Assembly (NCBI GenBank): GCA_964035545.1 | Contig: OZ037767.1 | Location: 28,129,628 to 28,193,627, forward strand | Direction: 5' to 3' | Length of the DNA: 64,000 nucleotides | DNA from: Bugula neritina | Taxonomy: Eukaryota > Bryozoa > Gymnolaemata > Cheilostomatida > Bugulidae | Shown: in pieces, positions 1 through 64,000 of the stretch | Position numbering within the stretch: position 1 is the stretch's first letter | How the letters are laid out: every line of letters starts with the position of its first letter | The notes under the pieces: generated by a model | What the model saw: only the letters and a program-made list of their open reading frames with translations | What the model was told of the DNA's origin: nothing | The model's database searches: none | Made by a program: the position numbers and the translations under genes

Positions 1-2668
1 ACCATCTTCAGCTGTAGCTCTTAGACCAACAGCTACTGCAATTCTCGGCAGCAACTGGATGTGTCTCTCAATCTGTAATCAATTTCTTGTCTATGAAATG
101 CATTATGGGATACATAGGACGGAAGATATTGGAGAAGCGTGAATGTGGAGAGAGCATGTGAAACATCTACCATGTTTGTATATCATTAGAGAGACTACTT
201 ACTCAGTTTAAACTACACAATGGTATGTACATTGGAAGCAGACCTTCTAAATCATAGAAGAAGGAAAAAGATACATCTTAGGGCATCACACAACTTTATA
301 TGCTGCATTTCTAAGGCACTTTTGCTATTCTATACCATAAAATTTAGTGTGCTAATGCGCTGGTCTTTTATGATAAGCCTAAACCTGTCTAATATGAGAA
401 AGGCTATAAGTTCTGTTATGTTAATAATGTGATGATTGACAGAGTCTGTTCCAACTCAACTCTAAAACTCGTAGAATATGCTTCCATATTAGCATTCCAT
501 ATTTTACACCTTATTAGTTAAGAACTATGAAGTACATAAAGTTGCAGATCATATAAGCTGACAGCAAATATATAGCCAATACAGAGAGGAGATAATTCCA
601 ACCTCATCTACTTGCTGTCGAGTGAACTCGGACTGTGAGAAGATTTTCTTTAAGATCTCAGGCTTGGTATCATATTGATACATCAACTCTGGCAAACAGC
701 GGTACCCTCTGTATATGTAAATAAAATTATATATAGTGTAGACTGTAGAGTATATTATATAGTATACAGTAGTACATATTGACAGTATATCAACTTATAT
801 TGGCACATCTAAACAATTATGTAGTAAAAAATATATAAAATAACATAACATAACGTATATTATTAAATAATAAATACAATGCGATAATATAATATAATGT
901 AATACAATCATACACCTTAAGTGGGTGCCTACTAACTTCATGAATCTTTTGTAAACCATTCCAAAAAGGACAGTAATTTGAAAAAAAATAATTTCATTTG
1001 TAATCTTCAAAAAAGCACTACAATATTAGGCTTTAAAAGGATGAATATGCGTGCATTCAATAACTAAAACCAATGAGCCCTTCCCTAAAGCCATGTTCTA
1101 AAACTTTGCTATGTAGCAGTGAAAACCCGATTAAGAGACACTACATTACTAAGTCAGTATAGTTTATGATTGTAAGATTGAATATAAACTAAAAAGATGG
1201 CTAGCTACTAAAGAAAATAAGAAAAGGCAGTGCACGGCTGTGAGTAGACAGAACTTGCCCTAAGTCACAGCAGGAGGGGACGCTCAGACAAGGTTCAACC
1301 AGTAACTAACCTAAAGAGGGTTTCCTGGCTAAAGTCAACGTGTGGCAGAGTGAGGAACGAGGAGTCAGTGAGCCACCGTCCCTGTATGAGCATCTGCAGA
1401 ACGAGGATAACTTGAAGGGAGGTACATAACCAACCCGCATCGGCAACCAGGTCTAGCATAGCCTGTAAAAGTCACATATAATTAGTAACAGTCACACACA
1501 GCTTGTCTCTATTGAGAATGTAATGGACACTGATTGGTCCAGAGAAAATTTTTTTCAACTCACCTGTAACACACGGATAGCCTGGTCCATCACACTCTTA
1601 GTGTCAGTGAGGTAGTCAGTGCTGGGCAGAGGGCACCTGCAGAGGTGTGCCTGCAGTAGGATGTATGCCTTGGTGTGTGAGTCATCCAGGGTGTACTTGT
1701 TGACCTCCAGAGGCAGCTTAGGGGCCAAATCTGCATTCAACTGATCTTCATTGTGTCTAACAGGCAGCTCTGCATATTCCTTGGCATCCTGTAAGATGAC
1801 ACCAGGTGAGGTATAGAGTGTCAGGTGACAGCAGGTGAGGTATAGAGTGTCAGCCACAATCAGGTAATAACTCACAATAGGGATAAATCACAAATAGGAA
1901 CCTCTTCCAGGATATTACCTAATATGCTTCAAAAACAAAACTAGTCAGGAAATATTTTGTAATCTAGTTAACAAGCTCCAGCAGTTTTAATGTAATTATT
2001 TTCAAACATTTGCATGTTAATCAGTTACCAAATAAAAGGAAATTCTTACTGCACTCAACGGAAACTCACTGAAAAATAATTATTCATTTGAATATCTACA
2101 GCTAGACTTGAAAGATTAGAATATTGTTTGAGATGATCTTACCAGGCCAAGAAATCTATTAAAGCACAACTCGCTATTGATAATTTGCATTCAGTGGCTG
2201 GTAACAAAACTTACAGACAATATCTTGAGAATGCCTTCTGTTGAACTCTGGTCACTCAGCTGTTCACAGAACAAGCGGACAGTAGCATGGTTGAGGTAGT
2301 AGTATGAAGATATCCTCCCCAGAGTTTCTGGCTCAATGCTATAGTTATCCTGTATGGTAACACATTATAACTGCTAATCAACAAGAAAGAGTTGACGTGA
2401 AAATATATACTCTTTCATTTTTCAGCTATTTGGTGAATATAACAGCATAAAAGCTTTACCAAGCTTTCCTTATAAGCATCAGTATTTTTATATAAATGAC
2501 GTCAGTTTTACTTAAATAAAAGCCCACATCTCACCCAAGCAGCCTAGTCTATTTACCTCAGCAATGGTAATACAACCAGAGCTTTGAATCTCTCTCAGAG
2601 TTTTCTCAACGAGAGCAGAAAGGTACTTGTTGATATGTTCAGGATCGGTATCATCCAGCTCGTAGTAA
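1..2668 (-). CDS. ASCC3: ASCC3 homologue (activating signal cointegrator 1 complex helicase), partial, six C-terminal-region exons
   Basis: Exons on the minus strand, in coding order: 2557-2668, 2215-2349, 1564-1788, 1311-1462, 603-708, 1-72 (runs off the edge). All have GT-AG borders and one continuous frame of about 266 residues. The translation matches the second Sec63 region of ASCC3: YYELDDTDPEHINKYLSALV, then LGRISSYYYLNHATVRLF, EYAELPVRHNEDQLNADLA, LLQAHLCRCPLPSTDYLTDT, IQGRWLTDSSFLTLPHV and RGYRCLPELMYQ. The EYAELPVRHNEDQ and GRWL.DSS.LTLP strings favour ASCC3 over the spliceosomal paralogue SNRNP200. ASCC3 is a Ski2-like 3'-5' helicase of the ASC-1 complex, used in alkylation repair and in splitting collided ribosomes. 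The first exon seen begins with a split codon, so more exons must lie upstream, but none is recognisable before the next gene at 4085. The C-terminus lies left of the window. It may be an intact gene with a long intron or a 3' fragment. Confidence 0.85.
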
Positions 2669-4084
2669 CTGTAATGTAAAGAATGAGTGAAAACCCCAAC
2701 TAAATTAATATATTATGCTAGGAACACAGTGTATAAAGCAGTAAAACGCAACATGTTAATTTATGCCACCTTACAACCATAATTTACACAACAAACCGAT
2801 TGTACTGTCATAGGAAAGCTGGAACAACCATAGTTCCATATCCGTACACATATTTACAATTATATGTATAGTCCATCTACTGACCAGCTGATAACATAAT
2901 ATGACAATTATATACATGTAGGAGTAATAAATTTGATAGTAACACTAATTATTTGGTGTTATCTAAGACTAGTGACAGTTTAAGCTTTAGGATTAAGGCT
3001 AAATAATAGTCATGCTGATAGTGACGGGCCTACTCACTCTCCAAGCGTGGTAAGGGCAGAAATAGAGAAATGGGGAAAAGCCCATGTTCAAGGTTAGAAA
3101 TGTAGCGAACTATCCTCATTTTCATCATAATAATTGATCTGTTAACGAACTCATAATCTTTTACTATTAGCACTATCACTTACTATTTTCAATAAATTCA
3201 GGTATCTTGTTTGACAAATTGAATTATCAAGTAAGTTACTTAAATAAATCAACATGACTAATAATATAGAGTGACGGTATTACATAATTAGACTTGGTAA
3301 CTGCAAAATTTAATTATTTACCTAGTCAGCTAATTGTCACTAATAATTATGTATGTGTAACTCAACAGATAATGTAATGTATCAAAGCCAAAGGGCAAAT
3401 CACAGTATTGTTTTAAGTATTACAAACCTATTTAAGGACAAGGACTATTGAATTATTTTTAAAAAATATGTAAATTTATATCTTTTTAGTCATACGGGAA
3501 AATCATTACATCAATCATTAAATGTTTTAAATAGCTTTTTGCTTTATCATAATTATCAAATGTTGTTAAATCTTTACATAAAATATAAATGTTTAAAAGA
3601 CCTATGAATCAAGTTCACACATTACAACTATATAGATTGTCAAACTATTAGACAGATACATTTAAACTGCTATTGAATCCAGTTGCTGCTAATAATCAGA
3701 TTTAATTTGCACCAGCGAGGAAACTATTTATAGAACTGTTATCACGACTTTGCGGAAACTTACAATAACCAAGGTGCAACTAGGTAAAAAGTTCAAACTA
3801 GATGAAAATGTCAGGTAGCTATTCACTGTAAACATATGGTACTTTGGTATATATAATCACTCTAATGTACACAACTATCAATATACGAGTATCAATATAT
3901 TGTAATTATAGCTTCATAGAGGAAAGGCATGGCTGATTGGTAACACAGGGTAACATGGGTGTGTACCAATACCCTGCACTGTATAAATTATCCACCCAGT
4001 ACTGGAGTAGCCAGTCAATATGCTGCAGTAGCTTATGGTGAAGTCAACTTAGAGCTGATATAACTGAGCAGTCTTCGTAAAACT
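2669..4084. other. Intergenic or large-intron AT-rich DNA between ASCC3 and SLR1
   Basis: I see no exon here on either strand. A further ASCC3 exon encoding the segment before the YYEL exon was looked for on the minus strand and not found. The last few hundred bases should hold the SLR1 promoter; no motif is clear enough to call. Confidence 0.4.
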
Positions 4085-6979
4085 ATGTTTTGGCTAAAAT
4101 ATTCCGTTGTGTTTCTACTACACGTACAGTTATCTACACGTAAGTATATATTATAATATCAGACACTTACAATGATCTACAGGTAAGTATATATAACTTA
4201 GTTTTATGCTATTACATAAACTATAATTTATTAATTTTAAGAATACTCTAAAATACATACATCATACTATATATAATATTATAAACTATATTAAATACAA
4301 TATAATATACAATACTAACTTGTGCAATATCACGCATTAAACGATATTATATATAATGTTATACAATGCTATATTATAAAAGAATAATTAGGACTACAAT
4401 ATATCACGAATCTAGCAATTTTGGTATTTATGTTACTCTACAGTTTACTCCACATTGGAGACTACTGCATTGTACGTACTGTATATACTATAAGTACTGT
4501 ATATACTATAAGTACTGTATATACTATAAGTACTGTATATACTATAAGTACTGTATATACTATAAGTACTGTATATACTATAAGTACTGTATATACTATA
4601 AGTACTGTATATACTATAAGTACTGTATATACTATAAGTACTGTATATACTATAAGTACTGTATATACTATAAGTACTGTATATACTATAAGTACTGTAT
4701 ATACTATAAGTACTGTATATACCATAAGTTCTGTATATACTATAAGTTCTGTATATACTGTAATCTACTGTACGTGTATATACTGTGAATACAAGCACCC
4801 AGTATATTTACGAACCTGCGTTATTATATTCTATTACCTTTAATAGAGGCAAAAGGGATTAAGACAATTGTTTTACGAACTCAAATCTACACACCTAATA
4901 AAATTATCATCAGCTCTCTGTGGATTATTCTTTGTATGTGTAAGGATAGAGTTTATACTTGATGTACTTGTAACTAGAGATAACCTGGTGTTATACAGTA
5001 ATATACATAATCTACTCTACACACCACACTATAGTCTACTCTACATATACATGCCCTGGTCTCTACTCTACACATACACACCTGCATTTAATGTTGGGGG
5101 GGGGGGGAGACTGAAAGCTGTGACCCCAGTTTAACAGCAGCAGTTAGAGTCTGAGACAGCATCGTACATGTACAAATTGATACATGGAGTTTAAATGGAA
5201 AAGGTTAAAATATTCAACAGGCACTCCAAAATCATAACAATTTATGTGAATAAATTACTATTCAATAGTTGAATAGAAAATAATTAATAATACAATTAAT
5301 TTAATTACTGGTTACAAAGGCGGACATTTTACTATTAATATTTAAATGTTTAATGAATTATCTGATGAAGCAATTCCAACGTAGCATAGCTTTTATAGTA
5401 GATGATGGGTGAGCTAATTTATTTAAATGTCATTTTCATTGCCGATTCCATAAAAGTTGACATTAGATAATTATTATGGTTACAGAATTCTACGCAAACC
5501 TTTGTTTTAACCGAAAGAGAACCCTGGACTGCTCCATGCAGGGCGCACCATTTGCCAATGGAGAGATGTCTGTTCTCTCAGTTACTATACTACTCAGCAC
5601 TGATGCCAGCAAACTACAGGCTAACAACAATGGCAAAACCTGCACTAACGTAGAGTTTGAGTGTAGAGCTACAGTGAGAGGTGGGCTATTTATAGATTAT
5701 ACCATACATTACAAGGTACCATATTCATAGATTATACTATAGAATGTAACTAATAACATACAAACTTGTTGCTGTTATTTCCATGGGAGACAACTGATGA
5801 AACGAAAGTTAAACTACGTAGAGTATTGAAGGGGTATAATTTATGACTCAAATCATTATCACTGCATTTTTCATGCCAGAAGACAAGATGGATAGAAGCA
5901 ATACAGAGGAGCCTAGATTTTTAGAAAGTAAAACATATAATTACATTTCAGCATTTACAACACCACACATGGCTGTACTAACTATATTTCTGTTTTCAGA
6001 AAGCCAAAGAGCTGATTTTGATGCAGGCATGCTAGCAGTGAACGATTACATTAAAAGAACATGTGATGGTAAAAGTTCTTGCTTCTTGGAGATTCCAAAC
6101 TGGACAGCAGTGAATGGAACAGCAGCTGAGTGTGCTAAATGGTTTCCTGGCGAAATATTTCACTTGAGGGGAGTTTATTTGGATATTGGTTGCAGCTTAC
6201 GTAAGTAGTCATGGCAACTGAATGCTAACTCCTGACTACACAACTAAACTGCAGGTTGCTAAAAGCTTCTTGAAGTAATAGAACTTCCAAAATAAATTTT
6301 CAACAAAGAAGGCTGAGGAAAACAAAGCTAATACTGCATGAGAGAAAAAGTGTAAAATGTGACCCACGTGAATAGAAGACAGATAAAGTAGTAGTTTGAG
6401 GAATCTTACAACAGAAAATGAGAATAAATTTGTTTAGTGTGGGAGTTGCATCACCATGACAACACTTATATGTTATGATAATATTATGTATTTTTGTAGC
6501 AATAGAGGAAGGCACCACAACTACTGTACAGGCAGTAAACCTCACAGAAAACACGAACTCAAGTGGCATGATAAATGATACTGTAACAGAGAACAATATT
6601 GAGACAACAACTCCCACAAGTATGTATGTTTAGTTATATAAGAAGTCATGCGTATGATATTCAAGTGACCAAACCATTTGTTATGCAGCCCATAACTTAT
6701 ATAGACAATAAATCTTAAAATATGCTACCGGCTACTACTAACCTTTGATATCTTTTTGGCATTACTGGATATACTAAACAAGGTAAGACAATTTCCATCA
6801 TATTGGTCAGGGTAAAGCAAACCTAATGGTATGTTATTTTAGAGAAAGGAAGTTTATTGAAATGGCCAAAGAAACGCCCAACACTACATGCAGAAAATAA
6901 TATGAATGGCTCAGCAACTGGAATCAGCAATGCAATATTATTATTTTGGAGTTATGTCCTCCTGACTCACTTGTATTAG
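4085..6979 (+). CDS. SLR1: secreted SUEL-like eight-cysteine protein with a probable GPI anchor
   Basis: Exons 4085-4139, 5486-5680, 6000-6200, 6500-6619, 6843-6979; four GT-AG introns, all phase 1; 235 residues. Exon 1 is a signal peptide (hydrophobic VVFLLHVQL). Exons 2 and 3 each hold four cysteines (LC, DC, TC, EC; then TC-DGKSS-C, EC, GC), the spacing seen in SUEL/rhamnose-binding lectin domains. Exon 4 is a T/S/N-rich stalk with three N-x-S/T sequons (NLT, NSS, NDT). Exon 5 ends in a small-residue patch (NGSATG) followed by hydrophobic ILLFWSYVLLTHLY and a stop, with no cytoplasmic residues, which fits a GPI attachment signal. It therefore lacks the receptor tail of its relatives. The donor and acceptor set is consistent throughout; the GPI call is inference. 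Confidence 0.75.
4476..4762. repeat. 18-bp minisatellite in SLR1 intron 1 (about 16 copies)
   Basis: Tandem unit GTACTGTATATACTATAA repeated about 16 times, nearly perfect, with a few substitutions in the last copies (cc and tt variants from about 4720). The unit length is a multiple of three, so several frames stay open through the array; these are not genes. Confidence 0.95.
5096..5107 (+). repeat. Poly-G tract (12 G)
   Basis: Uninterrupted run of 12 guanines inside SLR1 intron 1. Its length is likely variable between individuals and error-prone in sequencing. Confidence 0.9.
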
Positions 6980-7545
6980 CCAAGTAAGAGGAATTACCAA
7001 CAGCAACTTCCCAATGCATTGGAAGGAGAAGATAAAAGGGAACTTCTGTACGTGTTACATAAACATCTCTAAAGCTGGGCAGTTAACCATGAGAGCCAAG
7101 TATACAAGGTCAAAGGTCACATATATGAATATGAACTAAAATGCAGATTGTGATATGTACTTTTTTATAAACAACAAGATTACACTTATTTATTATGATT
7201 CTGTACTGGTTTCAACTAAGGTGGTAGCAAGAGATAAATACATTAACATAACATATTATGTAATAATTTATAATAAAATTAATGATTAGTGATTAAGTAT
7301 AGTATATTGCAGACCATTACTCTGATCTAGGAAATAAAGTTAGTGATGAGTAAGTACTAAGTACAAATAGGAAAGCTAATAAATCAGAAGGTAAATGAAG
7401 CAATAAATATAACAGAGACATATCTGTAAGTCACACTAAATTAGGCTGGGGAGTAGAGGGTAACAGATATGTTGAGAGACACAAGCAATATGCAGCATCA
7501 CCTTGAAAGGGAACAGCTAGCTTACTATAACGAATCTACTGTAAA

Positions 7546-8114
7546 ATGGGGAGGGCATTTCACATTATAGGTTACACCATTTGCTTAGCATCCTCCCTGC
7601 TAGGTGAGTTGCGAAATCATAATTTATATTTGTAATAACTCTTAGATTAATCAAAAGTTCAATCAATTTAATATATTTTCTGCTGCAGCCCTACATGGTA
7701 GCCATATTTGATTTAATGTTTACTGCAGGCTATTCTGATAAAATCATTCCTGCTTAGTAGATAAACATCTGTAATAGCTTTTATAGCAAGTATTTCTTGA
7801 AAGTAATAGCCATTGCAAGTTGGAGTGATATAGCCTACGGCTATTTGGTACAGGCTCTTTAGCACACATGCTATTTAACACACAAGTTACTAGTATAATG
7901 CATGCTATTTAGGTATACAATCATTATTATAAGTTCTTCTCAAACAGCTGTAGAATCTTTCACAACTGAATGGCGAACAGCTGGCCCAGACAGAGTAAAT
8001 GATGTCCAAACTAGCACAAAGAGCTCTACACAGCCAAAGCTCGTCACACAAACACCGGAGAAACCGAGTTCTCCATCAAGAGATAGCACAACTCATGAGG
8101 ATGGGAATAACTAG
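7546..8114 (+). CDS. SLR2: small secreted Ser/Thr-rich protein, stalk-only relative of the array
   Basis: Two exons, 7546-7603 and 7948-8114, GT-AG, phase-1 intron; 74 residues. Exon 1 is a signal peptide (MGRAFHIIGYTICLASSLL). Exon 2 is hydrophilic, with repeated S/T/P/K (TSTKSSTQPKL, TPEKPSSPSRDSTT), and stops at 8112-8114. There is no cysteine domain, membrane segment or GPI tail, so the product would be secreted and probably O-glycosylated. Signal-exon style, intron phase and position in the array tie it to the SLR genes, where the lectin-like exons E2 and E3 would sit in the single intron; no remnant of them is visible. It could be a real short gene, a decayed copy, or a set of alternative exons of SLR1, whose exon 4 donor is in the same phase. 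Confidence 0.5.
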
Positions 8115-8552
8115 GGCCATAATATACTTAGAACACCAGTATTGGTTGTTTGCTATTTGCTACTATTGTTAGCAAGCTTACTATATTAATATAATATTGT
8201 TATTAAAATATTAGGATCGTTGATATAGCTAGTGCCTTATTCACACTTTCATTGTGCTGTACACGTCAATGTTATATATTAAATAGACTACAGAAAGAAG
8301 CTTATAATAGCATCATATAATTAATAAATCAAATAATCCCCTATAACTTTATTGTTCTCAAAAATAATGGTATAAATAAAATTGTGTAGTGAAAGACTGA
8401 TCATTTTTCAATAGATATTGGAAAGACAACTCCACGTAAAAAGTGCACCATTACTGTATGCAGTATAGTTGATGGATTAACTGATTATATAAAGTTTTAA
8501 TAAATAGCCACAACAACCAATAGGACTTCTTAAAATAATACACACTAGTCAC

Positions 8553-8690
8553 ATGTTTACTAGAGTATATACAATATGTTTACTAGAGTATATACAATAT
8601 GTTTACTAGAGTATATACAATATGTTTACTAGAGTATATACAATATGTTTACTAGAGTATATACAATATGTTTACTAGAGTATATACAAT
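8553..8690. repeat. 23-bp tandem repeat, six copies
   Basis: The 23-bp unit starting ATGTTTACTAGAGTATATAC and ending AAT is repeated exactly six times without visible substitutions, which suggests recent expansion. Confidence 0.95.
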
Positions 8691-8988
8691 ATGTTCGTCA
8701 TGAAATTAGGTTCCCAAGCAAACATAATAGAGTCTGTCTCACCTAACTCTAGATATGTCTTTCCCTTAGCTAAAATAGTGCTAGATGCTACATGCAATAG
8801 TACTGTCTTTTTTAAATTGAACTCCGTATATACAAGAATATTCTAAATAAGTAAACGCTTTCTTGACAGTTATTTTGAATAATTCACATTTCAAATATTG
8901 TAGCTCTTACACACACTACTTGCTAGAGAAGAATTTAATAATCTATTCAATGACTTATTTTCCTTAGAAATAGTTTTTGCTAAATGAG

Positions 8989-9339
8989 TTAGCCTAGGGC
9001 CACACGGTGCGTATTTTCGCATGCGAAAATTGAAATCACAAGTAGCAAAGGTGTCCACTGTAGCGTCAGTGATGCGTGATAAATAAAGCTTTCATTTTTA
9101 AATCGCACTCCGCTTTCAATAAAACGCAATTTACTGGAATGTAGCACTAAAATGAAGAAATTGGGCTCGCTGAATAACTACCAGCCAATTAGGTGACGAC
9201 GACAGAGACGATTCGCACTTGCGTTGAAAATGCAGAGCGACAAGTGCGAAGGTTTTCTCAACGCGCACAGTGGACACCTTTGCTACTTGTGATTTCAATT
9301 TTCGCATGCGAAAATACGCACAGTGTGGCCCTAGGCTAA
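8989..9339. mobile_element. MITE with 73-bp terminal inverted repeats
   Basis: Bases 8989-9061 are the reverse complement of 9267-9339 with a single mismatch. The ends read TTAGCCTAGGGCCACAC and GTGTGGCCCTAGGCTAA. Each arm also contains a palindrome, TATTTTCGCATGCGAAAATA-like. The 205-bp interior has no coding capacity, so this is a non-autonomous DNA transposon. Flanks read ATGAG and ATGAA, a possible imperfect target duplication. The superfamily is not certain; the CTAGGGCCACAC start resembles some hAT-type MITEs. Confidence 0.85.
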
Positions 9340-10307
9340 ATGAAAAAAGGGGGTAACTCTAAAAAATCTCCGCAAAGAATATTTTTAATGGTAGCACTGA
9401 TTTCCAGTCCCACACAGTACATTTATTCAGTAACTATTTATTCACATATATATTATGGCTATTGCCAGATAAACGCATCTTCAGGGCAGTGTGCCCAAGC
9501 ATATTGGTTTTATAACATATTTTGTGCATACATGTCTTGAATTAATTGGGATAATGACTCACATGCTAATGTTTTCTGTTAGCCTCAGGCACTATAAAAC
9601 TGATGCTCATTGCTGATTTTCATTGCATGCTATTTTTTGCTGTATCACTCAAATTAATCACTAAGCTGGCTTGAATGTTTAGGCCACAGGCTATACATGC
9701 TGCTAAGTGAGAAAACAAATGTTACAGATATCAAAAGCAAGTTACAGCATTAAATAGTCTCAAAAAACGTCATCAACAAATGAACCATCAACCCCAATTA
9801 ATTCAAAACATGTATGCACTAAAAAGATTATAAAATTAACACTCCTGAGCATGGTATCCTGAAGTTGTCTTTAGCTGATAGCTGAGGTATATGTGAATAA
9901 TTTAATACTACATTAATACAATGTGCCTGGAATCCTTATTGTAGGATATACAAATATAACTTTGGTATAACACTAACACAACTTTTAATTAACTATTATT
10001 ACCATGAATAGACGTGGTAAACCAAGAAGGTGAAGGTGAAATGGATTTCCTCAAGTGTACAGACACCATCTATCCCCATGGGATTAGGGTTAGGGATAAG
10101 ACAGTAGAATTACAGATTAAAGAGATAGATAGGTGTATAAGATGGTACAGCATCATCTCTTAGCATTTAATTGCATTACATAAATTATACTGAGTATTCT
10201 AGAAGGATATGCGCTTGTCACCTCAATATGTGTAGCGCAGCTATATCATTCTCAGTTGAATATATCAGAGTAATTCCGTAAAATAATAATATCACTCCCA
10301 ACTACAG

Positions 10308-10647
10308 CCTAAGGCCAATCTATATAACCTAAGACCAACCTATATAACCCAAGACCAACCTATATAACCCAAGGCCAATCTATAATATAACCCAAGACCA
10401 ACCTATAATATAACCCAAGACCAACCTATATAACCCAAGACCAATCTATATAACCTAAGACCAACCTATATAACCCAAGACCAACCTATATAACCCAAGG
10501 CCAATCTATAATATAACCCAAGACCAACCTATAATATAACCCAAGACCAACCTATATACCCCAAGACCAACCTATATAACCCAAGACCAACCTATATAAC
10601 CCAAGACCAACCTATATAACCCAAGACCAATCTATATAACCCAAGAC
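10308..10647. repeat. 20/23-bp minisatellite, about 16 copies
   Basis: Tandem units of CCAAGACCAACCTATATAAC, with a longer variant that carries an extra ATA, and alternating ACC/ATC and GACC/GGCC variants. A block of several units is itself repeated, indicating higher-order duplication. Confidence 0.9.
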
Positions 10648-10929
10648 TATAGCAGAGTTCCATTTGCCAATGCTGGTAATACAGTAGTCAGTACCTGCTA
10701 TCACATGGCACAAGCTGTTGTATCAAACAGTAAGTGTGGAATCACAACTTCCTCAGAGTGAGTAAATAGTTTCAGTGTGTACTAATTGTACTACTTAAAC
10801 TGAGTAAACAAGTTGTTTTGCTTACAAAGCAGGTTATAGCAATCATCACAGAATGTGAAATATCCTTAAACTATGGCCTATACTGCTAGGAATTTATTAT
10901 TGTATACTGCAATATTAAGTCAACTATTA

Positions 10930-11045
10930 CAGTATATAATACAGTGTATAATACAGTGTATCATACAGTATATAATACAGTGTATATATATAATACAGTA
11001 CATATTACAGTATATAATACAGTGTATAATACAGACATATTAGAG
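10930..11045. repeat. Left part of a CAGTATATAATACAGTGTATA satellite
   Basis: Degenerate tandem copies of a roughly 20-bp unit. The same unit resumes at 12141-12260 on the far side of an inverted-repeat element, so the satellite appears to have been split by an insertion. Confidence 0.7.
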
Positions 11046-11047
11046 TA

Positions 11048-12137
11048 GGGGTGGGGGGGGGGCACAACGGTCATAGGGGTACAAAAAGCAGGTCAAATTG
11101 TGAGAGAACTTATTGACTTAGAGTTGTGATTTTTTTCATAAAAAGGTAATGACATAAATATTCAGCCATTGTAGTTTCAACACTTGCGGAGCATACGTGT
11201 TGAAGAGGCGGATCAAAAACTGTTTTTACCTACTTTTTGTAAATTTTTTAAGATGTCTTTAAAGCTTTATAACTTTTTACACGCAAGGGTAACAAGCTGA
11301 GATTTTGCTGATATTGTTGCCACTGCTTGTCTGTACATTGCTTAACTAGTATAACAGCAAACTCTAAAATAAATTTTCCTTGAGCCACATTTATTTTCAA
11401 CTTGGCCACACGGGGCACAATGGGCCACCTGATCCTTGCACCCTGATCACTATTATTAGTTTGTTTGCCCAAAAAGTTAAATGAAATATTAATAAAATCT
11501 ATAGATATAGCCATTTCTGACCTTTTTGTAAAGTATCAAAGACATCATGGTAAGACTACCAAACTACAAGGTGAAGCTCCCCTAATATATACATTTGATG
11601 AGGTTATAGCCATTTTATACATTATACAAAACACTCTGCTGTTGCTACTAATGGATAGTCATGATATTCATTATACATTATATCATTCAGGGAATATACA
11701 TGTATTTGACTAAAATAAATGCTGATTTGCACATTTCCTTCCCCTCCGCACTCCAGTCACAAACCTCAGCCACCTTAGCTACAGTTCATAGAAAAAAGTC
11801 CACTAGGAATTTTGTAGTAAATGTTACTAAAGTTTTTTTCTGATGAGAGTTTATGTGAAGTGAAAATAGAAAAACATCTTTAGTTCTAAACAGTAATGAA
11901 AATGCCACCCAGTGGCCCATTGTACCCTGGTACTGGGGCACAATTGGCTGATTTTTTCTTCATGAAAATTTCATGATTCTGAAAGTTGTGAGAGAGATAG
12001 AAACAACAAACTAGTACCTGTAATAGACAACAGATGCAGCATTAAGACTAGAGATTGTTGAACTAGTAACTTGAAAAACAGACGAATGAGAGCAAAAAAT
12101 GCAAATATCGGGCCATTGTGCCCTCCCCCCTTACCCC
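11048..12137. mobile_element. Putative 1.1-kb DNA transposon with imperfect terminal inverted repeats, TA target
   Basis: The left end GGGGTGGGGGGGGGGCACAA and the reverse complement of the right end, GGGGTAAGGGGGGAGGGCAC, are imperfect inverted copies. TA lies immediately outside both ends (11046-11047 and 12138-12139). The same satellite flanks both sides. The motif GGGGCACAATGG recurs inside (near 11417 and, in both orientations, 11907-11942), like subterminal repeats. No transposase frame is visible, so it is non-autonomous or decayed. Confidence 0.5.
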
Positions 12138-12140
12138 TAT

Positions 12141-12260
12141 ATGATGCAGTATATTATACAGTATATAATACAGTGTATAACACAGTATATATTACAGTAT
12201 ATGATGCATTATATAATATAGTCCACAATACAGTATATATTACAGTATATATACTGTATT
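12141..12260. repeat. Right part of the split CAGTATATAATACAGTGTATA satellite
   Basis: Tandem copies of the same unit found at 10930-11045, resuming directly after the inverted-repeat element. Confidence 0.7.
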
Positions 12261-12898
12261 ATACAGTACTATATAGCCCACCACTAACATACATACAGTA
12301 CTACTTAGCCCACCACTAACATACACACAGTACTATTTAGCCCACCACTAACATACATACAGTACTATTTAGCCCACCACTAACATACACACAGTACTAT
12401 TTAGCCCACCACTAACATACATACTGCAGTACTATTTAGCCCACCACTAACATACACACAGTACTATTTAGCCCACCACTAACATACATACAGTACTATT
12501 TAGTCCACCACTAACATACATACAGTACTATTTAGCCCACCACTAACATACATACAGTACTATTTAGCCCACCACTAACATACATACAGTAATATTTAGC
12601 CCACCACTAACATACATACAGTACTATTTAGCCCACCACTAACATACATACAGTACTATTTAGCCCACCACTAACATACATACAGTACTATTTAGCCCAC
12701 CACTAACATACATACAGTACTATTTAGCCCACCACTAACATACATACAGTACTATTTAGCCCACCACTAACATACATACAGTACTATTTAGCCCACCACT
12801 AACATACATACAGTACTATTTAGCCCACCACTAACATACATACAGTACTATTTAGCCCACCACTAACTACATACAGTACTATTTAGCCCACCACTAAC
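12261..12898. repeat. 32-bp satellite, about 20 copies
   Basis: Tandem copies of a 32-bp unit containing CAGTACTATTTAGCCCACCA followed by CTAACATACATA. Copies differ by rare substitutions and small indels (TGCAG insert near 12424, a missing base near 12867). Confidence 0.95.
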
Positions 12899-15615
12899 TG
12901 TTGCCTTATACATTAATCATGTATACTCCAAATTAATCATTCACTGGCAATTATTGTGGTAAGACATCAAGATATAACATATTATTATGTTATAGCTTGG
13001 TGTTTAGAACTTTTTACAATGTAGCACTTTCATTATCCTATACATTGTATGTAAAGCATATTGTGGGTAGAGTTTGATGCAGGTAGCATATACTGTTATA
13101 GGTAGAGTATATTGTACGTAGAATATGATACAGGTAATTTTCATTCTATAGACTATAGAGTATAGACCTTCAAAAGGAAATATATAAAACCAAACTTGAG
13201 AGATGCAGTTTACATTTAGGCTCCATGTTTACCTACAAAACAAGGCCCTGGGCTACTTAGTAGTGAGTTGTTCAAACTTTACACAAATGGGGACAATGAA
13301 AGACTTAACAACAACTTTATTTACTGTACATAGAATGCAGTATCTATATTGCGTCATAACTTTGTGAATCAAGAGGGACTAAAAACAGCTGCTGAAACAT
13401 TTTTATATCAACTTGATAATTATTCACAGCTATGTTTTCAATTTACTATAATATAATTGGCTTGCGTATGACTGACTAATCTCGGAATGCAAACAGCCAC
13501 AACTATTTATAATTTATTAATTTGAATTGCCTGGCAATATAGAGCTATCAATCAGTTAGTGCACCACTGTCACTGTGATAACTTGAGATTACATTCTGAT
13601 CTGTTCTACTGAGAGTTGGACTTCTAGACTGCTACATACTGACTCTGAGTAAGTCTAACTGAATATATGTACTTCAAGGTGAAGTTACATTGTCACTAAT
13701 ATGAATAAATTTATATTTAAATTTTGATGCGAATAATTATTTGAATGTAGCATCAGAATATCTGGCTTGAGTGCTGTTAGGATATGCCTATGGATTAGGT
13801 TATTCCGAGAGAAATGTGTGTCTGTTATTTCAAATAACTCAACAATAATAGCTCTAGTCTTGTACAAAGATATCACTTTTCACCATACTCGTTTCCAACT
13901 GCTGGTTTTCAAATTCTGTTGAGAAAGCAACTGCTATATTTACTGCGGGGCAGTAGAAAAACCTGAACAAATGCAAAAGTTTCAAATAACGAATTTGCAG
14001 TACCTTTTCAAGACACTAAGTAGGTAAGTGTTGTTGAGGCAAGTAAAACGAGAATAATTTCTACAAATATGAAATTGTCTACCTAAATCCAAAACATAGA
14101 TAAAGAAAATTTCAACAAGCAGTAAGGAGCATTTTTGCTAATAGCTTAAAAAGTTATTTGCCCTTAAAATCAATTAAACTTGTTGAACTACTAATTAAAA
14201 ATCCAAGACACAAAAATATGCATTTCAATTCTTAATAGATTGTTCAGCGGTAGAAGGCATCATTTTTTCCAAAACTGCAAGAATCGATGAAATTAATGAA
14301 GAAATTATTGCAGTTTGTAGAAATCTTACAAGTCAGCACTTATTTCTGTCCTGTATAGCAAAAGGAAATATGTCACATGCATATATCAGCTGTAGAATAC
14401 AGAGTTACAGATTTTTGCTTAGCTTGTGTTTATAGATTCTGATTGGAAGCCTAATTACTTTCTGGAAGGTTACAAAGTTTCTTTAGTTCTAAGGCTATAA
14501 AATAGACTGCAATTCTACACTGACCTCCAAAATATGAGTACATGCAGAAAACATGTGTTTAATAAATATCAAAGAAAATTACAACATAAGAGAGATGGTC
14601 TATTCTTTGCCTTCATTAAAAATTCAGCTAAGCATTATAGAATTGATAGTTGCTTGTCATGGACGGTCTAAAAAAACAATGAGATGTGAGGAGAAAGACT
14701 AGGCTTTGAAAAGTTTTAATTGGATTAGAAATTCTAAAGCATGAAAGTAGATAATGCAGAGGTTTGAACTAGAGAACTAAGGCTATAGGCAGTTATTTAG
14801 CAAATTGCAAGTCATGTCATGTTTGACACAAACCTAACCAAGAATAATTAGAGTAGCAGGCTTCATTAGCTAGCCAAGTGTGGTTACTAATACATCTCGG
14901 CATGTGCCTAATGGAGGCAAGTAGTTGTGGTTCTTTTACCATAGCTTGTGTTCTCTAGAGGGAAGATGTTATCACCCACCCACACTGATATATAAATTTG
15001 AAAACAAAATTAAGTAAACCTATCACGGAATAACTCCATAGGTGAGCAACAAAAAATAATTTGGCAACTGGTTTCTTTTACATTCAGCATTTGGGCGAAA
15101 CCCAAATTGTTTTCCTGCCTATATATTTGGTCGTGTACAGCCATGAGGAGCTTGTCAAGGTGAAAGTTATGAGTAGAACATGGTTGTTCGCCTGCAAGAC
15201 ACCAGTGGATGACGTGTGGATGCTATTATAAATAACCACAGCTCTACATCTCAGTATCATTTCTAAGCTCACATCTTAGTGGTCAGTCAACCGTGGCTGG
15301 TTGATTGAATGATATGTTGATACACACAGGATATAATTAGTATAGAGAAGTTGATGAGTGAGTGAGGTTAGAAAGAAAGGAGCTAGTAGGTTGAACATAG
15401 CCAGGGTTTCACTAGTGATGTAGCTGTGCTCTGCGGGTTTAGACTAAATATAGTATAACACAGTGTAGGCAGCAATCTTACACAGTAGAGTACAGAGGTT
15501 TATACTTTCTATGATTATATTCTTCAGCTAAACTTTATCAGGACTAACAGATTAACTTAAGACTAATATCTGGACAACAAGAGAGGAACATAGCCTCAGA
15601 TCTATCAAAGGACTG

Positions 15616-18600
15616 ATGATGGACTTTATAAAAAGTTGCTTGTTTATTTTATTAGCGTGGACACCAGTCTATATTCTTGGACAGACAAGTATGTATATGA
15701 TAATATTATATTCCTTAACTTTACAACTGTAGTACTAGTTAAACAAATGGTTGCACATGTATAAAAACATTCACAATTGAACTGAAATCCCTGAAGTTTG
15801 CTATACACTTTTCACTAGAACATTTTGGCTTTGATATAGTACTTCTGAAATAAGGCTATGAATTGAGCTGTAGTAATATTAACATTAGACAACTGAAATG
15901 CACAGCTTAACTCCACAGAGTGAATGTAATGAGGTAAATGTATGGTAATGAATTACTCATAGTGGTAGGTTACACACAATAGATAAATATGTATATCGTT
16001 ATGTAACTGGAGAAGAGGATATATCACACTGCATTGTATAACAGTTGTGATACAAGAATCCCACATCCAAAATATTTATGTAGTTTTTACTGTATTACAT
16101 TGTTGTCTGTAAAATTGTGTTGTGTTGTACTGTGTCTGGTGCATATTGTGTTTACTGTGTATGTGTTTAGTTTAGATTGTGTTTACAATATACTACATCT
16201 TTGGTTTATATGGTGTTTACTGTGTTTGGTACAGATTATGTTTACGCTGAATGAGACAGCCATTCATAGAAATTAATTTGAAAACAAAAACAAAACGCTT
16301 TGAGTTTCAGTTGAATCAGCTTTGTCACCATTTTGTTTAAACAAAAGAGCAAATGTTGACCAGGATGTGAGAGATAAGGCAGAGCCATTTGCATTGAGTG
16401 TAACATCTGTGGCAGTTATTGACACTAACTCACATTCCATTAAGTCAACCAGTAAGATATTATATAAGAATGATATGTTTATAATTGGAGTTTTAGTGGG
16501 TCACATCCTATAAAATATTCATCTCTTCCATCGAACAACTTCAACTAATAACCTAGCATTGGTGCTCCAACATAGCACAATATTTACTTATTCTATCCTA
16601 TTAATAGTTCGACTGAACTGAATGAACTTAATATTACAATTAAATGTCTAAATGAAAACATAAATAAATGGTACAGTATACTACCACAGGTCTTGTACTT
16701 CATTAGCTAATTCATCATGTGTATATCTAGGTGTTGTATGTGTGTGTGCCCTAGGTAGAAATGAATATCTAAGCTACACAAGGGCAGCAGTGGCAGCTTA
16801 ATTGATGTGAATAAATTCCAATACTATCATTTTATAACTTAAGGTATCAACAACCAAACAATAAAAATGCTTTTTAAATAGAATAAACTGGCTGGTCAAA
16901 CACAAAACTGCAAAAAACGGCATCATTCAGTTTACTTAAACTATGTCGCAACCACTACTACTACTATAAAGACTACTGCTACCACTAGTACTACTACTAT
17001 GAAAACTACTACTACTACCACTAGTACTATTACTAGTTACTACCACTACCACTACTACCACCACCACTACTACCACCACTACTACCACCGCTACTATCAC
17101 TACTACTACTATCACTACTACTACTAATCTTACTGTCCTGCACTACTTGGTACTACTACTACTGTTACTTCCTCCAGGTACCACCTATACCAACAGCAAC
17201 ACTGCCACTCTTGTAGCAATAACCAGGTGTACACATACAGGCAATATTCTACCAACCACATCTTACACCACTCTGTCCCTCTTTCCTATGTTTATCCTAA
17301 TCAGGTTATCATAGAGTAGATCACAGGATTATACTCAGGATATGAAATTAATTCACTAATCCAGTTGCACCTGCTAAGTCTATAATACACATAACTGTGC
17401 TCATCTACTCCATCTCTAGTATGCATCATCAGTGTACAATTAGTATCATATTTCTTTTACTTGATGAACTGTACAAATTATAACTTCCGAAAAAAATACT
17501 TATTTCCATCTGCACTTTACTTTACCCTAACTGCTTGATTGGGGTGAACAACTTGGACTGTCACTTCGTTTCCATTGCTTTCCAAGCATATGTGAATGGA
17601 TTTTGCATAAATCCATTCCATGTTTGGAAACAGTTGCAATGAGATGTAATGTATATGATTCAAGAGAATGATATAAAATTGAGAAGACAACTTTCAATAT
17701 TTCTAAAAGTACTTTTGATGACAATGAATATATAGTGTAGTGATTTAATGGTTTAATGTGTGTTTTGTTTCAGCTGAGAAGAACTATCTGTCCCAGACAT
17801 CTGCAGTGTGCAGTGGAGCCAGCTATGAGCTTGGCTGCGGTACAGGAAATGGTGATAAGGTCATGAATGTCACCAAGGTCATTCTGGTCATAGAGGCAGA
17901 GGCACAGGCCTTTGCATGTGAAGATTCGCAGCTCTGTTCTTTGCATTTGGGTGGAGGTATGTGACATGTGGCGAATGATAATGTTATACTGTTAAGTGTT
18001 ATACTATTTAATATAATACTATTTAGCATTATACTATTTAGTAATATTATACTATTTAGTATTATATTACAGTATTTCACTGCCCAATACATTTAGCTAA
18101 TTACAATTACAAACTAATATTAATAACTAGTACCAATTATTAGGTATTCCTTTCCATAGCATTCAAAATCCATTTCAATCCAACAGTAATTTGTCTACTA
18201 TATTTTGTTCCTATTGATTAATAAGTTTTCTGTCACTTGTTACGTAAAGATTTAATCAACTCCGTAGCCTTTCCTAAACTGAACAAGCAATTCCCACTCT
18301 TATTAATTATAACTCTCTGTTTATTAAGATGATGACGACAATGTTCAAGAGGAGGTGCTATTAAACCTGGTCAAGTCTATCCACAGCAATTGTCAAGGTA
18401 AAGCCAGCTGTACAGGAACATTGCCTGCATACCAGCAAGTCAGCGTAAACTTTCCATCAAATGCCTACGGAGGCCTCTGCGGATGGGACAGCCCAGAATA
18501 CTTGAGTCAGCTCAGCATAGTCACAAAATGTGTTGGTAAGATAGACACAAGAAAAAGCTCTTGATTTTTTGCAGCTATTCACTTTGTTTCAAGTATAAAA

Positions 18601-20138
18601 ATAACTTATATCCATGCTTTATACAATTGCAAAAAAAGTAAGAATTAGTACATCCCAGTGCCAAATTTGCAGATGACAGGTGAAAATGAATGTTTTATCA
18701 AGTCATTTACTGTAATGCCAAACCCAGTAGCTACCATTTGCAGAAAATATTATTATTTCCATTAAAGTTAAATGATTAGCATCAAACATGGAATATAAAT
18801 GAACCACTAGCTATTGTTGTACACATCTTTTAGATTCTAAAACTAAGTCAATAAGAAAAGCTTAATCCTATGAACCTTCAAGTTTAAGTTTAGAATTTGT
18901 CTTCTCCTTAGTTGAACTTAGTATAGGCAATGACTGTTTCAAACATTTTTCTTTCTGAAATTCTTTTCAATTTTTGACCACAGAACTTACAGTGTTAATA
19001 AATTTATTCGCCTAGATTGTTAAAACTCCTTTACCATGTCAGCTCTCTTAATGACGTGTTGGTAGAATACAAAAAGTTTACTCATTTATGATTATGCAGT
19101 CAGCTAGCTACCACATAAAATGACACAATGAAGTCATCAAACCTTTATTCACAAGACCTACGGATAATATTAGTATCTTTGGAACTTAATTTGAATAAAC
19201 TTGCATTGCACAGATGCTGACCTAGTGAGCACACTACCGCCGTACGAATATTCACCAGGAGAAACCCCAACAACTAAACTGTCAACTACTACCACCGCCA
19301 CAACAACTACAACTACAACACCGACAACAACTAAACCAAAGACTACAGGGAAACCTGTCATTACCACAGTGGGAGAAAAAGGGGTGAAAAGTCCAAGGAT
19401 AGGGGGTCTGCAGCAACCAGCTATAGCAGGTTGGCGCCAGTGTTACAAGTGTAAAAGAGCGGTGTTTTACGCGGCAATATGCGAAGAGAAATCGGAACAG
19501 CCACGCAGACCAATACCAGAACGGTTCTGCCGGTAAACATAAAACGTAGCCAGTGTTCTAAGCTTAGATGTGAGCAATATGAGAAGAGAAGGCTGGAGCT
19601 GTAGATCAGTGTGGTGATGGTTGGCTTTACACTTTTTGTCTAACATCGAATAAACACCGCCATAAACACCGCTCTTTATGTTTTTATTTCATTTCTAAAT
19701 TTCTTAACATTTCTTTATAATTTATAACATAACTAATACGCAACCATTTGTCTGATATTTCCTAGTAATCAATTATCTAGCATGTGGAGTTGTCAACTTT
19801 CTCATAGAGTGAGTAACTCCTAAAAATATTTATCACCAAAATTTGTTTGATATCCAATTTTACTATTACAATCTTTTGTTATTACAGTTGTCAAGCCAGT
19901 GACCTACTTCTATTCACGTATTCTATGTCTAATTCTAGGAATAACCATAGCGTTCATTGCCCTAGGCGTTGTCGCTGGCGTCGCAGCTCTCGTAGGGGTG
20001 GCTATCCTCATTTACATCCTCTACAATAACTCAAGCAGAGGAGGAGCAGTGTCTAAAGCACCCAGTATTACCGAATATCCACTTAAAGGGACAACTCCAA
20101 ACGATAGTGAATTTGTAGAAAAGCAGCCCATAACCTGA
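15616..20138 (+). CDS. SLR3: SUEL-like single-pass membrane protein with a short divergent tail
   Basis: Exons 15616-15688, 17774-17956, 18329-18535, 19214-19429, 19888-20138; phase-1 introns; 309 residues. Exon 1 is a signal peptide (MMDFIKSCLFILLAWTPVYI). Exons 2 and 3 carry the eight cysteines, with C-QGKAS-C as the C5-C6 motif; the WW motif of the core paralogues is absent. Exon 4 is a Thr-rich stalk ending QQPAIAG, like the QPALAG of SLR6. Exon 5 holds a transmembrane helix (LGVVAGVAALVGVAILIYIL) and a roughly 40-residue tail with one tyrosine in ITEYPL; the LGAPQAQ and EYTGVKP motifs of the other tails are missing. The exon 4 donor (gttggc) is weak; without it the frame runs on to a stop at 19536 through transposon-like sequence. 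A poly(A) signal follows the stop by 13 bases. Confidence 0.78.
16950..17170. repeat. ACT/ACC trinucleotide-rich tract in SLR3 intron 1
   Basis: Imperfect (ACT)n and (ACC)n triplets dominate this stretch. It could be read as Thr-rich coding sequence, but no flanking splice sites and domain context support an exon. Confidence 0.75.
17990..18066. repeat. Short tandem repeat TATACTATTTAG(TA) in SLR3 intron 2
   Basis: About five degenerate copies of TTATACTATTTAGTA follow the exon 2 donor closely. Confidence 0.7.
19451..19678. mobile_element. Small inverted-repeat element (MITE-like) downstream of SLR3 exon 4
   Basis: Bases 19451-19474 (AAAAGAGCGGTGTTTTACGC within) and 19657-19678 are near-perfect inverted copies around the core AGAGCGGTGTTT. 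The interior of about 180 bp has no gene. It begins 21 bp past the exon 4 donor, so the open frame beyond that donor is largely the element. Confidence 0.55.
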
Positions 20139-20151
20139 TGCTGTAAAGCTA

Positions 20152-20157
20152 AATAAA
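20152..20157 (+). terminator. Poly(A) signal AATAAA of SLR3
   Basis: Canonical hexamer 13 bases after the SLR3 stop codon, followed by a T/G-rich stretch, as expected for a cleavage site. Confidence 0.6.
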
Positions 20158-21226
20158 AGTTGTTGTTTTTCGAGTCTCCTCCAGTAATATTTTAGTTTTA
20201 TTACCTACTCAGTTACAACACATATTATTTGTTGTCCTCAGCTCTGATAGCTGCATATCAGATGCGGTTTTGAGTACTTCTTTATTTTTGTATTATACAT
20301 GTATCAGTTTTTTATATCTCATTAACCGTTGTACCATGTACGTTAGATATTGAAATGGGAATGACAACTTCTATAGTGTATATATGTATTTTATTCAGAC
20401 AAGCAATTAAAACACTTTATATAATATGTAGAAGTTTTGTTTTTACTAGTTATTGTATGTAAATTTCAATTACTAAAAAATTTTATAAATATTGAAGTTT
20501 GTGCAATGAATAGTTTGATAAACACTTGTTGATAGTGAGCAACGCATGTTCAGAATTGAAATAATTTTAGCTAAAAACTCTGTCAAACAACAACTCCTAA
20601 AGCATACTTGCTGTTTTTGCCACTCGTTGAGTCATATAACATTGTACTTCACCCAAAATGGTTTTGTTAAAGATGTTTACAAGACTTTTAATAATAAATA
20701 AGATGGAATTGGGAAATATAGTTTTAAAACTATAACTTATGCTGATTTGACCTTAAAATATATGCTAATTGCAGGCATATGCAGATATGTCATGCAGCGT
20801 AGTTGGTGCAGAGCATATTGAGGGCCCATACGAAAACAGGGTTCTAGTCATGCCTGGAACAGTTCATAAACAGATAGTTGTAGACTAAGTTCCTTGTTGC
20901 TGAACAGCTAGCTGGGTGGTGCTACCCTACACTCTATATATTTGAAATAACAGATCAAATGTAGGATTTACGGTTTTAACACCTGAATATTATAGGTAGT
21001 CAAAGCTAGTAACACAACATGCAGTTCCCCATCTGATAGTACATATGTATTACTACAAAAATTGTCTTTTCTTGTACAAACCCATCTTGTCAATGCTACA
21101 GCTGTGTAACTGAATAAACTTTTATTTTTCATTTTTATTTTCAAAATTATGAAACTTAATTTCCTTAATTATGAGCCAAAAAGAACTTAGTTCACACTAA
21201 ATTTCTGTTATATAGGACGCTTCTCA

Positions 21227-21241
21227 CCCCCCCCCCCCCCC
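21227..21241 (+). repeat. Poly-C tract (15 C)
   Basis: Uninterrupted run of 15 cytosines in intergenic DNA. Confidence 0.9.
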
Positions 21242-22254
21242 TTTGATGCTAAGCTAACAGGCTGAATAATATTTATTGCTGCGTTGACGGAACTCTTTGG
21301 AATAAAACCATAAATACATGATACATGGTAACAGAATTTAGAACTGCCATGTTATGTATCTCTATTAAAATGACAGTGTCGCTTACGATTCAACACACAT
21401 TCAACATACTGATAACACCAAGACCTCACAGTCAACCCTACACAGTATATCCTGCGCAAACTTGAGACTTTTTCAGCTGAAGTTTTGTTGGCAGAGTGGT
21501 TGGAGTAAGATGGCCTCAAGTTACTGATGTAAGCCGGGAAGTTTCTTAGGCTATGACGTGTTTCACATAGGCAAGAGTGGGTGAAGTGACATGACCAGAC
21601 AAGTGAGCTATGGTGGCCTGATGCCACATCTCTTACCATCTTATAGACACTTGCCACCATCTGCCAGAAATGTGCTACTAGGAATCATCAATCAAGTAAT
21701 CAACTGATAGCAGTGATCTACTTGCCCTAGTGGCTGAACAGACTGTAGCATGGTGCTCTTACACTACACTGAGCAGCTGGGGTAAAATTGTTGTAAAATT
21801 AGGGATATTATTTGCTAGTCTTTTCTAAATATTTCTTATGTTGAAACAATAAAATACTGAACATAACACTCTCAACTCCCACCAGGAGGGTGAAGAGGCT
21901 TCATGAATTGAGAAGTTTGTAACATAATACATTATAAATAGATGAAAAATAATTTTGACCTTTGCATTCTAAGATGTGGATCAACCAGTATTTTTTTAAT
22001 AAATAACTTCATCCCTCAAATTACCAATTGCAAATGCAAAAAAAGTGTCTTCATACATAATGAATGGAGTTTTAGCAGCCCAAGCAACATTGGAAAATAT
22101 TAGCGAATGAGAAATTTTTCTCGAAGTGACAATTGTTTAGCATGACCTAAACTATGAAAACTCATTTCTTATTATAAAAAATAAAAATAATAATAATCTA
22201 ATGCGTGTGCAAATGGTCTATTAGAGTTGAACTGCTTTAGCTGTTGCAAATGAG

Positions 22255-22261
22255 AAAAAAA
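22255..22261 (-). terminator. RNA polymerase III terminator of tRNA-Met
   Basis: Seven A on the plus strand, read as T7 on the minus strand, four bases after the tRNA 3' end. Confidence 0.8.
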
Positions 22262-22265
22262 TTAA

Positions 22266-22338
22266 TGCCCCGAGTGAGGATCGAACTCACGACCTTCAGA
22301 TTATGAGACTGACGCGCTGCCTACTGCGCTATCGAGGC
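22266..22338 (-). tRNA. tRNA-Met (CAU), elongator type
   Basis: 73-nt cloverleaf on the minus strand. The acceptor stem GCCTCGA pairs with TCGGGGC (one G-T wobble), with discriminator A. The anticodon loop CTCATAA gives CAT, and the T arm GTGAG-TTCGATC-CTCAC is perfect. A box B-like GTTCGATCC is present. Immediately downstream on its strand is a T7 run (complement of 22255-22261), a standard Pol III terminator. The sequence is very close to animal elongator tRNA-Met. No intron. Confidence 0.97.
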
Positions 22339-24355
22339 ACTTGCTGATGAGTGTGAAAACAAAACTACTTATTATAAAGGGGCAAATGCTATGTGGGCTT
22401 TGTATTACACGAGTCTTTGCACATATCGTTAGATAGAAACAATCAACAAGTCAAACTTGGTCGGACTGGGCCAGTCGGTCTACCGAGCTTGAACCCAGTC
22501 CACTGTATAAAATACAGAAAAAAAAACTGTCAGATCAATTTTAAATGCTAATATAAGTCCAGTTATTTAATTGGTCATCTTTTTGCCTAACTACCTTCTA
22601 TTACTTTTAGAACTAGTTTCATTCACTCACCTCATTCCCCTTTGAGTTTCAAGTAGCCATGTTATTTTTAGGCTATATATTAGCCTATAATTAGTGTACA
22701 TGTATTTATAAAATTAATGTGCATAGTCAAATATATGGCCAGCTACTCCATATAGTAAAATATTGATAAATGGTAACATTAAAGTAAATATGGTAGGCCT
22801 ATAGTAAATTAATGAACAATATTTATTGATCAATGTAACTTGAGACCGATATTAATGGACAAATTATGTCTTAATTTCTTCTGAAGTTGATACTAATACT
22901 CGAAGACGGAATCATTTAAATGACAAAATTAGCTAAGCTATTTCTATTTATATGAATCTATATAGAACCAAGTGATTTTGCAACTATTTCTAGGGCTCAA
23001 GAGTTTAAAAAACCACGTAATTCCTGGTTAAAAACATCAAGATTGAGCAATAAACAAAATAAGATATTTATAGCACAGATGAACAAGAATTTACCCCATT
23101 ACCATATCTGTATCAGGATTAATGTTACTAATAGTTATGAGAAATCTGAGGAAGCATGTGACCCGAATCTAATTATTAAATAAATGACAACACTGACTTC
23201 CACACCTGAGTAGACATACTGCTTGGGGATCAAGGTAATCATTAAAACATAATCAACAGGAATTTATGAAATTATGAGAATTATTAGAAGGACATACATG
23301 TGTACTACATACCATGAAATATGCATACCTAAATTTCACCACACCTTACCATGCATATGTTACCTAGTGTTTTTCTAGTGTACAGAGGAGATAACTTTAC
23401 TTGTTGGTTATAGTTTATTGACTAATGATTGAAGATCTCAATTCTATGATTACTTAATGTTTAAGTAAATAATTGCTCTTGCCCAGTTGGGTAAAGTATA
23501 GCTGCAATTTTCAAGTTGTATCTGCTGAAATGTTATGTATAATATAATCGAAATGACATCTTCTAAGCATACAGGTTTTAGAAAAGAACTTCATGAGTGC
23601 TGAAGTTGATTTTCTGAGTGTAATGTTTAGATACCACTTGCATCAACATCAATCTACTGGAAGTTTTAAGCTTAAATTTCATATGACTAAAAGAACACTC
23701 TGGTATACCAGCTGATAGCTCCAGTTGGCTACTGTTTGTAAATTCTGCTTCAGTAGATACAGCTACCTGCACAACTTGCCACCAACTTAATGCTCAAGTA
23801 TTGTCATCACACTGGCTACTAGTTGCAGACCACCACACCAATAGTTTACTAAATATTACACAAACCTTGCACACAAATAATGATAATAAGAATAGTTTAA
23901 CACTAGAATTACATAGTAAACAACTGGTACATTATGTTCTCCACTGCCTATGTCATCTATTTTAAAAATAAACATATAGGAAAGCAAAATAACTAATTTT
24001 ATGATAAGACATTACAACTTATAAGTTACCTAATTAAAACATAAATGCTACTGAATTATAATCTACACTTCCTGAGAAAGAAACCACTTTTTATCAAAAT
24101 CAGTAATTAGTCACCCTCATGGACTGCTTCGTGAATTACTTAGCTCTGCAGCGAGGCCAAACGCCATCGTCATAGCAACCAAGGAAATATTTTGGCTCAG
24201 TCACAAAGTGGAAATGCATTAGATATAACAGACTTGGTGGAGTAGAAGAGAAAGTGGAAGTGCATTTTGCAGAAGGAGTACAGAAGGGTTTAGAGGTTTG
24301 GTGAATGAGGGAAGGGAAAGTGTATTAAAGAAAACTTGAGAATACTTGAGAAGAA

Positions 24356-27300
24356 ATGGAGATACTCAACATAATTATATTACTAAGCAGTGTCTGCTAC
24401 AGTCACACATGTAAGTATGGAATATATGTTGGTATATCAGAATAATATTGTATGGCGGACATCATCTTAAAGAAACCAGTAATTAGCAAAGAATTACATC
24501 TGCTGTAATTGAAAACAGCAAACAACAAGGTGTGTAACACTAAAGAACCCTGCTACAAGCACAACATCCATTTTTAGGTGTATAAAGTAACAATTCAATG
24601 TAATATTATATTATTTTGAACTAGTGTATATTACCAAAAGAAGGCTTCAATAATATAATATAATAATTGGGAAATAAACGGGAAAATTATATTGCAGGTC
24701 ATATCCAGATGACATCTAAACAGAAATAATTTATGAGATTTATTTGTGCAAGAATTGTTTAATTACAAATTTTTCAATCTTTTTAAAATTAAATAGACAG
24801 TTGAAACATTTTAGCTCCAAATTTTCTATTAAATTTCTGCTTCTGACATTCAGTATAAAACTGAAACTGAAACGTTTATTGCAAATTTTGATAGCTGTTT
24901 ATATGACAATCCTCTCTCCATCCATCCCACCTGCTCCCCCCCCCCCTCTACTTATTACACCTGCAGCATTCATGTCATCCTGCAGCCTGAAATATTTAAC
25001 TGAGGTAAGAATAAAATTGTGGAAAAATGATAAAATTAACTGCACATTAAAACATCCAACAATGTTTTGATAGTTTAATAAAATTCTTGTAGAAAGATAA
25101 TATAGAGCTGCAGTTAATTCTTAAGTTTACTGAAAAAGGCATTCGTGATTTGACATTTAAACTACACAATTTCTTTTCCCCATCATTAACTTACAGTAAA
25201 AATATTCAACTTACAAGTCAATTATTTTAATTTGTGTCTTGCGTAGATGATTTGAGCACTGGCCAATGTCACAGATAAGAAACTGTAGCTTTAGACTTCA
25301 GTGCCAAGTGAAGACAACTTTGGCAACTTTCCAAAGCCACAGTACTTGAAACAAAACAGGGATAAATAAGTTGGGCTCCAAAGTTGAAAGTAGGTTGTGA
25401 GATGTGTCGGCTTAAATTATACAGCTTGCGAATGCTACATGGGTACACCCTGGATAAGCTAGAATACATAAAAACTCTTAAGAAAGCCTTAAGGAACGGC
25501 ATTACTGAGACAGCATAGAATAGAATATCTTGTACGAACAAAACTTGGTGATTATCAAAGAAAACCTGCAGAAAATAGAAATACAATTAAGGAAGTAACT
25601 ATAAACTGTAAGTTGTAAGAGAAAGATCTGATAATGAAATAAGACATAGTTTAGGCTAATCTTGTCACACTCATAAGTTAGCAATTTATTGACTACTTTG
25701 GGTGTGAGTCATCAGCACATATAAACCGTAAACTGTGCCGCAAAATAGGAGATGAATCAGAGAACATGCAGAGGCTATAGCTTGAGTTCTAAGATAGTAA
25801 CTTATTGTGCTATTGAGAGGTGTGAGCAATGGTGCCCCTTGTTCTTTTGCAGCCTTCAGAATTAGGGTTGATCATAAATCTGCACTCTAAGCTAGATCTG
25901 TGTTAGGAAAGTTCTAAAAATCTAAAGAATAATACAAAAGAGAAAGCTATGCTAAAATCAAAGAACCCAGGCTAAAGCTGAATTGGAAAACAACTATTTC
26001 TGTTAAAAAACATTTTAAACCGAAAAACAATAAAAAAGAAATGTTATGAGCTATTTTTGTAGTCTAGTCAGACTAGATAATGATGCGTAACATTTTATCC
26101 AGAGTTGAAAACAACTTTAAGTGTGTTTGAGAAATAATTATCCCCTGCTGGAATTTAAATTGCTGGTTGATATTTTGCAAGTTGGATAATCATAACCATA
26201 AGTCAAAATTGTGCAGAAGGGCTGTTTACGAGTAGATATAGCAAAACAAACCTAGATATACACTCATGTAGAGAAACTTCGCACCAATTTTTGTGAATAT
26301 ATATGGAAAACAACTCTTAATCTAGCGTAAATATATTCTAGGTTAATAAAAAAATTAATGTTTATCTAATGATTACCATATACTACATATATTTGCTTGA
26401 GTCTTTATACTAATAAATTAAAAATATGTTGAAAACACATTTGGCTACTTTATATCTTAAAATACCTATGCCTTCCTACCATTAAAAATATTTATGGCAT
26501 TTTATAGTTACAATATCATTTGCTGTTTTGTAGTTGAAATTGCAACTAACTTCCTGTCAGCTTGTTCCGGAAGAAACATCAACACAGAGGAAACAAGATG
26601 CCCGACAAGCTCCATAATTAAACTCAAATCTGTAACAATCTACGCATCACCCGACTCGACAGCAATAGAGGCAGCAGATAAACAGTGTCTTCAAGTCTCC
26701 CAATGCAAGAGAGTCATTCACAGTGAGTGGAGTGTCTAGCAGACATAGTCAGTAAGGTGTCACACAGTAGGGTATCACACAGTAGGGTATCACACAGTAG
26801 AATATCACACAGTAGGATATCACACAGTAAAGTGTCACACAGTAAGGTATCACACAGTAGGGTATCACACAATAGGGTATCACACAGTAGGGTATCACAC
26901 AGTAGGATATCACACAGTAGGATATCACACAGTAAGGTGTTACACAATAGGGTATCACACAGTAAGGTGTCACACAGTAGGGTATCACACAGTAGGGTAT
27001 CACACAGTAGGATATCACACAGTAAAGTGTCACACAGTAAGGTATCACACAGTAGGGTATCACACAGTAGGGTATCACACAGTAAGGTATCACACAGTAG
27101 GGTACCACACAGTAGGGTATCACACAAAAAGGGTATCACACAGTAAGGTGTCACACAGTAAGGTATCACACAGTACGGTATCACACAGTAAGGTATCACA
27201 TAGTAGAGTACCACACAGTAAGGTGTCACACAGTAGGGTATCACACAGTAAGGTGTCACACAGTAGGGTATCACACAGTAGAGTACCACACAGTAAGGTA

Positions 27301-30300
27301 TCACACAGTAGGGTATCACACAGTAAGGTGTCACACAGTACGGTATCACACAGTAAAGTGTCACACAGTAGGGTATCACACAGTAGGGTATCACACAGTA
27401 GGGTATCACACAGTAGGGTATCATACAGTAAAGTGTCACACAGTAGGGTATCACACAGTAAGGTGTCACACAGTAGGGTATCGCACAGTAAGGTGTCACA
27501 CAGTAAGGTATCACATTATAGTTGAGCCATCATTTTCAGGTTTTAACTAAAGGTAGTTTTAGTCATGTGTGTATAGTATACAGGAAATGCTAAACAAGTT
27601 AGAATTTGAGAAAACAACTCCTAATGTTAGGACAATGCTATTACAGTGTGCTGTTGAAGACCAATTGTAAGTGACAATGATATTATGGTAACAATGATAT
27701 ATTGATTTAATTTCTCTTCACCAAAAAATACAAATATTGCTCTTCACATTTTTTTAATATAAGCTATTGCATTACAGTTACCATTACCAGTGAACTATTG
27801 TGCATTCACCTAATTGAGAATTACTTGATATATAGAATTGATTTTACATTAAAATGGGAGTTGTATACCCAAAATAGCTTCCTAGCAAGAATGGACAACT
27901 CTCAAAAACTCCCAAAGTCGATATTCTGAATTAAATACAAAGCACAGTGAAAACAACAACTTCTTTATAATATTTCATATTCAATTTTAACATGTCTTAT
28001 ACTTATAAAGATTTCATTTGCAATATGCTTTGGCAGATGCCCGTGATTTTGGCTTATCTAAAGAATATCAACATCTATTTGCCTGGTTCCAAAACAAATG
28101 CGAAGGTAAGAATGTATGTGATGGTGGAATGCTGCCGTTATGGTGGGCGCTGACGGGAAATATCAAGGACGACGCTGGGCCATCCAGGAAATGCCCCGAA
28201 ATTGGCACTAAATATTTTACAGGAGTGTACGTGCATCTGGATTGCTTACGTAAGTGATATAACTTCAGCCTCTAACCAAAAACAATCTTCAATTAGGTAT
28301 GCAAATGAATTCAGCGGCTGGAGCTGGTGCATGGAATGGTGCCAAAGTAGCATATTTCTTCATCAATAATCTTATACTGAACTCACTATGGAATAGATTA
28401 GATCGCACTTTGAATGTATAGCTACAGATTCCATGATGCATTTTGATAGTTGGAGAGGAGGTAAACACGGTGCCCCCACCACCTGATACGACACCTAAAA
28501 CTAGGCCTACTACTCCTACTTCCACTACAGCCTTCCCTGTGTTCATACCAATATACCAGCCGTACCTGGAAGGACGAGAGAGTGAGTGGAGCATTAGTTC
28601 CTTTTAGTAACCTCTTTTCCAACCCTCAATTAACTAATACGGACATGTAGTGGAGCCCTTCTATGGTCCCCCTCCATGGTCCACACAGCGACACTTAAAC
28701 AATGCTATTATCCCACCACAATCCATCCTAATCCCAAGATTAGCTTGACTAATCATTACATATGAAAGAAATTCAAGTCCAAAATCCAACGGCTTTAAGA
28801 TCATAAACATGACAAATGTTTGCCGTGAAACCCATCTCACTGCTGACACTTTTATAAAACTGTCAATAAAGATGGGAGGCTAAGAATTTAATAGTCCTTT
28901 ACCTAAATGAAACCAGTGATGTAATATAATTATTTAAAATATAGAAAATGCAAATAGTATTCATTTGATTAGCATCCACGGTTTAGATTGTCATGAATTA
29001 AGCAGTGGACAGTAAATTGGTGTCGCAATAAGAAACTTTGCAAATATTAAACTATACATTATATGTATGCTGATACATTTGCTATGCATCGTAAGAGCAG
29101 GTTTTTACTAGAAGAAATACATATCCCTGCCACGTAATATAAAACATCTTGGCCACCTTTTAAAGGATATTTGCTACTGCAAAATACAAATTATGTTTAT
29201 CTCAATTCATACTTAACTAACTAATGCTCCGATACTAGTGCTCTGACTATATAAACTATATTATATAAAGTGCATATAATATATAATTTCAAACAGAGAT
29301 CATCCTGGCAGTGGCTATAGGGCTAGCCATAGCCATACTCATAGTGCTGCTCATTGTCCTCTACTGCTGTGAGAGATACAGAAATCACAAGAACTTCCTG
29401 AAGCTGTTGAGGTCTCTGGGAGCGCCACAAGCTCAGGACAACTACGATGATGACTACAGTAAGACTGAGACATGGACCAATGAGCCCATTAGTAAGTGTA
29501 CATGACACATCAATGTAAATTATTAGCAAGTATGAAGACATCAATAAAAACTGTCATCGGCTGCTTGGGTAGAATAGATTTCAATGACTGCTCTATATGA
29601 CACTAAGGTGCAGTAATGGAGAAATTAAGAAAAACCTATGTTCTAGATTAAAGATGTAGCAAAAGAAGTTATGTTCTCGCAAAAATTTCAATCCGGACCC
29701 CAAACCAAAATTTTATAAAGAAGTTTAAAGAACTTAGGCTATCTCAATTTCTCCACCACTGCTCCTAAGTGCTATAAGTTCCTTACTAAAGACTGCTTGT
29801 GAGATTGCTTTACATCTGAGTTGCAAGGTTACAATGAAGTCAAACTGCTTGGTCTCCCTTTGATCCCTCAAACTAAACGAAGACATCATTGTAGATCCGG
29901 ATGCTCTGGGAGAGTACACCGGAGTGAAACCAGACGAGTTCCTGACCATGACGAAGCAGACGATGGAGAACAGCGGACAGATAATGTATGAGTCAGCAAT
30001 AGGCAGCATGACTACTGGCAGAAGAAACAGCTGCTCCACACTCAACAGAAATAGTAGTTATGGGGGGTATAGCAGCCACCCGCATGTGGAGTCAGGATAT
30101 GTGAATAGAGCAATGGCTTACGATTCTGGTGAGTACAAGAGTATTTATATAAATGCTGATACCTTCAGACACTTTAGTGGAATACAGGCTACTTTTGGCC
30201 ATTACCATTTCTAGAAAACTATTGACAATTTAAACATGCAACTTTCATACAAATTTAATGATGGCTGGAGAAACAAATGAGTCCTTAGAAATGAGAAGCC

Positions 30301-31831
30301 CAAATAAGCTGTCACAGTCCTTAGAAAATACATATTCACATAATCCTATATGATTTACTCCAAGCTCAAATTTGAAATTAACGCACAAAAACCTTCCCTC
30401 TGTTCTTATTAATTACCCAAATGTTTGCAAACCAGAAATGTCTTGTGCTACAAATTTCGCTGTCTAAATGTGTCAGCCATTTTGATGCCGTTTTCCTTCA
30501 ATAGCTGTGTTTTCTCGTAAACATCTCAATATGAACCAACCTTCACTCTGTTTAGCCTGTAATCTCAAGCTTTTAATCAGCTCTGCAAGCAAACTATACA
30601 CGAATGTTAAAACTCTTTTGAACTATAAAATTAGCAGTCAAATTTTAGTGCTTTATAAGCACATCTGACTATACCAAGATTGCTCGCTGATAGTTTACTA
30701 GAAACAGTTGATACATAGATCAGAAAAGTGTCAAAAATCTCATGTCAAGAGTCTCTATAATATAATATAGCTTAGCAAGTTGAACTTAGATTTCTAGACT
30801 AACGAGTATGAAAATATCCCACAGGAACGGAACAACCCTTCATTAAGATAAATGTCTACATGCCTGTCAATTATAATACTCTATAACAAAGTCAAGTCTA
30901 CCTATATCTGCTCCAGTTTCTCTCTTTAAAACCATGAAGTGAGATCTTGCAGGCAATATAATTGAGTAATTTGCTATTTATTAGTCAATTTAGATTACAC
31001 TCTGCAGTCTACAATATAGGACCTATGAATAATTCTAACATAATAGCCATAAGGAACCCTCAGAGAAACTATTTCATTGGTTGCAACAAATATAATATGA
31101 AATTGTAAGCAAAGGCATGAGCTATTTAGGGTATTGAAGTGGCTTGAAAGTTTACCATAGTCACTTCCTACCTAACCCATGCACTTGAGTTAATATGACT
31201 GAAAACAACTGCAAAAATGTACAATAAATATACAAGTGAGATTTCCTTGCAGCCAATCAGAATTAGGTATGTTAATAGTAGAAAACCAGGTTTTTCGCTA
31301 ATTTTAGAGGAAAACTTGGATCTAGAGGAAAGAATGGCGGCTACTTTGAACGTCCATGATGAGACAGAGGAGGAGGATGGGGTGAGTGAGTCAGAAGATG
31401 CAGGCGAGTATGTAGAGAGAGCAGACGGATATGAAGAGAGAGCAGAAGGATATGTAGAGAGAGCAGACGGATATGAAGAGAGAGCAGAAGGATATGTAGA
31501 GAGAGCAGAAGGATATGTAGAGAGAGCAGACGGATATGAAGAGAGAGCAGAAGGATATGTAGAGAGAGCAGACGGATATGAAGAGAGAGCAGACGGATAT
31601 GAAGAGAGAGCAGAAGGATATGAAGAAAGAGCAGATAAATCCGATGACAAGGTAGATGAGTACGATGACAAGGTAGATGAGTACGATGACTTCCACGAGG
31701 AATATTCTGACGACACTTTCACGTCGTTATCAGATGAAATCTGGCAGTCCATTTCCACGCCAACCATGAGTGGAGATCAGCAGATCCAGGAGATGGCAAG
31801 AGAACTGGAACCGAAGACTGACATTTCATAA
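24356..31831 (+). CDS. SLR4: SUEL-like receptor with a long tyrosine-repeat cytoplasmic tail
   Basis: Exons 24356-24410, 26534-26722, 28037-28249, 28450-28581, 29297-29491, 29895-30128, 31308-31831; six phase-1 introns; 513 residues. Order: signal peptide; eight-cysteine domain over exons 2 and 3 (C-SGRNI, QC-KRVIH, then KC-EGKNV-C, LPLWWAL, KYFTGVYVHLDC, where KYF matches the SUEL KYL motif); Thr/Pro stalk ending FPVFIPIYQPYLEGRE; transmembrane helix (AIGLAIAILIVLLIVLY) with CCERYRN, LGAPQAQ; exon 6 with EYTGVKPDEF and SGQIMYES. Exon 7 starts EENLDLEERMAATL, as in relatives, but then adds 11 heptads of the GYEERAE/GYVERAD type and a D/E/Y-rich end. The Cys-Cys beside the membrane is a likely palmitoylation site. 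Tail signalling through phosphotyrosine is inference. Confidence 0.88.
26751..27521. repeat. 15-bp minisatellite in SLR4 intron 2, about 51 copies
   Basis: Unit GGTATCACACAGTAG with GTATC/GTGTC/ATATC and TAGG/TAAG variants. One length break occurs near 27126. Because 15 is a multiple of three, long open frames run through it on both strands; they have no codon variety and are not genes. The array begins about 30 bases after the exon 2 donor. Confidence 0.95.
31383..31640 (+). repeat. 21-bp coding repeat in SLR4 exon 7
   Basis: Eleven units of a 21-bp repeat encoding GYEERAE, GYVERAE, GYEERAD or GYVERAD. It stays in the exon frame and every unit keeps its tyrosine. Near-identity of units points to recent expansion. 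Confidence 0.9.
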
Positions 31832-32984
31832 AGTAGAGCCCAACTAATGAAACACCATGTTTCTATATTGAACATGAACACAGACAGCACAGAAACAATG
31901 CGACAGCCACTCAACTCAATGGTGTCTGGTCAACAGTCCCTGTAGAATTCCTGCATCAAGTTATGTAATACAGAGTCTAAGAAGTTTATAATTATGGCTC
32001 TTCGTGACCTACAATATGCTTGGCAAAATTGAAACAGAATCAATAACCATTAGGCACAAATTAGATGCTATTATACACTGGAAATAGTGACTGTCAGCAT
32101 ATATGCTTGAGCTCTGGTGGTACTAACTTGTATACAATTTCAAATTACTGTATACGTATATTAAATCAGTATAAGTATTTTTCATAGTTCTATTAGACTA
32201 CAAGTAAGTTACTTTAAGTTGATGAGGTTGTGTTATAATCTTTGTAGTATAGTAACTTACTGCAACACCGTAACAGTTGTTTACTTACTCTTAGTTATAT
32301 GTTATAATATGTAAACTTATTTTACTTGATACCTCTGAAGGAGCTTGCTTGCACTTACTAATTTTATTGTTTAACAAAATCAACGGTTGGGTAAGTAATG
32401 AAAACTTGCATATGATTTAAGATATAAATGTAACATTAACATAGCCATAATTACTGTTACGGATGTTATGCTCTAAAGTTTATGTTACATTATTTAAGTG
32501 TATATAACATCATAGTATTTATTATCATGGTCCTTATAAGATCAAATAAACTCCACGTCTACCCTGATTAATTACTTTTACGTGAATTACTGAAAAAGAA
32601 CTATGAATTATGTAGCTATAGAACCAGTTGGGTTTATCACTACTGCAAATCTTGAACTGCAGGAAACAGGTAAAGCCTATACACACACTAGCATTACAAT
32701 ACTGGAACATAATAGTGTATGTCATAGAAAAAAGTGACGTTTCCATGGCGACGAAAATTTATGAATTCACTGCTTAAGGATAGATTGGTTATCGTAATTC
32801 TATGTGCAGGAGATTTAGTGTAGACACACTCCAGTTCGTGGCTGAAATATCTACGGCTAGGGTGTGGTTCACTTGTACAACTAATTTACTTAATTTACAT
32901 CTTCGACCTGATTTAAATTAGCCAGACTTGGATTATATAATAAACTGTATGCATGCATCGTACCAAACAGTTGTGTAACAGATC
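31832..32984. other. SLR4 3' flank and SLR5 promoter region
   Basis: AT-rich, no further exon seen. A possible AATAAA lies at 32545-32550. The last 200 bases before 32985 should include the SLR5 5' UTR and promoter; no clear element can be named. Confidence 0.4.
32545..32550 (+). terminator. Possible poly(A) signal for SLR4
   Basis: AATAAA about 710 bases after the stop codon. In AT-rich DNA such hexamers are common, so this is tentative. Confidence 0.3.
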
Positions 32985-35900
32985 ATGGCGTGTAAAATAA
33001 TGCTGACCGCTGCCGGATTACTCATCACCCTGTCCATTGACCCTACAGAGTCGTGTAAGTATTGTAGCACTTCATCTAAACCTAACCTTAGAGTTATTGT
33101 ATATAACGAAACTCAAGAAAGTAACACCCTGTGTTTTGACAATCCGCGTGAGCTCCCAGTCTAACTAAGCAATTATATTGACAGACTTGCTGTGAGCATG
33201 TATTTCTATCTGGATGCTGAGATTATATAAGATTATTAGATACGAGATAAAATTGCATGTCACAACAATTCCCACTTTTCTGACATATTCTATTGTATTT
33301 GCTGCCACATTTTATTGTATTTGCTGCCACATTTTATTGTATTTTCTGACATATTCTATTGTATAACTATTGAATTGTTGTTGCGCAGTTGTGACTGGAG
33401 GGTTCAACTTAGTGGGCTGCCAAGGCAAGAACATACGGCAGCAGAAGTGCGGTGCAAGCAGCGCAGTGTATAACGTACAGTCTATTACCGTGCTCACCTC
33501 CTCTGATGTCAACTACATTAAAAATATTTCCAAGATAAGTAACAGGTGCCAGGTGGCAGAGCAGTGCAGAAGAACTATTCATAGTAAGTACCAGCGCAGC
33601 CCTAAAGTTTGCAGATCAACACAAGTGAGGAATTAGCTAACATGCTTGGCACGTGAATACAACTTTGTGTGCTGTTTCTTGAAGTAAACCCACCAATAGG
33701 TGTAAGGTTAAACTTGAAAAGTCTCTCAATACCTGACTAACTAAGGGTTCAAAACTCCTATTTTCATAAGTTGAGTTAGGGGGGGATAACTAATGACAGA
33801 AGTAGGGGTGGGCGTAGTGTAGCCCCAAACAATAGGCACTCATTTTATAAGATATAAATCTGTAGAGTATAATAACTCTTCATCAGAAATGTGCATCAGA
33901 TCTTGTAAGACTAAATTGAATTTGCAGAGTTGTGGTAGTCTTAGGAAAGCAATGTTTCAGTTGTCTTAGTGTTCATGGTACAGAAGGCTAATAGAATGAA
34001 TATAGAGACTTCCATTTGTGGGTGTAACACTACGTCTAGTAGTAGGTATTATAGTACGATATCTAGAAGAAATTACACTATTAAATATATCTAATACTAA
34101 AACATGAAAAATATACTTTGTAAAAAACTTATCAATAGACTTAAAAAAATACAAAATGCTTATATAATAAAAAGTATAACACTATATATAATGATATTAT
34201 TGTAATAGAACTAGTAAAGTATAGCAATAGACAGCGTATAACCCAAACTATCATAAATTAATTTAGTAAGAAGAATAGCAAACTATTGAGTAGAAAGTAT
34301 AAAATAGTAGAAGTAGTACTGCATGGGCACAAATTAACAACTGGCATTTAATTTGTGGAAAGAGAAACTACACAATATTCTCATAGGTGCGGGAGACTCA
34401 GGACTATCAGAGGAGTACCGCCATCTATTCAACTGGATACTTCACAAGTGTAACGGTAAGAAAACATGTGATGCAAACGCAACTATGCCAGAGTGGTGGA
34501 GAATAGCAGAAGACGATACTAACTGTGGAAATGGAAGAATACAACACATAGTAGGAGCTATAATAGACGTCCAGTGCAGAGGTGAGTACATGTCACATGT
34601 GGTTACTGCCTCACATACTTCACAATGACAACATATCTAAATCCGACAGCTATATCAAAGTTCAAGTATATGACTTTAGAAATTGTCTTCTCATGAACCA
34701 TAAAATGAGGTGGTCGGTACGTTGTGATTGGCCAGAGCATCCTATATCCACACACAAGTTTATCTACGGATATTGATCTCCATCCAGGTATGCAGTACTA
34801 GGTTATAACAATCTAATGCACCTTTACAGTTGGAGAAACAATACCCACATTCCTACCGCCAATAGACACAACTCCAAAGACCAGACCAACTACACCGACA
34901 ACAACCACGCCATTTCCTGTGTATGTGGATGTATACATGCCTGGACTGGAAGGGAGAGAGAGTAAGTAAACTCATTTAATGCTACTTGTGTGATCAATGA
35001 TATGTGTGATAGGACTATTGTCTGGCAGTGATGTAATACCAATAAACAATAAACCGTTCTATATTAGGAATATATAGATAAATTTTATAGCATTGTAACA
35101 AATTTTCTAAATCAATCTTAACAATCTGCCAAAAATACTCACTTGTAAATTTAAACTTTGCTGAAGTTCATAACGGTTTTTTGTGAAAACAAGAGATGAG
35201 AGAATGACTATGAGTATGTAAGAGAGCATGTAGAGGGGTGAATAAGAGCAGAGGGGGGCAGAAGGGTGGATAACAGCAGAGGAGATAGAGGGGTGGACAA
35301 AAATACACATGAAGAGAACTATGCTTGCAGCCCTCTGTTAGACCATAAGATTCAGACTCCTAGCTCTGTCTTTTCTAGACATTCTATAATCTACTTATAA
35401 TGAGAATATATATTAGCCCTTGCATAGCAATTAGTTCTGGAGATAGATTACATGAATGTAATAGATTTATACTAGCTACTAATCTGAATGTATAAAGATG
35501 TCATCCTTAATAGTCTTATCTCTAAAATCTCACTTAAAGTAAAGAATGTCTACTCAGTAATAAGATTAGAATACTAATACACAAGAGTTAGAGGATGTTG
35601 TCTTTACAGTTTATACAGACTCTGGTGACTCTCTGAATATGCAGAGACAGTAACTCACACAAGCTAGTACTGTCTATTCACTTAGCTCTAAATACTTGAA
35701 CTATGTAACTATTGATTAGTTGGAAAAATATGCAATTCACAAATTTAGGGAGTTATGTTGTCCTGGATTATGTTGCCTGTTGTGTTACTATCACCACATT
35801 TCCACCATTGCATTATGCCAATGGATTTGTGATTGCCTAATGGAAACTGTTACATCGAAGGAAATCACAACCATAAGTTAATGCAAACTGGGCATCCATT

Positions 35901-37315
35901 CGCATAATGACAGTCATGGAAACAGAGTGTATTTGCAGAGAGTGCAGTAGCTGATGGGAAATGAAAACAGCAGTTGATTGAGCACATTTACTTGTAGAGA
36001 TCATACTGGGAGTTGCGATAGCCTTGGCCATAGCAATACTAATATTCCTACTCATAGTGTTATACTGCTGCGAGAGTTACAGAAATCACAGGAAGTTTGC
36101 TAAGCTGCTGCGAATGCTGGGAGCCCCTCAAGCCCAAGACGACAATTTTGATGACTTTGAGGATTATGGGAAATCAGATGCATGGAGAGAGGAAACAGAT
36201 GCTAGTAAGTGCTTTTTGAAATACAGAAATAGAAATACTAACTGAATAATGGTGAATAGATGTCACATGAATTGTCTTTCCCTGGTAAATCTGCATTATT
36301 CGGGCCTTCAAACAGTAGATACAGTTTATATGGTCATAGAAATTACTCCAGTCAAATCGGAATAGATAGGAAAAGTAAAAACAGCTCAGTGAATTTGAGA
36401 AAATATAATACTACTTAGTCAACCTATTGTCTCTGGAAATGTCGTTTGTTAGAAGTTTACAAAATCTCAGACTAAGCCTACACCTGGCATGACATCACTG
36501 TGTCTATACACTGCGTAACTGTCAACTCCTAACATTATACACCACCATAATATTCTAAATGTTATTCTTTAGTGTGCAAAGTATGTCTGCTACACACACT
36601 ACCTCAACTCCCTTTTTAGATACTAAAATTACCTGTACAGAGAAATGTTTATGTATTCTTATTACTTAATACAGACTTCAAAGACTTAGGAGAGTACACT
36701 GGAGTCAAACCCAATGAGTTTCTAACCCTCGACAAGAAGGCCATGGAGAGTTCAGGGCAGATAATGTACGACACTCAGATGAGCACAATGACTACTGGCA
36801 GGGGAAACAGTTGCTCTACTATCAGTAGAAGCAGGATGTCTTCCCACCCCCCAACCAGTCCCATACACACCAACTATGGCTATAGTGAGGCACTAGACTA
36901 TGAGACGGGTTAGTTGCTTTCCTGCAATTCTACAAACTGTATTGACGTAATATATCATGTAAATACTTACTTAATTTGGATTTATCTTATCCCGTCTTAA
37001 TTACAGTATAAGCACAGTACAGTTGTATATTAGTATAATGTATAGGTAGAGGAAATGTAAGTTAGAAGTTGTATTATATATACTTATAAATATATTATAT
37101 AATATACTTATTTGGGAGTTGTCTTACATACCCTAAATACAACAACAGTATGGTAAGCTATTATACGTATATGAAATGTAAGACATGGCACATGGAGTTT
37201 AGTTTGTAGAATATGTATGATTATAAATATATTTACAGATGAAAACTTAGAGCTGGAAAGAAGGATGGCTGAGACATTGAATAAAGAGAATTTAGAAGAC
37301 ACATCCTACCACTAG
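32985..37315 (+). CDS. SLR5: SUEL-like single-pass receptor, full seven-exon form
   Basis: Exons 32985-33054, 33389-33583, 34387-34581, 34830-34961, 35998-36204, 36675-36908, 37239-37315; six phase-1 introns; 369 residues. Exon 1 is a signal peptide (IMLTAAGLLITLSI). Exon 2 has GC-QGKNI, KC, RC, QC-RRTIH; exon 3 has EEYRHLFNWILHKC, C-NGKKT-C, PEWWRI, NC, DVQC. SUEL hallmark YGR and DPC motifs are absent. The stalk ends in a conserved juxtamembrane piece (GLEGRE). The helix ILIFLLIVLY is followed by CCESYRN, LLRMLGAPQAQ and an acidic DDFEDYG segment. Exon 6 has GEYTGVKPNEF and SGQIMYDTQ; exon 7 is ENLELERRMAETL with a short acidic end. This is the cleanest reference member of the array. Ligand unknown; a cell-surface recognition role is inference from architecture. 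Confidence 0.88.
33276..33362. repeat. 23-bp imperfect tandem repeat in SLR5 intron 1
   Basis: Four alternating copies of CATTTTATTGTATTTGCTGC and TTCTGACATATTCTATTGTA type units just upstream of the exon 2 acceptor. Confidence 0.75.
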
Positions 37316-39714
37316 TAGAAATCAGCTTTTACCTCTACTGAACTCACTAGAATATTCTAGACACACCTGACATATATACTGCTAGAGGTCAATGCTAAAA
37401 TAGATGTCTCTGCTGATGCATAGACACTAGAAACTGCAAATCAATCACTAACATGAAAGCAATACAGTTGGAGATTTTGGAGGGGGAGTTTCAAGGTGTT
37501 TCAAAGTAATTATAACAGCTAAATCTGCTACATGACTACTATATAGTATATATTCAAATTTCAACCTAAGTTACTGATAACTTTGTGAAAATCTATGAAA
37601 ACTATAGTAAAAACTTGCATTTTTAAATAAAAACTTATACATTTAAAAAGACTACTAAACTAGTACCATTATAAAGAGAGGATAACTCACATATAAAGAC
37701 AAGTATGATAGCTATGTATACTCAAGGTTATGATGTATGAAGTTGCAACCCTACCAGTATATAAGTTAAGTATAAGCTAAGTGTAAGTTGAGAATTTAAA
37801 TTGGGTATAGCTTAAACATCGTAGGCATCCAGGTTATTTTGATAAAATCAATTACTGTTAATTAAAAGATCATACTTTTTTAGTTGCATTCACAAAATAT
37901 ATACAAAAAATCTCAACTCAATATACCAGAAAAAATGAATTAAAATATATGTGTTAATAGCACTGATATTGACGTGACCGTGGCACATGAAAAATCTGAA
38001 AAAAGAGTTGTCTTCTATTTTTCTATATTAATATATAGAGCTTGTCGTGAAAATAAAGATTTTTTTAAAAAAATATTGTGACCCTCTGGTAACTTCCTGA
38101 ATTTAGAAAATTAGCTCATATATTTCTTTTCATGTGGACAACAGCTCACTTTTTTTTAAATTTATTTTGAAGCTCTTTTCGTAAAAAATAATCAAAAGTA
38201 AAAAATCCAAAATTTTTACAAATTGGTTCGGGGCTTGACGTGAAAGGCATTTGGACGAAGATGTCAAGGTCACCATTAATAAATTTATTTTATCACAATT
38301 CACAATACTGCACGGAAAGTTAATGAAGTGAGCTGAAAATTAGGTTGCTAGCATATTGATATACATTATATTGATTGTTGCAGTATTATTTTTTTAATTT
38401 GTTTTGTTATCAGTTATGTTTAACTTCTTCATAGAGCTGCTGTTAGACTAAGAGTAAGACATAATATTAGCAACAATGATAATATTAAATTAAAATTATT
38501 ATTAAATTCACGGTGAAGTATCACTATGAGTATGAGTATCGTATAAATTAATTATGAGTATGAGTATCACTATGACATAAACTCAATCAGTGATTGACTA
38601 TTAGTATTACTATGAATATGACTATGCATAACTCAATGAGAATATCAATATGAATATGGCTTCTATTCTTGTAACTTTTGACTATGACGATGTTGATACT
38701 GATCGTGATAATCACTGCCAGCCCAAGTCTCATACTCATAGTGATACTATTACTATTAATAATTAGTATTACTATTAGTACAACTACTAGTATTACTCAT
38801 AGTTCTGATAATGATGCAGATGATAGTTTTAAAAGTTCTACTTCTACTTTTATAGTAAGCTAGATTGTATATTATGTTGAACTCGACTCATTTTTTACTA
38901 CTAATGCTAATACTAATAGTAATAGTAATACTAATAATAATTATAGTTGTTATAATGATAGTAATACTAATAGTAATAATAACTATTTCAATTTGATAAT
39001 TTATGTTATATAACAGCATTATCGCTTATCAATTACATTGGTTCATAATATGCTTATTTTGATTTTGCTTTGTGTGTTTTTTTCATGTTGTAAATTTAAG
39101 TTCGTATGGTTATTTAATGAACTAGAGAACTAGCCAAATGTTATGTAACGGTTGCAGTAATTTACTATAAACTCAGTGAAATTTAAAACCTAATTGATAT
39201 TACTATGACATTGATTGTACAGAGGTAGCTAAAATATACATTAAATTACCAATAATTTTAACTCGCCAATACACTATGAGTAGAACAATCAAATGCAATG
39301 ATAGAAAATTAATTAGTCATAGCAGCCCGTTGCTTGAGGAACATTGAGCTACAGGTCTAAAATGATGTAGTTTTGTGATCCCTTATATAACAAAATAATT
39401 TTTTTTAACTGGTTTAATACTTTTATTATAAACACGCTTATCAAAGTAACATGTTTTTGATGTATATTCTATTAAAAAAGCAATCACATCAGGTTTTCAA
39501 TTTGTATGTTGTACAAAGTTTATTATGGTGACAAGTTACTAAATTATATGGTTCAGCTTTGTAAAGTAAAGCTGATAAAATAAAAACAATTATGTGATTG
39601 TTTTACTGCTATATATTAAATTTAAATGAGTTGAATAATATCCTAGTGCAGTGAATTAGATATTTTTTTAGCTTTGGTACACCTGTTTGTTATAGGCTAA
39701 CATTCCACCAATAG

Positions 39715-40323
39715 AAGAATGGTGCAAGTAGAAGAAATTTCAGGCGCAGAAAGCTAAGTAGCAGTCAGAATGCTGCCAGAGTTGTGAAGAGGCACTTGAA
39801 AAAGCTGAATTTCAATAATGACATGAAATTCGTAACAGATCACCCTGGTGTATTTGAACTGACATGGCCAGCAGAGTTCTCGAAGTCACATACAACAGCT
39901 ATTTACATCATCATGGTTAGCTTAAATTTAATTCCTATATCAGTCTCTAATATATAGTTTGATATCTGCTGTAAATTCACTTAAGGAGCATGCACATAAC
40001 CAAAACTGAGTTACACTATAGTATTTGTTCTTGAATATATTTACCAAGATAAGTAGATTTGCTAATTCATCAACAGTAAAATTATAATGATACAACAATT
40101 TTTCTTTTAGACGATTCAATCAATAACACAAGACACTACAACATGGTTTTGCAGTTATAGAGTATTAATTTTCTGGCTCTTTCCAAATCTTCATAGAAGG
40201 CAAAGAAAACCACTGCCAGCTTGCCTTTAAAACTGAGTGCACGCGTCTTCCACCTACAGATGATGATAAACAATTTGCTGGTGTGGAACTTTCTAATTTT
40301 GTTTACAATGAAGATAGATTATA
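39715..40323 (+). pseudogene. Unrecognised coding-like segment, possible two-exon relic
   Basis: After an AG at 39713-39714 a frame stays open and protein-like up to a GTTAGC donor at 39916 (fragments RRNFRRRKLSS, KFVTDHPGVFELTWPAEFSK). A second piece starts after an AG at 40195-40196 and reads HCQLAFKTEC, RLPPTDDDKQFAGVELSNF, to a TAG at 40321-40323. The best frames of the two pieces do not join in phase across a simple GT-AG intron, and no start codon context is evident. I do not recognise the family; a decayed transposon gene or a retained exon pair are both possible. Confidence 0.3.
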
Positions 40324-43300
40324 GGACATTATTCTTTACGTAAAGATTGTCAAGTTTTGTTATAATTAAGAACAGTTTTAGTTTCAATAAATCGGTTCAA
40401 CATTATGGACATCATTGCACAAGCATTTTAATCTTTACTATCTACAAAGGTATCTGATGGACTACTTGAAAATACAAAACTATGCTCCAGATACACAATG
40501 AACTGACCAGCAAAGTTAAAATGAGTTGGAGATGTAGAACATAATATCTTGTTCAAGGCTTTTCCCTGCTGTTGGAACCTTCTACTTCAGAACACTGAAT
40601 TGAACAAACATATGTAGATATATGAAACTTTGCAAACAATAATAATGTGAAATTACTTGCTAAGTATTACATTGCTAATAAATACAGCATTGTGTAATGT
40701 TTTATTTAATTTTTTTTGAGCCATTTGATCTATAGACCCGCATAGTATTTACTATATTATAACTAATAAATTGCAGACACATTATGTCAGACCAGTTTCC
40801 ATTTAAATAGAATCGTGTAGGCTATCAAATTTGTAGAAGTAAAAAACCGCATTCTTATTGAGTAAAATACTTGCCTTTTTTTATGATGCCTCTACTGCTA
40901 AAAGAGAAGTTTTTATCAATACAGCTCCATCAATCTGTATCCTGATGAAGCTAGTAGTTTAGGAACATTTGTGGCGGGGAGTGTAGGCTGAGCTGCAGTA
41001 TAGGAAGAACCCCAACATATGTAATCTATTCAGCACATTATATACATATATTTATTCAAAAAAGAATTTAGAAAATGCTTTATGAAGCATGAACAAAGTA
41101 AAAATTAATGCTGGTGAAAGTAATATTATTACACCCATTAAAATTACTAGCAGCTATAGCATTAAAATTATGTATTTTCATAAAAATTTGTCTAATTTAT
41201 GCTACAAAGTTATTACTGCCAAAGGTTACAAAATTTACCAGTCACATTCATGCAGCTGGCGGAGAATAACTAACTTTCACATGCAATAAATACAATTAGT
41301 AGCTCAATCTAAAACTAATGCGCTATTAAATGTTAGGAGTATAAGTTATAGTTATTCTAAGGAATAATTGCAAAAAAAGTTACTTAGAGGAATTTAACTC
41401 TTATTATAATGTAATTATCTTCCAAGATATATTACAACATCACTACTTGGATGCATACAATGTCATATTTATATTGGCAACAACATAATTTTCAATAATT
41501 TCCAATCTATTAACTTGAGCATTATGATTGTGATTATTTTATAAATAAGGCGATTATTAGGCACTGTTGGTATTTTGGTTCAATTTATTAATAGCTGTAA
41601 CAGGCAGAGTTGTAAATATAATGGATATATCAAAATTCCAATAGGTATAGTACTCTAACACAACATTGATACTAATAATTGTAGCCACTTACTCTTAGAG
41701 TTAGTGAATAATGATACAGTCATAACAATCTGAATATCAATCAGCATTAGAGATAGGCTGACTGCTTTATAATATTATAGTTATTATGTCAAATTGAATT
41801 TATTCACTATAACTATAAAAATTATGATTATAATTATAGATTAAAATAATTTAAATATTACATAATATATTGATAATTATTGGAATCATAATTATATTTA
41901 TTGTTATGATCATTATGATTATAATTATTTAATATTATCTTTGTTTGTATTTAAAGTTGTTCCTTAAATTTAAAGTTGTTTAAGTTTTATAAATTTATTC
42001 TAATTATATTACTGTATAAGTATTGCTATTAGTATTAGTATAATTAAATTATTATAATTTATATTTTATTATTTATATTATTATTTATTTTACTTTTTAT
42101 TTTAAGACCAGCAGTTCAAATTAATACTTGTGTCGTTTGCTTTATATTATAACTTACAAGTATAACGATTAACATAATAATATTACATTTGTTATTAGTA
42201 TTACTATGAATATAAATATTTATATTAATATAAATATAGCTATCGGTATAACCTATACTTATAGTTATAACTAATATTATAAGTATTAGTTTCGAAACTG
42301 ATACTGCCATATGATTATCATTATGACTAATAATAGTGTTAATAAATATAACCATTGAATATTATTAATAATAGTTCACCAATAGGCGATAGTCATAGAC
42401 TTAGAGTTAGAGTGAGAGTCATAGACATAGACTAGTGATACTCATACTGATACTCATACTGTGATTCAGTTTCACTGATTCAGTTACAAATTTTAAAACT
42501 TGGTTTTACGTAGACAACTACTAACCTATAATTCATCACAAAACGGTTGAAAATCATCATTTACTGCATATTTAAGAGTAATTTTCTGGTAGTGTGGTCG
42601 ACATGATAATTGAAATTAAAATAGGGAAAATAATTATTTTGTGATTTACAGATAGTTACAAACTAGCAAAATGGAATTGTCTATTTGAAAACAGTCAAAT
42701 TAGTTACCTTTCTTGATGTTGCGTAGCTAACGTTAGTTATTAGTAGCCGCCCGAAGAGTAACATTCATGTGATTTGAACTACGAATAACGAGAATCTGTG
42801 ACAAACCCGCTTCTTAATAACTTTACGCGATATAAACTCACGCTACAATAGGGCTATTTTGCCATCCCCACGTCAGAATAGGACACGGAGGGCACGCTCG
42901 CGGGCAAGTCTGGGCAAGTCCAAGACACCTAATATGACCACTTTTACTTACATTTTTGTAGTATTTTCGTATAAGAAATTGGATAAAATGCTGATAAAAC
43001 AGTTGAAAAGCATGCAAACTTTTGCTCAAATGTAATAAATAACCTGGAAGCTTACCGCCTTTAAGTAGAAATTGGGCTGCCTTTGTCCATAGTATGTGTA
43101 TTAACTACTTGTTGAGTATCCATCAATGTTACTTGCATTACGTACATGTTTGTAATGTATTGTGAAACTATAGAATATATAGTATTTCATCCAATATAAT
43201 ATTATGTAAATGTATTATTACTGTTGCTTTATCATGCTTTCAACATTTTATTTCCAGTGTTGAAATAATTCTACATGCAACAATGTTTTACGTGAGGTGG

Positions 43301-43613
43301 CTGGTAGTAGCATCATCTTTTTTCATTAGAATATCTGATTAAATTAGCATAAAAAGCAAAATAAAAAAATCTAAAAATAAAATGAATATTGGCAGGGGAG
43401 TTGAACACTGGGTAACATAGTTGAGTTGATAATAGAAGAATGGAGATAAATTTTACTCAATTATATTTTGTTGCATGTATGTTTGAAGTTTAATTAAAAA
43501 TTATTCCAATTTAAAAGCTGTAAAATAAATTACTAAAACTAAGCTATCATACACTATTAAGCACCTACTAATATGAGGCTTCTCCTTAAACTATAGTAGA
43601 TAGGAAAGTAAAA

Positions 43614-43647
43614 ATACAACTCTGCACACAGATGTGCAGAGTTGTAT
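43614..43647. repeat. Perfect hairpin, 15-bp arms and 4-nt loop
   Basis: ATACAACTCTGCACA at 43614-43628 is the exact reverse complement of 43633-43647, with loop CAGA. The arms are more GC-rich than the surroundings. Confidence 0.9.
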
Positions 43648-44529
43648 ATTGCTACCTGCAGTTTTACAAAAAGCAAGAATTCAGGCCAACTGCTACTCTT
43701 TTCCTCTGATAAATTTTAGAATAATCAGTTGTAGTCAGCAGCCACCGACAGCAGCAATGGTGGCTGTAACCTACCATGACACAAAGCATAAATGGAAATA
43801 CTTATAATCAACACAACTTCAGGATGGTAAGTATTTTGATTTGCCAACCATACATAGCATTGGGTGAATAATGACAACATTTATAGAACTTTCCAAAACC
43901 AAAGTAGGGCACTTAACAGTTCACACTGCGCCAAGGTTAATGTTACCACTACTATATCTGACATTTGATTCACTTAAAATAAATTAAATCTTTATTTTAT
44001 AACATTATTTGGTATAACACAATAAACAGAATCAGTAAATGAAACATACTAACATCAAATCATATTATACTATAAAACTTAAAATATATTCTAATTTATA
44101 AACAGGGGAAAATGAAAATGGAAATAAATCTCAAAGAAGTCTAAAACCACAAGAAGTAGCTTGAAATACTTTTATAATTCAATATTGATCTATTTCAGAT
44201 CCATACACCACAAAACTAGGTTGTATAAACTATACATCAGTCAAGTCCCTATGGAGATGAAAAGATGGTTACCATAGCAACCATATTTCATGGATGAATT
44301 CACCAGAGGAAAGACTTTCAAGGCTTGAATAGGTTTCCATCAACGCAATGAGCTGAATAACACATATGTTGTAACAATAACCAAAGAACCAATGAGCTAG
44401 TAGAAGGCAACAACATCCTCCGAGGTGGAAGAGGTAATTAGTAAGCAAGAAGGCACAAGACTGCACAAGACCATCACTTGAAACCCTACAACACCCTTCC
44501 CATCACACTAACCAGTGCTGACACCCATA

Positions 44530-47500
44530 ATGTTGGGTACAACTCAAACTTTGGTAATTTTATTTACTTTAGGAATGTGTTTCCAGCACACATATCCATG
44601 TAAGTATTTCATACATCTAATAATAATTATATACCTATTATTATCAATTATTTAATTTTGTATCAGTTATCATTATGTGATATTCAGTAGCAGAACTTTT
44701 TTGGGAACTTGCATGTTGATAGTTATTTTGGGAAAGGTGCTTTGGAAACATTTCTAAGAGAATAATATATTGTTAGATTATATTAAAAATTGTGTTTGAC
44801 CTGACTTCATTAGTATAATTTCATTAATATACACTCTTAATAGTAGTAAAACAGCATTGGTCTACCTTGCATGTTACATATTACATACCCTATAATATTA
44901 TGGATTATTTGTACAACTTTGAAAATTGGTTTCAGTTGTATTGCGAGACGAGTCAATTGACGTCTGCTACAACAAACCAGTGAATCTGAACACATGTGTG
45001 TTTGGCGGAGTAGATCAGCAACTCCAAATCAAGTCCATCTCCATTTATTCTCACTGGGACACCGCTAAAATTGCTAGTGAATCGAATTGTTTCGCTTTGA
45101 GAAGTTGCGAGCCACGGGTGATACACAGTATGTGATAAGTATAAAACATACGGATACTTTACTTTACACACAACGCTGTTTCTCTAAAGAATATTCATCA
45201 CAAAATAGGACTTGGAGATGAAACAATTTTTCATTAAATTTTTGATAGCAGTAAAACCATACAACTTTAAATTTTCTAGTCATTTTATGTCCAAGAACGA
45301 AAGATTTTAGGTAACATTAATGTTGTTTGCTCAGTTTTCAAACTTTTTACAATTTGTTTAGCACAAATTAAGCTAATGTTTTCAACAACTCCTTGCAGCA
45401 ATAGGAGACTCAGGAATTTCTCCGGAGTACAGACATCTCTACCAATGGATATTGAACAGATGTCACGGAAAACCTAAATGTGATGCAAGCAACGGTACAC
45501 TCCCAGACTGGTGGCAACTTGTTGATGATGATAATCCAAATTGTGGTGACGGGAGAACTTTATACTTTACTAGTATTCATATCCATGCTGAGTGCATAGG
45601 TGAGTAAAACATGTCTACTATAAATTTCCAACAAATAAGAAACTGCCCTGCATTTATGATATGCGTAGACACTGGCTTTAGGGTTTTAAGTTTTACAAAT
45701 AGGTATATAGACTTCTAGAGATATTGATTACAATATAATATGCTGACTTATAACATAAGTTACGGTAATGGCAAAAGACAATCAGATGAAAACTACTACC
45801 TATCCAACTTTTTTATGACAGAATATATTTAGTTGCCAAGTGATAAAAATAGGGTGAATAAATATTCAATAGTTGAAGTAAAACAGTAAAGCTATGAATA
45901 AAATTAGGTAGAATTTGGCTTTTTGGCACAGAAATGAATAACTACAGCCTTACATTTCAAACATTTCAGTTAACGAAGACCCATTGGTAACTGTACCATC
46001 TCCACCTTCAACTGTACCCCAAACCAGACCAACTACGCCAACCACCACCACCGCCTTCCCTGTATTCATTCCAATCTACCAACCAGCTTTAGCTGGCAGA
46101 GAAAGTAAGACTACAGAATTAAACATTGTAAACTTAATTCTAACAGTATGAATGATTTGTTGTCTTCAAGAGTAGATCACATTTGGTATGAGTTAGATTA
46201 TAATAGTCAGTACTAGTTGGAGTAGATTGAGTATGAGTTAGATTATAATACTCAGTACTAGTTAGAGTAGAATGAGTATATGAGTTAGATTATAATACTC
46301 AGTACTAGTTGGAGTAGATTGAGTATATGAGTTAGATTATAATACTCAGTACTAGTTGGAGTAGATTGAGTATGAGTTAGATTGCTATAGTCAGTACTAG
46401 TTGGAGTAGATTGGGTATGAGTTAGATTACAATACTCAGTGCTAGTTAGAGTAGAATGAGTATATGAGTTAGATTACTATACTCAGTGCTAGTTAGAGTA
46501 GATTGAGTATGAGTTAGATTACTATACTCAGTGCTAGTTGGAGTAGATTGAGTATGAGTTAGATTACAATACTCACTGCTAGTTAGAGTAGAGTGAGTAT
46601 ATGAGTTAGATTGCTATAGTCAGTACTAGTTGGAGTAGATTGAGTATGAGTTAGATTACTATACTCAGTGCTAGTTAGAGTACTATCTATAACAGCCATA
46701 TTCAAGTGTATTCACCTAAAGAAAACACAGGTTAAGATGGTTAATCTGTAATCTTACTAATAAATTTCTAAGTGAGGAGTTAATCCCGAGCTTAATATCA
46801 TCCATGGTGAACATGATGACTATTGAAAGAGCCTATGATTTTACCTACATTTCTAGTCATCGTTCCCTTAACAGCTGCACAGGAAGGCTAGGTAATGGAA
46901 GTTAATACAAAATTAACAACTTCCAGAAGGATGAGAACATGAGTGGTAGTCACCAACACGTGATGTTTATTCACTGGTCAGGAAACAGGATATAAAGAGC
47001 TTGTCTATTTGCAGAAGTCATCCTCGGTGTGGCTATTGGACTAGCGCTGGTTATTCTCCTGGTGCTGCTCATAGTTCTGTACTGCTGCGAGAGATATCGC
47101 AACCACAAAAAATTCGGCAAACTTCTCAAGAAACTTGGAGCACCGCAAGCCCAAGAGGATGCATTTGACGAGCTGGATTACGGTAGAAAAGATGCTTGGA
47201 GAGATGAAACTCAAAGTGAGCATTCTAGATCGATTTAGTGTCAATATTTCCAAATATATGACCAATTTTATAATTCAAATTATATAGTGTCAATAAGTTT
47301 TGAAATAGTGATTGATTGATTTATTTATTGATTGATCTGCAACGAGTACAGCTGTCTGCAATGCTCTTTTAAGCAGTGTCTAACGATTTACTTTTCATAC
47401 AGAAATTGTTGTTAACACATCATTGGAAATATCTTGTAGATCCAGACGCCCTGGGAGAGTACACAGGTGTTAAACCAGATGAGTTTCTGACATTAGACAA

Positions 47501-48707
47501 GCATACGATGGAGCAGTCCGGACAGATCATGTACGACACAATGGCTAAAGGTAACAGTTGCTCCACAATAGATCGACTGGAGAGAAAAGGAAGTCCCTCT
47601 CAATCATATCTGATGGCAGGTTATCGCCACCAAGGACCCACTGATTACAACACAGGTATAGTTTGGTTTCACCATCTAGTGGTTACAACACAGGTATGGT
47701 TTGGTCTCACCATGCATCTAGTGGTTACAACACGTGAGGAGCTCTTTTTAAGCTTATCCCTTCTTAGTTCTTACCCGATAAAGAAGTCTACAGAATAATA
47801 ATGAAGAATGAGTCATGGTGCTTTTCCAGTCTTAGTTTCCACTCAGTTCCTATTTCATTATAATGTTACAGATTTCTCTTGTCTGTAATCATACAGGTGC
47901 CCTTAGATAGTATCTGAGTCATAAAACATAGTTGAATTTCCAGAGTGCCAAAAAATTTCTTTTAGCTCTCCTAGTGTTGGGTTGTTGCAGCCACTTGGTA
48001 ATTAGTGGACAAAGTATGTTTTACATCCATAAGTTGAACGTGTTTAGTCACTGCTCAAGAGGAACGATATTTTCTAGCTAAACTGTCATGATATTTCATG
48101 TAAATAAATTCTAATGCAACAGATACATGACTAAATAAATAATTTAAAAGGAGCACATGTTAAACAATAGAAGGGTTTTTGGTATATAAAAATGAGTCTT
48201 CTATGAAGCCATCTTTGGTAGAAATTAGAATAATGTCAGTTAACTTAGTAGTGGAAAAATAAAAAAAATATAGTCCAGATGTCATTTTTACCCTTGAGTT
48301 TAGGATAGGTATTTTTTGAAAAGCTGAAAAAATTTGGATTTAAGCATTTATTTTGGGGACATCTATTTCTTAAAGTGGGAAATCTTACAACATTTGCCTA
48401 ACTATTTAAGGACTATACATAAGGTCTATGAGAATATAACTTGGATATTTTTCTAAGCATGCTACTTTTTCACACTTTACACTGCACACATCTCCAGCTC
48501 TCTGGACAGAAGTGCTTGCAAATTCCTGAGTTAAACAGTGATAAAAATTTCACTCAAAACTGAAGAGATAGTGAAAACCAAACTAGAGTTATTGAAGCAA
48601 AGAATCTGATAATATTTTTGTATCTTGAAGCTGAGAACCTGGAGTTAGAACAGAGAATGGCTGCAACGCTGAGTACAGAACTGGAAGAGGAAAGTTCTGC
48701 TCACTAA
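44530..48707 (+). CDS. SLR6: SUEL-like single-pass receptor, full seven-exon form
   Basis: Exons 44530-44599, 44936-45127, 45399-45599, 45970-46104, 47015-47215, 47440-47655, 48631-48707; six phase-1 introns; 363 residues. Signal peptide LVILFTLGMCF. Eight cysteines: DVC, NTC, NC, SC-EPRVIH; then RC-HGKPK-C, LPDWWQL, NC, HAEC. The stalk is TTPTTTTAFPVFIPIYQPAL followed by AGRE. Transmembrane GVAIGLALVILLVLLIVLY, then CCERYRN, LLKKLGAPQAQ and DELDYG. Exon 6 has DALGEYTGVKPDEF and SGQIMYDTM; the YDTM string is a YxxM type that in other receptors binds PI3-kinase p85 SH2 domains. Exon 7 is AENLELEQRMAATL plus an acidic end. Exon 6's donor and adjoining sequence are tandemly repeated, giving an in-frame alternative donor at 47734. 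Intron 4 contains a minisatellite. Confidence 0.88.
46174..46690. repeat. 45/47-bp minisatellite in SLR6 intron 4, about 11 copies
   Basis: Units of TGAGTATGAGTTAGATTATA followed by ATACTCAGTACTAGTTGGAG and TAGAT, with an ATATGAG length variant and TTATAA/TTGCTA/TTACAA/TTACTA substitutions. Confidence 0.92.
47640..47735 (+). repeat. Short tandem repeat spanning the SLR6 exon 6 donor, three partial copies
   Basis: TTACAACACAGGTATRGTTT recurs at the exon end, again about 38 bp on, and a third shorter TTACAACAC precedes GTGAGG. Each copy brings its own GT. Only the first (47656) and third (47734) leave phase 1. Confidence 0.75.
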
Positions 48708-50711
48708 TAACAGATGATTAAGCAGGATTGTATGGATACAGGATATATATTATGACTGTCTGGAAAAGTGGTCACCGATGATTGCAACTCAGATAGACAA
48801 TCAATACAGATGGAAGGAATAGTATTCACTCTTTTTGACACTAATATAGTTTACAGATATTCAAATAGACCAGACCATAATATATTCAGATATTACTCAA
48901 GTAACCTGTAAATAACAGTGCTCACATTGCTGATTTCCATTTTCACTTTGTTTACTAATAAAATTATGATATTTTAAATATTTATCAATTTTAGTTAAAA
49001 ACATGAATTATTCCATTTGTTATATGTAATATATCTAATATACGGTTAGGTTAATGTTTTTGTTACATTATTGCATTATATTTATAGCTGAAAGATTACA
49101 GCGTATAATAAATCAAATTGTGAAATGTGTAAGAGGAAAGAGATGCATCATGTTAAATGATTTCAGATAAGTTTAGTTCCAACTGGAATCGTCATCTCTA
49201 TGACTATAAAGCAAACAAGGCCCATCATAGGAAATAGCGATGTAGGTCAGGCATATATTCATCTTTAGGCTATCAATCAAGCAGAAACATTCATACCTGA
49301 CAGGAAATTCATACCATGACACATGGAATGTTTTCTACTGGATATAGGGGCTAGCGAGAGTCTACATTGAATCATGTTAGAGGAGGAAATGGAGGGTACC
49401 GAACTGAACCACTTGGTAGTCAACTGCCCATAGAGCCGTGACGCTATCCCTACACACAGTGTGATGACGGCTGGATTCACTGTACCTACACATGGCAAAT
49501 CCTACAGGGTCCTATATAAACTAGAGAACACCTCGCTTACCTATTTCTAAATTACTCGCAAGGACTAATGTATAAGAATTTCTAAGCCATTAGAAAGCAT
49601 AAGTAATAAAGGGTTTAGGCATGGTAAACTATAGCAGTCTAGTGTAATACAGTATCAAATACAGTACAGGTATAACATTATTCTCTGATTGACAATGGCG
49701 GACATTTTATCCTACGGTTGGATAAGAGAGATCCTCTTTGAGAATACTGGAGACTCTAGAGTCAAGTCAGCATGGAAAGACAACCCCCTCCATAAACAGC
49801 AATTCTATGAAACTAAATATAACTTTATCGATACTAGGAGTCCTATCATGTTATCAGTTCCTATCATTCCTATACCCATTAATCACAAGTGCATAATATT
49901 CCACAATTAATGCATTATTCAATGTATCTGTGCAGGGAGACTGTTTCTTTAGATGACTAAACCTTATAACTAACTGGTAAATATGGAAATTTCTATTCCA
50001 TGGTAAATAAGAGCAGAACAATATTATGCAGACAACTTTAATAGTCACAAGCTATTGTGCCAAGTGTGGCTGCCGAGGTGAACAGCAAATTCACATTCTA
50101 TGACACAATATTAGCTAGAAAAGTTAGACTTTTGTGTGCTACAAGAAACTAGATTGATGCAATGAATAGATAGAGTACAACTATTAAACCCACTGAACAG
50201 TATTTCTATGTTATACCAAATCGTCTGCTATTATATTACAACACAGCACAGTAACTCTCATTGTCTTCTATAGCATAATATTATGAAATAGCTAGATGCA
50301 TTCGATAAGGAAAAACAATACCTATTACTGTTTATCTCCCCTTACAAATGCACATAGGGATAGCTGAACAGGTAGCCTAGCCAGCTACTGTGCAGCACAC
50401 AGGCACTGGGTGTAAGATTTCACTGAGTTTTTGCAAGAAACTATCCTACGTCAGAATGAATAAGAAGCTGCTTGAAACGCCTCATTTATCAGAGCGAAAG
50501 TGTTGGGGCAGGAGTAGGATGGCACAAGACGGAACATTCTTACTGTAGAGTAAGCGTATCAATATAAGTGCGTATGAAAGTGATTTCATTCGTATGGTAG
50601 TGTTAAGAGATGCAGAAAAGCAAATATTGCTGTTAAAACACTGCTGATTACACACGTATACACTGGCTATACAATTTTCTCTATCTTCTTCAACTTAACC
50701 AAACCAGGACA
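48708..50711. other. Intergenic region between SLR6 and SLR7
   Basis: SLR6 3' flank with a poly(A) signal candidate, then AT-rich DNA. No SLR exon or other recognisable gene. The 49.28-49.50 kb minus-strand frame has no family resemblance and was not called. Confidence 0.45.
48957..48962 (+). terminator. Probable poly(A) signal of SLR6
   Basis: AATAAA about 250 bases after the stop codon, near the expected end of a short 3' UTR. Confidence 0.45.
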
Positions 50712-53700
50712 ATGAGGGGATTTTTACTATACTCGTTGGCATTTGTTTTGCCACTACTACTACCTGCAGTGCACTCAGGTGAGCTTATATCACACATACT
50801 GTCTATAATATGCTAAATTACAAGATATTCCCTATTATTATTTATTGAATACAAGATCGGTATCAATGCACTGCATCTTAGAACACATGTGTTATACATT
50901 ACAATACACATGTGACTTAGTACTTAGCAGTAAAAATCATAACTTGGAGTCATCACCTCCAGCACATAGCTGAATAGTTACTGGGTTTTTCTTAATTAGT
51001 TAAATAAGTGGAGTAGTCCTCCCGTTGTAAGAACACAAAACCAAGTGCCAGTGAATAAGCCTAGAAGCTTAGCTTTTCTTATGTCAAAGTTTATTCAACA
51101 AACTTATACAAAGAATTTAGTCTTCACTAGTCAGCAAGGTTTCTAACAAAATAGGTTCCCATATTACACGTAATTGTATGCATAGATTGCATGAAGGAGT
51201 TTTTGTGTTGCAGCGAGAATTTCGAGAGTTTACCATTATATATGTCAAGGACAAACATTGGAGAATGCCAGATGTACTACAGCCCTGCAGGCAGTCATAG
51301 CTATACAGTCCATCACTGTTCTAACAACATCCAACACTACATTTCTAGCCCAGAATAACAGCGAGTGTGAAAGAGAATATGATTGCATATACACAATGCA
51401 AGGTATATTATATTACAACTTCAGAGCAGTGAAATGATATAGGAATAGCAGTAACGTAACACTTGCACAAGAATCATTTTCCTTTCATTAAACTGAGGTA
51501 GGTGCAAAGATAAGCTGTTTTAGAAACAAAGGGACTCAACCAATACTTGCAACAATAGAAGGTATCCACCCATCAGGTAGAAAATTTTGTTTTAAAAATT
51601 AGACAAATAATTAAGAGCTTGAGCTCAATAGATATATAATGACTAAAGCTGCTTTTGAGTTCTCTGCTTTCAACTATGTCAAGCCATGAAGGTGGGTAGA
51701 TGGAATTTTGTCCTGTTATGTTTTACCAGATATAGAGAACAAAATCTCAAGTGACTGCTAACTATACTAAAAATCTTAGTCTTGTGTTGAAAAAAAAGGC
51801 TAATAATGAATTCAGAGATGCTTATACAGTGACTTTGTAGACTTCTAGAAACTTGTTGACGGTCTAAAAGCATGAATAATCTTCTATGAAAAGAGACTCT
51901 AAAAGCCCTTAAATAAGCATGAAACTCTGTGAGAGTTGTTTACTCATAACACACAGGTGCAGACGACTCTAGTGTACCAGCTGACTACAGATATCTGTAC
52001 AGTTGGATCTCCCACAGCTGTGAAGGCAAACAAAGGTGTGACCAGGACACCGGCAGCATACCGCTATGGTGGAGACTAACGGAGTTAAACATCACTTCCT
52101 GTGCACATGCTCAGACGCAACATTTTGCAGCAGTTTTCCTGCATTATGAATGCAGAGGTGAGACTTCTACCACAGTCTATGCCAACATATAAAATTAGAC
52201 CACTGGTTAGGTGTTCTTTTAAAACTTTTTCAAAACCATGGCAGCCTCGGAGTTATTACAATAGATAGTATTAGTGTGGGTTCCTAACTAGACATCCCGT
52301 TGCCTTTCAGTTCTGGTCTTTCAGACTCAACTTAGACCTGTCTGTGAGTGTTTACCTTTTAGTAAGTCAGATTAGAAAGTAGTGAGGTGCATACATGTAA
52401 CAACATTATTATAGTATGAGCTATATAGGCCATGTCTCTTGTATAAAACGTAGTAAATGTTTGGTTAGGTATGCAACTTCTATAAAACTGTAAAATGTTT
52501 TACAAAGAGACTTCCCAAACACAATATGTTGGACACCACCTCATGGCCTACAGTGTTACAAATGTTTAGCCTCTCCATAAAACAAGTCAATGATAATTAC
52601 CATATCCTTCCCATCATTCCATCATGTGATGCATGCTCAAGTCTGAATGATGTTTATTCAACAGTAAGCAGTAATGTTCTATTATTTTGACCTAATAACT
52701 ATAATGTAGTTCAAAATAGTTTAAAATATTAAGTAACTTAAAGCCTTGGTATGTGTATAGTTTCAGAAAATATCAGCACTGTGGCAGCTCCACCATCAAC
52801 CACAACAACAACTACCAGTCAAACCACACCAACTACAAATCAAACTTCGACAACTACAGGTGAAACTACATCAACTACAAATGAAACTACAACAATTACA
52901 GGTGAAACTACAACAACTACGAGTGAAACTACATCAACTACAAATCAAACTACAACAACTACGGGTGAAACTGCAACAACTACAGGTGAAACTGCAACAA
53001 CTACAGGTGAAACTACAACTACAAATGAAACTGCAACAACTACAAATGAAACTACAACAAGTACAAATGAAACTACAACAACGGGTGAAATTACATCAAC
53101 TACAGGTGAAACTACATCAACTACAAATGAAACTGCAACAACTACAAGTGAAACTACAACAAGTACAAATGAAACTGCAACAACTACAAGTGAAACTGCA
53201 ACAACTACAGGTGAAACTGCAACAACTACAAATGAAACTGCAACAACTACAAGTGAAACTACAACAAGTACAGGTGAAACTACAACAACTACGAGTGAAA
53301 CTGCATTAACTACAAATGAAACTGCAACAACTACAAGTGAAACTGCAACAACTACAAGTAAAACTGCAACAACTACAAATGAAACTACAACAATTACAGG
53401 TGAAACTACAACAACTACGAGTGAAACTACATCAACTACAAATCAAACTACAACAACTACGAGTGAAACTACATCAACTACAAATCAAACTACAACAACT
53501 ACGGGTGAAACTGCAACAACTACAGGTGAAACTGCAACAACTACAGGTGAAACTACAACTACAAATGAAACTGCAACAACTACAAATGAAACTACAACAA
53601 GTACAAATGAAACTACAACAACGGGTGAAATTACATCAACTACAAATGAAACTGCAACAACTACAAATGAAACTGCAACAACTACGAGTGAAACTGCAAC

Positions 53701-54967
53701 AACTACAAATGAAACTGCAACAACTACAAATGAAACTGCAACAACTACGAGTGAAACTACATCAACTACAAATGAAACTGCAACAACTACAAATGAAACT
53801 ACAACAACTATGGGTAAAACTACATCAACTACAAATGAAACTGCAACAACTACAAATGAAACTACAACAACTACAGGTGAAACAACTACCCCAGCTACAA
53901 ATACATCAACAGCTGTGAATACCTCAACTCAAAGCACTACTGATGGAGGATCATTTCAACAGGGAAGCAACATTACACCAACCATAACTACAGAATGTAA
54001 GTTGTGTTGTAAACCAAAAACATACATTCTGAGCCACTATGTAGCACTTTCGCTGAGCACATTACTAGATTATTTTTATTTTTAACATAAGAATCTTCTC
54101 ATATCTTGTTTAGAGTAATTGAACAATGTTCCCGCAAGTAAACAATTACCTAAATACAAACAAACTTTTCGACATCTTGTATATATTAACTTTTCTTTCA
54201 TTAATTAATTACTTGAACATTCTCTTTTGACATTCACTAGAAATATTATGCTACCCAATAGATAAGACAATTCCTCATAAAAACATACAATGACTATTTC
54301 AGCACTGATAATCATCATAGTAGTAGTGGTGGCAATAGTCCTGATAGCAATACTGGTTCTCCTTATCTACTGCCTCACTACACGAAAGGCAAGATCTAGA
54401 AATGGAAATGTCGAAAGTGCAGAAAATATACACGATTCCAGGGAAGTTTTAACTGGTAAGTATTATGTAACTGGTTATTTGATGATGGGTTGTGGGATGG
54501 TTGTTTTTAAAGGTCTGGAGCTGTTAATCTCACTCAAATAATGGAATTTTTAACCTAAATAATTTTGGTTTTTTGTCCTAAAAAATTGGGAACTTTTGAA
54601 GATAGTTTTTTGCAGACTAAAAGTCTGAGAGTCATGAGAAGTAATTTTGCCTTCCGAATATCACAATACTTCATGAAAACTTACTTGTAACTAATTGAAA
54701 ATATTAAATGCAAGTTCCATTGCTAAAATAGCATTTATTGCATAATATCTAGTACATACATATTTATTGTCAAAATAAGAGGGACTTATAGAACATATGC
54801 ATGTGTGCAGATGAAACTGCATTAAAACATTTGTGGAGACAACTACTAGCACATTGCTAGACAAATGATACTAAATATTTATGTGTTTAGAAGAAGAGAA
54901 TTTAGCTGCCGAGAACTTAGCTGCCGAGAACTTGAGAGCAAAACCAGAGGAATCCATAACCATTTGA
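50712..54967 (+). CDS. SLR7: SUEL-like membrane protein on a giant mucin-like stalk, exon 6 absent
   Basis: Exons 50712-50778, 51214-51402, 51957-52157, 52767-53996, 54303-54455, 54891-54967; five phase-1 introns; 638 residues. Signal peptide SLAFVLPLLLPAV. Eight cysteines: IC-QGQTL, RC, EC, DC; then SC-EGKQR-C, IPLWWRL, SC, HYEC. Exon 4 is 1230 bp, about nine times the usual 132-135 bp, and encodes some 410 residues of ETTTTT/NETATTT/GETTSTT repeats with many N-E-T and N-Q-T sequons, so a heavily O- and N-glycosylated rod. Exon 5 is a transmembrane helix (LIIIIVVVVAIVLIAILVLL) with a short tail lacking CCERYRN and LGAPQAQ. Exon 6 (EYTGVKPDEF) is not found between 54455 and 54891. Exon 7 has the usual 77 bp but reads ENLAAENLAAENL and ends ESITI, possibly a class II PDZ ligand. 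Confidence 0.83.
52790..53900 (+). repeat. Coding minisatellite of the SLR7 stalk, with an internal block duplication
   Basis: Degenerate 21-bp units of the type GAAACTACAACAACTACAGG (7 residues each), with some 18-bp and 15-bp variants. A block of about 220 bp beginning AATTACAGGTGAAACTACAA at about 52893 recurs almost exactly from about 53391, the second copy carrying one extra unit pair. Confidence 0.9.
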
Positions 54968-55976
54968 CAGACTGAGGAGAACAGTAGTGAGAGTCTGCAG
55001 AACACTGTAAACACTATAGACTCTATCTACTCAACATATTAATAACCTGTATATTATATATCAACTATAACTATATATAATTATATATAAACAATTACTA
55101 CTACCCCCATTAAATGCTATTTACTAATTTCTTGCAATGCTCAATAGTTATGCAACTTTGTTCATAGAATGATGTTGCTTTTAAATCAATACTATCAATC
55201 AATTTACATTTGTAATCTGTTTATTTAGAAGTATATAACAATAAAATATGTTATGGAACTCCTTTTTGAACATTGCAATCATAGTAGTGGTGCTAGATTC
55301 TATATTTAATTATTTACCATCTAATTGTGTTGATTTCAACTCCTTCAAACAGGTACAAACCCACCCTTATACAAACTTTCAATAAAAAAAACCATCAACT
55401 GCATACATAATTCTTTAAAATTCACCACTTTTGATTAGGTTAAAAAATCACTTCAAAATTGTTAGGAAATATTTTCCATACTGAAGCCTTAGTAGCAGAT
55501 AACAAATGAAAACTAACCAACCACAAACCAAGTAGAACTTAATGTACCTAACGTTTGGGCGATAAAACAACAGGATTTGTCAATACTTACTGAAATTAGA
55601 AAATGCTAACACAACAATATAATAATTAAGAAGAGCTAATGATTTATCTAGAACAGAGTAGAATGATGGATATCTAGTGCAACCCACCCAGTCCAACCCA
55701 CAAATCTAATAGCCATTAATCAAGGAGAAGTTAGATTCCCTGAGAATGACAGATGGCATCACTTCACCAATAGCCATCAATAGATTAGCAGCTAGAATAG
55801 GATAGAGCAACACCAGTACTAAGTTCTAGAGGATATCGCTGAGGAGAACTTACATCTAAGAACATAAGGCAGCAGTAGCAGTGGTAGCAGTAGTGGTAGA
55901 TAGCAGCAGTGGCAAAGGTAGTAGCAGTGGCAGAGAGAGCTGTGGCTGAAGTATTAGCAGTGGAAGTTGAAGCACC
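54968..55976. other. Intergenic region between SLR7 and SLR8
   Basis: SLR7 3' flank with a poly(A) signal candidate; a GCAGTAGCAGTGG-rich stretch at 55867-55970 directly precedes the SLR8 start codon and is probably its 5' UTR. No exon otherwise. Confidence 0.4.
55240..55245 (+). terminator. Probable poly(A) signal of SLR7
   Basis: AATAAA about 270 bases after the stop codon, followed by T/G-rich sequence (TATGTTATGG). Confidence 0.45.
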
Positions 55977-58900
55977 ATGAACCTGCTCACATTGAAGATA
56001 ATACTTGCACTCCTGGTTTACTACCAAACTGAAGCTTGTAAGTAGTGAACGTTATGATTCGATAGAGAAAAGAGGTGGGATAAATTGAAAATGCTTAAGT
56101 TCTTTATTACCCTTTATGATTTTTGGTCTAGGGTTTGGGGTTGAAATCTGTGTCGCATAGATAAACACCATTTCTAACTTTCCAGTAAATACAATGTGTG
56201 ACATGAATGCACCAGCTTCTGTTTTACTAAATAATTCAGAAAGAAAATGTCTACAAAATAACATTTTTCAAAACCGTTACTGTTATTTCTAAAAGTATCG
56301 AATTGGTTTAAAGTTTTACAACAAAATGTAATATAAAAATCTTATTAAAAACAGTTTCATCCAAATTCATCTTGAAGACCATTAATGTAAGTTCTTTCAA
56401 TTGAGATGTTTATGTACCTCTTATACTCAATTCTATTTAATTATTTATTCAAAACAATGTGAACTAAATATTACAGAGTGAATTTTGAGAAAAATAAATA
56501 AAAATCATCTAAAAATAAATCCATTTATTATTAGGAAAATCCTTCCCTCTCTTAGATGTTTATAGAAAAGAGTAAACAATTTCATAATTAAAATAATATA
56601 TTCGATAAGTTAGGTATTTAACATCAAGTAACTTAGACGTCAGTATCCTTCAGGCTTACACTATAGTCTATAGTCTATACCATTAGTACACTGAAACAGC
56701 AATTAATACTAGACCTTTAGAAGGTGAGCTCAACACACTAAACTCTCTAAACTTCAACTGTGCAAACATGGTACTAAAAATGTTTTAAACTTCAGTTCAA
56801 CAGTTTTCAACTGTTGGAAAACAAATCTTTCATAGACATAAAAGTTAGTAAATATCTTTCAAAATATCTAAATTTTGAAAATCAAGTTGGCAAAGATGCA
56901 AAGCAGGGTGGATGGTGCCGTATAGTTGAAAACAAAAAGTGGTAATATCAAATATCTATAGGCATTGCATGAACAGTGTTTAGAACACAGAAATTATTGG
57001 CACATTATCTCACAAAGTACCTAATTTCAATTTCACAACTTCTAACACAAAGTAAAATGGTAATATCCATTAAATATACTGTATAACCTAACCACAGTCA
57101 TTATCTAATATGATAATTAACATTTAATACAAACAAAATTTACTATTAATTATTCATAAAAGAGATTTTGAGAATATATTATAATCGATTAAACATACTG
57201 CATGAACTGGAGTTTTAAATGATTTGAGGTGCAAGTGAGTATGTTCTACAACACGTGTGGACCACACCCCTCCCCCACCTGCACCATCTGTCCCTGCAGG
57301 ATCTGTCCTTAGAGCATGCAGTGCATTGTGATATTAGTGAGATATTCAACACTAGTAACAAGTGCATGAGCTCAAGAGCATAAAAGTGCATATACAAGGA
57401 AGAGAAGAGTCCACTTTTAATTCCTAGCACATTATAAAGCTTCCCAACGCAGAATTTCGAGGCATATTCTCGATCTATATTGAACACATTTTCCTTAGTA
57501 TAAAAGTTTGCTAGAAGAAGGTTTTATTCTTAAAAGTTTTAAATCAACATACTATTTTCTTCTATAGATATAAATAATCGAAGTTGTTTTCATCATCAAG
57601 TCTTAATTTAAATTACAGGGTGATTATAGTTGTGTTGTATTTCAATCACTTAGACGTGTCGGAAACAATAGACTTGCACGGCTGTCAGGGGAGACGACTG
57701 CCAATGGAGGAATGTAGTGACCCAGCGTCAAAAATGAAGGTGGAATCAGTGACTATATATGCCACAGCAAACTCTACTAAGATAGCCAGCAAGAGCTGTT
57801 TCTCCATACAAGACTGCCCAAGAACTATACACAGTGAGACGAAGACCAACACAATATATAATATTGAGGAATTGATTTGACTTATAAACATGGTAGTGAG
57901 AGTGAACTACAGTAGTCGCAAATAATATTATGTGTGCTAACTACAGTATGCTCATATATACTATGTGTGCTAAATGCAGATGCACAAGAAATTGTCTACC
58001 CTTTTGTCTGCCTAGCATTGTAAGTTGAAAAAAATGAAACCAGTAACAATAAACTCAAACTAAATAAAACATTTCATTTACATTTAAATTTATATTTACC
58101 CTGTATATGAATTAATATTCAATTTATAGTAAAATTTGTATTTAATCCACAGCTGCTGATGACGTTGGGATAACAGATACATTTCAACATCTGTATATGT
58201 GGATTGTACACAAATGTGAAGGGAAACGACACTGTGACCCTGGAGGACAACTCCCACACTGGTGGTATCTCACTAGCGACTTTAAGGATGATAACTCAAA
58301 CATGTGCCCTAAAACGGGGATAAAATATTTCGCCGCTGTTCACGCCCACATATCCTGCGTTGGTAGGTGATAGGAAGACATTGCAACCCTTGTGAAAAGT
58401 TTCTGTGAGACTATATGATTTAGATGATATTTTCGTACAGCTACATTGGTGCAGTTTAGTCATTGTAAAGGCTATGAGCTATACACTCTATTTAGTATAC
58501 TTATAGTTCAGGAAAAAGAGTTTTAGTTTCACTAATGATTTACTAACTTGAAATATTTAATTGAATTTTGGGAATGAAATTCTTTGAGTTTTCTTGTAGT
58601 AAACGAAGACGTGTTCACCAAGCCACCACCTCCAGAAACCACACCCAATACAACACCAGCCACACCTCCAACAACTGTTCCATTTGCAGCATTTATCCCA
58701 ATTTACCAACCAGGACTAATTGGACGAGAAAGTAAGTAATCCCAGTTGGCTTCTAGTAAAAATGATAATGAAATTTCTCTGACCATGGGGATGCCAAAAG
58801 ATTAATCATCATTTCTACTGAGTTTGATAATATTTAGGAGCTTTTTTTGAGTAGGTTATTAATTAAAATTAAGAAAATGTCAGCAACACCAAATACTATA

Positions 58901-59910
58901 CTGTTGACTTATTATTACAGAAATATATTTGGGAGTAGCAATTGGCCTAGCCCTAGCAATACTGATACTAATACTCATCACCATATACTGCTGCGAGAGA
59001 TACAGAAACATCATGAAACTGAGTGTATTGTTACGAAAACTCGGGGCACCGCAAGCTGAAGATGGTGGATACCTGGACGAGCTGGAGAATTATGGGAAGC
59101 CAAATGACTCATGGGATAACTACAGTAAATATTGTTACGTGCTGTAAAACATACAGGAGTTTTATCAAACACAATGCCAAGTTTGTTATGCAAATGAGAT
59201 TCTTTGAACAATCATCACAAGACAAATGCTGTAATGGTGACTCAAACAAGCTTGAAATATAATTACGTATTACAATAGGCATGCCCACTTCCACAAAATC
59301 ATCAAATTTCATAACAGTATTGAACTTTTTGATTAGTATTGGTAGATTATTGAGACTGCAGGGTGTAACTTCCATGTTTCAGATCCTGACTGCATAGCTG
59401 AGTATTCTGGGGTTAAACCGGATGAGTTTGTGACGTTGGATAGAGCCTCCGTAGTGTGTCACAAGCAGTATATACTTGGACACAACACTCTACGCTCAAC
59501 CAACTCCTGTTCAACAATAAACAGAGCAGGGTACGAGCATAGCCTGTGGAGACTGAATGGCCAAACTAACTCAGGCTATAGAGAGTACAGAAACTCTCTC
59601 AATACAGCCACACCGGGAGTTGTCCCGCTCAGCTACGAGTCAGGTACCAACTATATTAATATAATTAATACACTACAATATTATAATATAATGTATTAAT
59701 GCAATATAAATAATGTAATTTATAATATAACATATATATATAATATAATATATATATAATATAATTAATACACTACTATATAACAATAATATATATAATA
59801 ACATATACTACAATAATGTGATATATAATATAATATAACAATATAATACAAAATATAATATAATGCAACTAATACACTATAATACAATATGATATAAATA
59901 AGAATATATT

Positions 59911-59977
<67 letters not shown>

Positions 59978-61157
59978 TATAAATAATTAATACACTATAT
60001 TATTTTTTAGCCCCAAAGTAGCCCAGAAATAATAGGAGAAAAGGAAATCCAATGACTAAACAGATATACTAATTACAATAATAATAGCAGCTGTCACTTG
60101 CAATACAATGCTATAACAACTGGGCTAAGAATAGTTGACAAATCTAAAATTAATATCTGAGAAGATCGAAATAATTATTCTAATAGGGCATGTCAATTTA
60201 AGTTTGATAGTTCTAGACTCTTGATTAATAGTTAGCGCTGTTCAGTGAGTAGAACGTTTAGTTTGGTGGAGTTGGGTGCGCCATACTGTGCCAGTAACTG
60301 ATGATGTAAATGCAATGTGTGTTCACTTAAATGCTAAAAATAGCCCTAATTCATTATCAATTCAAAAATTGTGGTTCTTGCAACAGTTTTACATCATCAA
60401 GAGTTTTGTGATATTACGTTCTGTATACTTTTGAACAAAGAGCGGTGAATATGCGAATGCAATGAACTTTTCTCAATCTTTACCGATTTCACAATCCACG
60501 GAACTAAACGAAACAATGGTTCAAAAATAAAAAAATTAGCAATACCATTGAATAAATATTTAACTATATCACTAATTTTCAAAAATCTAAGGCCTGAGCC
60601 TGCTTTAAATAACCCTTTTCAACCAGGGGTTTACAGTGAATATAAACTTGCATGAATTTGAGTTTTTTTTTTATTAATTTTAGAAAACGCATTAAAACAA
60701 AGTTTGCAATGCTGGCACAATATGCCAATGTATTAGCATTTCTCAAACCCTCTGCTATTCTTTTTTGACAGCGGAAAACATAGAAATGGAGAAAAGAATG
60801 GCAGCAGCTTTGGGTCCACCAAGCAACATGCAAACAGAAGAAAGATATTACAGACAGAGTGAAGATGAGAAGCTATACAGCAGCGATGAAACAGCTGGCT
60901 CTGACAGCAGCGCAAGTAGAATATTGGTGGGAGAAGATGACTCTAACAGCAGCGCAAGTAGAATAGTGGTGGGAGAAGATTACTCTAACAGCAGTGGAAG
61001 TAGAATAGAAGATGATCCATCAGACAGAGAAGAATACTGTGAGACAAGAGAACTTCACATTATAGCAGAAGAAAGGTTTGAAGAGGAAATAGCCGAAGAG
61101 GAAGTAGCCGGGCAAAGTGATCTGTACACCCTACAGACAAAGAGATCTCCGTTATAG
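55977..61157 (+). CDS. SLR8: SUEL-like receptor with an extended acidic serine-rich tail
   Basis: Exons 55977-56037, 57654-57833, 58153-58362, 58600-58731, 58921-59124, 59383-59643, 60772-61157; six phase-1 introns; 477 residues. Signal peptide LKIILALLVYY. Eight cysteines: GC-QGRRL, EC, SC, DC-PRTIH; then KC-EGKRH-C, LPHWWYL, MC, IKYFAAVHAHISC (KYF at the SUEL KYL position). The stalk ends FIPIYQPGLIGRE. Transmembrane AIGLALAILILILITIY, then CCERYRN, LLRKLGAPQAE, DELENYG. Exon 6 has AEYSGVKPDEF but IMY is replaced by HKQYIL, and it is longer (261 bp). Exon 7 begins AENIEMEKRMAAAL and then adds three copies of an S-N-S-S-A-S-R-I-V-V-G-E-D-like unit and a glutamate-rich end. Tail expansion at the same exon as in SLR4 but with unrelated sequence. 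Confidence 0.87.
59650..59995. repeat. AT-rich tract in SLR8 intron 6, including (AT)31
   Basis: Imperfect TATAATATAA repeats from the exon 6 donor onward, with a pure dinucleotide (AT)n run at 59913-59975. Confidence 0.9.
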
Positions 61158-62487
61158 AGCACAGAAAAGGTATTCACTCTTCTTGTAGACAATAGCAACT
61201 TAGTCTAGCAGTCATCGAGCCTAGTTATTCTTCAGGTCAGCGTAACTAAGCAGTCAGTGTGAGAGAAGGGTTATAATAATAGTAATAATAATAATATAGT
61301 GACAAGAGTGGGCAACTCCCCAGCAATTAAAAAGATGATAATATTCTATACACATGGAGAAATGTACTGGAAATATTAATCATTTCTTAGATCCTATCTT
61401 ACTGCAGCCTTTGCCTATAGTATTTGTCTATAAACTGATTTTTTTTAGACTTGCTATCATGAAAAAAAATGGAAAGACTCAACTAAGTCAAACTAAAAGT
61501 ATAAAAAATGTATAATGTGTATAGCTGATATTAGCAGCCGTGAGTATGCAAACTATTCTCATTATGTTACAGAAAATATGAAGAGATCAAGATTATGCAG
61601 CAGACGTTGCTTGAGGTAAAATACCAATACTCGATACAAGGAAAGAAAACTCCCACATCACATCAGAACATGAACTCTTTAGTACTTACTACCTTTATTA
61701 TAAGTACCAGAACTTTTTCAGTTTAAGTGCCATAGAAGCCCAGAAATCTATCAAGTCTACAGAAAATTAAAACTAAACTATTTTTCCAAGTATGTAATTC
61801 GATAAAATCAGCAGGAAAATTGTAAATAGGCCACTTGTTAAAACTTGTATATATTTTCTGTATGATAAATATTATATGTATAGTGCTTGATGCAAAAATT
61901 AATCATAAAATTGCCACCCATTTTGTTGTATACTACTTCTCTGTTCAATAAAAATTTGTAAATATTATGTCCTGGATAAATTATTAACCATAGAAACTCG
62001 CATTATTAAAGAACAACTCTTCCTCAAGTACAGCAGTTTCAAACTAGCATCACGGCTTTAACTATGAGCAAGTACTGAAGAAAACACGTGTGGAGTGTGT
62101 CTCAAACCTACACTAACTGCTTTTATCAAATGTATTTTGTAAGTTCAAAATGCATTTTCCATTTAAAAAACTGATATAAGTGATAAATCTAATCAGATAA
62201 CATACACCTACACACACATATCCATAATTAAGTAAATATTATAAGTTTAGAGACAAAATTCCATGACTGGTTTGAATGCAACACTTTTTTTGTAATTTTC
62301 TTCTCTCGCTTAAACAGTTAATTTATGGCCATAGTTTCATGATAAATGGATAGCATTCAGACAGATATAACACCTATTAACACTTCAGTAACCAATCAGA
62401 AAGGAGAAAAACCAAACAATAAAACATTTTGCAAAGAAACTGAAGGCCTTGAGATTAGTTGAGCATCACCAACAGGGGTTAGAGAAC
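61158..62487. other. Intergenic region between SLR8 and SLR9
   Basis: SLR8 3' flank with short (AAT)n near 61275 and a poly(A) signal candidate at 61947; AT-rich, no exon seen. Confidence 0.45.
61947..61952 (+). terminator. Possible poly(A) signal of SLR8
   Basis: AATAAA about 790 bases after the stop codon, followed by TTTGTAAATATTATGTCC. Tentative because of the distance. Confidence 0.35.
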
Positions 62488-63908
62488 ATGGAGTGGATAT
62501 ACATAAAAATTATCTTTATTTGTACCAGCTACACCATCGTACAGGAATGCACAGCGTGTAAGTTAAAATTAAATCAATATTGAAATGTATTTCCAAAGAA
62601 AATCATATAATGTTTATGAGCAGACTGCAACTTATGACTAAATGAAATACATTCCAATGGTGACGTGATGTGAATTAGATTAAAGTTTAAAAATCAAAAT
62701 TGATTAGTTTCAATAAAAAATATGTTCAGATGTTAGTCTTGCATGACCTTACATTTAATTATTCTATTCATAAAGATTAGATTAATTTCTTTTGTTTTCA
62801 GTCACGACAATGAACATGGATATCTACGTATGCCAGAATGGATATATCCCACCAAGCAAATGTTTTCATGAATTCTCTGTGATGCATGTTCGTTCGGTGA
62901 GCCTTCAGTTCAAAGACAGCGCTGTCAACGTATCAGATAGAAGTACGAGGTGTCATCGGGAGGTCAAAGTGCAACGAAAAATCATCAGTAAGTCTCAAAT
63001 TATACTATATTTCAACTTAACACAAAGATAATTAACATCTTCAACTTAAAAGCCTAAACTGATACAGTAGACCTAAAATATCATCTAACCTGATACATGC
63101 TGCTTCACACAAATCCTAAAAGTCTTAATTCTACTTCGTCATTCCAACCAAGTCTCAAACACAAGATCAACTATGAGAATAACCTCAGAATGCAGTAGAT
63201 AGTTTCATAGAATGATATTTCTAGACATCCTGGACCAAGCCCTGACCCCACAGTACAGATACATATACAGGTGGGCCAGACACAAGTGCCAAGGTAGGAG
63301 GGAGTGTCTACCTGGTAGACTACCCAGGTGGGATCAGATCCAAGGAGACGGCACGGCTGAGGGGAAATACTTTAGCGGGATTCGTATAGATGCAGCGTGT
63401 GACAGTGAGTTGACAATATGAATCTCTAATATCAAAGTTGCCTTTTTAACATATAGCTAAAAGAAGAACTTTATCCCAATAGTCTATGGTCAAAAAGTTG
63501 AATAATTTTACCATCAAGGTGAAAGAGGTTTCACATATTTAGGCTGAACTGCCATTAGTGTAATTCAGTATTACCACAGAATGAAAAAGTAGCCCCAGCA
63601 CCACAAGTCAATCTTGTATGTGGTGATGATGGTAGCATTACAAACAAAGAAAACAGATATAACACACTTGGACGATGATCCAACACTATTTATATGTTAA
63701 TCCTCAAACCTTTATAAACTTATATCTCATGCAGCTGCACCTTGTAGTATGAACATTAATAATACTATCATCATATGGTACTCTGTAGCAATACCAGTTC
63801 CCACAGAGGAAGCTCCCGTATCCACGACAACGACATCCACAACTACAACAGCCAAAGCTGCCGCCATATCTTTCTACATTCTCACACCGCAGCTGACGCA
63901 CATAGAAA
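62488..63908 (+). CDS. SLR9: SUEL-like protein, first four exons only, lacking two cysteines
   Basis: Exons 62488-62557, 62802-62987, 63225-63404, 63789-63908, then a GTAAGT donor at 63909; three phase-1 introns visible; 185 residues before the window ends. Signal peptide IKIIFICTSYTIV. Exon 2 has VC-QNGYI, KC and RC but no fourth cysteine (the segment after RC reads HREVKVQRKII). Exon 3 has KC-QGRRE-C, PRWDQI in place of the WW motif, KYFSGIRIDAAC, and no seventh cysteine. Exon 4 is a short Thr-rich stalk (VSTTTTSTTTT). Frame is open and all splice sites are canonical, so it looks functional despite the lost pair. Transmembrane and tail exons should lie to the right. Confidence 0.8.
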
Positions 63909-64000
63909 GTAAGTCTTAGAGTCTACACTCTGATACGTAACCAACACAACCATGAAATTACAAACGTAACATTCAACTAGACTGTAGAGGTTATTAAAAT

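Follow-up and report, generated by a model that had tools for sequence, protein, structure and literature searches.

Secreted rhamnose-binding lectins (RBLs) are thought to bind microbial surface sugars or proteins, and to our knowledge EVA-1, a co-receptor for Slit, is the only known single-pass receptor with RBL domains. Linked surface-protein genes in colonial animals include the highly polymorphic Alr genes of Hydractinia; the ectodomains of Alr and of Botryllus FuHC/fester are Ig-like or SCR. FuHC/fester is likewise described as linked surface-protein genes, and fester as highly polymorphic, with more than 60 protein alleles (PMC3549757). The locus analyzed here, in a 64,000-nucleotide stretch of Bugula neritina chromosome 3 (the window), shares with EVA-1 (C21orf63) a single transmembrane (TM) segment, a predicted RBL-type ectodomain, and sugar-binding residues that are not kept (PMC2430599). 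However, EVA-1 has two RBL domains per protein, whereas the Bugula genes have one, together with a Thr/Pro stalk, a different tail (no Pfam match), and an arrangement of eight genes in tandem. The EVA-1 family combination of a cytoplasmic region with two RBL domains is not found in the Bugula proteins.

Chromosome 3 carries, at 28.13-28.20 Mb, a tandem array of eight receptor-like genes (A to H), all on the plus strand, each encoding a signal peptide, a cysteine domain, a stalk, and a membrane anchor. The cysteine domain contains six or eight cysteines spread over two exons, E2 and E3. Profiles made from the exons of one gene matched the plus strand throughout, with seven E2 exons at E values of 1e-11 to 3e-25, eight E3 exons at 1e-11 to 6e-32, and four each of the TM, tail, and terminal exons; the E2 exon of gene B was recognized by eye and profile-scored afterwards. 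All 37 introns in the models of genes A to G were GT-AG and phase 1; the splice junctions were picked with phase 1 in mind. An earlier note on this DNA had counted nine same-strand receptor-like genes with one shared ectodomain, seven of them with the full set of signal peptide, eight-cysteine domain, and stalk. The array and its strand stand, but the cysteine domain is present in eight genes, and seven of these have all eight cysteines, gene H having six. The ninth gene claimed, "SLR2" (7546..8114, plus strand), is a two-exon 74-amino-acid open reading frame with a signal-like start and a short Thr/Ser-rich exon; it lacks a cysteine domain and a TM segment, and its status as a gene is doubtful. 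Among the motifs thought to be fixed, GK or GR lies between C5 and C6 in all eight genes, WW occurs in C, D, E, F, and G only, and LGAPQA and EY[TS]GVKP[DN]EF are found in C, D, E, and G.

The genes do not all end alike. Gene A (4085..6979, plus strand; a splice model with E2 and E3 profile matches) consists of exons 4085-4139, 5486-5680 (E2), 6000-6200 (E3), 6500-6619, and 6843-6979; its stalk is short, it lacks the shared tail, and its C-terminal exon appears GPI-signal-like, as judged from the sequence. Gene B (15619..20138, plus strand) comprises exons 15619-15688, 17774-17956 (E2), 18329-18535 (E3), 19214-19429, which is the Thr stalk, and 19888-20138, which encodes its own TM segment and short tail. 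The seven exons of gene C (24356..31831, plus strand) are 24356-24410, 26534-26722 (E2), 28037-28249 (E3), 28450-28581, 29297-29491 (TM), 29895-30128 (with EYTGVKPDEF), and 31308-31831 (tail, with a 21-bp repeat). Gene D (32985..37315, plus strand; seven exons, 369 amino acids) has its ectodomain at 33389..34581, with C1 to C4 in E2 (33389-33583) and C5 to C8 in E3 (34387-34581). Genes E (44530..48707) and G (55977..61157), both on the plus strand with seven exons, have the shared TM segment and tail. Gene F (50712..54967, plus strand) has six exons, its own TM segment and short tail, and a Thr-rich stalk exon of 412 codons (52761-53996). Gene H (62488..64000, plus strand), which the earlier note called partial, is cut by the window edge alone: in extended coordinates it continues at 64029-64519, a single exon that joins TM segment and tail, and at 64969-65381. 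One cytoplasmic tail (LGAPQA ... EYTGVKPDEFLTLDK ... ENLELERRMA) is common to C, D, E, G, and H, being more divergent in H, whereas F and B have different TM tails.

The whole array is nested in one intron of ASCC3, a helicase gene encoded on the other strand. This intron measures 67,341 bp and spans 2669-70009 when the window coordinates are extended; 2669..64000 (minus strand) falls within the window. The ASCC3 exons to the left of the array (1310..2668, minus strand) encode the C-terminal half, with Pfam Sec63 in 1555-1887. In the 50 kb flanking each side, the best match, gene H itself aside, had an E value of 0.31. No intact copy was found elsewhere in the genome with single-exon queries from A, B, E, F, and G, and an initial pattern search of the genome returned no match; the sole further copy found elsewhere is a decayed copy of gene D. 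A match at C3:27231731 was rejected as a likeness to a TM segment within a protein of a different type.

The ectodomain is most likely a divergent SUEL/RBL domain of the latrophilin type, to judge from predicted structures, and probably not a new fold. AlphaFold models were made for P0001, the Virginia orthologue of gene D, and for P0004 of Watersipora, whose ectodomains are 31% identical; because the underlying alignments have most of their rows in common, the models are not fully independent. The RBL alpha/beta fold is present in both predicted structures. VIA-align placed RBL lectins first for both models, above unrelated rows, although all Z scores were below 8, a range in which the tool warns of what may be a mere common arrangement. 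Foldseek also placed RBL lectins first for the second model (P0004); no RBL was among the best 50 matches listed for the first, and neither model had a match at an E value of 0.001 or better. Cysteine order agrees with that of RBL lectins: eight cysteines are present in seven of eight Bugula and all three Watersipora domains, with C2 of gene C displaced by at least one residue in the alignment. RBL disulphides join C1-C3, C2-C8, C4-C7, and C5-C6; the two cysteines missing from gene H are precisely C4 and C7. Of the 28 ways of losing two cysteines at random, 4 would remove a native pair, so this loss alone is modest evidence for an RBL fold.

A profile-profile comparison with RBL domains was weak (P = 0.0038, probability 8.8%), and 1 of 100 shuffles that kept the cysteines in place outscored it. 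PF02140 matched none of the five spliced ectodomains tried (of eight) at E values up to 10 and none of seven longer proteins at E values up to 0.1. The B. neritina genome also has separate, orthodox SUEL domains, one of which scores 63.9 bits against PF02140. Pfam searches with single exons, spliced ectodomains, and longer proteins detected neither RBL nor any other believable domain, and the ectodomain profile matched no PDB sequence. We discarded 22 weak Pfam matches to gene F (stalk and TM matches, all below cut-offs). Intron position was likewise set aside as a sign of RBL kinship: among four orthodox SUEL loci it falls after C4 (L003), just before C4 (L001 and L002), or just before C5 (L007), and phases differ. 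The ectodomain could be an unrelated, bryozoan-specific cysteine-rich fold whose RBL likeness is a prediction artefact, but the first rank of RBL lectins in VIA-align for both models and in Foldseek for the second, the cysteine order, and the missing C4/C7 pair of gene H make this distinctly improbable.

The divergent RBL domain resembles latrophilin/ADGRL and the lectins SUEL, CSL3, and SUL-I in its best fold matches, its cysteine order, and the pair missing from gene H. In contrast to them, it lacks a PF02140 score and the YGR and DPC motifs (absent from all 11 domains, 8 from Bugula and 3 from Watersipora), the glutamate after C1 is replaced, and the proteins are neither GPCRs nor secreted tandem-domain lectins. 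This sugar-contacting glutamate is kept in none of the eight Bugula genes and one of the three Watersipora domains; the lysine of the KYL motif is kept, among the 11 domains, only in C, G, and H, so that no Bugula gene combines the two. Protein ligands are likelier because the glutamate is missing in all eight Bugula genes. The same residues count against the paralogues being innate immune pattern receptors that bind microbial surface sugars or proteins, a role that the predicted RBL-type fold, the diverged ectodomains, and a bivalve rhamnose-binding lectin studied for antimicrobial activity (PMC10817417) would suit; we regard it as doubtful.

Homologues were found in bryozoans. Predicted proteins from Virginia B. 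neritina match D, G, and H: P0001 (EB796_005021), an independent prediction, has 369 residues, as does D, and differs by 5 substitutions, and the orthologues of G and H are P0005 (EB796_005017) and P0011 (EB796_005016). Watersipora subatra has three homologues, of which P0002 is 61% identical to gene D (55% in the ectodomain, the next best of either being 38%). Between Bugula and Watersipora we claim orthology for gene D and P0002 alone because the tree of 11 ectodomains has no starred branch. Searches of 5.8 billion proteins yielded no believable homologue in other phyla among the matches listed. Low-scoring matches in lobster, Owenia, and C. brenneri (E values of 0.027 to 0.93) were taken as low-complexity, and weak protein matches P0013-P0017 (0.018 to 0.93) were dropped. 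A Pfam scan of six proteins (P0001-P0005 and P0011) at E values up to 0.1 showed no EVA-1 cytoplasmic region; its sole matches were weak ones to Mid2 near the TM segment, in two of the six.

Across C, D, and E, dN was about twofold higher in the ectodomain (0.60 to 0.66) than in the TM segment and tail (0.29 to 0.31); selection cannot be inferred from dN/dS on the paralogues because synonymous sites were saturated in 11 of 12 comparisons. Pairs with G showed a smaller contrast, reversed for C-G. The faster ectodomain divergence in C, D, and E is as would be expected of receptors with a common signalling partner. The tail is also strongly conserved between Bugula and Watersipora, as might be the case in receptors for developmental adhesion or guidance, akin to EVA-1 and latrophilin, that have diversified to serve zooid budding or the nervous system. 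Counting against such a role, eight diverged paralogues with interchangeable anchors exceed the EVA-1 and latrophilin families, which have fewer members. Given the Slit co-receptor role of EVA-1 and a published argument that transmembrane RBL domains bind proteins (PMC2430599), we hold the developmental role to be possible.

Fusion compatibility was weighed against the Virginia genome. An allorecognition locus, whose paralogues and alleles decide the fusion of touching colonies, would fit a colonial animal whose diverged surface receptors are arrayed in tandem. Unlike the highly polymorphic Alr and FuHC/fester, however, the UK and Virginia ectodomains differ little, at 3 of 130 residues in D, 6 of 130 in G, and 3 of 122 in H (12 of 382 in total, for three of eight genes in two genomes, without a genome-wide baseline), and the tail of gene G is relatively more substituted (21 of 255) than its ectodomain. 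This low variation is weak counter-evidence, not refutation. The ectodomains also differ in kind, RBL-type as against Ig-like or SCR, and Pfam found no Ig domain, in agreement with the earlier note. That note had proposed an undescribed recognition-receptor locus; the tandem arrangement of diverged surface proteins, all built on one type of ectodomain, is borne out, but allorecognition is left unsupported. Titles cited in one article document histocompatibility and fusion in bryozoans (PMC11686985), and the 2020 B. neritina genome paper, which expected allorecognition genes, reported no more than weak similarities to known ones, among them Alr1 (PMC7576161). We judge an allorecognition locus very improbable.

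We think it probable that these genes encode bryozoan single-pass or GPI-anchored surface recognition or adhesion receptors, each with one divergent RBL domain. As we infer the function of the array, the RBL-type domain would be displayed on a stalk rich in Thr and Pro or in Thr, which is presumably O-glycosylated, and the ligand, probably a protein carried by other cells or present in the medium, may differ from one paralogue to the next. C, D, E, G, and H would signal binding through the shared tail, at which a partner common to all five docks. The proteins of A (GPI-like) and of B and F (other tails) may bind but give no such signal, serving as decoys, co-receptors, or adhesion proteins. 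The array would have expanded by tandem duplication inside one intron and then diverged chiefly in the ectodomain.

Among the matches listed from the open-access literature (titles and abstract openings), no bryozoan molecular recognition system is described. The array is a concrete candidate for one, with few genes, in one place, and with a clear domain. Its ectodomain shows a lectin fold, as predicted, that has diverged beyond the reach of Pfam, apparently without a sugar site, in a gene family that lies wholly inside an intron of a helicase gene with a housekeeping role. A more specific proposal, unlikely on present evidence, is a lineage-specific lectin-fold array that expanded within the ASCC3 intron and turned to protein recognition, governing self/non-self or symbiont recognition in colonies through expression differences and hidden allelic variation in A, B, C, E, and F. 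If true, bryozoans would have their first described system of recognition receptors.

Iterated profiles found the exon types of the array on the plus strand only, and models were made for eight genes, A to H. An earlier note had described nine consecutive plus-strand genes; the same-strand tandem array holds, while the count falls to the eight modelled, its stalk-only SLR2 being a 74-residue open reading frame unsupported as a gene. The common gene plan begins with an exon for the signal peptide; the ectodomain follows on two exons, E2 (cysteines C1 to C4) and E3 (C5 to C8), and then come a stalk, a membrane anchor, and a tail. In A to G, every one of the 37 introns is GT-AG and in phase 1, junctions having been picked with that phase in view. 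A seven-exon plan and one tail are common to C, D, E, and G. H carries a divergent version of this tail, in which a single exon covers the transmembrane segment (TM) and the tail, and the gene runs 1.4 kb past the window edge. F has a Thr-rich stalk exon of 412 codons and a tail that differs from that of C, D, E, and G; B has a TM of its own, and the hydrophobic last exon of A looks GPI-signal-like by eye. Coding minisatellites run in frame in the F stalk (52761-53996) and C tail (31308-31831), each of 21 bp, and in the G tail (60772-61157), of 42 bp; in Virginia, the orthologue of G is shorter by 14 residues.

The window lies on chromosome 3 (contig C3) of the cheilostome bryozoan Bugula neritina, at 28,129,628-28,193,627 of a 215.8-Mb genome; the published UK-project assembly of this species, tzBugNeri2.1, has 216.00 Mb, a chromosome 3 of 32.42 Mb, and a scaffold N50 of 24,795,343 (PMC11480708). 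On the minus strand, exons of the helicase gene ASCC3 lie on both sides of the array. A 1705-residue ASCC3 probe gave best matches that keep their order from 87.5 down to 70.0 kb (window coordinates), and the residues that follow are found again from 2.67 kb; Pfam confirmed Sec63 at 1555-1887. The two junction exons splice cleanly over a single 67,341-bp GT-AG intron (minus strand, window 2669-64000 and on to 70009 in the adjoining sequence, L029), giving NPT/YYELDD, where human ASCC3 reads NPSYYNLGD. The median gap between exon matches is 429 bp (n = 29, this intron counted in). Given the break in the matches and the clean junction, A to H (4085-65381) therefore all lie inside one ASCC3 intron, on the opposite strand.

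Past H in the same intron, a plus-strand open frame of 165 amino acids (L029 about 4688-5182; 68688-69182 if counted in window coordinates) is possibly a further gene; its last 159 residues had no Pfam match at E 0.01. An inverted repeat of ~60 bases at about 8998-9335, whose arms start near GGGCCACAC and contain TTTTCGCATGCGAAAA by eye, is perhaps a small DNA transposon. Long open frames, also judged by eye, resemble a gag-pol LTR element downstream of the ASCC3 region (L032-L033, about window 101800-107700) and a LINE-type endonuclease/reverse transcriptase upstream of it (L025, about -38900 to -36000).

Exons of A, B, E, F, and G, searched against the whole genome, detected no further array-type gene besides A to H and one copy of D. 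This copy, introns included, lies at C3:12.98 Mb, 15 Mb from the array, with 85-87% DNA identity; it is decayed, the E2, E3, and tail frames being broken (minus strand of L034, C3:12,980,000-12,989,999). Within 50 kb either side of the window, nothing scored below E 0.31 except H itself.

Among proteins, the D model matched EB796_005021 of B. neritina with 99% identity across all 369 residues; G and H correspond to EB796_005017 and EB796_005016. A longest contig of 147,112 bases is listed for each of the three, consistent with D, G, and H standing in the same order. We infer that EB796 is the locus-tag prefix of the 2020 draft genome, made from colonies of the shallow (S) genotype from Virginia (PMC7576161); type S is the one usually met in the UK (PMC11480708). 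Compared across the UK and Virginia genomes, D differs by 5 substitutions in 369 residues (ectodomain, 3/130) and G by 32 substitutions plus 14 gap columns (ectodomain, 6/130; tail, 21/255). The H ectodomain differs at 3/122 residues, and its tail was left out in part, the Virginia orthologue P0011 annotating that part in another frame. An allorecognition role, one of the two that the earlier note cites for such arrays, is made less likely by this variation, which, across two genomes and without a genome-wide baseline, is unlike that expected of hypervariable allorecognition genes.

In Watersipora subatra there are three homologues, for which a 64-Mb contig is given. The matches also included five more tail pieces and P0012, a protein that corresponds closely to the TM-and-tail part of H. 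Among the matches listed in three protein searches, no protein from other phyla had a believable score; lobster (E 0.027), Owenia (E 0.053), and C. brenneri (E 0.93) matches in the third were set aside as low-complexity. Relatives may be missed because the search requires shared 5-residue words and the third scored the 7992 candidates with most shared words.

Pairs among C, D, and E have a dN of 0.60-0.66 in the ectodomain versus 0.29-0.31 in the TM and tail, and D-G (0.67) and E-G (0.61) each compare with 0.46. The contrast is reversed for C-G (0.49 versus 0.63), probably owing to the repetitive tail ends of the two genes. The array proteins are most likely receptors that bind protein ligands in recognition or adhesion, in an immune or a developmental role, neither of which is favored here. 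Diverged ectodomains over a conserved tail suggest several ligands and a single signalling partner.
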